Shown: piece by piece, positions 1 through 64,000 of the stretch | Layout: every line of letters starts with the position of its first letter | Position numbering within the stretch: position 1 is the stretch's first letter | NCBI RefSeq assembly: GCF_921293095.1 | Contig: NW_025791716.1 | Location: 1 to 64,000 of the forward strand | Direction: 5' to 3' | DNA from: Ischnura elegans | Taxonomy: Eukaryota; Arthropoda; Insecta; Odonata; Coenagrionidae | Length of the DNA: 64,000 nucleotides | The notes under the pieces: generated by a model | Told to the model about the DNA's origin: nothing | Database searches by the model: none | The model's input: only the letters and a program-made list of their open reading frames with translations | Translations under genes and position numbers: made by a program

Positions 1-648
1 TCCTCGGCCGGGCGGGGAAGGGGCGGAGGGGGGGAGGAAGAGGGGCGGAAGGCCTGGAGGTGAGGTGACATTCCTGGGAGGCATTTTTCTCTTCCCCTCT
101 GCCGCCGCAATTCATGTGTGATTTTGCAAAATTATGTTTGGCGTAGATTATCTTATATGTGGGAAGGCGTTATTTGGATGAAGTGTATAATATTTGATTG
201 GTATTTGTCAACTTACAGGCCACAGCAGCCCCATGAAAACTACTGAAATCGAAAGGATAATGAAACCGTCATTTCAGTGTTGATATTAAAGATTATCCTC
301 TCAGAAAAATGATGCTCTGTTTGAAAATAATGAAATTACAAGTTTAACGTGAGTTTAAGTAAGTGAAGTAACGTGAGAACGATAGAATCTCCTCGTAATA
401 TATTGCCATCAATGGCACTGTTTTCATCATCTTATCTTCTCTTATCGCTCGTTCCATCAATACCTTCAATCTCCTCTGTATCTCATGTAGAAGCTGCCAC
501 TCGTAACCCACCATGTCCTGCACTTCATACCTCCTCGTAACATATTGCCATCTAAAGCACTGTTTGCATCATTCCATCTTCTCTTAGCTCGATATTTCAA
601 ATTCCGCTGTGGACGTCCACGGCGAGCGACTGCGAAAAGGCTCCCCCC

Positions 649-665
649 GCGCCATCTATCCGCGG
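649..665 (-). promoter_or_regulatory. CTCF-like site A, unit 1
   Basis: The site reads GCGCCATCTATCCGCGG on +. Its reverse complement resembles the animal CTCF core, with an AGATGGCGC segment. It is followed about 115 bp later by the conserved TGACATAACGCCGG motif. Confidence 0.4.
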
Positions 666-1505
666 AATCCGAATAACTACTCGATCACTCTTGCAGCGGT
701 AGCCGTCGTGAGAAGACGACGCGAATAATTAATATCAGTTATAATTATTGCATGTTTATCAGCGGTTACTGACATAACGCCGGTTCTATAGTGTTCTTCG
801 TCAGGCGTCGTTGGTTATTCTTAACGTTCCTTTCGTGGGAATGTAATTCCTTTTGTGCTATTTCATTTTTTGTTGGCAGCGGAATAACGTAAATAATTAG
901 GGCAGGGACAACGTTTCATGGTAAGCTGTGATAACTTAACATGTGAATTTAGAAGGGAAGTGTTAGCATAACGAAGCCCAAGGTATGTTATCGGACGTAA
1001 AAGAGGAATTAATTTTGAAACGTCAAAGGCAAACTCACAAACATTTCCCAGATTGTACTGCCCCTTTCAGTAATTGCTTTGCTACAAACATTTCCTTCGC
1101 CAAACGAATATCAGTGGCATCCGTACTTGAAATATTGGTTTAAAATCCCTAGGAAATCGTCGAAATCCACGTAAGACTGCATAATGAGGTACGTTTTGGT
1201 TGATATTTTGAGCTACAAGAGTACTCTATATTCCAATTATGCAAATGTTCACTACATTGTGCTTGAATCATGGCTTAATTAACGATATTATTTGCGAATT
1301 TAAGGCGAGGATTTGGTCGTTCGGTTTGCCTTTGTTGTCGAGAACATTAATAGTTCACGACAATTGACAATCGATGGTTCATTAGGTATGGCAAGGATTC
1401 TCATATTGCCGCTGCGTTGCGAATAATTATCCCAATTGCTTTCCCACGGGCGATTCCAAATTCCCAACTGAGATGCGCTTAGTGGACTGCTGGAGGTTCC
1501 CCCCC

Positions 1506-1522
1506 GCACCATCTAGCGGCGG
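1506..1522 (-). promoter_or_regulatory. CTCF-like site B, unit 1
   Basis: The site reads GCACCATCTAGCGGCGG on +, and the TGACATAACG motif follows about 115 bp downstream. Confidence 0.4.
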
Positions 1523-3958
1523 ATTCTGTATTACTCCTCGATCGCTCTTGCTGCGGCAGCTGTCGTGAGAAGACGTCGCGAGTAATTAATGTCAGTGATA
1601 ATTGTTGCATGTTAACAGCGGTAACTGACATAACGCCGGTTCTGTAGTGTTCTTCGTGACGATCAGCAAACGTGAGGAAAGGAGTGAAAGTGTCTGTGTC
1701 GCTGGATGCATAGGAAAAGTTATTGAAATGTACGGCAATAAGTGTGTTGACAACAGCGATGGCGATTGTGATCCACAGCCGAAGAGCCGAGTAAGTACGC
1801 TATTACTTATTTTCACACTCTTCACATTCATATTCGTTGTCTGTGTTATTTCCTTGGCTTTCTCTTTTGCGTAGAAAAGTAAACTGTGATGTGATTAATA
1901 CACTGTTTGACGGTTGATTGATCCCAGGGTGTAATTGTGCATCGTAAGAAAACAGAAATTAGTCGTGGCGTCCTTAATTGTAACAAGTTGAGTGAATCGT
2001 GGCATAATTTAAAAGTGTTTGCCATTGAATGTGCTAAGACGTTGATGGTTTCCCCCTTGCACTATGTATCTTAGGCAAAGTGCGTTGTTAAAAATGTTGA
2101 CGAAAGAGTTGAAGGAAGAATATTTTTCGCGAATGTTTCCCTTAGCAACTGATTGTTTGGTGTCACAAAATTAACTACGGTAAAGTTTAATTGAAGTGTT
2201 AACGGTGTTACATCGTGGTTGTTTACTCTGCATATGTGAAGTCATGTACATTGGCAGATCCGGATTAATAATAAGTGTAATGCTATGTATTTTGGACCGC
2301 TGTTGTGAAAGCAGTTAGCGATGTTAAATAGTGCACATCGCATTTCCACTGTCAGACGGCGTTGATTATTGTTAAATTTCCTTTCGTCCGAATATAATTC
2401 CTTGTGTGATATTTCATAACTTCTTGGCAGCGAAACTTCATAATTAATTAGGGCAACGATAACATTCCATGGTAATGCTGTGTTAAGTTGACATGTGACT
2501 TGAAAAGCGTAGTGTTAGCATCACGGAGGCCGAAAGAATTTTATCGGATATAGAAAAGGAATTAATTGTAAAACGTAAAATCACAAACGTTTCCTCAGAC
2601 TCGTGAAATTGGAGACCAGCAAAACGCCATTGTCATATGATTGAATGGAAACCGTGAAATGTTGTAAGTAGCGGCACTCATACGCAAGTTTATTTGTGAT
2701 TTTGCAAAATTATGTCCAGCGTTGGTTATCGGAAATGTGTGAACGCATTATGCAAAGCGTCGAAGACTATTTTAAGTCCTCCACACACATTTTTCGCACA
2801 CCGCATGTGTTATGATTTTCGGGAAAAAATGTAAACTGTGCTCTTGCAATGCGTTACTGATTGTTACGAGGTAACCGTAGGGGCTCGAAACTGAAATAGC
2901 TTTCGCCATGGGTGATAATTACTCGATTTCATTACATCAAACTTTTTTATCGCTGGTCTTTCCTGGGAAAGGGAATGAGAAATGTGATTGTTGACGTGCT
3001 AATTATCCTTAGCAACCGGGTGTTTGCTGGTTTCATTGCTGTTGTTTTCAATTGTTTCGACAAGTACGAACGCTGAAGTTGTTGCAACCGATTTGCGTGT
3101 GGGAAGTGTTCCACTACTAATTGCTTGCATTGAAAAATTCTTATTGTTGCGAATTTAGTATCGATAGTAAGTATCGTACGTTTGCGTTTCATTGTCTTTG
3201 ATAGGACGTCGTGCGTTTGATGAGTAACTGTTACAATAAATCTGTAATTGAATTGATGTAATGAATCGTTCACGAAACAACTCCGCGATTAATATATTTC
3301 TCGAATGCATCTGCAAGCTTTGTCCGTTTAACAGATTGCAAGCGTGCCATTACAACGTAAACGAGACATAATGAAAGAAAGAAATTGCGTCCTTCATGTT
3401 CCGGGAGCACAATTTTATCCATCGCATGACACGCAAGTTCGGACGACAGCATTTTGTTTTGCTTTCTCTCCAGGCTCGACACCCCCGATACCGGCTGCCT
3501 AGTCAGTGTGCGTGGTCGAGACTTGCAGGAACTCAATTCGTATGGGAGTGGAAGTGGTCCGCTAGTTATGCACGCGAAAATGAAATGCAATACGCCGAGC
3601 GACGCTCGGTGGTCGGCAGTTAATAGCATTGCCCGGATTTAATTTCCTTCCAGTCAAAATTAACATTCACCAACGATGAGAAATGAGAGAAATGTGCAGG
3701 TTTACAATGATGTGTTTCATGGATTGAATTTATAAGTGATTTTACGTGCGAAACGGACGCAAGCTTTGCGTCTTCGGACGAAAAGGCTATGTGCCATTGC
3801 TGTCATTAATAGTAATCGTTCGAGACAGTCAAGATCCGAGGACTCGACAGCGGATGCATTGGCATTGTTGACCTCGGTCGTAAACAATAGCCGGGGTGCG
3901 CTCTCCCTCGGGGGAATCGAACTTTCAAACTTGTGTTTGAGAAGCGGAGAAGCACGCC

Positions 3959-3975
3959 GCACCATCTAGCGGCGG
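3959..3975 (-). promoter_or_regulatory. CTCF-like site C, unit 1
   Basis: The core is the same as in site B, followed by an extended CGG run. Confidence 0.4.
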
Positions 3976-5912
3976 CGGCGGAACCATACTCGGACAGTTC
4001 GCAGCCAAGTGCGAAATAGGCGACCAGCTAGTTATTAGTTAATTTATGGTATATTAATACGAGACTTAGTCATTCACTAGTAACCGAAGAAGGGGAGAAT
4101 ATCAATAACATTCTCGCTTTTTCTGCATCTCCCTTGCAGACCATTCCTAATTAACATGCTAAAGTAACACAATAGCAAGAATGGTTTCCGATGCAGTGCA
4201 CGAAAAAAAAATTATGTTAGAATTATGGAGTTATGACTAAATTTTATCAAAGTTTTCGGTTCACGAGGGACATCAAAATATTCGGTAGAAATCAGCAAAC
4301 GATTTGGATAAAGTGTATGAAATTGGATTGCTATTTGTCAACTTACAGGCCACAGCAGCCCCATGAAAACTAATAAAATCGAAAGGATAATGAAACTACA
4401 TTCGTTGATATTAAAAGATTTTGCTCTCAGAAAAAAATTATGTTCTGTTTGGAAATAATGAAATTAAAAGTTTAACGTGAGCCGCAGCGAAAGAAATACA
4501 AAATATTGTGAAAAAAATTGCGTGCCTGAAGCATCGAACGTGGGCCCCCGCGCGCGTGGTAGCAACGTACTCTAACAAACTAGTCCAAATCGGATGATAA
4601 AGATGTGGGTAGCACCAACGCCGTAATATTTTATTACTGCAAATAATCAACCTTTATTCTGGAGTCTGAATCCGGTGTTCGATGGCTTTCATCGATTTTT
4701 TTCTCCCGTGTCTTATATGTCTTCGGGAGGCAATTTATATTAAGCAGACAACATTTCCCTATCAATAAAAATTAGCAGGAGGTGCAAAAAGTGGCATTTT
4801 TGATAAGCGAATTCCATGATTTTCCACCGTCGGTTGCTATGTTACGTCGCACGTAACGTTGAAAGAATTAGCGATGCAAAGTTTCCATTATTTGCTGTAC
4901 TCGCGTTACGTCTTGCATTGAAATGTTTAGGTGTAGCAAACAGCCAACAGGAAACCAAATAACTTCGTTACTAAGGGTAACTATATTGTTCAGCGCTCAA
5001 GCGAAACAGTTAAATGTCACGAAAAGCTTACCAAATAATTGAGTTATGCTTTGAAAATCATTGTGGAAGAGACGAGTGTGTTCATTAACATATACTCAAG
5101 GCAGAAGGCACGGAAATTTATTGCTACGGATTAAGTCGTTCCGTGCGTTTTAATAGAATGTAGAGAAATGTGGATTGCCTATTCGTAAGATATTAATTAA
5201 TCGGTTTCTCTCCCCTTTACTGACTAAATGTACGGCTATACTCCGAAACTCTGCGAACTTTTCTCGTGTACTGCGAATATGTACAACTATGGGAGTTCGG
5301 TTTAAGGATAAGTCGTTGACACTGGCAGACAGTGACGATATTACTTATTGAGAAGAGGAAGGATATTTGAACGCAATTTAGGGTGCAATCGAGGAAGGAA
5401 AGTAGACCTGACTACTCACGAGGAATAATTAATTCGGATAAGGAAATTCTTCGATCGCTCGCGAAAGGATGTAATTTCCCGCTTCACTCCGATGGCGAGG
5501 AGACTGGAGAACGATTGTCATTCACCGTGGCATGCAAAAATGTAGTAAGAACTTACGGTACCGTTAGGGAAAATGTAAAATTTAATCGTGGACAACTGCG
5601 GGCAGCAACTCGGGCACGAAACATTTTCAGAGTGGGAAGGAACGGTGACAAACAGTTAAAGGTGTTTACGATAATCCGTGTCCACCACGGCTAAAAATTT
5701 ATTTCGAAGTCACGGGGGACTGCATTGGGAATGATGCATCACATTTTAGAATTTTCTTTCATTCCCGTGATTTAATGAAGGGGAAAATAGGCGCTCTGTG
5801 ATTTTCTCACCCGCGCGGTTACCCGAAGGAATGTTTCTTATTTCAGTAGCCGCCTTTCCGTCGGCCGATGTGCGCAGAGAAAGAGTCTGTGAATCGCCGG
5901 GAGAAGCACGCC

Positions 5913-5929
5913 GCACCATCTAGCGGCGG
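5913..5929 (-). promoter_or_regulatory. CTCF-like site D, unit 1
   Basis: This site has the same core and lies in the duplicate of the module C block. Confidence 0.4.
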
Positions 5930-7659
5930 CGGCGGCGGAACCATACTCGGACAGTTCGCAGCCAAGTGCGAAATAGGCGACCAGCTAGTTATTAGTTAAT
6001 TTATGGTATATTAATACGAGACTCAGTCATTCACTAGTAACCGAAGAAGGGGAGAATATCAATAACATTCTCGCTTTTTCTGCATCTCCCTTGCAGACCA
6101 TTCCTAATTAACATGCTGAAGTAACACAATAGCAAGAATGGTTTCCGATGCAGTGCACGAAAAACAAATTATGTTAGAATTATGGAGTTATGACTAAATT
6201 TATCAAAGTTTTCGGATTGCTCTCTTTCCTATTCTCTCATCTCTGATGTTCACCATAAAACTTACAGCATGTAACGTATTTCGTAGTCCAGAAACCCACG
6301 CCGCACCGTACCGATTTTGGAAAAAAAATTATAATGCAGTACTGGTTGCCTTCTCCTAACTTCAAACTCTAAGGCGATAATATGCTATACCGTCGAGACA
6401 GAAATGTAATTCTTATCTTTGTCAACACCATACAACGTGTGTGTACGACAATCACTTGGTTTCAGATTTTTAATCCCACAATGTACACTAAATTCCTGTC
6501 CTAAGTTTACTCCGAAATGCCACGCCGAGCAGTCGAGATGACGGAAAAAGCCGTTTATTTAACACAAAGTGGCCACCAAGCAATGTTTTACGTGTTATTT
6601 CACATCAACACACATTCTTGAACAAGATGCACAGCAATTCGGATTTTTAAATACCATGTTATTCGGGAAATCCGTGTAAAACTTTGTAGTTGAGTCGTGG
6701 ACGTGAAAGAGTTGTAACGGTGACATTTGAAAAATTTTTCCGACCACTTTAGTACGTGCTGGATGCTTGAAATTCATCCTCAATACGTGTTATGTGGTGC
6801 TCTTTCGGAATCCGAAAGAAAAACGGAGACTTTTGCCATACTTAATGATTTATAAATGAAAGGCGCGTGAATATACGCGAAATGGTGGTTCCAACGACCT
6901 TTTAATAATTTTTAAAAATAGGAAGGATGCGTGCTGGGGTGTCGAAATTCATAGGACATGAGCGTTTAGTAATGCAAATTGCGAATTTAAAAGATACTGG
7001 ACGAAAATCGGCCTAGTAGGAGGGAAAAAAAATGGAAAGTGACGTTTCCAAGTGTCCCAAAGAAAAGTGGGGGGGGGTAATGTTTAAAAAATTCACCGTG
7101 GCCAGAGTTTTGCAGATATTTGAAAAATACCAACGGGGTCGTGTTCCTAAGGCATTTAACTAAAGGTTTTGTGAAAATGGGGTCGAAATTCGGAAGGAGT
7201 AAAATTTGCGCACTTGTCTTCCGTCGAGTAAAAAAACCGAGTGCGCCGCTGTTGTGAACTAACTCGATTTTTTGGATGACTCGATGTTCGAAGTACAGTA
7301 CTGCGTTTGGGGTACTTCCCGAGCAGGTAAAAATCTGAAACCGGTGTCGTTCGTTCGGGGAAGGTGCTCGAAAGGTAATTGCGTCGGGAAATGGTGTGAA
7401 AAAAAATTATTTCAGGAGATTTAGAAGGGGAGATATAAATACCTTCATAAGGTGACCGCTGAAGACGTAAAAGTCGCCTCCGGCGGGTTGCGGTTGGCGT
7501 GAAAAATACATGTCCGAGTGATTTTGGGAGAGGAGAATACCGGCCGTAATGCCTCAAATGTGAATTCGGTATGCGAGGAGCGGTTGTTTGGATTAAGGTC
7601 GTCGAAATTTTTTGTAAACGATATGTGGTTGGAGGCTGACATCACTCGGTGAGAGTGAA

Positions 7660-7802
7660 TGGGGGGGGGGGACGACTTTTTGCCGGTATGGCTACAGAAT
7701 TTTTGGAAATTCCCGGCTCCTGGGACCGTGGGATGCTGTCGTCCTCGGCCGGGCGGGGAAGGGCGGAGGGGGGGAGGAAGAGGGGCGGAAGGCCTGGAGG
7801 TG
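7660..7802 (+). promoter_or_regulatory. G-rich tract with quadruplex potential (reference unit boundary)
   Basis: An 11-base G run is followed after about 80 bp by a purine-rich stretch with at least four closely spaced runs of three or more G on the + strand (about 7750-7790). This fits a standard G-quadruplex pattern. The tract recurs at every unit boundary (about 15377-15519, 23095-23237 and 30812-30954), and its right part starts the window. The G run alternates 11, 10, 11, 10 between successive units. Folding or function is inference. Confidence 0.5.
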
Positions 7803-7856
7803 AGGTGACATTCCTGGGAGGCATTTTTCTCTTCCCCTCTGCCGCCGCAATTCATG

Positions 7857-8093
7857 TGTGATTTTGCAAAATTATGTTTGGCGTAGATTATCTTAAATGC
7901 GGGAAGGCGTTATTTGGATGAAGTGTATAATATTTGATTGGTATTTGTCAACTTACAGGCCACAGCAGCCCCATGAAAACTACTGAAATCGAAAGGATAA
8001 TGAAACCGTCATTTCAGTGTTGATATTAAAGATTATCCTCTCAGAAAAATGATGCTCTGTTTGAAAATAATGAAATTACAAGTTTAACGTGAG
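7857..8093 (+). repeat. Internal duplicated block a, first copy
   Basis: Positions 7914-8093 are clearly similar to 12033-12206 in the same unit. The most conserved part runs from TTTGTCAACTTACAG to CATGAAAACTA and is almost unchanged, and it contains a splice-acceptor-like end followed by a methionine codon. The first 60 bp (7857-7920) are in turn similar to 10429-10490. The reading frames after the ATG differ between copies, so coding is not supported. Confidence 0.7.
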
Positions 8094-8387
8094 TTTAAGT
8101 AAGTGAAGTAACGTGAGAACGATAGAATCTCCTCGTAATATATTGCCATCAATGGCACTGTTTTCATCATCTTATCTTCTCTTATCGCTCGTTCCATCAA
8201 TACCTTCAATCTCCTCTGTATCTCATGTAGAAGCTGCCACTCGTAACCCACCATGTCCTGCACTTCATACCTCCTCGTAACATATTGCCATCTAAAGCAC
8301 TGTTTGCATCATTCCATCTTCTCTTAGCTCGATATTTCAAATTCCGCTGTGGACGTCCACGGCGAGCGACTGCGAAAAGGCTCCCCC

Positions 8388-8404
8388 GCGCCATCTATCG
8401 GCGG
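8388..8404 (-). promoter_or_regulatory. CTCF-like site A, unit 2
   Basis: The site reads GCGCCATCTATCGGCGG on +. In the complementary direction it contains AGATGGCGC, the core typical of fly and vertebrate CTCF sites. It sits in a conserved frame: a C-rich run before it, then CTCGATC, GTGAGAAGACG and, about 119 bp on, GACATAACGCCGGTT. Binding is inferred from motif similarity only; a YY1/PHO-type factor (CCAT core) is an alternative. Confidence 0.45.
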
Positions 8405-8539
8405 AATCCGAATAACTACTCGATCACTCTTGCAGCGGTAGCCGTCGTGAGAAGACGACGCGAATAATTAATATCAGTTATAATTATTGCATGTTTATCA
8501 GCGGTTACTGACATAACGCCGGTTCTATAGTGTTCTTCG

Positions 8540-8795
8540 TCAGGCGTCGTTGGTTATTCTTAACGTTCCTTTCGTGGGAATGTAATTCCTTTTGTGCTAT
8601 TTCATTTTTTGTTGGCAGCGGAATAACGGAAATAATTAGGGCAGGGACAACGTTTCATGGTAAGCTGTGATAACTTAACATGTGAATTTAGAAGGGAAGT
8701 GTTAGCATAACGAAGCCCAAGGTATGTTATCGGACGTAAAAGAGGAATTAATTTTGAAACGTCAAAGGCAAACTCACAAACATTTCCCAGATTGT
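8540..8795 (+). repeat. Internal duplicated block p1
   Basis: This block is similar along its length to 10085-10330 of the same unit. It shares strings such as AATTAGGGCA, TTAGCAT and GGAATTAATT in the same order. It follows module A directly. A 63-codon ATG frame (8724-8912) overlaps it, but the paralogue is out of frame there, so I do not call a gene. Confidence 0.6.
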
Positions 8796-9242
8796 ACTGC
8801 CCCTTTCAGTAATTGCTTTGCTACAACATTTCCTTCGCCAAACGAATATCAGTGGCATCCGTACTTGAAATATTGGTTTAAAATCCCTAGGAAATCGTCG
8901 AAATCCACGTAAGACTGCATAATGAGGTACGTTTTGGTTGATATTTTGAGCTACAAGAGTACTCTATATTCCAATTATGCAAATGTTCACTACATTGTGC
9001 TTGAATCATGGCTTAATTAACGATATTATTTGCGAATTTAAGGCGAGGATTTGGTCGTTCGGTTTGCCTTTGTTGTCGAGAACATTAATAGTTCACGACA
9101 ATTGACAATCGATGGTTCATTAGGTATGGCAAGGATTCTCATATTGCCGCTGCGTTGCGAATAATTATCCCAATTGCTTTCCCACGGGCGATTCCAAATT
9201 CCCAACTGAGATGCGCTTAGTGGACTGCTGGAGGTTCCCCCC

Positions 9243-9259
9243 GCACCATCTAGCGGCGG
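9243..9259 (-). promoter_or_regulatory. CTCF-like site B, unit 2
   Basis: The site reads GCACCATCTAGCGGCGG on +. The flanks are paralogous to site A over about 150 bp, including GTGAGAAGACG and the downstream TGACATAACGCCGG at about 9363. Confidence 0.45.
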
Positions 9260-9464
9260 ATTCTGTATTACTCCTCGATCGCTCTTGCTGCGGCAGCTGT
9301 CGTGAGAAGACGTCGCGAGTAATTAATGTCAGTGATAATTGTTGCATGTTAACAGCGGTAACTGACATAACGCCGGTTCTGTAGTGTTCTTCGTGACGAT
9401 CAGCAAACGTGAGGAAAGGAGTGAAAGTGTCTGTGTCGCTGGATGCATAGGAAAAGTTATTGAA

Positions 9465-9909
9465 ATGTACGGCAATAAGTGTGTTGACAACAGCGATGGC
9501 GATTGTGATCCACAGCCGAAGAGCCGAGTAAGTACGCTATTACTTATTTTCACACTCTTCACATTCATATTCGTTGTCTGTGTTATTCCTTGGCTTTCTC
9601 TTTTGCGTAGAAAAGTAAACTGTGATGTGATTAATACACTGTTTGACGGTTGATTGATCCCAGGGTGTAATTGTGCATCGTAAGAAAACAGAAATTAGTC
9701 GTGGCGTCCTTAATTGTAACAAGTTGAGTGAATCGTGGCATAATTTAAAAGTGTTTGCCATTGAATGTGCTAAGACGTTGATGGTTTCCCCTTGCACTAT
9801 GTATCTTAGGCAAAGTGCGTTGTTAAAAATGTTGACGAAAGAGTTGAAGGAAGAATATTTTTCGCGAATGTTTCCCTTAGCAACTGATTGTTTGGTGTCA
9901 CAAAATTAA
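9465..9909 (+). other. Possible two-exon small reading frame (tentative)
   Basis: An ATG at 9465 opens 21 codons (MYGNKCVDNSDG...) that end exactly at a strong donor, GTAAGT, at 9528. A CCCAG acceptor at 9659-9663 restores the same phase into 81 further codons ending in TAA at 9907-9909, giving about 102 residues. The product is Cys- and Lys-rich and I recognise no domain. A second acceptor with a much better pyrimidine tract ends at 9610 and would give an early stop. Copies lie at 17182-17626, 24900-25344 and 32617-33061; the unit 1 copy is frameshifted. Open frames of this length arise by chance in 7.7 kb, so confidence is low. Confidence 0.18.
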
Positions 9910-10084
9910 CTACGGTAAAGTTTAATTGAAGTGTTAACGGTGTTACATCGTGGTTGTTTACTCTGCATATGTGAAGTCATGTACATTGGCAGATCCGGAT
10001 TAATAATAAGTGTAATGCTATGTATTTGGACCGCTGTTGTGAAAGCAGTTAGCGATGTTAAATAGTGCACATCGCATTTCCACT

Positions 10085-10330
10085 GTCAGACGGCGTTGAT
10101 TATTGTTAAATTTCCTTTCGTCCGAATATAATTCCTTGTGTGATATTTCATAACTTCTTGGCAGCGAAACTTCATAATTAATTAGGGCAACGATAACATT
10201 CCATGGTAATGCTGTGTTAAGTTGACATGTGACTTGAAAAGCGTAGTGTTAGCATCACGGAGGCCGAAAGAATTTTATCGGATATAGAAAAGGAATTAAT
10301 TGTAAAACGTAAAATCACAAACGTTTCCTC
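10085..10330 (+). repeat. Internal duplicated block p2
   Basis: This is the paralogue of 8540-8795, more diverged than the block a pair. It shows the unit was assembled by older internal duplications before the 7.7 kb amplification. Confidence 0.6.
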
Positions 10331-11673
10331 AGACTCGTGAAATTGGAGACCAGCAAAACGCCATTGTCATATGATTGAATGGAAACCGTGAAATGTTGTA
10401 AGTAGCGGCACTCATACGCAAGTTTATTTGTGATTTTGCAAAATTATGTCCAGCGTTGGTTATCGGAAATGTGTGAACGCATTATGCAAAGCGTCGAAGA
10501 CTATTTTAAGTCCTCCACACACATTTTCGCACACCGCATGTGTTATGATTTTCGGGAAAAAATGTAAACTGTGCTCTTGCAATGCGTTACTGATTGTTAC
10601 GAGGTAACCGTAGGGGCTCGAAACTGAAATAGCTTTCGCCATGGGTGATAATTACTCGATTTCATTACATCAAACTTTTTTATCGCTGGTCTTTCCTGGG
10701 AAAGGGAATGAGAAATGTGATTGTTGACGTGCTAATTATCCTTAGCAACCGGGTGTTTGCTGGTTTCATTGCTGTTGTTTTCAATTGTTTCGACAAGTAC
10801 GAACGCTGAAGTTGTTGCACCGATTTGCGTGTGGGAAGTGTTCCACTACTAATTGCTTGCATTGAAAAATTCTTATTGTTGCGAATTTAGTATCGATAGT
10901 AAGTATCGTACGTTTGCGTTTCATTGTCTTTGATAGGACGTCGTGCGTTTGATGAGTAACTGTTACAATAAATCTGTAATTGAATTGATGTAATGAATCG
11001 TTCACGAAACAACTCCGCGATTAATATATTTCTCGAATGCATCTGCAAGCTTTGTCCGTTTAACAGATTGCAAGCGTGCCATTACAACGTAAACGAGACA
11101 TAATGAAAGAAAGAAATTGCGTCCTTCATGTTCCGGGAGCACAATTTTATCCATCGCATGACACGCAAGTTCGGACGACAGCATTTTGTTTTGCTTTTCT
11201 CCAGGCTCGACACCCCCGATACCGGCTGCCTAGTCAGTGTGCGTGTCGAGACTTGCAGGAACTCAATTCGTATGGGAGTGGAAGTGGTCCGCTAGTTATG
11301 CACGCGAAAATGAAATGCAATACGCCGAGCGACGCTCGGTGGTCGGCAGTTAATAGCATTGCCCGGATTTAATTTCCTTCAGTCAAAATTAACATTCACC
11401 AACGATGAGAAATGAGAGAAATGTGCAGGTTTACAATGATGTGTTCATGGATTGAATTTATAAGTGATTTTACGTGCGAAACGGACGCAAGCTTTGCGTC
11501 TTCGGACGAAAAGGCTATGTGCCATTGCTGTCATTAATAGTAATCGTTCGAGACAGTCAAGATCCGAGGACTCGACAGCGGATGCATTGGCATTGTTGAC
11601 CTCGGTCGTAAACAATAGCCGGGGTGCGCTCTCCCTCGGGGGAATCGAACTTTCAAACTTGTGTTTGAGAAGC

Positions 11674-11986
11674 GGAGAAGCACGCCGCACCATCTAGCGG
11701 CGGCGGCGGAACCATACTCGGACAGTTCGCAGCCAAGTGCGAAATAGGCGACCAGCTAGTTATTAGTTAATTTATGGTATATTAATACGAGACTTAGTCA
11801 TTCACTAGTAACCGAAGAAGGGGAGAATATCAATAACATTCTCGCTTTTTCTGCATCTCCCTTGCAGACCATTCCTAATTAACATGCTAAAGTAACACAA
11901 TAGCAAGAATGGTTTCCGATGCAGTGCACGAAAAAAAAATTATGTTAGAATTATGGAGTTATGACTAAATTTATCAAAGTTTTCGG
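11674..11986 (+). repeat. Module C duplication block
   Basis: This block is nearly identical to 13618-13933 of the same unit, apart from one CGG triplet and a few bases. It begins just before the CTCF-like site and ends in TTTTCGG. It includes an acceptor-like CTCCCTTGCAG at about 11870. The two copies lie about 1.94 kb apart, so each full unit carries the block twice. Confidence 0.85.
11687..11703 (-). promoter_or_regulatory. CTCF-like site C, unit 2
   Basis: The site reads GCACCATCTAGCGGCGG on +. The downstream flank is unlike that of A and B and lacks the TGACATAACG motif, so only the core is shared. Confidence 0.45.
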
Positions 11987-12032
11987 TTCACGAGGGACAT
12001 CAAAATATTCGGTAGAAATCAGCAAACGATTT

Positions 12033-12206
12033 GGATAAAGTGTATGAAATTGGATTGCTATTTGTCAACTTACAGGCCACAGCAGCCCCATGAAAACTAA
12101 TAAAATCGAAAGGATAATGAAACTACATTCGTTGATATTAAAGATTTTGCTCTCAGAAAAAATTATGTTCTGTTTGGAAATAATGAAATTAAAAGTTTAA
12201 CGTGAG
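12033..12206 (+). repeat. Internal duplicated block a, second copy
   Basis: This is the partner of 7914-8093 within the unit, with the same acceptor-like tract and a 36-codon ATG frame that the first copy does not keep. It also recurs in units 1, 3 and 4 but is absent from the truncated unit 5. Confidence 0.7.
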
Positions 12207-13617
12207 CCGCAGCGAAAGAAATACAAAATATTGTGAAAAAAATTGCGTGCCTGAAGCATCGAACGTGGGCCCCGCGCGCGTGGTAGCAACGTACTCTAAC
12301 AACTAGTCCAAATCGGATGATAAAGATGTGGGTAGCACCAACGCCGTAATATTTTATTACTGCAAATAATCAACCTTTATTCTGGAGTCTGAATCCGGTG
12401 TTCGATGGCTTTCATCGATTTTTTTCTCCCGTGTCTTATATGTCTTCGGGAGGCAATTTATATTAAGCAGACAACATTTCCCTATCAATAAAAATTAGCA
12501 GGAGGTGCAAAAAGTGGCATTTTTGATAAGCGAATTCCATGATTTTCCACCGTCGGTTGCTATGTTACGTCGCACGTAACGTTGAAAGAATTAGCGATGC
12601 AAAGTTTCCATTATTTGCTGTACTCGCGTTACGTCTTGCATTGAAATGTTTAGGTGTAGCAAACAGCCAACAGGAAACCAAATAACTTCGTTACTAAGGG
12701 TAACTATATTGTTCAGCGCTCAAGCGAAACAGTTAAATGTCACGAAAAGCTTACCAAATAATTGAGTTATGCTTTGAAAATCATTGTGGAAGAGACGAGT
12801 GTGTTCATTAACATATACTCAAGGCAGAAGGCACGGAAATTTATTGCTACGGATTAAGTCGTTCCGTGCGTTTTAATAGAATGTAGAGAAATGTGGATTG
12901 CCTATTCGTAAGATATTAATTAATCGGTTCTCTCCCTTTACTGACTAAATGTACGGCTATACTCCGAAACTCTGCGAACTTTTCTCGTGTACTGCGAATA
13001 TGTACAACTATGGGAGTTCGGTTTAAGGATAAGTCGTTGACACTGGCAGACAGTGACGATATTACTTATTGAGAAGAGGAAGGATATTTGACGCAATTAG
13101 GGTGCAATCGAGGAAGGAAAGTAGACCTGACTACTCACGAGGAATAATTAATTCGGATAAGGAAATTCTTCGATCGCTCGCGAAAGGATGTAATTTCCGC
13201 TTCACTCCGATGGCAAGGAGACTGGAGAACGATTGTCATTCACCGTGGCATGCAAAAATGTAGTAAGAACTTACGGTACCGTTAGGGAAAATGTAAAATT
13301 TAATCGTGGACAACTGCGGGCAGCAACTCGGGCACGAAACATTTTCAGAGTGGGAAGGAACGGTGACAAACAGTTAAAGGTGTTTACGATAATCCGTGTC
13401 CACCACGGCTAAAAATTTATTTCGAAGTCACGGGGGACTGCATTGGGAATGATGCATCACATTTTAGAATTTTCTTTCATTCCCGTGATTTAATGAAGGG
13501 GAAAATAGGCGCTCTGTGATTTTCTCACCCGCGCGGTTACCCGAAGGAATGTTTCTTATTTCAGTAGCCGCCTTTCCGTCGGCCGATGTGCGCAGAGAAA
13601 GAGTCTGTGAATCGCCG

Positions 13618-13933
13618 GGAGAAGCACGCCGCACCATCTAGCGGCGGCGGCGGCGGAACCATACTCGGACAGTTCGCAGCCAAGTGCGAAATAGGCGACC
13701 AGCTAGTTATTAGTTGATTTATGGTATATTAATACGAGACTCAGTCATTCACTAGTAACCGAAGAAGGGGAGAATATCAATAACATTCTCGCTTTTTCTG
13801 CATCTCCCTTGCAGACCATTCCTAATTAACATGCTGAAGTAACACAATAGCAAGAATGGTTTCCGATGCAGTGCACGAAAAACAAATTATGTTAGAATTA
13901 TGGAGTTATGACTAAATTTATCAAAGTTTTCGG
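13618..13933 (+). repeat. Module D duplication block
   Basis: This is the second copy of 11674-11986. Its right edge coincides with the left edge of the 510 bp module that also occurs at 55.7 kb, so this breakpoint was used in more than one rearrangement. Confidence 0.85.
13631..13647 (-). promoter_or_regulatory. CTCF-like site D, unit 2
   Basis: This site is identical to site C apart from a longer CGG run. The two differ by duplication within the unit. Confidence 0.45.
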
Positions 13934-14442
13934 ATTGCTCTCTTTCCTATTCTCTCATCTCTGATGTTCACCATAAAACTTACAGCATGTAACGTATTTC
14001 GTAGTCCAGAAACCCACGCCGCACCGTACCGATTTTGGAAAAAAAATTATAATGCAGTACTGGTTGCCTTCTCCTAACTTCAAACTCTAAGGCGATAATA
14101 TGCTATACCGTCGAGACAGAAATGTAATTCTTATCTTTGTCAACACCATACAACGTGTGTGTACGACAATCACTTGGTTTCAGATTTTTAATCCCACAAT
14201 GTACACTAAATTCCTGTCCTAAGTTTACTCCGAAATGCCACGCCGAGCAGTCGAGATGACGGAAAAAGCCGTTTATTTAACACAAAGTGGCCACCAAGCA
14301 ATGTTTTACGTGTTATTTCACATCAACACACATTCTTGAACAAGATGCACAGCAATTCGGATTTTTAAATACCATGTTATTCGGGAAATCCGTGTAAAAC
14401 TTTGTAGTTGAGTCGTGGACGTGAAAGAGTTGTAACGGTGAC
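13933..14442 (+). repeat. 510 bp module shared with the satellite region
   Basis: This segment matches 55713-56222 with only about one percent difference by eye, and its first part matches 61163-61469. Other copies in the array are 6215-6724, 21650-22159 and 29368-29877. The match begins at GATTGCTCTC and stops after GGTGAC in both contexts. No terminal repeats or coding frame were recognised. Confidence 0.85.
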
Positions 14443-16104
14443 ATTTGAAAAATTTTTCCGACCACTTTAGTACGTGCTGGATGCTTGAAATTCATCCTCA
14501 ATACGTGTTATGTGGTGCTCTTTCGGAATCCGAAAGAAAAACGGAGACTTTTGCCATACTTAATGATTTATAAATGAAAGGCGCGTGAATATACGCGAAA
14601 TGGTGGTTCCAACGACCTTTTAATAATTTTTAAAAATAGGAAGGATGCGTGCTGGGGTGTCGAAATTCATAGGACATGAGCGTTTAGTAATGCAAATTGC
14701 GAATTTAAAAGATACTGGACGAAAATCGGCCTAGTAGGAGGGAAAAAAAATGGAAAGTGACGTTTCCAAGTGTCCCAAAGAAAAGTGGGGGGGGGTAATG
14801 TTTAAAAAATTCACCGTGGCCAGAGTTTTGCAGATATTTGAAAAATACCAACGGGGTCGTGTTCCTAAGGCATTTAACTAAAGGTTTTGTGAAAATGGGG
14901 TCGAAATTCGGAAGGAGTAAAATTTGCGCACTTGTCTTCCGTCGAGTAAAAAAACCGAGTGCGCCGCTGTTGTGAACTAACTCGATTTTTTGGACGACTC
15001 GATGTTCGAAGTACAGTACTGCGTTTGGGGTACTTCCCGAGCAGGTAAAAATCTGAAACCGGTGTCGTTCGTTCGGGGAAGGTGCTCGAAAGGTAATTGC
15101 GTCGGGAAATGGTGTGAAAAAAAATTATTTCAGGAGATTTAGAAGGGGAGATATAAATACCTTCATAAGGTGACCGCTGAAGACGTAAAAGTCGCCTCCG
15201 GCGGGTTGCGGTTGGCGTGAAAAATACATGTCCGAGTGATTTTGGGAGAGGAGAATACCGGCCGTAATGCCTCAAATGTGAATTCGGTATGCGAGGAGCG
15301 GTTGTTTGGATTAAGGTCGTCGAAATTTTTTGTAAACGATATGTGGTTGGAGGCTGACATCACTCGGTGAGAGTGAATGGGGGGGGGGACGACTTTTTGC
15401 CGGTATGGCTACAGAATTTTTGGAAATTCCCGGCTCCTGGGACCGTGGGATGCTGTCGTCCTCGGCCGGGCGGGGAAGGGCGGAGGGGGGGAGGAAGAGG
15501 GGCGGAAGGCCTGGAGGTGAGGTGACATTCCTGGGAGGCATTTTTCTCTTCCCCTCTGCCGCCGCAATTCATGTGTGATTTTGCAAAATTATGTTTGGCG
15601 TAGATTATCTTAAATGCGGGAAGGCGTTATTTGGATGAAGTGTATAATATTTGATTGGTATTTGTCAACTTACAGGCCACAGCAGCCCCATGAAAACTAC
15701 TGAAATCGAAAGGATAATGAAACCGTCATTTCAGTGTTGATATTAAAGATTATCCTCTCAGAAAAATGATGCTCTGTTTGAAAATAATGAAATTACAAGT
15801 TTAACGTGAGTTTAAGTAAGTGAAGTAACGTGAGAACGATAGAATCTCCTCGTAATATATTGCCATCAATGGCACTGTTTTCATCATCTTATCTTCTCTT
15901 ATCGCTCGTTCCATCAATACCTTCAATCTCCTCTGTATCTCATGTAGAAGCTGCCACTCGTAACCCACCATGTCCTGCACTTCATACCTCCTCGTAACAT
16001 ATTGCCATCTAAAGCACTGTTTGCATCATTCCATCTTCTCTTAGCTCGATATTTCAAATTCCGCTGTGGACGTCCACGGCGAGCGACTGCGAAAAGGCTC
16101 CCCC

Positions 16105-16121
16105 GCGCCATCTATCCGCGG
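16105..16121 (-). promoter_or_regulatory. CTCF-like site A, unit 3
   Basis: This is the TATCCGC variant shared with unit 1. Confidence 0.4.
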
Positions 16122-16959
16122 AATCCGAATAACTACTCGATCACTCTTGCAGCGGTAGCCGTCGTGAGAAGACGACGCGAATAATTAATATCAGTTATAA
16201 TTATTGCATGTTTATCAGCGGTTACTGACATAACGCCGGTTCTATAGTGTTCTTCGTCAGGCGTCGTTGGTTATTCTTAACGTTCCTTTCGTGGGAATGT
16301 AATTCCTTTTGTGCTATTTCATTTTTTGTTGGCAGCGGAATAACGTAAATAATTAGGGCAGGGACAACGTTTCATGGTAAGCTGTGATAACTTAACATGT
16401 GAATTTAGAAGGGAAGTGTTAGCATAACGAAGCCCAAGGTATGTTATCGGACGTAAAAGAGGAATTAATTTTGAAACGTCAAAGGCAAACTCACAAACAT
16501 TTCCCAGATTGTACTGCCCCTTTCAGTAATTGCTTTGCTACAACATTTCCTTCGCCAAACGAATATCAGTGGCATCCGTACTTGAAATATTGGTTTAAAA
16601 TCCCTAGGAAATCGTCGAAATCCACGTAAGACTGCATAATGAGGTACGTTTTGGTTGATATTTTGAGCTACAAGAGTACTCTATATTCCAATTATGCAAA
16701 TGTTCACTACATTGTGCTTGAATCATGGCTTAATTAACGATATTATTTGCGAATTTAAGGCGAGGATTTGGTCGTTCGGTTTGCCTTTGTTGTCGAGAAA
16801 ATTAATAGTTCACGACAATTGACAATCGATGGTTCATTAGGTATGGCAAGGATTCTCATATTGCCGCTGCGTTGCGAATAATTATCCCAATTGCTTTCCC
16901 ACGGGCGATTCCAAATTCCCAACTGAGATGCGCTTAGTGGACTGCTGGAGGTTCCCCCC

Positions 16960-16976
16960 GCACCATCTAGCGGCGG
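16960..16976 (-). promoter_or_regulatory. CTCF-like site B, unit 3
   Basis: The core is identical to site B of unit 2. Confidence 0.4.
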
Positions 16977-19403
16977 ATTCTGTATTACTCCTCGATCGCT
17001 CTTGCTGCGGCAGCTGTCGTGAGAAGACGTCGCGAGTAATTAATGTCAGTGATAATTGTTGCATGTTAACAGCGGTAACTGACATAACGCCGGTTCTGTA
17101 GTGTTCTTCGTGACGATCAGCAAACGTGAGGAAAGGAGTGAAAGTGTCTGTGTCGCTGGATGCATAGGAAAAGTTATTGAAATGTACGGCAATAAGTGTG
17201 TTGACAACAGCGATGGCGATTGTGATCCACAGCCGAAGAGCCGAGTAAGTACGCTATTACTTATTTTCACACTCTTCACATTCATATTCGTTGTCTGTGT
17301 TATTCCTTGGCTTTCTCTTTTGCGTAGAAAAGTAAACTGTGATGTGATTAATACACTGTTTGACGGTTGATTGATCCCAGGGTGTAATTGTGCATCGTAA
17401 GAAAACAGAAATTAGTCGTGGCGTCCTTAATTGTAACAAGTTGAGTGAATCGTGGCATAATTTAAAAGTGTTTGCCATTGAATGTGCTAAGACGTTGATG
17501 GTTTCCCCTTGCACTATGTATCTTAGGCAAAGTGCGTTGTTAAAAATGTTGACGAAAGAGTTGAAGGAAGAATATTTTTCGCGAATGTTTCCCTTAGCAA
17601 CTGATTGTTTGGTGTCACAAAATTAACTACGGTAAAGTTTAATTGAAGTGTTAACGGTGTTACATCGTGGTTGTTTACTCTGCATATGTGAAGTCATGTA
17701 CATTGGCAGATCCGGATTAATAATAAGTGTAATGCTATGTATTTGGACCGCTGTTGTGAAAGCAGTTAGCGATGTTAAATAGTGCACATCGCATTTCCAC
17801 TGTCAGACGGCGTTGATTATTGTTAAATTTCCTTTCGTCCGAATATAATTCCTTGTGTGATATTTCATAACTTCTTGGCAGCGAAACTTCATAATTAATT
17901 AGGGCAACGATAACATTCCATGGTAATGCTGTGTTAAGTTGACATGTGACTTGAAAAGCGTAGTGTTAGCATCACGGAGGCCGAAAGAATTTTATCGGAT
18001 ATAGAAAAGGAATTAATTGTAAAACGTAAAATCACAAACGTTTCCTCAGACTCGTGAAATTGGAGACCAGCAAAACGCCATTGTCATATGATTGAATGGA
18101 AACCGTGAAATGTTGTAAGTAGCGGCACTCATACGCAAGTTTATTTGTGATTTTGCAAAATTATGTCCAGCGTTGGTTATCGGAAATGTGTGAACGCATT
18201 ATGCAAAGCGTCGAAGACTATTTTAAGTCCTCCACACACATTTTCGCACACCGCATGTGTTATGATTTTCGGGAAAAAATGTAAACTGTGCTCTTGCAAT
18301 GCGTTACTGATTGTTACGAGGTAACCGTAGGGGCTCGAAACTGAAATAGCTTTCGCCATGGGTGATAATTACTCGATTTCATTACATCAAACTTTTTTAT
18401 CGCTGGTCTTTCCTGGGAAAGGGAATGAGAAATGTGATTGTTGACGTGCTAATTATCCTTAGCAACCGGGTGTTTGCTGGTTTCATTGCTGTTGTTTTCA
18501 ATTGTTTCGACAAGTACGAACGCTGAAGTTGTTGCACCGATTTGCGTGTGGGAAGTGTTCCACTACTAATTGCTTGCATTGAAAAATTCTTATTGTTGCG
18601 AATTTAGTATCGATAGTAAGTATCGTACGTTTGCGTTTCATTGTCTTTGATAGGACGTCGTGCGTTTGATGAGTAACTGTTACAATAAATCTGTAATTGA
18701 ATTGATGTAATGAATCGTTCACGAAACAACTCCGCGATTAATATATTTCTCGAATGCATCTGCAAGCTTTGTCCGTTTAACAGATTGCAAGCGTGCCATT
18801 ACAACGTAAACGAGACATAATGAAAGAAAGAAATTGCGTCCTTCATGTTCCGGGAGCACAATTTTATCCATCGCATGACACGCAAGTTCGGACGACAGCA
18901 TTTTGTTTTGCTTTTCTCCAGGCTCGACACCCCCGATACCGGCTGCCTAGTCAGTGTGCGTGTCGAGACTTGCAGGAACTCAATTCGTATGGGAGTGGAA
19001 GTGGTCCGCTAGTTATGCACGCGAAAATGAAATGCAATACGCCGAGCGACGCTCGGTGGTCGGCAGTTAATAGCATTGCCCGGATTTAATTTCCTTCAGT
19101 CAAAATTAACATTCACCAACGATGAGAAATGAGAGAAATGTGCAGGTTTACAATGATGTGTTCATGGATTGAATTTATAAGTGATTTTACGTGCGAAACG
19201 GACGCAAGCTTTGCGTCTTCGGACGAAAAGGCTATGTGCCATTGCTGTCATTAATAGTAATCGTTCGAGACAGTCAAGATCCGAGGACTCGACAGCGGAT
19301 GCATTGGCATTGTTGACCTCGGTCGTAAACAATAGCCGGGGTGCGCTCTCCCTCGGGGGAATCGAACTTTCAAACTTGTGTTTGAGAAGCGGAGAAGCAC
19401 GCC

Positions 19404-19420
19404 GCACCATCTAGCGGCGG
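19404..19420 (-). promoter_or_regulatory. CTCF-like site C, unit 3
   Basis: The core is identical to site C of unit 2. Confidence 0.4.
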
Positions 19421-21347
19421 CGGCGGAACCATACTCGGACAGTTCGCAGCCAAGTGCGAAATAGGCGACCAGCTAGTTATTAGTTAATTTATGGTATATT
19501 AATACGAGACTTAGTCATTCACTAGTAACCGAAGAAGGGGAGAATATCAATAACATTCTCGCTTTTTCTGCATCTCCCTTGCAGACCATTCCTAATTAAC
19601 ATGCTAAAGTAACACAATAGCAAGAATGGTTTCCGATGCAGTGCACGAAAAAAAAATTATGTTAGAATTATGGAGTTATGACTAAATTTATCAAAGTTTT
19701 CGGTTCACGAGGGACATCAAAATATTCGGTAGAAATCAGCAAACGATTTGGATAAAGTGTATGAAATTGGATTGCTATTTGTCAACTTACAGGCCACAGC
19801 AGCCCCATGAAAACTAATAAAATCGAAAGGATAATGAAACTACATTCGTTGATATTAAAGATTTTGCTCTCAGAAAAAATTATGTTCTGTTTGGAAATAA
19901 TGAAATTAAAAGTTTAACGTGAGCCGCAGCGAAAGAAATACAAAATATTGTGAAAAAAATTGCGTGCCTGAAGCATCGAACGTGGGCCCCGCGCGCGTGG
20001 TAGCAACGTACTCTAACAACTAGTCCAAATCGGATGATAAAGATGTGGGTAGCACCAACGCCGTAATATTTTATTACTGCAAATAATCAACCTTTATTCT
20101 GGAGTCTGAATCCGGTGTTCGATGGCTTTCATCGATTTTTTTCTCCCGTGTCTTATATGTCTTCGGGAGGCAATTTATATTAAGCAGACAACATTTCCCT
20201 ATCAATAAAAATTAGCAGGAGGTGCAAAAAGTGGCATTTTTGATAAGCGAATTCCATGATTTTCCACCGTCGGTTGCTATGTTACGTCGCACGTAACGTT
20301 GAAAGAATTAGCGATGCAAAGTTTCCATTATTTGCTGTACTCGCGTTACGTCTTGCATTGAAATGTTTAGGTGTAGCAAACAGCCAACAGGAAACCAAAT
20401 AACTTCGTTACTAAGGGTAACTATATTGTTCAGCGCTCAAGCGAAACAGTTAAATGTCACGAAAAGCTTACCAAATAATTGAGTTATGCTTTGAAAATCA
20501 TTGTGGAAGAGACGAGTGTGTTCATTAACATATACTCAAGGCAGAAGGCACGGAAATTTATTGCTACGGATTAAGTCGTTCCGTGCGTTTTAATAGAATG
20601 TAGAGAAATGTGGATTGCCTATTCGTAAGATATTAATTAATCGGTTCTCTCCCTTTACTGACTAAATGTACGGCTATACTCCGAAACTCTGCGAACTTTT
20701 CTCGTGTACTGCGAATATGTACAACTATGGGAGTTCGGTTTAAGGATAAGTCGTTGACACTGGCAGACAGTGACGATATTACTTATTGAGAAGAGGAAGG
20801 ATATTTGACGCAATTAGGGTGCAATCGAGGAAGGAAAGTAGACCTGACTACTCACGAGGAATAATTAATTCGGATAAGGAAATTCTTCGATCGCTCGCGA
20901 AAGGATGTAATTTCCGCTTCACTCCGATGGCGAGGAGACTGGAGAACGATTGTCATTCACCGTGGCATGCAAAAATGTAGTAAGAACTTACGGTACCGTT
21001 AGGGAAAATGTAAAATTTAATCGTGGACAACTGCGGGCAGCAACTCGGGCACGAAACATTTTCAGAGTGGGAAGGAACGGTGACAAACAGTTAAAGGTGT
21101 TTACGATAATCCGTGTCCACCACGGCTAAAAATTTATTTCGAAGTCACGGGGGACTGCATTGGGAATGATGCATCACATTTTAGAATTTTCTTTCATTCC
21201 CGTGATTTAATGAAGGGGAAAATAGGCGCTCTGTGATTTTCTCACCCGCGCGGTTACCCGAAGGAATGTTTCTTATTTCAGTAGCCGCCTTTCCGTCGGC
21301 CGATGTGCGCAGAGAAAGAGTCTGTGAATCGCCGGGAGAAGCACGCC

Positions 21348-21364
21348 GCACCATCTAGCGGCGG
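21348..21364 (-). promoter_or_regulatory. CTCF-like site D, unit 3
   Basis: The core is identical to site D of unit 2. Confidence 0.4.
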
Positions 21365-23822
21365 CGGCGGCGGAACCATACTCGGACAGTTCGCAGCCAA
21401 GTGCGAAATAGGCGACCAGCTAGTTATTAGTTGATTTATGGTATATTAATACGAGACTCAGTCATTCACTAGTAACCGAAGAAGGGGAGAATATCAATAA
21501 CATTCTCGCTTTTTCTGCATCTCCCTTGCAGACCATTCCTAATTAACATGCTGAAGTAACACAATAGCAAGAATGGTTTCCGATGCAGTGCACGAAAAAC
21601 AAATTATGTTAGAATTATGGAGTTATGACTAAATTTATCAAAGTTTTCGGATTGCTCTCTTTCCTATTCTCTCATCTCTGATGTTCACCATAAAACTTAC
21701 AGCATGTAACGTATTTCGTAGTCCAGAAACCCACGCCGCACCGTACCGATTTTGGAAAAAAAATTATAATGCAGTACTGGTTGCCTTCTCCTAACTTCAA
21801 ACTCTAAGGCGATAATATGCTATACCGTCGAGACAGAAATGTAATTCTTATCTTTGTCAACACCATACAACGTGTGTGTACGACAATCACTTGGTTTCAG
21901 ATTTTTAATCCCACAATGTACACTAAATTCCTGTCCTAAGTTTACTCCGAAATGCCACGCCGAGCAGTCGAGATGACGGAAAAAGCCGTTTATTTAACAC
22001 AAAGTGGCCACCAAGCAATGTTTTACGTGTTATTTCACATCAACACACATTCTTGAACAAGATGCACAGCAATTCGGATTTTTAAATACCATGTTATTCG
22101 GGAAATCCGTGTAAAACTTTGTAGTTGAGTCGTGGACGTGAAAGAGTTGTAACGGTGACATTTGAAAAATTTTTCCGACCACTTTAGTACGTGCTGGATG
22201 CTTGAAATTCATCCTCAATACGTGTTATGTGGTGCTCTTTCGGAATCCGAAAGAAAAACGGAGACTTTTGCCATACTTAATGATTTATAAATGAAAGGCG
22301 CGTGAATATACGCGAAATGGTGGTTCCAACGACCTTTTAATAATTTTTAAAAATAGGAAGGATGCGTGCTGGGGTGTCGAAATTCATAGGACATGAGCGT
22401 TTAGTAATGCAAATTGCGAATTTAAAAGATACTGGACGAAAATCGGCCTAGTAGGAGGGAAAAAAAATGGAAAGTGACGTTTCCAAGTGTCCCAAAGAAA
22501 AGTGGGGGGGGGTAATGTTTAAAAAATTCACCGTGGCCAGAGTTTTGCAGATATTTGAAAAATACCAACGGGGTCGTGTTCCTAAGGCATTTAACTAAAG
22601 GTTTTGTGAAAATGGGGTCGAAATTCGGAAGGAGTAAAATTTGCGCACTTGTCTTCCGTCGAGTAAAAAAACCGAGTGCGCCGCTGTTGTGAACTAACTC
22701 GATTTTTTGGATGACTCGATGTTCGAAGTACAGTACTGCGTTTGGGGTACTTCCCGAGCAGGTAAAAATCTGAAACCGGTGTCGTTCGTTCGGGGAAGGT
22801 GCTCGAAAGGTAATTGCGTCGGGAAATGGTGTGAAAAAAAATTATTTCAGGAGATTTAGAAGGGGAGATATAAATACCTTCATAAGGTGACCGCTGAAGA
22901 CGTAAAAGTCGCCTCCGGCGGGTTGCGGTTGGCGTGAAAAATACATGTCCGAGTGATTTTGGGAGAGGAGAATACCGGCCGTAATGCCTCAAATGTGAAT
23001 TCGGTATGCGAGGAGCGGTTGTTTGGATTAAGGTCGTCGAAATTTTTTGTAAACGATATGTGGTTGGAGGCTGACATCACTCGGTGAGAGTGAATGGGGG
23101 GGGGGGACGACTTTTTGCCGGTATGGCTACAGAATTTTTGGAAATTCCCGGCTCCTGGGACCGTGGCATGCTGTCGTCCTCGGCCGGGCGGGGAAGGGCG
23201 GAGGGGGGGAGGAAGAGGGGCGGAAGGCCTGGAGGTGAGGTGACATTCCTGGGAGGCATTTTTCTCTTCCCCTCTGCCGCCGCAATTCATGTGTGATTTT
23301 GCAAAATTATGTTTGGCGTAGATTATCTTAAATGCGGGAAGGCGTTATTTGGATGAAGTGTATAATATTTGATTGGTATTTGTCAACTTACAGGCCACAG
23401 CAGCCCCATGAAAACTACTGAAATCGAAAGGATAATGAAACCGTCATTTCAGTGTTGATATTAAAGATTATCCTCTCAGAAAAATGATGCTCTGTTTGAA
23501 AATAATGAAATTACAAGTTTAACGTGAGTTTAAGTAAGTGAAGTAACGTGAGAACGATAGAATCTCCTCGTAATATATTGCCATCAATGGCACTGTTTTC
23601 ATCATCTTATCTTCTCTTATCGCTCGTTCCATCAATACCTTCAATCTCCTCTGTATCTCATGTAGAAGCTGCCACTCGTAACCCACCATGTCCTGCACTT
23701 CATACCTCCTCGTAACATATTGCCATCTAAAGCACTGTTTGCATCATTCCATCTTCTCTTAGCTCGATATTTCAAATTCCGCTGTGGACGTCCACGGCGA
23801 GCGACTGCGAAAAGGCTCCCCC

Positions 23823-23839
23823 GCGCCATCTATCGGCGG
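23823..23839 (-). promoter_or_regulatory. CTCF-like site A, unit 4
   Basis: This is the TATCGGC variant, as in units 2 and 5. Confidence 0.4.
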
Positions 23840-24677
23840 AATCCGAATAACTACTCGATCACTCTTGCAGCGGTAGCCGTCGTGAGAAGACGACGCGAAT
23901 AATTAATATCAGTTATAATTATTGCATGTTTATCAGCGGTTACTGACATAACGCCGGTTCTATAGTGTTCTTCGTCAGGCGTCGTTGGTTATTCTTAACG
24001 TTCCTTTCGTGGGAATGTAATTCCTTTTGTGCTATTTCATTTTTTGTTGGCAGCGGAATAACGGAAATAATTAGGGCAGGGACAACGTTTCATGGTAAGC
24101 TGTGATAACTTAACATGTGAATTTAGAAGGGAAGTGTTAGCATAACGAAGCCCAAGGTATGTTATCGGACGTAAAAGAGGAATTAATTTTGAAACGTCAA
24201 AGGCAAACTCACAAACATTTCCCAGATTGTACTGCCCCTTTCAGTAATTGCTTTGCTACAACATTTCCTTCGCCAAACGAATATCAGTGGCATCCGTACT
24301 TGAAATATTGGTTTAAAATCCCTAGGAAATCGTCGAAATCCACGTAAGACTGCATAATGAGGTACGTTTTGGTTGATATTTTGAGCTACAAGAGTACTCT
24401 ATATTCCAATTATGCAAATGTTCACTACATTGTGCTTGAATCATGGCTTAATTAACGATATTATTTGCGAATTTAAGGCGAGGATTTGGTCGTTCGGTTT
24501 GCCTTTGTTGTCGAGAACATTAATAGTTCACGACAATTGACAATCGATGGTTCATTAGGTATGGCAAGGATTCTCATATTGCCGCTGCGTTGCGAATAAT
24601 TATCCCAATTGCTTTCCCACGGGCGATTCCAAATTCCCAACTGAGATGCGCTTAGTGGACTGCTGGAGGTTCCCCCC

Positions 24678-24694
24678 GCACCATCTAGCGGCGG
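24678..24694 (-). promoter_or_regulatory. CTCF-like site B, unit 4
   Basis: The core is identical to site B of unit 2. Confidence 0.4.
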
Positions 24695-27121
24695 ATTCTG
24701 TATTACTCCTCGATCGCTCTTGCTGCGGCAGCTGTCGTGAGAAGACGTCGCGAGTAATTAATGTCAGTGATAATTGTTGCATGTTAACAGCGGTAACTGA
24801 CATAACGCCGGTTCTGTAGTGTTCTTCGTGACGATCAGCAAACGTGAGGAAAGGAGTGAAAGTGTCTGTGTCGCTGGATGCATAGGAAAAGTTATTGAAA
24901 TGTACGGCAATAAGTGTGTTGACAACAGCGATGGCGATTGTGATCCACAGCCGAAGAGCCGAGTAAGTACGCTATTACTTATTTTCACACTCTTCACATT
25001 CATATTCGTTGTCTGTGTTATTCCTTGGCTTTCTCTTTTGCGTAGAAAAGTAAACTGTGATGTGATTAATACACTGTTTGACGGTTGATTGATCCCAGGG
25101 TGTAATTGTGCATCGTAAGAAAACAGAAATTAGTCGTGGCGTCCTTAATTGTAACAAGTTGAGTGAATCGTGGCATAATTTAAAAGTGTTTGCCATTGAA
25201 TGTGCTAAGACGTTGATGGTTTCCCCTTGCACTATGTATCTTAGGCAAAGTGCGTTGTTAAAAATGTTGACGAAAGAGTTGAAGGAAGAATATTTTTCGC
25301 GAATGTTTCCCTTAGCAACTGATTGTTTGGTGTCACAAAATTAACTACGGTAAAGTTTAATTGAAGTGTTAACGGTGTTACATCGTGGTTGTTTACTCTG
25401 CATATGTGAAGTCATGTACATTGGCAGATCCGGATTAATAATAAGTGTAATGCTATGTATTTGGACCGCTGTTGTGAAAGCAGTTAGCGATGTTAAATAG
25501 TGCACATCGCATTTCCACTGTCAGACGGCGTTGATTATTGTTAAATTTCCTTTCGTCCGAATATAATTCCTTGTGTGATATTTCATAACTTCTTGGCAGC
25601 GAAACTTCATAATTAATTAGGGCAACGATAACATTCCATGGTAATGCTGTGTTAAGTTGACATGTGACTTGAAAAGCGTAGTGTTAGCATCACGGAGGCC
25701 GAAAGAATTTTATCGGATATAGAAAAGGAATTAATTGTAAAACGTAAAATCACAAACGTTTCCTCAGACTCGTGAAATTGGAGACCAGCAAAACGCCATT
25801 GTCATATGATTGAATGGAAACCGTGAAATGTTGTAAGTAGCGGCACTCATACGCAAGTTTATTTGTGATTTTGCAAAATTATGTCCAGCGTTGGTTATCG
25901 GAAATGTGTGAACGCATTATGCAAAGCGTCGAAGACTATTTTAAGTCCTCCACACACATTTTCGCACACCGCATGTGTTATGATTTTCGGGAAAAAATGT
26001 AAACTGTGCTCTTGCAATGCGTTACTGATTGTTACGAGGTAACCGTAGGGGCTCGAAACTGAAATAGCTTTCGCCATGGGTGATAATTACTCGATTTCAT
26101 TACATCAAACTTTTTTATCGCTGGTCTTTCCTGGGAAAGGGAATGAGAAATGTGATTGTTGACGTGCTAATTATCCTTAGCAACCGGGTGTTTGCTGGTT
26201 TCATTGCTGTTGTTTTCAATTGTTTCGACAAGTACGAACGCTGAAGTTGTTGCACCGATTTGCGTGTGGGAAGTGTTCCACTACTAATTGCTTGCATTGA
26301 AAAATTCTTATTGTTGCGAATTTAGTATCGATAGTAAGTATCGTACGTTTGCGTTTCATTGTCTTTGATAGGACGTCGTGCGTTTGATGAGTAACTGTTA
26401 CAATAAATCTGTAATTGAATTGATGTAATGAATCGTTCACGAAACAACTCCGCGATTAATATATTTCTCGAATGCATCTGCAAGCTTTGTCCGTTTAACA
26501 GATTGCAAGCGTGCCATTACAACGTAAACGAGACATAATGAAAGAAAGAAATTGCGTCCTTCATGTTCCGGGAGCACAATTTTATCCATCGCATGACACG
26601 CAAGTTCGGACGACAGCATTTTGTTTTGCTTTTCTCCAGGCTCGACACCCCCGATACCGGCTGCCTAGTCAGTGTGCGTGTCGAGACTTGCAGGAACTCA
26701 ATTCGTATGGGAGTGGAAGTGGTCCGCTAGTTATGCACGCGAAAATGAAATGCAATACGCCGAGCGACGCTCGGTGGTCGGCAGTTAATAGCATTGCCCG
26801 GATTTAATTTCCTTCAGTCAAAATTAACATTCACCAACGATGAGAAATGAGAGAAATGTGCAGGTTTACAATGATGTGTTCATGGATTGAATTTATAAGT
26901 GATTTTACGTGCGAAACGGACGCAAGCTTTGCGTCTTCGGACGAAAAGGCTATGTGCCATTGCTGTCATTAATAGTAATCGTTCGAGACAGTCAAGATCC
27001 GAGGACTCGACAGCGGATGCATTGGCATTGTTGACCTCGGTCGTAAACAATAGCCGGGGTGCGCTCTCCCTCGGGGGAATCGAACTTTCAAACTTGTGTT
27101 TGAGAAGCGGAGAAGCACGCC

Positions 27122-27138
27122 GCACCATCTAGCGGCGG
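27122..27138 (-). promoter_or_regulatory. CTCF-like site C, unit 4
   Basis: The core is identical to site C of unit 2. Confidence 0.4.
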
Positions 27139-29065
27139 CGGCGGAACCATACTCGGACAGTTCGCAGCCAAGTGCGAAATAGGCGACCAGCTAGTTATTA
27201 GTTAATTTATGGTATATTAATACGAGACTTAGTCATTCACTAGTAACCGAAGAAGGGGAGAATATCAATAACATTCTCGCTTTTTCTGCATCTCCCTTGC
27301 AGACCATTCCTAATTAACATGCTAAAGTAACACAATAGCAAGAATGGTTTCCGATGCAGTGCACGAAAAAAAAATTATGTTAGAATTATGGAGTTATGAC
27401 TAAATTTATCAAAGTTTTCGGTTCACGAGGGACATCAAAATATTCGGTAGAAATCAGCAAACGATTTGGATAAAGTGTATGAAATTGGATTGCTATTTGT
27501 CAACTTACAGGCCACAGCAGCCCCATGAAAACTAATAAAATCGAAAGGATAATGAAACTACATTCGTTGATATTAAAGATTTTGCTCTCAGAAAAAATTA
27601 TGTTCTGTTTGGAAATAATGAAATTAAAAGTTTAACGTGAGCCGCAGCGAAAGAAATACAAAATATTGTGAAAAAAATTGCGTGCCTGAAGCATCGAACG
27701 TGGGCCCCGCGCGCGTGGTAGCAACGTACTCTAACAACTAGTCCAAATCGGATGATAAAGATGTGGGTAGCACCAACGCCGTAATATTTTATTACTGCAA
27801 ATAATCAACCTTTATTCTGGAGTCTGAATCCGGTGTTCGATGGCTTTCATCGATTTTTTTCTCCCGTGTCTTATATGTCTTCGGGAGGCAATTTATATTA
27901 AGCAGACAACATTTCCCTATCAATAAAAATTAGCAGGAGGTGCAAAAAGTGGCATTTTTGATAAGCGAATTCCATGATTTTCCACCGTCGGTTGCTATGT
28001 TACGTCGCACGTAACGTTGAAAGAATTAGCGATGCAAAGTTTCCATTATTTGCTGTACTCGCGTTACGTCTTGCATTGAAATGTTTAGGTGTAGCAAACA
28101 GCCAACAGGAAACCAAATAACTTCGTTACTAAGGGTAACTATATTGTTCAGCGCTCAAGCGAAACAGTTAAATGTCACGAAAAGCTTACCAAATAATTGA
28201 GTTATGCTTTGAAAATCATTGTGGAAGAGACGAGTGTGTTCATTAACATATACTCAAGGCAGAAGGCACGGAAATTTATTGCTACGGATTAAGTCGTTCC
28301 GTGCGTTTTAATAGAATGTAGAGAAATGTGGATTGCCTATTCGTAAGATATTAATTAATCGGTTCTCTCCCTTTACTGACTAAATGTACGGCTATACTCC
28401 GAAACTCTGCGAACTTTTCTCGTGTACTGCGAATATGTACAACTATGGGAGTTCGGTTTAAGGATAAGTCGTTGACACTGGCAGACAGTGACGATATTAC
28501 TTATTGAGAAGAGGAAGGATATTTGACGCAATTAGGGTGCAATCGAGGAAGGAAAGTAGACCTGACTACTCACGAGGAATAATTAATTCGGATAAGGAAA
28601 TTCTTCGATCGCTCGCGAAAGGATGTAATTTCCGCTTCACTCCGATGGCGAGGAGACTGGAGAACGATTGTCATTCGCCGTGGCATGCAAAAATGTAGTA
28701 AGAACTTACGGTACCGTTAGGGAAAATGTAAAATTTAATCGTGGACAACTGCGGGCAGCAACTCGGGCACGAAACATTTTCAGAGTGGGAAGGAACGGTG
28801 ACAAACAGTTAAAGGTGTTTACGATAATCCGTGTCCACCACGGCTAAAAATTTATTTCGAAGTCACGGGGGACTGCATTGGGAATGATGCATCACATTTT
28901 AGAATTTTCTTTCATTCCCGTGATTTAATGAAGGGGAAAATAGGCGCTCTGTGATTTTCTCACCCGCGCGGTTACCCGAAGGAATGTTTCTTATTTCAGT
29001 AGCCGCCTTTCCGTCGGCCGATGTGCGCAGAGAAAGAGTCTGTGAATCGCCGGGAGAAGCACGCC

Positions 29066-29082
29066 GCACCATCTAGCGGCGG
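29066..29082 (-). promoter_or_regulatory. CTCF-like site D, unit 4
   Basis: The core is identical to site D of unit 2. Confidence 0.4.
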
Positions 29083-31539
29083 CGGCGGCGGAACCATACT
29101 CGGACAGTTCGCAGCCAAGTGCGAAATAGGCGACCAGCTAGTTATTAGTTGATTTATGGTATATTAATACGAGACTCAGTCATTCACTAGTAACCGAAGA
29201 AGGGGAGAATATCAATAACATTCTCGCTTTTTCTGCATCTCCCTTGCAGACCATTCCTAATTAACATGCTGAAGTAACACAATAGCAAGAATGGTTTCCG
29301 ATGCAGTGCACGAAAAACAAATTATGTTAGAATTATGGAGTTATGACTAAATTTATCAAAGTTTTCGGATTGCTCTCTTTCCTATTCTCTCATCTCTGAT
29401 GTTCACCATAAAACTTACAGCATGTAACGTATTTCGTAGTCCAGAAACCCACGCCGCACCGTACCGATTTTGGAAAAAAAATTATAATGCAGTACTGGTT
29501 GCCTTCTCCTAACTTCAAACTCTAAGGCGATAATATGCTATACCGTCGAGACAGAAATGTAATTCTTATCTTTGTCAACACCATACAACGTGTGTGTACG
29601 ACAATCACTTGGTTTCAGATTTTTAATCCCACAATGTACACTAAATTCCTGTCCTAAGTTTACTCCGAAATGCCACGCCGAGCAGTCGAGATGACGGAAA
29701 AAGCCGTTTATTTAACACAAAGTGGCCACCAAGCAATGTTTTACGTGTTATTTCACATCAACACACATTCTTGAACAAGATGCACAGCAATTCGGATTTT
29801 TAAATACCATGTTATTCGGGAAATCCGTGTAAAACTTTGTAGTTGAGTCGTGGACGTGAAAGAGTTGTAACGGTGACATTTGAAAAATTTTTCCGACCAC
29901 TTTAGTACGTGCTGGATGCTTGAAATTCATCCTCAATACGTGTTATGTGGTGCTCTTTCGGAATCCGAAAGAAAAACGGAGACTTTTGCCATACTTAATG
30001 ATTTATAAATGAAAGGCGCGTGAATATACGCGAAATGGTGGTTCCAACGACCTTTTAATAATTTTTAAAAATAGGAAGGATGCGTGCTGGGGTGTCGAAA
30101 TTCATAGGACATGAGCGTTTAGTAATGCAAATTGCGAATTTAAAAGATACTGGACGAAAATCGGCCTAGTAGGAGGGAAAAAAAATGGAAAGTGACGTTT
30201 CCAAGTGTCCCAAAGAAAAGTGGGGGGGGGTAATGTTTAAAAAATTCACCGTGGCCAGAGTTTTGCAGATATTTGAAAAATACCAACGGGGTCGTGTTCC
30301 TAAGGCATTTAACTAAAGGTTTTGTGAAAATGGGGTCGAAATTCGGAAGGAGTAAAATTTGCGCACTTGTCTTCCGTCGAGTAAAAAAACCGAGTGCGCC
30401 GCTGTTGTGAACTAACTCGATTTTTTGGATGACTCGATGTTCGAAGTACAGTACTGCGTTTGGGGTACTTCCCGAGCAGGTAAAAATCTGAAACCGGTGT
30501 CGTTCGTTCGGGGAAGGTGCTCGAAAGGTAATTGCGTCGGGAAATGGTGTGAAAAAAAATTATTTCAGGAGATTTAGAAGGGGAGATATAAATACCTTCA
30601 TAAGGTGACCGCTGAAGACGTAAAAGTCGCCTCCGGCGGGTTGCGGTTGGCGTGAAAAATACATGTCCGAGTGATTTTGGGAGAGGAGAATACCGGCCGT
30701 AATGCCTCAAATGTGAATTCGGTATGCGAGGAGCGGTTGTTTGGATTAAGGTCGTCGAAATTTTTTGTAAACGATATGTGGTTGGAGGCTGACATCACTC
30801 GGTGAGAGTGAATGGGGGGGGGGACGACTTTTTGCCGGTATGGCTACAGAATTTTTGGAAATTCCCGGCTCCTGGGACCGTGGGATGCTGTCGTCCTCGG
30901 CCGGGCGGGGACGGGCGGAGGGGGGGAGGAAGAGGGGCGGAAGGCCTGGAGGTGAGGTGACATTCCTGGGAGGCATTTTTCTCTTCCCCTCTGCCGCCGC
31001 AATTCATGTGTGATTTTGCAAAATTATGTTTGGCGTAGATTATCTTAAATGCGGGAAGGCGTTATTTGGATGAAGTGTATAATATTTGATTGGTATTTGT
31101 CAACTTACAGGCCACAGCAGCCCCATGAAAACTACTGAAATCGAAAGGATAATGAAACCGTCATTTCAGTGTTGATATTAAAGATTATCCTCTCAGAAAA
31201 ATGATGCTCTGTTTGAAAATAATGAAATTACAAGTTTAACGTGAGTTTAAGTAAGTGAAGTAACGTGAGAACGATAGAATCTCCTCGTAATATATTGCCA
31301 TCAATGGCACTGTTTTCATCATCTTATCTTCTCTTATCGCTCGTTCCATCAATACCTTCAATCTCCTCTGTATCTCATGTAGAAGCTGCCACTCGTAACC
31401 CACCATGTCCTGCACTTCATACCTCCTCGTAACATATTGCCATCTAAAGCACTGTTTGCATCATTCCATCTTCTCTTAGCTCGATATTTCAAATTCCGCT
31501 GTGGACGTCCACGGCGAGCGACTGCGAAAAGGCTCCCCC

Positions 31540-31556
31540 GCGCCATCTATCGGCGG
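31540..31556 (-). promoter_or_regulatory. CTCF-like site A, unit 5
   Basis: This is the TATCGGC variant, with the same flanks as in unit 2. Confidence 0.4.
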
Positions 31557-32394
31557 AATCCGAATAACTACTCGATCACTCTTGCAGCGGTAGCCGTCGT
31601 GAGAAGACGACGCGAATAATTAATATCAGTTATAATTATTGCATGTTTATCAGCGGTTACTGACATAACGCCGGTTCTATAGTGTTCTTCGTCAGGCGTC
31701 GTTGGTTATTCTTAACGTTCCTTTCGTGGGAATGTAATTCCTTTTGTGCTATTTCATTTTTTGTTGGCAGCGGAATAACGGAAATAATTAGGGCAGGGAC
31801 AACGTTTCATGGTAAGCTGTGATAACTTAACATGTGAATTTAGAAGGGAAGTGTTAGCATAACGAAGCCCAAGGTATGTTATCGGACGTAAAAGAGGAAT
31901 TAATTTTGAAACGTCAAAGGCAAACTCACAAACATTTCCCAGATTGTACTGCCCCTTTCAGTAATTGCTTTGCTACAACATTTCCTTCGCCAAACGAATA
32001 TCAGTGGCATCCGTACTTGAAATATTGGTTTAAAATCCCTAGGAAATCGTCGAAATCCACGTAAGACTGCATAATGAGGTACGTTTTGGTTGATATTTTG
32101 AGCTACAAGAGTACTCTATATTCCAATTATGCAAATGTTCACTACATTGTGCTTGAATCATGGCTTAATTAACGATATTATTTGCGAATTTAAGGCGAGG
32201 ATTTGGTCGTTCGGTTTGCCTTTGTTGTCGAGAACATTAATAGTTCACGACAATTGACAATCGATGGTTCATTAGGTATGGCAAGGATTCTCATATTGCC
32301 GCTGCGTTGCGAATAATTATCCCAATTGCTTTCCCACGGGCGATTCCAAATTCCCAACTGAGATGCGCTTAGTGGACTGCTGGAGGTTCCCCCC

Positions 32395-32411
32395 GCACCA
32401 TCTAGCGGCGG
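32395..32411 (-). promoter_or_regulatory. CTCF-like site B, unit 5
   Basis: The core is identical to site B of unit 2. It is the last array-type site before the array ends. Confidence 0.4.
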
Positions 32412-34819
32412 ATTCTGTATTACTCCTCGATCGCTCTTGCTGCGGCAGCTGTCGTGAGAAGACGTCGCGAGTAATTAATGTCAGTGATAATTGTTGCATG
32501 TTAACAGCGGTAACTGACATAACGCCGGTTCTGTAGTGTTCTTCGTGACGATCAGCAAACGTGAGGAAAGGAGTGAAAGTGTCTGTGTCGCTGGATGCAT
32601 AGGAAAAGTTATTGAAATGTACGGCAATAAGTGTGTTGACAACAGCGATGGCGATTGTGATCCACAGCCGAAGAGCCGAGTAAGTACGCTATTACTTATT
32701 TTCACACTCTTCACATTCATATTCGTTGTCTGTGTTATTCCTTGGCTTTCTCTTTTGCGTAGAAAAGTAAACTGTGATGTGATTAATACACTGTTTGACG
32801 GTTGATTGATCCCAGGGTGTAATTGTGCATCGTAAGAAAACAGAAATTAGTCGTGGCGTCCTTAATTGTAACAAGTTGAGTGAATCGTGGCATAATTTAA
32901 AAGTGTTTGCCATTGAATGTGCTAAGACGTTGATGGTTTCCCCTTGCACTATGTATCTTAGGCAAAGTGCGTTGTTAAAAATGTTGACGAAAGAGTTGAA
33001 GGAAGAATATTTTTCGCGAATGTTTCCCTTAGCAACTGATTGTTTGGTGTCACAAAATTAACTACGGTAAAGTTTAATTGAAGTGTTAACGGTGTTACAT
33101 CGTGGTTGTTTACTCTGCATATGTGAAGTCATGTACATTGGCAGATCCGGATTAATAATAAGTGTAATGCTATGTATTTGGACCGCTGTTGTGAAAGCAG
33201 TTAGCGATGTTAAATAGTGCACATCGCATTTCCACTGTCAGACGGCGTTGATTATTGTTAAATTTCCTTTCGTCCGAATATAATTCCTTGTGTGATATTT
33301 CATAACTTCTTGGCAGCGAAACTTCATAATTAATTAGGGCAACGATAACATTCCATGGTAATGCTGTGTTAAGTTGACATGTGACTTGAAAAGCGTAGTG
33401 TTAGCATCACGGAGGCCGAAAGAATTTTATCGGATATAGAAAAGGAATTAATTGTAAAACGTAAAATCACAAACGTTTCCTCAGACTCGTGAAATTGGAG
33501 ACCAGCAAAACGCCATTGTCATATGATTGAATGGAAACCGTGAAATGTTGTAAGTAGCGGCACTCATACGCAAGTTTATTTGTGATTTTGCAAAATTATG
33601 TCCAGCGTTGGTTATCGGAAATGTGTGAACGCATTGTGCAAAGCGTCGAAGACTCTTTTAAGTCCTCCACACACATTTTCGCACACCGCATGTGTTATGA
33701 TTTTCGGGAAAAAATGTAAACTGTGCTCTTGCAATGCGTTACTGATTGTTACGAGGTAACCGTAGGGGCTCGAAACTGAAATAGCTTTCGCCATGGGTGA
33801 TAATTACTCGATTTCATTACATCAAACTTTTTTATCGCTGGTCTTTCCTGGGAAAGGGAATGAGAAATGTGATTGTTGACGTGCTAATTATCCTTAGCAA
33901 CCGGGTGTTTGCTGGTTTCATTGCTGTTGTTTTCAATTGTTTCGACAAGTACGAACGCTGAAGTTGTTGCACCGATTTGCGTGTGGGAAGTGTTCCACTA
34001 CTAATTGCTTGCATTGAAAAATTCTTATTGTTGCGAATTTAGTATCGATAGTAAGTATCGTACGTTTGCGTTTCATTGTCTTTGATAGGACGTCGTGCGT
34101 TTGATGAGTAACTGTTACAATAAATCTGTAATTGAATTGATGTAATGAATCGTTCACGAAACAACTCCGCGATTAATATATTTCTCGAATGCATCTGCAA
34201 GCTTTGTCCGTTTAACCGATTGCAAGCGTGCCATTACAACGTAAACGAGACATAATGAAAGAAAGAAATTGCGTCCTTCATGTTCCGGGAGCACAATTTT
34301 ATCCATCGCATGACACGCAAGTTCGGACGACAGCATTTTGTTTTGCTTTTCTCCAGGCTCGACACCCCCGATACCGGCTGCCTAGTCAGTGTGCGTGTCG
34401 AGACTTGCAGGAACTCAATTCGTATGGGAGTGGAAGTGGTCCGCTAGTTATGCACGCGAAAATGAAATGCAATACGCCGAGCGACGCTCGGTGGTCGGCA
34501 GTTAATAGCATTGCCCGGATTTAATTTCCTTCAGTCAAAATTAACATTCACCAACGATGAGAAATGAGAGAAATGTGCAGGTTTACAATGATGTGTTCAT
34601 GGATTGAATTTATAAGTGATTTTACGTGCGAAACGGACGCAAGCTTTGCGTCTTCGGACGAAAAGGCTATGTGCCATTGCTGTCATTAATAGTAATCGTT
34701 CGAGACAGTCAAGATCGGAGGACTCGACAGCGGATGCATTGGCATTGTTGACCTCGGTCGTAAACAATAGCCGGGGTGCGCTCTCCCTCGGGGGAATCGA
34801 ACTTTCAAACTTGTGTTTG

Positions 34820-36422
34820 CACGCGCCCGGCGAGGCAGGCACCGGACTGCGGAGTGGCCTCCCCCACACCATCTAGCGGCAGCGCGTCTTACTTTTTGAG
34901 CACTCACGATGCAATACTTGTCCCGGGAGGCGGATGACGAGATAATATTATTACTTTGTTGCAAGTTTGTCAGTGACAGCTGACATTACGTCGTTTGTAT
35001 CTTCCATCTTTTGACGCTACACACGTGTAAGAAAAGGAATGATGAATGATCCGCAGTAATAATAGCCGATCCCGTTAATGAAGGGAATCGCACGTAGCAG
35101 GGTTTTAATTACTACGCAGTGAATTAATTTTCGTTCCAAGGAAATCTAACAGGAGAATAGTAATCGTTGAAAGCATTTCACAAATTGACCTTCGTCTTTA
35201 TTAAAAGAATTTTTCTCGACATATTCTGGCAATGCATAGGTAGTGGTAGCTGAGTTAAAATATTTTTTAAAGAGTTCAAGAATAAAAATTCGATCGAAAT
35301 TATGTTAGGTATGCATTTAATTTTAAAAATGGATTCGCTGGAAATGGAGCATTATGGAATGCGGACAGGAAAAGCAGTTCTCTCAAGGAATACATTCGAG
35401 AAATGTATTGTTCGGCGATACATTATTTTATTTAAGTTCTGGGCTTGACTGTTTTAAGCGCGGTTTCTCTACGAATGACATAACGAATGTAACAACTTAG
35501 GAACAGAAATATGTTATCCAAGAGTGGTGAATTAAAAGAGTTGTATCGATCGTTCGTGGAACAATATATTTTCCGCTGTAATCACCAACGTTTCGTTGAT
35601 GAGATGTAATTTACTTTACTTACGGAATTCACTCGAGCGAAATGATTTCTTTCAGTATGTACGATGTAAGTATCTTGCGCGAAGAATACGGAAGAAATGG
35701 AATGGACTGCACAAAGGCAGTGCTCTGCGCGATAAAGTTAAGTTAAATGGAAAAACTGAAGGTGCGTGTTTCAATAGTTTCACTTGAAGGAAGTGGGAGT
35801 ACTGCCATTTCACGTGAAAGAAAATGCAACGCACATCGTTCAACGCATGAATGTGGTGAATATCTTGTAATTCGTTCTCATAAGGATTCAACGTGGTATG
35901 GCCGTTGGCGAAGATATGTATGGCTTTTGAAGAATTTTATTCTCATTCGGTGATTAGATTCGATAGTTCACTATCTGACTTTGTAACAATTTGGATTTAA
36001 ATGTCATACAGGAATGAAATTGAGCATCAACGGCGCATAAAAAATTTCCATTTCAAAAGCATCAGTTTCGGAAATGGATCTGTAAGAGTTAGTTTTCAGA
36101 AATGTTGCAGTTTCGGAAAGGAAGACAGCGGAAGCGCGGACCTTCCGTGACAAAGTAGAGGATTTCGAAGATGGATTACAATGTGAAGCCAACGTGGAAT
36201 ATGGAGTGCAGCTGAAAAAGGTGGAATGAGGGAGAAACGGTTTGACGGTAAGAGAAACTGTCCCACCAGTTTTCTGAGTGGCAAAGTGCCCTTGGTTGCA
36301 AATGGGTCATTACAAGGAAATGACGTTAACGATCGTCTCGTGCGGCTGCATCAATCTGGAATCGGCAGCATGGAAAAAATGGTTGCGAAAGTTCAGAATT
36401 TAGATTTTTTATCTGAGTAAAC
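34820..36422. other. Single-copy flank of the array, no gene seen
   Basis: This AT-rich stretch has no convincing coding frame. Parts are colinear with 42900-43420 in the diverged block: the module at 34866, a segment around GAATTTTTCTCGACATATTC (35206), and GTGGTATGGCCGTTGGCGA at about 35890. Where the partner has CpG this copy often has TpG or CpA. Confidence 0.6.
34866..34882 (-). promoter_or_regulatory. CTCF-like site at the array exit
   Basis: The site reads ACACCATCTAGCGGCAG on +, 47 bp beyond the end of the macrosatellite. It is followed about 115 bp later by GCTGACATTACGTCG, the same second motif as modules A and B. The counterpart in the diverged block is at 42955. Confidence 0.45.
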
Positions 36423-37300
36423 TATCGGTCATGGTATCGATATCGATACGTAGCCATGCAATAAGGTGGATATTCTATCGATAAAATTGAGAATCGATAC
36501 TTTCCATAGTCAAAGTATCGAATAAATCGATCTCGAAAACTCTGAAAAAAATTCTGCGAATATTGCGATTTTAAGTTTTTTTCCTGAGAAAAGTATCGAT
36601 ATAAGAATCGATTTCGATGCCTTTCGATACTAAAGACTGGCGGTACCTTTAGATAATATCTAAAAATCGATTCGATCGGTGCTCGAAATATCGATTTTTC
36701 GATAACAAATGTTGGACATTGAAAGAGGCATTTTTGCGAAAGTGTCGACTTTGGAATTTATTTTCTAGCCATGCATACATGAAATTGTCAATTTGAATAA
36801 ACAGTAATAAAGAACAACGATAGGTGTACACATTTCAGTCGACAAACGGTACCTTTGTCGTTTGCAACATCGATATTTTTGATCCGTAATAGCGTACCTA
36901 TGACACAAAAGTGCTGACTTCGGACACCATTTTTGGTAAAAGTATCGATATCGAGATCGATATTCGAGCATATCGATACAATTTGATTCAATGTATATTC
37001 GATAGAATCCATTTCGATAACAATCGAAGCGGGGAACATCGAGTTTCGCCCCTTCGAAAAGTGCACGTAATATTCATTCTTGCCTCAATTATGGGCAAAG
37101 TATCGATGTTCTCATCGATACTCTGTGTCGGTGGCGAGTTTTAATACACTCTGCCGATACTCTATTGGTCAAAACATCTGAATTCGCAATTTAAATTTTT
37201 CGATAATTATCGGCCATAGCATCGATATTTTGGGCTCGAGAGAATCGAAATTGCTAGAAAACGTCGATTCTCGATACTTTCGATACTTTGGCACGGGTTT
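36423..37300. promoter_or_regulatory. Dense TATCGATA/CGATA cluster
   Basis: At least six exact TATCGATA octamers (two overlapping near 36436, then near 36474, 36596, 36950 and 36975) and many more CGAT cores lie in under 900 bp. TATCGATA is the fly DREF element, and clustered CGATA is what BEAF-32 binds. The cluster ends about 200 bp from the H4 3' end. Part of it (about 37019-37083) is homologous to 45250-45313. Use as an insulator or promoter element is inference from fly proteins that may not be conserved here. Confidence 0.4.
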
Positions 37301-38550
<1,250 letters not shown>

Positions 38551-38880
38551 AGACGTCATACGGACGATTGTTTCCCATTGCTTTCATCGACGAGAATGAA
38601 ATAATATTTCGTAAAGAAAAGCTGAAAGAGAATGAAAAAATAATAAAGTTGTAATTCATGATAATTATAATTAACTAATGAAAAATATTTGAAATGAATA
38701 CTGGAAGGTACGAATATAACTTATGAAAAGATGTTTTTTTTGCAGATGGAGTGCTTGTTTCCTGACGGAAAATGCTGTCTTTACAGAATGGCAATTTAAA
38801 TTTCGTAAGTAACGAAAATTATATTTTAATTCCGGAGAATTATTGAAAAATGGCGATTTTTCGATGGAAAACAATCGAAA
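38551..38880. other. AT-rich spacer after H3
   Basis: No gene or repeat was recognised here. A GAAAGA string at about 38624 is too far from the stem-loop to be a normal histone downstream element. Confidence 0.5.
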
Positions 38881-39620
38881 AACGTCTTCGAGTGCGACTT
38901 CGGGAACGCTCTTATGGGATTTCCCGGGTAAAAAAATGCGATCGGAAATACTGGAGATATCGCAGAGATCTTCTGGAATTTAAACGATTGGCGTATCAGA
39001 GTCGCTCACGAACCGGAAGGAAGCGAAACAAATGAGAATCGAGCGATTTATGACGTCACGAGCAAATCGCGGCCAAGCGGGTACCCTTTCCCATGTAAAA
39101 TTTTTGACTCGGAAAGAGACGAGATATCGCTCTGATCTTCGGGAATCGAAACGATGACGTCACAAGAGTCGCCCGTGGACTTGTGGGAAGGGAAACAAAC
39201 GAGAAACGGCGGAATTATGGGGTCGCGAGCGAATCCGAGGTGTTGGCATAGGGAATGCAATGTAAAAATTTCTGAAAAAAAAAATTCGAGATATCGCTCT
39301 GATCTTCTGGAATCGAAACGATTACTTCATTGGAATCGATCGGGGACACGTGATTGGCTAATCGGACGGTAAACGAGCGAATGGGAGCGACGCGAGCAAA
39401 TCCACCATGCTCAATGGGGTTTCCCGTGTTAAAGTGGCGAGAAAAAAAATTCGAGGTATCGCTCTGATCTTCTGGAATGGAAACGATTACGTCGTTAGAA
39501 TCGATTGGGGACTTGTGGGAACGAAATCGGACGGTATCGGAGCGAATTGGAGCGATTCGAGCAAATCCCGCATGTTGCAATGGGTAAATTGCATGTGGGT
39601 GCGATGCGGGTTGCGTCGAC
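38881..39620. repeat. Degenerate tandem repeat of about 165 bp
   Basis: Four diverged units are marked by a GATATCGCTCTGATCTTC-like core near 38955, 39121, 39289 and 39452, spaced about 165 bp apart. Each core is followed by a GGAATCGAAACGAT-like string and then by GAGCAAATC. No coding frame is supported, although both strands have open frames because stops are rare. Confidence 0.7.
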
Positions 39621-40837
39621 TGCCCCTGCGAGGTGACGGAAATTCGGGGGGGAATTTTTTTCACCCCCCGGTGTGAATATGTCGGCGTTATCAGTGGCGG
39701 ATATCGTGTGGGGGTTGTTCGTGGACGTCCGCGTAATTTATGCGCACTGCCATGCCACCGGGAGGGGTTTAAAAGGCGCATTTTTACGCCCAATTTCGCG
39801 CAAAACCTCCATCATCGAGTCGTGGTGATTCGTGTAATTTTCCCGTGTGGTCCACGTTCACTGGGTGGACGCGTGACGTGCGTGCGTGTTCCAGGAAAAT
39901 ATTCTCCGCGTCTCGGGATGCGTCGGAACGTGAAAAATCGATGGGAAAGGAACGGCGAAATTAGTGGCGGAAACCTTTGAAATTCACTCGAAATCAGAAG
40001 AATGCGTTCGGTCGTCGTGAAAAAATTCAGGAAAGCGTGGAATATATTGTTCTTTACGAATGCGTAAAGAAAATGGGAAGAAAAGGTAGCGAAAGTGCAT
40101 CAAAAAATGAAAAACCTCGAAAAGAGTCGGTGAAATTTAGTACGCGTCGACCTATGAAATTCGTGGAAAATTAGTAAATTCCATCTTATGGGCACAGAAT
40201 CGAGCAGTAATGTGTATCCGTACTCGTAGTAAAAGGAAATGGAACGAGATATCCCGAAAGATTTGAGGTAACGGAGGTAAAAATATTAGAAACTTGAAAA
40301 AAATGTGAAGAAAATGTTTCGCCTTCACTTTCGAAAATCGTGGAAAATATGTAGATGAGGTCTGGAGAGAACGAAATCAATGGCTGAAACGTACGATGTT
40401 GTGTTATTTGCGAAAATGGAAAAGATTCGGCGTCAGAGTGTACCGTTGAGGAGTAAAAAAATGGAAACCATCGAAAAAAATTCGTCGCCACGTTTCGGGA
40501 GGACTTTGGAAATTCGTGGAAAATTATAAGATGCAGTCGGACGTGGTCGTAATTAAGCAGGAAAATGAATATTAACATGCGAAACGTTAATTTTAAAAAT
40601 TCGAAGCGAATGCGATCCTTCACGGCGCGTTAAATGGAAAAGTTGGGTGAAAAAAAGTTTCCCGAAGTGGTAGGGGCGACTTTCGAAAATTTTTTGGGCG
40701 ACTGAAATACGTGATGAAGACGTGAAATTCACAGCGAAAGCACGGAATGCGATGATGTGTCGAGAACTGGAAGGATACCGGAGAAGTTCGCAATGGTTCC
40801 GGAGTAATTGGGGGAAGACGCGTGAAAAAGGTGCTTG
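39621..40837. repeat. Weak A/G-rich repeats between histone pair and diverged block
   Basis: The string GAAATTCGTGGAAAATTA occurs near 40157 and 40507, and weaker versions lie near 40335 and 40683. This suggests very degenerate repeats of about 175 bp. The composition resembles the right third of the macrosatellite unit (14443-15458). No gene was recognised. Confidence 0.45.
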
Positions 40838-41365
40838 GAGCGGTTTTTCCGACCTTTGAATGATTTTTAAAAATATAAAGTATGCATGCTGGAGAGCCAG
40901 GAACGTCTCGCGACGAGCACCTGCGGTCGAGATGTTCCCTGCCTGGCGGCCCCCTGCCCTTCACCCTCTTTGGCCGCACGGAGTGTGCTGGAGTGGAAGC
41001 GGTCCGCTCCCTTGGAACGCCGAAATGAAATGCAAATGGCGGGCGGAGGAAAGACACTTCACTGCCAGGTGGTCATTACCGAGGCGGTCGCGTTCCGATT
41101 TGAACGATACTGTGTCTGAGGAATGGATTATTGACGGATGTTCCGTGCTTCGCGTCGTTGGAAATATAGTACATTGTTGTAAGTGACAACATTTGTTCTC
41201 CGCATTTCACGACTATCGACCGCGGATGAGTGGACGAATCGTTCGTCACGGAGAGCGGTCACATATTTGCGCCGAGTCGCAATCCGGGATAGAATTCCCA
41301 CCGAGAGACGACATTTTAAATTCCGCTCTGGGCGTCCACGGCGAGCGACTGCGAAGAGCCCCCCC

Positions 41366-41382
41366 GCGCCATCTGTCGGCGG
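41366..41382 (-). promoter_or_regulatory. CTCF-like site, diverged block (A type)
   Basis: The site reads GCGCCATCTGTCGGCGG on +. It is preceded by the same GGCGTCCACGGCGAGCGACT-type flank as site A. The second motif is not clear downstream. Confidence 0.42.
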
Positions 41383-42449
41383 CAGATTGTACTCCGGCAG
41401 TGCTCGCGTCGCAGGACGAGACGCGGGTAATTGTTTATTACTCCGTAGCATCTTTTTATGTGTCACCGTTAGAACGCCTCGTTCCTTGTGAAAGCGTGCA
41501 TTGTAAATGCGAGTGTTAGTGTGGAAGCGTGTCGAAGGAGAGTGATGAAATGCATTGGCGACGGCGATTGCAATCGAAGCGTGTTTGTCGTCCGACTCTG
41601 TTCCGTTAAATTTCGCGAAATCTTTTAGATACGTGAGCGCAGAATCGAAGAATATTCTACCAGCCGCAGGAAACTGCGAACGAACGGAGTCCGCGGTCGA
41701 CAGCCGTCGTTAAAGTTGCATGGCAACGGACGGTTTAGACCGACGCCGGGTAAATATTTGAAGGAGAGGAATGATTAATGAGCGTCTCGCCTGCAGAATA
41801 CAAATGAATAGTGCAATAATCGGAGCTGTAATTGATTATGAAAAACATGTCCATCGTGGCTTTCAAAGATATTTTCCCCACACACATTGTCAATCGCGGT
41901 CGGTTCGGTAATGTCTCGGTGTTGTAATTCGCTCGTTTCGGTAGAGAACTCCCTCAATCTATTCCTCGGATAAAATATTTCTTTCGCTGAATCTCGTGGA
42001 GATGTGAGCTTCGCGTAGCATTGCCGAAGAAATTTTTAACGAGCACCACTCGGTAGGCATGCTCTATTGGACGTGTCAGAACTCCTCCCAGCAAACATTG
42101 ACGATTCAATTGTCCACGAAAAGAACCCGCGGAATCAGCAGTGAAGGAAAACTTAACGGCTTGCTTCGAACGACCAACGTCATAAAATTTCCCGTGACTT
42201 CCAATTTGCTTCACCACCATTTAATTCTGTTTCCTACTTGCCAGTTAATGCCGGGCCGAGACATCATGTTGTACGATCGTACTTTCTGTGATTCCTGATA
42301 ATATCAATACTTCACATTTGATGAGTCGACGGTTCGTTCGTTATGGCAAGGATTACCGCTGCGTGGCGAATAATTATTCCGCAGTGCACTCCCACGGGCG
42401 ATTATAAGTTTCCTACCGTGAGTCGCACGAGCAGTGCACTGCGGAGAGG

Positions 42450-42466
42450 ACACCATCTAGCGGCGG
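42450..42466 (-). promoter_or_regulatory. CTCF-like site, diverged block (B type)
   Basis: The site reads ACACCATCTAGCGGCGG on +. It keeps the GTGAGAAGACG flank and, about 90 bp on, GAAATGACGCCGGTTCTGT. Confidence 0.45.
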
Positions 42467-42954
42467 AATGCGGGTAACTACTTCGTGCGGTGGCCGCCGT
42501 GAGAAGACGAAGCGAATGATTCACGTTCATCAGCGGGTTACCGAAATGACGCCGGTTCTGTCGTGGTCTTTGTGACGCTTTCGTTAATATTCATCTCTTC
42601 GAATCGATCTCAGTCGTGCCTCGTCGATTCCGTAAACCGGGCGTTTAAATGTCTTCGACAGCCCGCCGACAGTGTGCTTCGTAGGACGTCGTGTGTTCGA
42701 TGATAAACCGTTCCAATAAATCTGTCCCGTCCTTCGCGGGCTTTGCGTCCTTCGAAGGAAAGGCTTCGTGCCATCGCCGTCATTAGTAGTAATCTTTCAC
42801 GGCAATTGAGATCCGAGGACTCGACAGTGCGTGGATTGGAATTTTTGATCTCGGTCGTAATCGATTCGCTCTCCCTCGGGGAAATGGAACTTTCAAATTT
42901 TGAGCGAGTACGCGCCCGGCGAGGCAGTCGCCGACCAGCGGAGCAGGCCCCCCC

Positions 42955-42971
42955 GCACCATCTGGCGGCAG
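42955..42971 (-). promoter_or_regulatory. CTCF-like site, diverged block (array-exit type)
   Basis: The site reads GCACCATCTGGCGGCAG on +, the paralogue of the site at 34866. GCTGACATTACTTCG follows about 107 bp downstream. Confidence 0.45.
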
Positions 42972-43420
42972 CGCGTGTTACTCCTCGAGCACTCGCGATG
43001 CGATGCTCGTCCCGGGAAGGTCGAGATTAATTATTACTTTGCTGCGAGTTCGTCGGCGACCGCTGACATTACTTCGTTCGTATCGAAGTCGTCGACGAAG
43101 GGACGAATACCACGCTGTGAATTCATTTCCGTTTCCCTCGAATGCGGATGCGCGAATTCTTGGGAAACATTCGACGGGGTGACGTTCATCTTTCCGAACA
43201 GAATTTTTCTCGGCATATTCTGGGCACGCATCGCTCGTGGTCGGTGATCGAAAATATTTTTTAATCGGTCGGAGAATAAAAATTACGCCCGGTGTTTTCG
43301 GGCCCTACGTGGTTTAACTTGGGTGATCGAACGAGAACCGGTGAATCGTACGCGGTGTGGCCGTCGGCGAGCACGCGACCGAATCCTTGAAAAGTTAGTC
43401 GTCACGATCGTGGCGACTCG

Positions 43421-44195
43421 AGGATAGAATTTCTCCGCGAGTGCGTTCGCATTCCTTTCCGTTGGATGGTCACCGGTTTCCGACAGCGGTCCCGTGATGC
43501 AATAATCGATTCCGTCGTCTCTCGTAGTCCGTCTTTGAAAATGTGCCGTTGAAAAATGTCTGGCGTCGCATTTGCACCGTTCGAATCCCGTACGCGTTCC
43601 GACCGGACCAAGTAGTTCGCCCTCGGCGGCGTTGGTATCTGCTCGCCGCGGAGGTACGTTCGGGGGTCTCGAGCGAGGAGGGAAGGAAGCCATCTGGCGG
43701 CGGCGGAGCGATGCTCGTCGCGGAAAAATATTCGCTATGAATGGAGATGTTAATCGCGGCGGAAGCGCGGAATTGAATATTTCTCGAGGGAGTCGAGTGA
43801 TGCTTTAAAAAATTTTTTGCGGAGAATCCCGCTGCGCGCAAAAGTGAGGAACGCGTGTATAGTGGACGGGGAACGAGTGACGCGGGCCGCGGAGAGGAAA
43901 TTCGTGGCTCGGTGACCGGGGTTCGTGAGATAAAAATTTTTTTCTGGGACCGGTACGTTTCGCGAGGAACTTCGGAGTGTCGGGGAGACCGCGGATGTGG
44001 AGTGATGGGTCGCGAGAAAAATGCGTGACTGGGTGATCGTGGCGCGGGAAGCTCCGGCCCTCGTTTCCACCGTAAGGATCTGAGGCCGTCGGGGACGGCG
44101 ACGGAGGCGAGGGAAAGGATTGGTGTCGGAGGCGAGGTTAGCTCTCACGAGTCTCTGCGCGCTGGAAATAAAGACCTCCCCTGGTTCGTAATCGT
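43421..44195. other. CpG-rich stretch, no supported gene
   Basis: Open frames occur on both strands because stop codons are rare at this base composition. None has a recognisable domain. An AATAAA at 44167 lies just before the hairpin chain. Confidence 0.5.
43687..43703 (-). promoter_or_regulatory. CTCF-like site, diverged block (extra)
   Basis: The site reads AAGCCATCTGGCGGCGG on +. No paralogue of this site was found in the 34.8-37.2 kb flank. Confidence 0.35.
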
Positions 44196-44202
44196 GCGTT
44201 CA

Positions 44203-44444
44203 GACTCTCGAAAGAGAGTCAGCGCCGGCGAATGGAACGAAGCCGCCGGGGCTTTTGGGAACCCGCGCCTTCGGGCTGGACTCCGAGGCGTCTCCGGCGC
44301 CTCGGGACAGCCCCCGGGGCTTCCGACCTGGAGTTGGACTCTGGGTCTCCCTCGCGAGGGAGAAGGAAGTCCCCGGGGGCTTTTCGGGTGGTTTTCCGCT
44401 TCCGAGCGGAATGACCGGCCCGTCGCGCAGACGGCGGGCCGGTC
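44203..44444. other. Chain of near-perfect GC-rich hairpins
   Basis: Successive inverted repeats are: GACTCTC/GAGAGTC around GAAA (44203-44220); CCGAGGCG/CGCCTCGG (44283-44305); a stem of about 16 bp between 44309-44324 and 44365-44381 that encloses the 16 bp palindrome CTCCCTCGCGAGGGAG (44347-44362); TTCCGCT/AGCGGAA around TCCG (44394-44411); and GACCGGCCCG/CGGGCCGGTC (44413-44444). All arms pair exactly or with one bulge. The spacing and the GAAA and TCCG loops suggest a folded RNA or a mobile-element leader, but I recognise no family. Confidence 0.6.
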
Positions 44445-44508
44445 GAACTGAAAATGCTTCGTCCCGGACGCTCAAAAAAATTTCTGGACTTAGAATAATT
44501 TTCGCCGG

Positions 44509-44533
44509 CCCCCCCCCCCCCCCCCCGCCCCCC
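44509..44533 (+). repeat. Poly-C tract
   Basis: Eighteen C, one G and six C follow in a row, about 65 bp after the hairpin chain. The exact length may be unreliable. Confidence 0.8.
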
Positions 44534-44769
44534 TACCGCGCGGCGCAGCCGCGCCGAAAAATTTTTTTGAGAAAAAATTTGAAAGGTTTTCGGGTCGTTT
44601 CGGGTGGTTTTAGGGGACGTCGGTGTGTCTCGCATCTGGAACGCGCGTCTGTCGTGGCGACCGCCGTTCGCGAATTTTCGAATTTCGTCGAGATTTGGGT
44701 TTTGTGTCGGCGGCGGGGTCGCGATCGTGCGCGTCGCGGCATCGGACGTCGAAAAAAAATATAAAAATA

Positions 44770-45330
44770 TGTGGGATATTTTTTCTCCGCGACGTTTCGA
44801 CCTCGGTATCGATTCGATACCGCGGGAGTATCGACCGCGGTCACTTTCGATAGGTTCGACTTTGTAAATTTTTCCCGAGGAGAATATCGATCGTGGATTC
44901 GATTTCGACGGTTTTCCGTGCCGCGGAATGGTGTTTTCGTGGGATGGTACCGCGGACGATGGAATGCGCGATCGGATCTCGGATTTATTCGATGTCGAAG
45001 GTGGAAACATTGCAATTTCTTCCCGGGGCGATCGCCGTCCGTGGAGCCGATTGAAATGGGAAAATGCGTTCGCGACTCTCTTAGAGAAACGCTCGGGACG
45101 AGGTTTCGGCACGTCACCGAATGCGTGCCCGCATCGCGAAACTGCAGACTTCGTACGCGTTTTTCGGGAGAAACGTCGATGCAGAGACGGGTATTGGAGC
45201 GCGTCGATCCGATCGACTCGCAGGTGTATTCGATGGTAACCGTTTCGTACGGGATCGAAGCGGGGAACGTCGAATTTTGCCCCCTCGAAAAGCGTACCCG
45301 ACGACCGTTCTTGTGGCGAGTTTGAATTCT
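44770..45330. promoter_or_regulatory. Second CGATA-rich stretch, paralogue of 36.4-37.2 kb
   Basis: TATCGAT and CGATA motifs recur, including the palindrome CGGTATCGATTCGATACCG near 44811. A clear paralogous segment, ATCGAAGCGGGGAACGTCGA (about 45252), matches 37021-37040. It is more GC-rich than its partner. Large open frames crossing this region on both strands are not supported as genes. Confidence 0.4.
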
Positions 45331-45494
45331 GCGCGCGTTCGGTCTGGCGCGAGTAGTTGGGCTGCGGTGGCGCTGACGATCGCGAAATGCTTGAAATGGC
45401 CCCGGTCGCCGAAGAACGAAGGCGTCGCTCGCACGAAGGTCTCGGGAAACGATAACGTCGTGAAAATGAAAGAAAAAATACCATTCAAAAGAAC

Positions 45495-45545
45495 GACCGA
45501 CTCCGAGATTCGAACCCGGGACTCTGGGACCGCAGCCTGGCTGAG
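45495..45545 (-). ncRNA. tRNA-derived fragment (B-box and T-arm only)
   Basis: The minus strand contains CCCGGGTTCGAATCTCGG, a normal T-arm with a pol III B box, followed by AGTCGGTCG. I could not find the matching 5' acceptor strand or a D-arm upstream, so a complete tRNA is not supported. It is probably the tail of a tRNA-derived SINE or a tRNA relic. Confidence 0.35.
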
Positions 45546-45559
45546 GAAAACATGGCGTG

Positions 45560-46318
45560 ACATATTAACCTTGCAATGACTTTTTATACAACTTTTAATT
45601 GGAATAATCGAATGGAATTTTGAAGAACCTTAGAAATTCATTCAAGTGATGGAATACGCTTTTCCTTTCACGTCCATCGCATGCGAAAACGGCCTCGGGG
45701 CCCTCGACGTGCCGTGACCGTTATCCCATAAGAAGAGCATTGGATTCCCTGCAGATTGTTTTTCTTTTAATTTAAAAAAATATTTTTAATGGCCTCGATG
45801 CTTTCTTAACACCACAGAGTCAAAGGTTGGAGAATTTTTAAATACCATTCCGCTTCATCGTAGACATTTCGTTACCTTTTACTAAGTACTTTCTCTCCTC
45901 GAAAGCATGCATTTTCAACGTTCGACCAACAATGACTCTTTGCCGTGGCAACCACACCACAAAAACCTCTATTAGTGAGCGGGTAAAGAACGCGGTGCAC
46001 TCACCGAGGAGGAATTCGTATGAATACTCTGTATAACGCGGTATTATTTGAAGGAATCGTACCGAGAAAATAACGTCTCGTAGACAGCTGATTGATGCGA
46101 CGTCCGAGAGGTGGTGCCCCCAGTGGCGCCTTCGGAACTATCTGCTGCAGGCGAGCTTGGAGCATCAGGCAATCAGCCCACGACAAGATATTTACTATAA
46201 ATTTGCTGCATTTCCTCTTCGCAGAGGCTGTATCGTGTGATCCTTTATATTTCCCTATGTGCAACAAATTTCCACACTCACCGCGTCGTGTGCATTGCAA
46301 AAAAAATTCGTCCGAGTG
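45560..46318. other. Spacer, nothing recognised
   Basis: Base composition drops abruptly back to AT-rich after the tRNA-like fragment. No conserved frame, repeat or RNA gene was recognised. Confidence 0.45.
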
Positions 46319-46557
46319 AAGTGTTCTTGTGATCGGTGCATTTTGAAGTTTTTCTGTGAAAGTCTTAAAGTAATGCGTGTGACCGTGAAGTTAAGCAGTG
46401 CGCAAGCGATTACACCATCGAGTTTTAAATGCATGTGTACACCAGAGTTTATTATTAATGTAGTGAAGTTGCATGTTAAGAAATATTGCGTTGCATCATA
46501 CGGCCACACACTCAACCCTGGGTTCCCAGAATAGCATGTTGACATGAATACAACTTA
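46319..46557 (+). repeat. Leader segment L1 before satellite block
   Basis: This segment is clearly similar to 49053-49307, sharing GATCGGTGCATTTTGAAG and GCGTGTGACCGTGAAG, and both copies lead straight into 174 bp-type satellite. A translated stretch around CDRCILKFFCES is shared, but the surrounding frame is not kept, so it may be a relic of an exon. Confidence 0.7.
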
Positions 46558-47590
46558 TGGGATATTTTTCAAACTATTCATTCTGTGCCTACGAGACTCC
46601 ACAATAATGTTCCTTTTAATGTTACCTACGTTTCGATACGTCTCCCGTCCAAATCCCTCGGTAATTATGGCTTAAACGAATAATTTTCAGTAAGGCGATT
46701 GACATTTGATTTTTTGAGCCACGGAATGTAACAAATTTATTAAACCGTGGAGTCCTTCGCACTGACACTCGTCACGAATAATTGCCTAAACTTTCTTATC
46801 GTTTAAACACCGATTCCATCAAAATCCACTGGTTTTTACTGTTTATATGACATAATGTTGATTTTGAAAATTCGGCCTTTGGTAACTGTCAGGAAAAAAT
46901 ATGAGATATTTTTCGAACTATTCCTCTTTTGGCTACGAAACTCCACAATATTGTTCTTTTAAATATTACCTACGTTTTCAAACGTCCCCCGTCAATATCC
47001 CTCGGTAATTATGGCTTAAACAAATAATTTTCAGTATGACAGCTGTCATTTCATTTTGTCATATACATATTGTAATATTTTTTTCAAACCATTGAATAAG
47101 TCGCACTGACACTAGTCACGAATAATTGCCTTAACTTTCTTATCGTTTTAAAATCGGTCCCATCAAAATCCACTGGTTTTTACTGTTTATATGAAATAAT
47201 GTTGATTTTAAAAATTCAGCCTTTGCTAACTGTCAGGCACATTATATGGGATATTTTTCAAACTATTCATTCTGTGCCTACGAGACTCCACAATAATGTT
47301 TTTTTTAATGTTACCTACGATTTGAAACGTCACGAGTCAAAATCCAACGATAATCATGGTTTTAAGAAATAATTTTGAGTCTGAAAATGGAAAAATGATA
47401 TACTCAGTATCAGATTGTAACACATTTTTAAAACTATTAACTCTGTTGCACAGACACTAATCACGAATATTTGTCTCAATTTTCTTAACGTTTTAAAACC
47501 GTCCCCATCAAAATCCACTGGTTTTTACCGTTTATATGACATAATGTTGTTATCGAAAATTCAGCCTATGCTAACTATGCTAACTATTCA
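46558..47590. repeat. Diverged 174 bp satellite, dimeric (about 345 bp period)
   Basis: A motif of the form CGTTTTAAA...GTCCC.TCAAAATCC recurs near 46627, 46796, 46972, 47143, 47318 and 47486, spaced alternately about 175 and 170 bp. Alternate monomers resemble each other more, which gives a period of about 345 bp. Confidence 0.85.
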
Positions 47591-47930
47591 GCCTACGCTA
47601 ACCTAAAATGTAGTTCTTTAAGTATGGGATTTTCCCTCGACAAAAGGTAAGTACATTACATTTACTTGAGTTATGCTTCAATGAATTGTTATCACTCCAG
47701 TCAGCAAGAGAGGTTAAACAACTCTGAAGAACCAACGACCTTCAGATACTAGCCTGTCAAGTTCCTTCTCAACCTTTCCTTTGAATGAAATAGGAACTTG
47801 CCGTGGCTCGCAAAAAATTGGTTTCACGCCCTCTTTTAATGCCGATTGTATTTTCCACATTAAAATGTGATCACATAATAATGATTAGCCGATACGAAAA
47901 CAAATAACCGCCACGTCATTTTCTCATACC
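47591..47930. other. Spacer between satellite and duplicated segment
   Basis: Apart from a few short direct repeats of CTAACTAT-type sequence at its left edge, nothing was recognised. Confidence 0.4.
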
Positions 47931-48700
47931 CTCGACTAACAGCTGATTTCATAAATGAGATTTTCAATGCGTATCATATGTACATCCACGGTTTACTATG
48001 ATTTTTAAAAGTAAATAAAGCGAGTATTTATAATTGCGAGTCAATATTCCGTTAAATACAGAAAAATATATGAAATATCTAATGTTTACGGAAATTGCTA
48101 CCCAAGTTTTTCATACTAGGTTGGGCGGAGCTTGGCAAGACTCCCGTTGCGAAAAAAAATATTACAACGCTTCATTTGGAATACGGTCTCGTTGCAATGA
48201 TGACCCGCAGAATAGCATGTGCTATTTATTGCGACTCATGTACAGAATAAGAGCCCAAAAGCATTGTCTTGTGGTGGCTAGGATATAGTCTGCTGAAAGT
48301 AAGGAATTCGGCATTGTCTTGTTTCTCGTTCGGGGCCCGAACGTCGCTTGTTTTTCCCGTCAGCTGTCGGATTACCGGGGTCAAAAAAGCAGCCGTTCTC
48401 ATATCACGGGATTAATACATTTTCGTTCCAATTTGTGGATTATTCGGCTATCCCGATCGATTCGACGTAACTTTCAATTTTTACGAATGACGAATTTAGG
48501 CATCATATCCCTGTGTTGTCGAGGTTATCAAAATAATGAAAGCAGTACTTCCAAGAGCAGGCACCTTTTGCGAAGTTACGTCTCCGGGAAAATTTTCGGT
48601 GGTACAAAATCTCTGTAACGAGTGTTAAATAAATGCCTTTGATGTTAACTACAGATTACGTGTTATGATTGCATTTCTACACTGGAGTTTATTACTGATG
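47931..48700 (+). repeat. Diverged third copy of the 55.0/60.5 kb segment
   Basis: This stretch aligns to 55030-55640 and 60477-61090 with roughly 90 percent identity by eye in the best parts, for example AAAGTAAATAAAGCGAGTAT. It carries about 150 bp of extra sequence at 48135-48290. It includes the palindrome CGTTCGGGGCCCGAACG at 48327-48343, unchanged in all three copies. Confidence 0.8.
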
Positions 48701-49052
48701 TAGTCGAGTTATCGTGTTGCCTGTTCTACGACCGGCAAATGTGATTGCATGATATCGTTCGTTAAGAGATGATGTGTTTTTGATTAATTTTGAATTAGCT
48801 ACGTCTTCTGTTCATGGGGATGGATCGGTGGTTTGAAGTGGTGTCGATATATTTTGAATGTGCAATGGAAGTTGGCGGGAATACGTGCTTTTATTATTGT
48901 CAATTTTTCAGGTTGAACTGTGATGAGCCGATCGCCGCCGACAACCTGTAAATGTACCCTTGAGAAACATAAATGCATTTCAACTGTTGAATGGCTGTTG
49001 GGTAATTTTAAGAAAGCAAGTCTTACGAGGAATCCTGCCCGAGTCTTAGAAG
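48701..49052. other. Spacer with a short Cys-rich ATG frame
   Basis: An ATG frame (48923-49129) encodes 68 residues with CKCTLEKHKC and CCDRC motifs and runs into the shared leader. It is preceded by an acceptor-like TTTTTCAG. I recognise no domain, and the copy at 46.3 kb does not preserve the upstream part. Confidence 0.3.
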
Positions 49053-49307
49053 TGAAGTTTTGTTGTGATCGGTGCATTTTGAAGTTTTTCTGTGAAAGTA
49101 TTAAAGAAATGCGTGTGACCGTGAAGTGAGCGGTGTGCAAGTGATTAAATGATCAAGTTTTAAATGCATGTGTACAACAGTGCTTATTATTAGTGTAGTT
49201 TTGTTGCATGTTAAGAAATATTGTGTTGCATCATACAGCCACATACTCCACAGTGGGTTCCCATATTTGCATGTTGACACGATGACAACTTTGTGAACAT
49301 TTATGGG
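49053..49307 (+). repeat. Leader segment L1, second copy
   Basis: This is the partner of 46319-46557 and again lies directly before satellite monomers. Confidence 0.7.
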
Positions 49308-50345
49308 ATATGTTTCAAACTATTCATTCTGTGGCTACCAAACTCCACAAAAATGTTCGTTTAAACGTTACCTACGTTTTGAATTGTCTCCCGTCCAAAT
49401 CCCTCGGTAATTATGGCTTAAACAAATAATTTTCTGTATGACACATGTAATGTTATTTTTTCACCGGCAGATTGTAACATATTAATTAAACCATAAATTC
49501 AATCGCACTGACACTCGTCACGAACAATTGCCTTATTTCTTCTGTTCTTTTAAAACTTGTCCCACTAAAATCCGATGCTTCTAACGGTTTATAAGATATA
49601 ATGTTTATATTGGAAAATCAACCTTTTGAAAATATCAGTCACTTGAAATAGGATATTTTTGAAATTACTAACTCTAGGGTTACGAAACTCTTCAATAACG
49701 TTTGTATAATTATTATCTACGTTTTAAAGCGTCTCCCATCAAGATCCCACGGCAACTATGGTTTTCATGAATAATTTTGAGTTTGACATTTGGAATTTCA
49801 GTTTCTCAGCCACTGAGTGTAACATATTAATTAAACCATTAATTCAATCGCACTGACACTCGTCACGAACAATTGCCTTATTTCTCCTATTCTTTTAAAA
49901 CTAGTCCCATCAAAATCCGTTGGTTTTTACTGTTCATAAGATATAATGTTTATATCGGAAAATCAGCCTTTGCAAAATATCAGTCACTTGAAATGAGATG
50001 TTTTTGAAATTACTAACTCTAGGGTTACGAAACTCTACAATAACGTGTGTATAATTATTATCTACGTTTTGAAGCGTCTCCCATCAAAATCCCACGGTAA
50101 CTATGGTTTTTATGAATAACATTGTGTTTGACTCTACGAATTTCATGTTGACAGACAGGGATTGCAACATATTAATTAAACCATTAATTCAATCGCACTG
50201 ACACTCGTCACGAACAATTGCCTTATTTCTCCTATTCTTTTAAAACTAGTCCCATCAAAATCCGTTGGTTTTTACTGTTCATAAGATATAATGTTTATAT
50301 CGGAAAATCAGCCATTGCAATATCTCGGGCACTTCTAATGGGATA
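49308..50345. repeat. Diverged 174 bp satellite, second dimeric block
   Basis: Three dimers of about 345 bp run from here. Conserved strings include CACTCGTCACGAACAATTGC and CCATCAAAATCCGTTGG. The last two dimers are more alike than the first. Confidence 0.85.
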
Positions 50346-50500
50346 TATTTTAAACTAATTAATCTAAGGCTACGAAACTCGACACTTATGTATGCTTTAA
50401 TATATTTTTCTTTGTCTGATACACTTTGCCATTATCTTTTATTTGTGTAGAATTCCATTTTAATCATATTATTTGAACGGCGATATGCATGCATCGCGCC

Positions 50501-50721
50501 AGCGTCAACTTGGCCCAAACGTTTTTCATGGCAACGAAACTCGGGAGATTAAGACGGGATTTGGAGAAATTTACTCGTGATCATCAAGTGTAATTTAACT
50601 CATTGCCGAAATCTTCCCTTTTTTTCAACCCTTGATCGTTTACTGAGATTACTGTCGTAATACCGACAAGGGTCTCCAGGTTTACGTAACGGGGGAAAAC
50701 GTTTTGGGCCAAGCTAACGCC
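50501..50721. mobile_element. MITE-like element with terminal inverted repeats
   Basis: The left end (AGCGTCAACTTGGCCCAAAC) and the right end (GTTTTGGGCCAAGCTAACGC) are inverted copies with three or four differences, and they enclose about 220 bp without a coding frame. A clear target-site duplication was not identified. The right end plus about 250 bp of flank recurs at 56232. Confidence 0.5.
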
Positions 50722-51130
50722 CTATGATAATTTCTTCTGGATATCGGGTGGAATAATTAAAATATTTCGATTCTGACGGCAATGATATTTTATGGGAATG
50801 GAAGGTGTGAATATGTGATAAATTTAATAGTCATCCTGAGTACATCGGTCGAGAAATGTAATTTCGAGGAGAAAAGTTTGACATAGGAGTTTTTCCGAGT
50901 GATGGCATGAAATATGAAAAAACATTAATTTTCTTTGGAACGTCAGTTAGGATATTTTTTAAAGTTGTGAATGATGAAACTCGGTGGAAATACTATTTTA
51001 ATAACACTTGACGACACGTACTGATGGATGACAGACTAGTGAGTTCATGAATGGCACTGTTATTTCCAGCACCATATGTTAACAACTTGCCGTGAAGTTT
51101 ATTATAAAACATTGACTTCTAATCTGTATG
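50722..51130. other. MITE right flank and spacer
   Basis: Positions 50722-50975 are repeated almost exactly at about 56258-56510. The rest holds nothing recognised. Confidence 0.6.
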
Positions 51131-51360
51131 CGTAGACATGCTCATACATTTTTTAACTTTATTTCAGGTTCGCGTCCCCTGCTGTGGCCCCAGTTTTGCT
51201 GAGCCAGAAGTTTGCCTGTCCATGTTGGTCTCCAAGTTGGACTTGCCATCGGCTCTTGAAGCTATACAAGTTCAAGATTAACTTCGATGGGTAACCACGA
51301 CAGTGTTGCTGAATGCTGACGAAGAAATTAACCTTTGCCAATATCATTTGTTTTTGTAGA
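51131..51360 (+). repeat. Exon-like leader L2, first copy
   Basis: A good acceptor (TTTATTTCAG ending at 51168) is followed by about 180 bp similar to 57190-57385, including AGAAGTTTGCCTG and GAATGCTGAC.AGGAAAT. Like L1 it lies just before satellite. The reading frame is not conserved between the copies. Confidence 0.55.
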
Positions 51361-51442
51361 ATTCCATTTTAATCACATTATTTGCAACAACATATCACGG
51401 TCCAATCTCCAAATGCAAACCTGAGGTCTATCTCCCAAACTA

Positions 51443-54221
51443 ATAAGTCGATCGTTCTGAAACTTTAAATTCACCATCTATTAGGTTATGCGAACGTTTT
51501 CATACGTCTCCTGTCAAAAAAGGAATTAAATTCTGAATTTCAAGGAAAATTTCAAATTCACTCCTGAAACGTTTTCTGTTCCCTGACATCTCCTGACATT
51601 TAAGTTAAACTATTTTATGGATCGATCCCAAACTACCCACGTTGGTAGTGCCCTTAACGGTCATCGTTTAAAACCATGTTTCATTTAAATAATTGGGTAA
51701 TTATGTCTCGTGTGGCGAAAAAAGTATTTGCTTCAAAAATGGCTTGCGCTCCCAGAAAGTAACGTCAACCTGATATTTATCTCCCAAACTAATAAGTCGA
51801 TCCTTCTGGAACTCCACATTTTCATCTGTTACGGTGGAAGGAACGATCCAAACAGCTCCTGTCTGAATCCCTCTTAAATTACTGTTTTTAAACACATGTT
51901 TTTAATTTTGCAAGCGAAAAATTGGATTTTTCAAACACATCCTCTCAGATTTATCTTAAACTACTCGAACCCCAGGGACTGAATTCACCACGATTTGATA
52001 CTCACATTATTGTGGACGATTTAAAACTAATTTCAACCGAATCGGTTCGTAATTGACCATTCTAGCACGAAATATAATTTTGGCCACATCACGCTGAAAA
52101 CGTCAAACAGAAAACTGAAGTTATTTAAGGAACTCATAAGTCGATCGTTCTGAAACTTTAAATTCACCATCTATTAGGTTATGCGAACGTTTTCATACGT
52201 CTCCTGTCAAAAAAGGCCTTAAATTCTGTATTTCAAGGAAAATTTCAAATTCACTCCTGAAACGTTTAGTGTACCCTGACATCTCCTGACATTTAAGTTA
52301 AACTATTTTATGGATCGATCCCAAACTACCCACGTTGGTAGTGCCCTTAACGGTCATCGTTTAAAACCATGTTTCATTTAAATAATTGGGTAATTATGTC
52401 TCGTGTGGCGAAAAAAGTATTTGCTTCAAAAATGGCTTGCGCTCCCAGAAAGTAACGTCAACCTGATATTTATCTCCCAAACTAATAAGTCGATCCTTCT
52501 GAAACTCCACATTTTCATCTGTTACGGTGGAAGGAACGATCCAAACAGCTCCTGTCTGAATCCCTCTTAAATTACTGTTTTTAAACACATGTTTTTAATT
52601 TTGCAAGCGAAAAATTGGATTTTTCAAACACATCCTCTCAGATTTATCTTAAACTACTCGAACCCCAGGGACTGAATTCACCACGATTTGATACTCACAT
52701 TATTGTGGACGATTTAACACAAATTTCATCAGAATCGGTTCGTAATTGACCATTCTAGCACGAAATCTAATTTTGGCGACAAAACCCATCGCGCTGAAAA
52801 TGTCAAACAGAAAACTGAAGTTATTTAAGGAACTCATAAGTCGATCGTTCTGAAACTTTAAATTCACCATCTATTAGGTTATGCGAACGTTTTCATACGT
52901 CTCCTGTCAAAAAAGGAATTAAATTCTGTATTTCAAGGAAAATTTCAAATTCACTCCTGAAACGTTTAGTGTACCCTGACATCTCCTGACATTTAAGTTA
53001 AACTATTTTATGGATCGATCCCAAACTACCCACGTTGGTAGTGCCCTTAACGGTCATCGTTTAAAACCATGTTTCATTTAAATAATTGGGTAATTATGTC
53101 TCGTGTGGCGAAAAAAGTATTTGCTTCAAAAATGGCTTGCGCTCCCAGAAAGTAACGTCAACCTGATATTTATCTCCCAAACTAATAAGTCGATCCTTCT
53201 GAAACTCCACATTTTCATCTGTTACGGTGGAAGGAACGATCCAAACAGCTCCTGTCTGAATCCCTCTTAAATTACTGTTTTTAAACACATGTTTTTAATT
53301 TTGCAAGCGAAAAATTGGATTTTTCAAACACATCCTCTCAGATTTATCTTAAACTACTCGAACCCCAGGGACTGAATTCACCACGATTTGATACTCACAT
53401 TATTGTGGACGATTTAAAACAAATTTCATCAGAATCGGTTCGTAATTGACCATTCTAGCACGAAATATAATTTTGGCCACATCACGCTGAAAACGTCAAA
53501 CAGAAAACTGAAGTTATTTAAGGAACTCATAAGTCGATCGTTCTGAAACTTTAAATTCACCATCTATTAGGTTATGCGAACGTTTTCATACGTCTCCTGT
53601 CAAAAAAGGAATTAAATTCTGTATTTCAAGGAAAATTTCAAATTCACTCCTGAAACGTTTAGTGTACCCTGACATCTCCTGACATTTAAGTTAAACTATT
53701 TTATGGATCGATCCCAAACTACCCACGTTGGTAGTGCCCTTAACGGTCATCGTTTAAAACCATGTTTCATTTAAATAATTGGGTAATTATGTCTCGTGTG
53801 GCGAAAAAAGTATTTGCTTCAAAAATGGCTTGCGCTCCCAGAAAGTAACGTCAACCTGATATTTATCTCCCAAACTAATAAGTCGATCCTTCTGAAACTC
53901 CACATTTTCATCTGTTACGGTGGAAGGAACGATCCAAACAGCTCCTGTCTGAATCCCTCTTAAATTACTGTTTTTAAACACATGTTTTTAATTTTGCAAG
54001 CGAAAAATTGGATTTTTCAAACACATCCTCTCAGATTTATCTTAAACTACTCGAACCCCAGGGACTGAATTCACCACGATTTGATACTCGCATTATTGTG
54101 GACGATTTAAAACAAATTTCATCAGAATCGGTTCGTAATTGACCATTCTAGCACGAAATATAATTTTGGCCACATCACGCTGAAAACGTCAAACAGAAAA
54201 CTGAAGTTATTTTAGGAACTC
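51443..54221. repeat. Tetrameric 693 bp higher-order satellite
   Basis: Four units start at 51443, 52136, 52836 and 53529 (693, 700, 693 and 693 bp) and are nearly identical. Each contains four diverged monomers of about 174 bp, seen as successive versions of a GATCG...AAACT...ACGTTTT motif near 51491, 51665, 51840 and 52018. A 64-codon minus-strand frame recurs once per unit but is explained by the repeat. Confidence 0.93.
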
Positions 54222-54560
54222 ATAAGTCGATCGTTCTGAAACTCCACTCTCGTCTTTGTTTTAGTAAAAGGAACCTTTTAGACCTCTCAGGTCAAAATCC
54301 GTCTTCAATTACTGATTTTGCATTAATTTATTGTATCGAAACTGAAAATTTCATTTCTTATTTAACAAATCCTGAGATACGTTTTAAACCGTTTCATCCT
54401 TCGCACTTAAACTCGTCACAAACAATTCTCTTAATTTTCTTATCGTTTTAAAGCCGGTCCCACCAAAATCCATTGTTTTTTAAGGTTTCTAGGATATAAT
54501 GTTGATTTTGAAAATTTAGTTTGCAAAATGCCAGGCACTTCAAATAGCATGTTTTTTAAA
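54222..54560. repeat. Diverged 174 bp monomers at the edge of the tetramer array
   Basis: About two monomers continue from the array and then resemble the dimeric blocks (CTCGTCACAAACAATTC, CCCACCAAAATCCATTG). This is the usual fading edge of a satellite. Confidence 0.75.
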
Positions 54561-54747
54561 TAAATCATTCTGAGGCTGTAACACTTCACAGTAATGTTTG
54601 TTTCTATAATATATGGATATAATAAAATAATACATGGACTCTTGTCCAAAGACCAGAGGGTGAGGTCATCATTAGCAACAATTGGGTTTTGAAATTGAAA
54701 AATTTGTGGTCTTGAGCAATCTTCGAAGGAATTGTTTTTGTAGATGA

Positions 54748-56018
54748 TTCCGTCAGTCTATTCATACCATAATGTTAAAAAATCACTTGTTCACACTCTA
54801 CTCTTGAGAAAACTTAAGAATACCGACTCGATTACTGCATTTTGTTATGACGAAAACGTAAATCAGAAAGTCACTACGACAGATCACGACAAGAATATAT
54901 TGGCTGATTTCTGCTTCGCCTGTATATCGATGTCGTTGTAATAATCTCGGTGGATGCATAACATTTTTTAAAAATTGCTTAACCCTAGATTTTTATAACC
55001 ACCAGTCTGAATTATTCGTAATGTTCTCATACCCTCTACAAACAGCTGATTTCATAAATGAGCTTTTCGATGCGTATCATTATTACAGCCAAGGTTTAAT
55101 ATGATTTTTAAAAGTAAATAAAGCGAGTATTTATAATTACGAGTCAATATTCCGTTAAACACAGAAAAATATATGAAATGGTTATGTAAACTGCTACCCA
55201 AGTTTTTCATACTGGGAGAGGCGGAGCTTAGCAGTGGAATTCGGCAGTGTCTTGTTTCTCGTTCGGGGCCCGAACGTCGGATTACCGGGGTCAAAATAGC
55301 ATCCGTTCTCATATCACGAGATTAATACGTTTTCGTTCCCATTCGTGGATTATTCGGCTATCCCGATAGATTGGACGTTAGTTTTTATTTTTACGAATGA
55401 CGAATTTATCCATTATATGTCTTTTTCGTCGGGGTTATCAAACTAATGAAAGCAGTACTTCCAAGAGCAGGCACCGTCTGCTAACAGCGAAATTATGTCT
55501 CAAGAAAAACTTTCGGCGGAGAAAATTCTCTGCAACCAGTATTAAATAAATGCCTTTGATGTTTTTCTACTGATTACGTGTTATAATTGCATGTCTACAC
55601 TGGAGTTTAGTACTGATGTAGTCGAGTTCCTCGATTTGATGATTGCGTGATAGAATTGATTTAGTACCGTGACGAAGAAACTACATGTGATGCATTATAT
55701 TTGGCTTCAGTTGATTGCTCTCTTTCCTATTCTCTCATCTCTGATGTTCACCATAAAACTTACAGCATGTAACGTGTTTCGTAGTCCAGAAACCCACGCC
55801 GCACCGTACCGATTTTGGAAAAAAAATTATAATGCAGTACTGGTTGCCTTCTCCTAACTTCAAACTCTAAGGCGATAATATGCTATACCGTCGAGACAGA
55901 AATGTAATTCTTATCTTTGTCAACACCATACAACGTGTGTGTACGACAATCACTTGGTTTCAGATTTTTAATCCCACAATGTACACTAAATTCCTGTCCT
56001 AAGTTTACTCCGAAATGC
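54748..56018 (+). repeat. Segmental duplication, copy 1 (1.27 kb)
   Basis: This segment matches 60195-61469 at an offset of about 5447 with one to two percent difference by eye. Two open frames (54744-54941 and 55052-55312, opposite strands) are identical in both copies, but neither has a recognised domain. The last 306 bp belong to the 510 bp module also found in the macrosatellite. Confidence 0.92.
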
Positions 56019-56222
56019 CACGCCGAGCAGTCGAGATGACGGAAAAAGCCGTTTATTTAACACAAAGTGGCCACCAAGCAATGTTTTACGTGTTATTTCA
56101 CATCAACACACATTCTAAAACAAGATACATAGCAATTCGGATTTTTAAATACCATGTTATTCGGGAAATCCGTGTAAAACTTTGTACTTGAGTCGTGGAC
56201 GTGAAAGAGTTGTAACGGTGAC
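55713..56222 (+). repeat. 510 bp module, copy in satellite region
   Basis: This is almost identical to 13933-14442 and the other array copies. Upstream and downstream sequence is unrelated to the array, so the module moved as a defined segment. Confidence 0.88.
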
Positions 56223-56231
56223 GGTGAGTTG

Positions 56232-56515
56232 TAAAAAGTTTTGGGCCAAGCTAACGCCCTATGATAATTTCTTCTGGATATCGGGTGGAATAATTAAAAA
56301 ATTTCGATTCTGACGGCAATGATATTTTATGGGAATGGAAGGTGTGAATATGTGATAAATTTAATAGTCATCCTGAGTACATCGGTCGAGAAATGTAATT
56401 TCGAGGAGAAAAGTTTGACATAGGAGTTTTTCCGAGTGATCGCATGAAATATGAAAACACATTAATTTTCTTTGGAACGTCACTTAGGATATTTTTAAAG
56501 TTAGGAAACTTAGGA
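56232..56515 (+). mobile_element. Truncated copy of MITE right end and flank
   Basis: This copy begins inside the right inverted repeat (AGTTTTGGGCCAAGCTAACG) and continues with the same flank as 50722-50975. The left half of the element is missing, and the join lies 10 bp after the 510 bp module. Confidence 0.6.
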
Positions 56516-57165
56516 TTTTATTAGAAATATTGCCTTTGCAAAATATCAGGCACTTGAAAAGGGATATTTTTGAAATTATAAATGATATTGAGTTGGAATC
56601 TAGAAATGTCATGTTGACATCCTGAGATTGTAATATATAAGTCGTGTATTCACTAATAGCATGAACTAGCTTGTGTTATTTGAGAATATGATATACCTTG
56701 TACATTGCCATGAACAGCCTTTCAAACACCTGACAAATGCTGAACGACATTTCAACTTCATTCTTGTGTTTGGTTAATGTGTGAGATTTTACAACCTGTG
56801 AAAGTTACGTAGCATGTATCGTTTTAATAGTCTCTGTAATTCCATTTCAGGTCTTGGAGGATCACATCGGATCTTACATCAGGGAGAATGTCAGTTATTT
56901 TAGGAAGCTTATGACTGGAATTGCTGTGCTGTACAATCCACATTTTCGAATATATCCTCGTTTAAACTACGAACACTATCACATACAAATATTTTTTTAA
57001 CTAAAACTTTTTTAAACTAAATAATTATGCACACTGAATTGCAGTGACTTATAACTTCATGCATGCTACAATTGGAGAATGTTTCATGGTATATCTTCAC
57101 TTGAAGGAAGGCTCTATTGACAGGAATTCAATTTAAGTGTGAGCCAAAGGGATATCGATATATGT
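56516..57165. other. AT-rich spacer
   Basis: An acceptor-like tract TTCCATTTCAG lies near 56840. Otherwise no gene or repeat was recognised. Confidence 0.4.
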
Positions 57166-57385
57166 CAGATTTTAACTTTCTTTCAGATTCACGTCCTCTG
57201 GCATGTAGGAACGGGTCTGTCCTGATCATTTAAACCACGTCTGCTGCATGAGAAGTTTGCCTGAAAGAAAGCCTGTGGTCTCCATGTCTTATGCTGTTGG
57301 AGTTATGTCCCATGCTGTTGGAGTCCTTGGTGAATGCTGACAAGGAAATATTTCTCTATGTGACAAACCTTTGCTGATATTATTT
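57166..57385 (+). repeat. Exon-like leader L2, second copy
   Basis: This is similar to 51131-51360, including an acceptor (CTTTCTTTCAG) at the matching place. It again precedes satellite monomers. Confidence 0.55.
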
Positions 57386-57645
57386 GAAACTGTTCATTTT
57401 GGTAGCACTTAAACTGCACAAAAAAATTTGAATTAATTACCCCAACGTTTTAAACTTGTCCGATCGAAATGCCTCTTGAATTTGGTTTCCACACAATGTC
57501 TAACATTCCATCACTAATCTTACTCTAGGAACCGGGACGTGCACATATGACAGTACATTATTCGAGCTATCGACTTTGTGGCACCAAAACTCCCCACAAA
57601 TATTTGATTCGATCACATCAATGTTTTTAAATCCGTCCCACCATG
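57386..57645. repeat. Diverged 174 bp monomers
   Basis: The motif near 57449 (ACGTTTTAAACTTGTCC) recurs near 57624 (ATGTTTTTAAATCCGTCC), spaced 175 bp. Confidence 0.7.
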
Positions 57646-58562
57646 ATACTGAGTTGAAAAATTTCACGCGAAAAATCTGACCGTTATAACTCTTGAGCTA
57701 CAGTTTTAACCATGAGTCGCATCGCTCCCAAACTCTGCACGCATGTACTACACATAATTGTGATCGTTTTAAGACATATTTCGCCGAAATCCGTCGGTAA
57801 TTATCCTATATATGGCAAAATAAGGTTTTGGGTCAAATTTCCTTCACGCTATACCCCAATACATATAAAACCACGGTTATCTCTGGAACTATAAATTCAA
57901 TCGCTTGGAGACACTTCACTCTTATTTCTTTTAGTTCTATAGACCTTTTAAGCGTCTCCTGTCAAAATTCGCCTTGAATTACCTAATGCTACATATTTGT
58001 CCATTATACTGAGTTGAAAAATTTCACGCGAAAAATCTGAACGGTGATAACTCTTGAGCTACAGTTTTAACCATGAGTCGCATCGCTCCCAAACTCTGCA
58101 CGCATGTACTACACATAATTGTGATCGTTTTAAGACATATTTCGCCGAAATCCGTCGGTAATTATCCTATATATGGCAAAATAAGGTTTTGGGTCAAAAT
58201 TCCTTCACCCTATACCCCAATACATATAAAACCACGGTTATCTCTGGAACTATAAATTCAATCGCTTGGAGACACTTCACTCTTATTTCTTTTAGTTCTA
58301 TAGACCTTTTAAGCGTCTCCTGTCAAAATTCGCCTTGAATTACCTAATGCTACATATTTGTCCATTATACTGAGTTGAAAAATTTCACGCGAAAAATCTG
58401 ACCGTTATAACTCTTGAGCTACAGTTTTAACCATGAGTCGCATCGCTCCCAAACTCTGCACGCATGTACTACACATAATTGTGATCGTTTTAAGACATAT
58501 TTCGCCGAAATCCGTCGGTAATTATCCTATATATGGCAAAATAAGGTTTTGGGTCAAAATTT
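57646..58562. repeat. Dimeric 361 bp satellite, 2.5 units
   Basis: Units start at 57646, 58006 and 58367 (360 and 361 bp) and differ at only a few positions. Each is two 174 bp-type monomers, with TTTTAAGACATATTTCGCCG and TTTTAAGCGTCTCCTGTC about 180 bp apart. Confidence 0.93.
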
Positions 58563-58900
58563 CGTCGTACCATATGGTTCAAACGCAAATCTGATGATAT
58601 CGTAGGATCTAATAATGCTATCGTTTTCAAACTCAATGCACTTATTTATGATAGTACTATGAAGCTTTTAATAGCCTCACCTCAATATCCCTCCATGATT
58701 ACTGATTGTAAACATACATTTTGAATTTTACAAGTGAAAAATTCCATTTCTCAACCACATACCTCTCAGATATTTCCTAAACTACTCAAACCTTGGGCCT
58801 AAACTCACTCACTACGATTAGATACTCACAATATTTTGGACGTTTTAAATTTAGTTTGAACCAAATCCGTTGATAATTAAGCATTCTAGCACCAAATCAA
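58563..58900. repeat. Diverged 174 bp monomers, last block
   Basis: Two further monomers carry the shared motif near 58664 and 58838. The second ends GCATTCTAGCACC, as the fourth monomer of the 693 bp unit does. Confidence 0.7.
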
Positions 58901-60194
58901 ATATAATCAAATTGTGTCCATTCCAAGGGTTATTGCTGTTGGCTCCAAGGTGAATGGATGGCTTCAAATACACTAGTTTCTATAACATTTTAGTGGTGAT
59001 AGCACAATTTTATATCATAAATGTATAAAGAACTTGATATCTCAGCTCTTTCCATGCATGTAGACATAATCACAAGGAATTTTAGTGGCAGACTTTGTGA
59101 AACATGCATACACTGATTTGGTCTTATACTTAAACGATCCATTCTCCTCATATACATCCTGCAGGATTTAACGAGAACCTGTCCTTTAATACACTTTGCA
59201 GACAATGATTTAGAACCTTAATGTAATTTTTCTTTGATTACTCTGGCTTTGATGTTCCCTGAGTCTTCAGGTGCATGGGTCCAAATTATCTCCTTTAATT
59301 AAGGCTCCAATGTTTGGAATAAATTCAAAAATTTTCAGGATAAAGTATCGTTTCTTTTTTACCATAATAAAATATTCAAACCTGAAATTGGAGAACTAAG
59401 TATTGGTTACCAAATTGGCACTCTTATGTATTAACCTGGGGTAAATGAACAGCCACCACTGATTGTATATTTTTGACACTGAATTAGAGATTCCATGGGC
59501 TATGAAAATCTTACCCTAGAGCCTGAGGAAAAAATATTGCTTTCAATGGTAATTCTCGGAATCAAATACATGGCCATTGCTTATGCTGTATAACACAGTG
59601 TGTTTTTGCTTGCCATAGGTGAATAAATTGTGTAACATGTGAGTGAGTGAGCTTTCTGACCAGAAAATATTTCAGCCTAGACGCCACAAGGGAAATAAGA
59701 AGTTCGGTAACTTGATATGGGCTGGATTTGGCAGCTTCAAAGAGTCAACCTTGACATGGTAAGGAAAACTCAAACTTGACATGAGTTAACATGCTATGTG
59801 GGTCGTATGGTGGCTGATGTAAATTAGAATAGCAAGAAACATTTCACAAACAAAGTTTGCAATATCAATCATTGATTGGTTCTATAATGTTTTTGGCATT
59901 AATGCACGTCTAGATTTTATATTTTCCATCAATTATTTAAGTCAGTTTAATGACTGTAATATAACCACGCAAGTTTTCGGCGTGGTGTACTCGAATTTTG
60001 TTTAAATTAATTATTTCCTGCAGTTAACTCAATCAAGACCGTTACTATTCACTTGATCACACTTTACTGTTGAAATAGAAGAATAAGTGATCCGTTAACC
60101 TATTTTTAATCGTGAAAACTATTTTTTAAAGTGGTCGTAACGCCAAAACATCCGTTTTTGCAACCTCAGCTAGTCCATTGCTTAGATAATATGT
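58901..60194. other. Apparently unique AT-rich sequence
   Basis: No repeat shared with the rest of the window, no domain-bearing frame and no RNA gene were recognised. Confidence 0.5.
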
Positions 60195-61469
60195 TTCCGT
60201 CAGTCTATTCATACCATAATGTTAAAAAATCACTTGTTCACACTCTACTCTTGAGAAAACTTAAGAATACCGACTCGATTACTGCATTTTGTTATGACGA
60301 AAACGTAAATCAGAAAGTCACTACGACAGATCACGACAAGAATATATTGGCTGATTTCTGCTTCGCCTGTATATCGATGTCGTTGTAATAATCTCGGTGG
60401 ATGCATAAAATTTTTTAAAAATTGCTTAACCCTAGATTTTTATAACCACCAGTCTGAATTATTCGTAATGTTCTCATACCCTCTACAAACAGCTGATTTC
60501 ATAAATGAGCTTTTCGATGCGTATCATTATTACAGCCAAGGTTTAATATGATTTTTAAAAGTAAATAAAGCGAGTATTTATAATTACGAGTCAATATTCC
60601 GTTAAACACAGAAAAATATATGAAATGGTTATGTAAACTGCTACCCAAGTTTTTCATACTGGGAGAGGCGGAGCTTAGCAGTGGAATTCGGCAGTGTCTT
60701 GTTTCTCGTTCGGGGCCCGAACGTCGGATTACCGGGGTCAAAATAGCATCCGTTCTCATATCACGAGATTAATACGTTTTCGTTCCCATTCGTGGATTAT
60801 TCGGCTATCCCGATAGATTGGACGTTAGTTTTTATTTTTCCGAATGACGAATTTATCCATTATATGTCTTTGTCGTCGGGGTTAACAAACTAATGAAAGC
60901 AGTACTTCCAAGAGCAGGCACCGTCTGCTAACAGCGACATTATTATGTCTCAAGAAAAAGTTTCGGCGGTGAAAATTCTCTGCAACTAGTATTAAATAAA
61001 TGCCTTTGATGTTTTTCTACTGATTACGTGTTATAATTGCATGTCTACACTGGAGTTTAGTACTGATGTAGTCGAGTTCCTCGATTTGATGATTGCGTGA
61101 TAGAATTGATTTAGTACCGTGACGAAGAAACTACATGTGATGCATTATATTTGGCTTCAGTTGATTGCTCTCTTTCCTATTCTCTCATCTCTGATGTTCA
61201 CCATAAAACTTACAGCATGTAAGGTGTTTCGTAGTCCAGAAACACACGCCGCACCGTACCGATTTTGGAAAAAAAAATTATAATGCAGTACTGGTTGCCT
61301 TCTCCTAACTTCAAACTCTAAGGCGATAATATGCTATACCGTCGAGACAGAAATGTAATTCTTATCTTTGTCAACACCATACAACGTGTGTGTACGACAA
61401 TCACTTGGTTTCAGATTTTTAATCCCACAATGTACACTAAATTCCTGTCCTAAGTTTACTCCGAAATGC
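60195..61469 (+). repeat. Segmental duplication, copy 2, cut by 144 bp satellite
   Basis: This is the partner of 54748-56018. It stops inside the 510 bp module at CCGAAATGC, where the 144 bp satellite begins. ATGC is also the string that precedes most satellite monomers. Confidence 0.92.
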
Positions 61470-64000
61470 AGGTTCATAAATACAAGGCCATTGAAGTCAA
61501 CAACTGTGAGGGAATTAAAATCACAGTTCAATCATGGGCCTAATCATCAAACAAGAGATTTCTTAGGAGGAGCAATGACAAAATGTTTATGAAGTAAGGT
61601 TCATTTGTTATGCAGGTTCATAAATACAAGGCCATTGAAGTCAAAAACTGTGAGGGAATTAAAATCATAGTTCAATCATGGGCCTGATCATGAAACAAGA
61701 TATTTCTCAGGAGGAGCAATGATAAAATGTTTATGAAGTAAGGTTCGTTTGGCTTGCAGGTTCACAAATACAAATCCATTGAAGTCAACAACAGCAAGGA
61801 AATTAAAATCACAGTTCAATCATGGGCCTAATCAGCAAACAAGAGATTTCTTAGGAGGAGCAATGACAAAATGTTTATGAAGTAAGGTTCAGTTGTTATG
61901 CAGGTTCATAAATACAAGGCCATTGAAGTCAACAACTGTGAGGGAATTAAAATCATAGTTCAATCATGGGCCTAATCATCAAACAAGAGATTTCTTAGGA
62001 GGAGCAATGACAAAATGTTTATGAAGTAAGGTTCAGTTGGCATGCAGGTTCATAAATACAAGGCCATTGAAGTCAACAACTGTGAGGGAATTAAAATCAC
62101 AGTTCAATCATGGGCCTAATCATCAAACAAGAGATTTCTTAGGAGGAGCAATGACAAAATGTTTATGAAGTAAGGTTCAGTTGGCATACAGGTTCATAAA
62201 TACAAGGCCATTGAAGTAAACAACTGTAATGGAATTAAAATCACAGTTCAATCATGGGCCTAATCATCAAACAAGAGATTTCTTAGGAGGAGCAATGACA
62301 AAATGTTTATGAAGTAAGGTTCATTTGTTATGCAGGTTCATAAATACAAGGCCATTGAAGTCAAAAACTGTGAGGGAATTAAAATCATAGTTCAATCATG
62401 GGCCTGATCATGAAACATGATATTTCTTAGGAGGAGCAATGATAAAATGTTTATGAAGTAAGGTTCAGTTGGCATGCAGGTTCAAAAATACAAATCCATT
62501 GAAGTCAACAACAGCAAGGAAATTAAAATCACAGTTCAATCATGGGCCTAATCAGCAAACAAGAGATTTCTTAGGAGGAGCAATGACAAAATGTTTATGA
62601 AGTAAGGTTCAGTTGTTATGCAGGTTCATAAATACAAGGCCATTGAAGTCAACAACTGTGAGGGAATTAAAATCATAGTTCAATCATGGGCCTAATCATC
62701 AAACAAGAGATTTCTTAGGAGGAGCAATGACAAAATGTTTATGAAGTAAGGTTCAGTTGGCATGCAGGTTCATAAATACAAGGCCATTGAAGTCAACAAC
62801 TATGAGGGAATTAAAATCACAGTTCAATCATGGGCCTAATCATCAAACAAGAGATTTCTTAGGAGGAGCAATGACAAAATGTTTATGAAGTAAGGTTCAT
62901 TTGTTATGCAGGTTCATAAATACAAGGCCATTGAAGTCAAAAACTGTGAGGGAATTAAAATCATAGTTCAATCATGGGCCTGATCATGAAACAAGAGATT
63001 TCTCAGGAGGAGCAATGATAAAATGTTTATGAAGTAAGGTTCGTTTGGCTTGCAGGTTCACAAATACAAATCCATTGAAGTCAACAACAGCAAGGAAATT
63101 AAAATCACAGTTCAATCATGGGCCTAATCAGCAAACAAGAGATTTCTTAGGAGGAGCAATGACAAAATGTTTATGAAGTAAGGTTCAGTTGTTATGCAGG
63201 TTCATAAATACAAGGCCATTGAAGTCAACAACTGTGAGGGAATTAAAATCACAGTTCAATCATGGGCCTAATCATCAAACAAGAGATTTCTTAGGAGGAG
63301 CAATGACAAAATGTTTATGAAGTAAGGTTCAGTTGGCATGCAGGTTCATAAATACAAGGCCATTGAAGTCAACAACTGTGAGGGAATTAAAATCACAGTT
63401 CAATCATGGGCCTAATCATCAAACAAGAGATTTCTTAGGAGGAGCAATGACAAAATGTTTATGAAGTAAGGTTCAGTTGGCATACAGGTTCATAAATACA
63501 AGGCCATTGAAGTAAACAACTGTAATGGAATTAAAATCACAGTTCAATCATGGGCCTAATCATCAAACAAGAGATTTCTTAGGAGGAGCAATGACAAAAT
63601 GTTTATGAAGTAAGGTTCATTTGTTATGCAGGTTCATAAATACAAGGCCATTGAAGTCAAAAACTGTGAGGGAATTAAAATCATAGTTCAATCATGGGCC
63701 TGATCATGAAACAAGAGATTTCTCAGGAGGAGCAATGATAAAATGTTTATGAAGTAAGGTTCGTTTGGCTTGCAGGTTCACAAATACAAATCCATTGAAG
63801 TCAACAACAGCAAGGAAATTAAAATCACAGTTCAATCATGGGCCTAATCAGCAAACAAGAGATTTCTTAGGAGGAGCAATGACAAAATGTTTATGAAGTA
63901 AGGTTCAGTTGTTATGCAGGTTCATAAATACAAGGCCATTGAAGTCAACAACTGTGAGGGAATTAAAATCATAGTTCAATCATGGGCCTAATCATCAAAC
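61470..64000. repeat. 144 bp satellite with 5+4 higher-order structure
   Basis: Eighteen monomers (17 complete) start at exact 144 bp steps from 61470 to 63918, without a single length change. By diagnostic bases the order is H B C D E F B C D H B C D E F B C D. H is an E-type monomer with an F-type right end, so a nine-monomer period of 1296 bp is visible. The array runs off the window. Confidence 0.96.

What the first reader, a model, noticed from the sequence alone, without database searches (positions are those of the whole stretch)
1..34819. Macrosatellite with evenly recurring, same-orientation CTCF-like sites
Each complete unit carries four copies of a CCATCTAGCGGC-type core, 18 in the array, every one on the same strand. 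The reverse complement resembles the fly and vertebrate CTCF core. Known CTCF-rich macrosatellites such as mammalian DXZ4 act as chromatin boundaries; I know of no described equivalent in an insect-like genome. Motif and orientation are seen directly; binding and boundary function are inference.
Basis: partly seen in the sequence, partly recalled or inferred. Interest (0 to 1): 0.75.

Follow-up and report, generated by a model that had tools for sequence, protein, structure and literature searches.

The report
CTCF-like sites in histone-5S spacer DNA
A damselfly repeat block that looked like a stand-alone boundary satellite is multiplied spacer DNA from the animal's histone and 5S ribosomal gene cluster, and its same-facing CTCF-like sites also recur in the intact gene repeats, though nobody has yet shown that anything binds them.

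Summary
Window 1-34819 holds four full and one partial 7.7 kb units with 18 CCATCTAGCGGC-type cores (13 exact, 3 with one mismatch, 2 with two), all on +. With a human CTCF matrix (recalled), 16 of 18 pass p<=1e-5, all facing one way; Markov sequence gives 0.37 hits on average.

What it is changes. The genome matches Ischnura elegans in size, scaffold number and longest scaffold. The units are amplified spacer of a linked histone-5S rRNA array: 31273-35272 is 97% colinear with spacer beside an intact 5S gene, and a frameshifted H3, an H4 and a truncated 5S gene follow. The same sites recur at set distances in histone/5S repeats on other contigs; 56 of 56 testable listed sites lie opposite the 5S strand.

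So it is not a free-standing DXZ4 equivalent. CTCF binding is plausible, unproven; insulation is inference. The exact 12-mer also sits in two dispersed repeat families (21 of 27 chromosomal sites in a non-random sample), and only 11 of those 27 pass the matrix. Uniform orientation may simply be inherited. Functional precedent: the non-CTCF sns5 insulator of sea urchin histone repeats.

The parts
1..34819 (+). Tandem array of amplified histone/5S spacer: units 1-7741, 7742-15458, 15459-23176, 23177-30893, partial 30894-34819
   Evidence: colinearity with spacer beside an intact 5S gene
652..663 (+). CTCF-like core, variant CCATCTATCCGC (fails the matrix threshold); same variant at 16108-16119
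1509..1520 (+). CTCF-like core, exact; repeated at 9246, 16963, 24681, 32398
3962..3973 (+). CTCF-like core, exact; repeated at 11690, 19407, 27125
5916..5927 (+). CTCF-like core, exact, in a 316 bp duplicate of the 3962 module (97.8%); repeated at 13634, 21351, 29069
8391..8402 (+). CTCF-like core, variant CCATCTATCGGC; repeated at 23826 and 31543
34869..34880 (+). CTCF-like core at the array's right edge, equivalent to the site about 1.2 kb beyond the 5S gene in intact repeats; weaker here (10.9 bits against 15.2 beside five intact 5S genes)
35886..35909 (-). 5S rRNA gene remnant: first 24 nt of the intact gene
37491..37535 (-). Histone 3' stem-loop of H4 (25.6 bits, below gathering score)
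37590..37901 (-). Histone H4 open frame, 103 aa
38082..38552 (+). Histone H3, frameshifted near its C-terminus; the other C74 hits and those on C60 and C97 end at the same profile position (111 of 122), so the damage looks shared rather than a local assembly error
41369..41380 (+). CTCF-like core CCATCTGTCGGC (16.1 bits); the same form recurs on the histone/5S contigs
42453..42464 (+). CTCF-like core, exact (12.7 bits)
42958..42969 (+). CTCF-like core CCATCTGGCGGC (16.2 bits)
43264..43368 (-). Diverged 5S-like sequence (30.2 bits, below gathering score; 83% over 70 nt)
43690..43701 (+). CTCF-like core CCATCTGGCGGC (12.3 bits, just under the 1e-5 threshold)

Best explanation
The array is a secondary tandem amplification of the intergenic spacer of a linked histone (H1, H2A/H2B-like, H3, H4) plus 5S rRNA array, in a decayed stretch of that locus. 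SHOWN: the colinearity, the gene remnants, and the recurrence of the sites at set distances and orientation in repeats with intact genes. INFERRED, about 55% likely: the sites are bound by the damselfly CTCF orthologue. INFERRED, about 35%: in the working repeats, bound CTCF acts as a one-way insulator or cohesin stop in each spacer. That would keep the Pol III 5S gene and the Pol II histone genes of one repeat apart from the next, and keep the locus open. The multiplied copies in this window would be passengers, or extra edge insulation.
For: Window 31273-35272 is 97% identical and colinear with spacer next to the intact 5S gene of C73; 34596-36350 matches the surroundings of four further intact 5S genes at 88-93%; 37477-38821 matches the H3/H4 region of two repeats with full-length H3 hits at 95%. 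On contigs numbered C27 and above (lengths seen: 44-346 kb for C57, C73, C74, C97) lie 38 of 47 scored 5S genes, 34 full-length H3-type hits and 36 of 37 linker-histone hits. Motif sites recur about 1.2, 5.3 and 7.3-8.0 kb beyond the 5S 3' end; 16 of the 19 scored 5S genes on contigs with listed sites have the first of these; 56 of 56 sites on those 12 contigs lie on the strand opposite 5S. Seven sites beside five intact 5S genes score 15.1-15.4 bits. The CTCF consensus CCRSYAGRKGGCRS is 3.1 times commoner genome-wide than its reversed control (1779 against 572). Ten diverged module pairs average 70% identity in flanks and 92.5% in the core. One dispersed family pairs the same 12-mer with an 8-of-9 match to the vertebrate CTCF upstream motif in 12 of 12 sampled sites. 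CTCF was found in transcript libraries of 105 species, nearly all arthropods (PMC5094011, passages).
Against: No binding, expression or Hi-C data. Two searches did not resolve a CTCF orthologue among the many zinc-finger genes. Repeats evolve in concert and the modules descend from one another, so uniform orientation and recurrence do not prove selection. The pairs are non-independent (10 of 13 detectable, of 21 possible among seven modules; the 43690 module was left out) and the modules were first chosen by their core. Flank searches also found partial flank copies with no core (seven of one 5'-flank duplicate, five inverted 5'-flank copies at 87436-87999, one 27-base match at 97071, one junction at 102362). 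Most sites carry T where the CTCF matrix wants C (TGGTG) and reach about half the maximum score. The upstream motif is absent at all ten window sites tested (4-5 of 9 matches, the level of random sequence). Only 11 of 27 sampled chromosomal copies of the 12-mer pass the matrix, so the 12-mer alone is not a strong CTCF site. Intact repeats were scanned with the matrix only in the pieces held; there, two loci show one hit in the opposite orientation (13.5 bits), inside the H1 coding frame. Two of the five 652/8391-type sites are disrupted.
Confidence: 0.55

Rival explanations
1. Inert passengers: the core belongs to an old duplicated spacer module, spread and kept uniform by unequal exchange and gene conversion. 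No protein uses it; orientation is inherited.
For: Modules are homologous to one another. Units 2-4 are 99.9% identical, hence young. The seven C74 histone hits are truncated, carry stops or (the window's) are frameshifted. Partial flank copies without a core exist.
Against: The core is better kept than its flanks in diverged modules (92.5% against 70%, 10 pairs). The same core sits in unrelated repeat families and at six places without flank similarity to the rest of the sample, which shared descent within the spacer does not explain.
Confidence: 0.3
2. A different factor reads the motif: a YY1/PHO-like protein (CCAT core) or a member of this genome's expanded zinc-finger family, acting as spacer promoter, silencer or replication fork barrier.
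For: 177 and 331 C2H2 zinc-finger matches, those listed nearly all on C13, C14, C16 and C17. Eight of nine modules share a TACT block 9-14 bp 3' of the core (read), and the CTCF upstream motif is absent there.
Against: Most array sites read ACCATCTAG, not the GCCAT of YY1/PHO (recalled). The CTCF matrix and the genome-wide consensus excess fit CTCF.
Confidence: 0.15
3. One reading: a stand-alone CTCF macrosatellite that forms a chromosome-scale boundary, as DXZ4 does.
For: Unit length in the macrosatellite range, CpG-rich (CpG o/e 1.29 against 0.79 in 123 kb of chromosomal loci that I had fetched), one-way CTCF-like sites; site spacing on C60 implies a second array of at least four units.
Against: Units are spacer of a gene array, and the sites are equally regular in repeats with intact genes. 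The contig's chromosomal place is unknown.
Confidence: 0.08

Closest known systems
Linked histone-5S rRNA tandem repeats (grasshoppers, beetles, Mytilus, Potamopyrgus; PMC11354594 and PMC8382920, passages)
   Same: Histone genes and 5S interleaved or co-localised in one array
   Different: CTCF-like sites in the spacers, and amplification of the spacer alone; the passages seen mention neither
sns5 insulator of the sea urchin early histone repeats (PMC3784565, passages)
   Same: A candidate insulator element inside every histone repeat; its sns fragment is reported as directional
   Different: sns5 has no CTCF-type site and is bound by CMPl; here activity is untested
DXZ4 macrosatellite (PMC3218863, passages; PMC5899087, start of abstract in listing)
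   Same: Tandem, CpG-rich, a CTCF-type site in each unit
   Different: Here the units are gene-array spacer with four sites each; X linkage, binding and boundary role unknown
CTCF sites carried by transposons (mammalian SINEs, recalled)
   Same: The same 12-mer is dispersed in two repeat families in this genome
   Different: Window sites share no flanking similarity with those families

Membership tests
CTCF binding site | Match to core matrix / consensus | tested here: met
   16 of 18 array sites p<=1e-5 with recalled MA0139.1; one consensus position (C to T) off in most
CTCF binding site | Upstream motif TGCAATCCC near the core (found at about 6000 of 48137 vertebrate sites, PMC10287918, passages; so not required) | tested here: not met
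   10 of 10 window sites only 4-5 of 9 matches at gaps of 3-12 nt, as in random sequence
CTCF binding site | Occupancy in vivo | not testable with these tools
   No ChIP or CUT&RUN
CTCF binding site | CTCF gene in this genome | tested here: inconclusive
   Searches (126 of 1969 candidates scored; 150 of 2707 scored) swamped by other zinc-finger genes
Linked histone-5S array | Histone genes and 5S regularly interleaved in repeats | tested here: met
   on contigs C27 and above
Linked histone-5S array | This window carries a complete working repeat | tested here: not met
   H3 frameshifted, 5S truncated, no H1, H2A or H2B hit on C74
DXZ4-type macrosatellite | Tandem array of kilobase-sized units | tested here: met
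   7717-7718 bp
DXZ4-type macrosatellite | Free-standing array confined to one or two chromosomal places | tested here: not met
   Not free-standing: spacer of a gene array. Unit pieces recur on C57, C73, C97 and elsewhere on C74 (11 of 1823 candidates scored); site spacing implies an array on C60. Number of chromosomal places unknown
DXZ4-type macrosatellite | CTCF-bound chromatin boundary | not testable with these tools
   No Hi-C or binding data
sns5-type histone-repeat insulator | Lies within the histone repeat | tested here: met
sns5-type histone-repeat insulator | Directional enhancer-blocking activity | not testable with these tools
   Needs a reporter assay

The most novel reading that the evidence does not exclude
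Every histone/5S repeat of this damselfly carries several co-oriented CTCF sites in its spacer. The whole multigene locus would then be a polarised ladder of cohesin stops that separates Pol III 5S from Pol II histone transcription and steadies repeat number, and the 7.7 kb array would be that insulating spacer amplified on its own at a decayed part of the locus.
Probability: 0.2. Interest if true: 0.75.

Novelty: new variant of a known kind. Interest (0 to 1): 0.5.

Why it matters
Histone and 5S genes must be strongly and separately expressed from tandem repeats. Co-oriented CTCF-like sites in their spacers would be a natural test bed for directional insulation and cohesin stalling in an early-branching winged insect. 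Published Hi-C reads exist for this assembly (ERR6688440, listed in PMC9975421). The one within-repeat histone insulator that I met in the papers is the non-CTCF sns5 of sea urchins, and a search for papers naming CTCF, 5S rRNA genes and histone gene cluster together returned 0.

Tried and rejected
Protein-coding reading of the array: no open frame of 150 aa or more inside it. Of the eight such frames beyond it, six were sent to Pfam; one matched histone, five nothing. tRNA: none. Rfam at gathering score: none; weak 5S and histone stem-loop at a looser threshold in 1-46000. 'Ordinary transposon' as source of the array sites: rejected, no flank similarity to the two dispersed families. Finding the CTCF gene: failed, swamped by zinc-finger arrays. 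Upstream CTCF motif at window sites: absent. Drosophila histone-locus screen (PMC10515271, passages): CTCF and CP190 were candidates; CP190 did not pass; the passages seen do not state CTCF's result.

Limits of counts: genome searches score only the best candidates and list about the first 100-160 places, so histone, 5S and unit counts are lower bounds. The strand test uses 56 of the 81 sites listed on contigs C27 and above (25 on C57 and C60 dropped, because no 5S gene was scored there), out of 228 genome-wide. The 128 unlisted sites follow C69 in listing order, so I infer that they too lie on such contigs. That these contigs are unplaced is inferred from the published assembly (99.55% in 14 chromosomes). 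The reversed-pattern controls carry more fixed CpG than the patterns; with CpG o/e 0.79 in the fetched chromosomal DNA (not a random sample) I estimate this biases them by tens of per cent at most, not by the 40-fold or 3-fold seen. The matrix was scanned only over C74:1-114000 and the loci named. Changes made at the checking stage: one search added; 11-of-27, opposite-orientation hit and core-less flank copies added; odds left as they were, since these points cut both ways.
Full report
Check of the observation. The window begins with a tandem array, 1-34819, of 7717-7718 bp units: four full copies and one partial, 99.44-99.96% identical. Within it lie 18 cores of the CCATCTAGCGGC type, all on +: 13 exact, 3 with one mismatch and 2 with two; none on the other strand. 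Against the human CTCF matrix MA0139.1 (recalled, not from a call), 16 of 18 pass p<=1e-5, all in one orientation, while 30 first-order Markov sequences of the same length gave 0.37 hits on average and at most 1. Scores are moderate, 15.1-15.4 bits of a possible 29.5; most sites read TGGTG where the matrix prefers TGGCG. The cores at 652 and 16108 have lost a key base. Five further same-strand sites lie just beyond the stated range.

Which genome. The window is the first 64 kb of contig C74 (346,480 bp) of a 1,722,721,009-base assembly in 110 contigs, in which C1 has 170,575,982 bases. This agrees with the published Ischnura elegans assembly ioIscEleg1.1: 1,723 Mb, 110 scaffolds, longest 170.6 Mb (PMC9975421, passages). 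That C74 is unplaced is inferred from its size.

What lies beside the array. To its right are an H4 open frame (37590-37901, -) with a histone 3' stem-loop below gathering score, a divergent H3 (38082-38552, +) whose C-terminus is frameshifted, the first 24 nt of a 5S gene (35886-35909, -) and a diverged 5S-like stretch (43264-43368, -). The histone family search found seven hits on C74; all seven, and those on C60 and C97, end at profile position 111 of 122, as the window's frameshifted copy does, and the others are truncated or carry stops. This suggests one spreading pseudogene lineage. No linker-histone hit lies on C74 (0 of 37).

The intact locus. In the same genome, 38 of 47 scored 5S genes, 34 full-length H3-type hits (counted from its list) and 36 of 37 linker-histone hits lie interleaved on contigs C27 and above: a linked histone-5S array, of a kind known in other animals (PMC11354594, PMC8382920, passages). 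From C73 and C28 the order reads: spacer with sites, 5S (-), an H2A/H2B-type divergent pair, H3 (+), H1 (-); H4 lies beside H3 by the match of L053 and L054 to the window. Which of the pair is H2A or H2B was not determined. The window's last array unit runs colinearly, at 97%, into the spacer beside the intact 5S gene of C73, and 34596-36350 matches the surroundings of four other intact 5S genes at 88-93%. So the 'macrosatellite' is native histone/5S spacer, multiplied. Site spacing of 7715-7718 on C60 implies a second such array of at least four units with four sites each (its sequence was not fetched). Other pieces lie on C57, C73 and C97 and further along C74 (only 11 of 1823 candidates were scored, so chromosomal copies are not excluded).

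The sites in intact repeats. The pattern CRCCATCTRKCGGCRG occurs 228 times (139+89) against 1 for its reversed form. Of the 100 places listed, 19 are on contigs C1-C19 and 81 on C27 and above. On the 12 of these contigs that also have a scored 5S gene, 56 of 56 sites lie on the strand opposite 5S. They sit about 1.2, 5.3 and 7.3-8.0 kb beyond the 5S 3' end; 16 of 19 scored 5S genes there have the 1.2 kb site, and the three without it are 104.1-bit variant copies on C46. Sites beside five intact 5S genes score 15.1-15.4 bits. Against strict one-way order: in two loci around intact H3 genes the matrix also finds one hit of 13.5 bits in the opposite orientation; it lies in the H1 coding frame, so probably reflects coding sequence.

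Is it CTCF? For: matrix score; a threefold genome-wide excess of the CTCF consensus CCRSYAGRKGGCRS over its reversed control (1779 against 572); recurrence of the same 12-mer in unrelated contexts (27 chromosomal sites at 23 loci: 12 in one family whose copies often lie in pairs about 4.65 kb apart, as LTRs would; 9 in a second family; 6 without flank similarity to the rest; sample not random); in the first family, an 8-of-9 match to the vertebrate upstream motif, TGCAATTCC, 7 nt before the 12-mer in 12 of 12 sites, reached once in 5000 random sequences, though the copies share descent and so count as one event; and CTCF in transcript libraries of 105 species (PMC5094011, passages). Against: no binding data; the orthologue was not resolved; the upstream motif is absent at all ten window sites tested; and of the 27 chromosomal copies only 11 (the second family plus two others) pass the matrix, the first family failing. 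Diverged modules keep the core (92.5%) better than the flanks (70%) in 10 pairs (seven modules, 21 pairs, 13 detectable, 10 under 85%). When homologues were recruited by flanks alone, full flank copies had the core, but partial flank copies without one also turned up. The pairs are not independent and the modules were first chosen by their core, so this is suggestive only.

How it may work. If bound, co-oriented CTCF in each spacer could act as a one-way stop for cohesin and as an insulator between a Pol III 5S gene and Pol II histone genes, with amplified spacer at a decayed stretch as passenger or added edge. The anatomy is shown; binding and function are inferred. Uniform orientation by itself is no evidence, since tandem duplication hands orientation down. 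The sea urchin sns5 element shows that histone repeats can carry an insulator in each unit, with a different protein, CMPl (PMC3784565, passages).

Verdict. Real and regular, but not a free-standing DXZ4 analogue. It is a new variant of a known kind: linked histone-5S repeats whose spacers carry co-oriented CTCF-like sites. Searches for this in print: 10 of 27 papers listed; 12 of 66; 7 of 7; 4 of 4; 1 of 1; 0; none of the titles and abstract starts listed showed it, and only open-licence papers are held.

Noticed in passing
L014, L015, L016, L019 (pairs about 4.65 kb apart); L004, L007, L017, L018: A repeat family carries the 12-mer, twice per element as in paired LTRs, with TGCAATTCC 7 nt before it in CTCF orientation (12 of 12 sites; 8 of 9 match to the reported CTCF upstream motif), although its core falls below the matrix threshold. 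It may spread CTCF sites through this genome.
   Followed up: partly
L001, L005, L006, L008, L022, L023, L024, L026, L028: A second dispersed family (84-96% identical) carries the same core; 9 of 9 sites pass the CTCF matrix (13.9-18.0 bits).
   Followed up: partly
G000 contigs C13, C14, C16, C17: Very many long C2H2 zinc-finger open frames concentrated on four contigs: a large local expansion.
   Followed up: no
window 46556-64000, and on to about C74:86545: Nested satellites: about 345 bp (46556-47576, 49368-50384), about 693 bp (51438-54243), 361 bp (57641-58561), 144 bp (61466 on), the last inside repeats of about 5.5-5.8 kb.
   Followed up: partly
window 38578-50238 and C74:102362-114000: Longer-order repeat of C74, 98.7% identical, offset 63,784 bp.
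   Followed up: partly
window 6215-6724 (and 13933, 21650, 29368): A 510 bp segment in each full unit is 98.8% identical to 55713-56222: an inserted or shared repeat.
   Followed up: no
9-14 bp 3' of the core in eight of nine modules of C74: A TACT block accompanies the core (read from the alignment); meaning unknown.
   Followed up: no
window 1-7741: The first unit differs from the others by 23-24 gap openings, probably error at the contig end.
   Followed up: partly
G000:C27:351936-372333: C27 holds H1, 5S and three sites beyond 350 kb; it may contain the edge of the histone/5S array.
   Followed up: no
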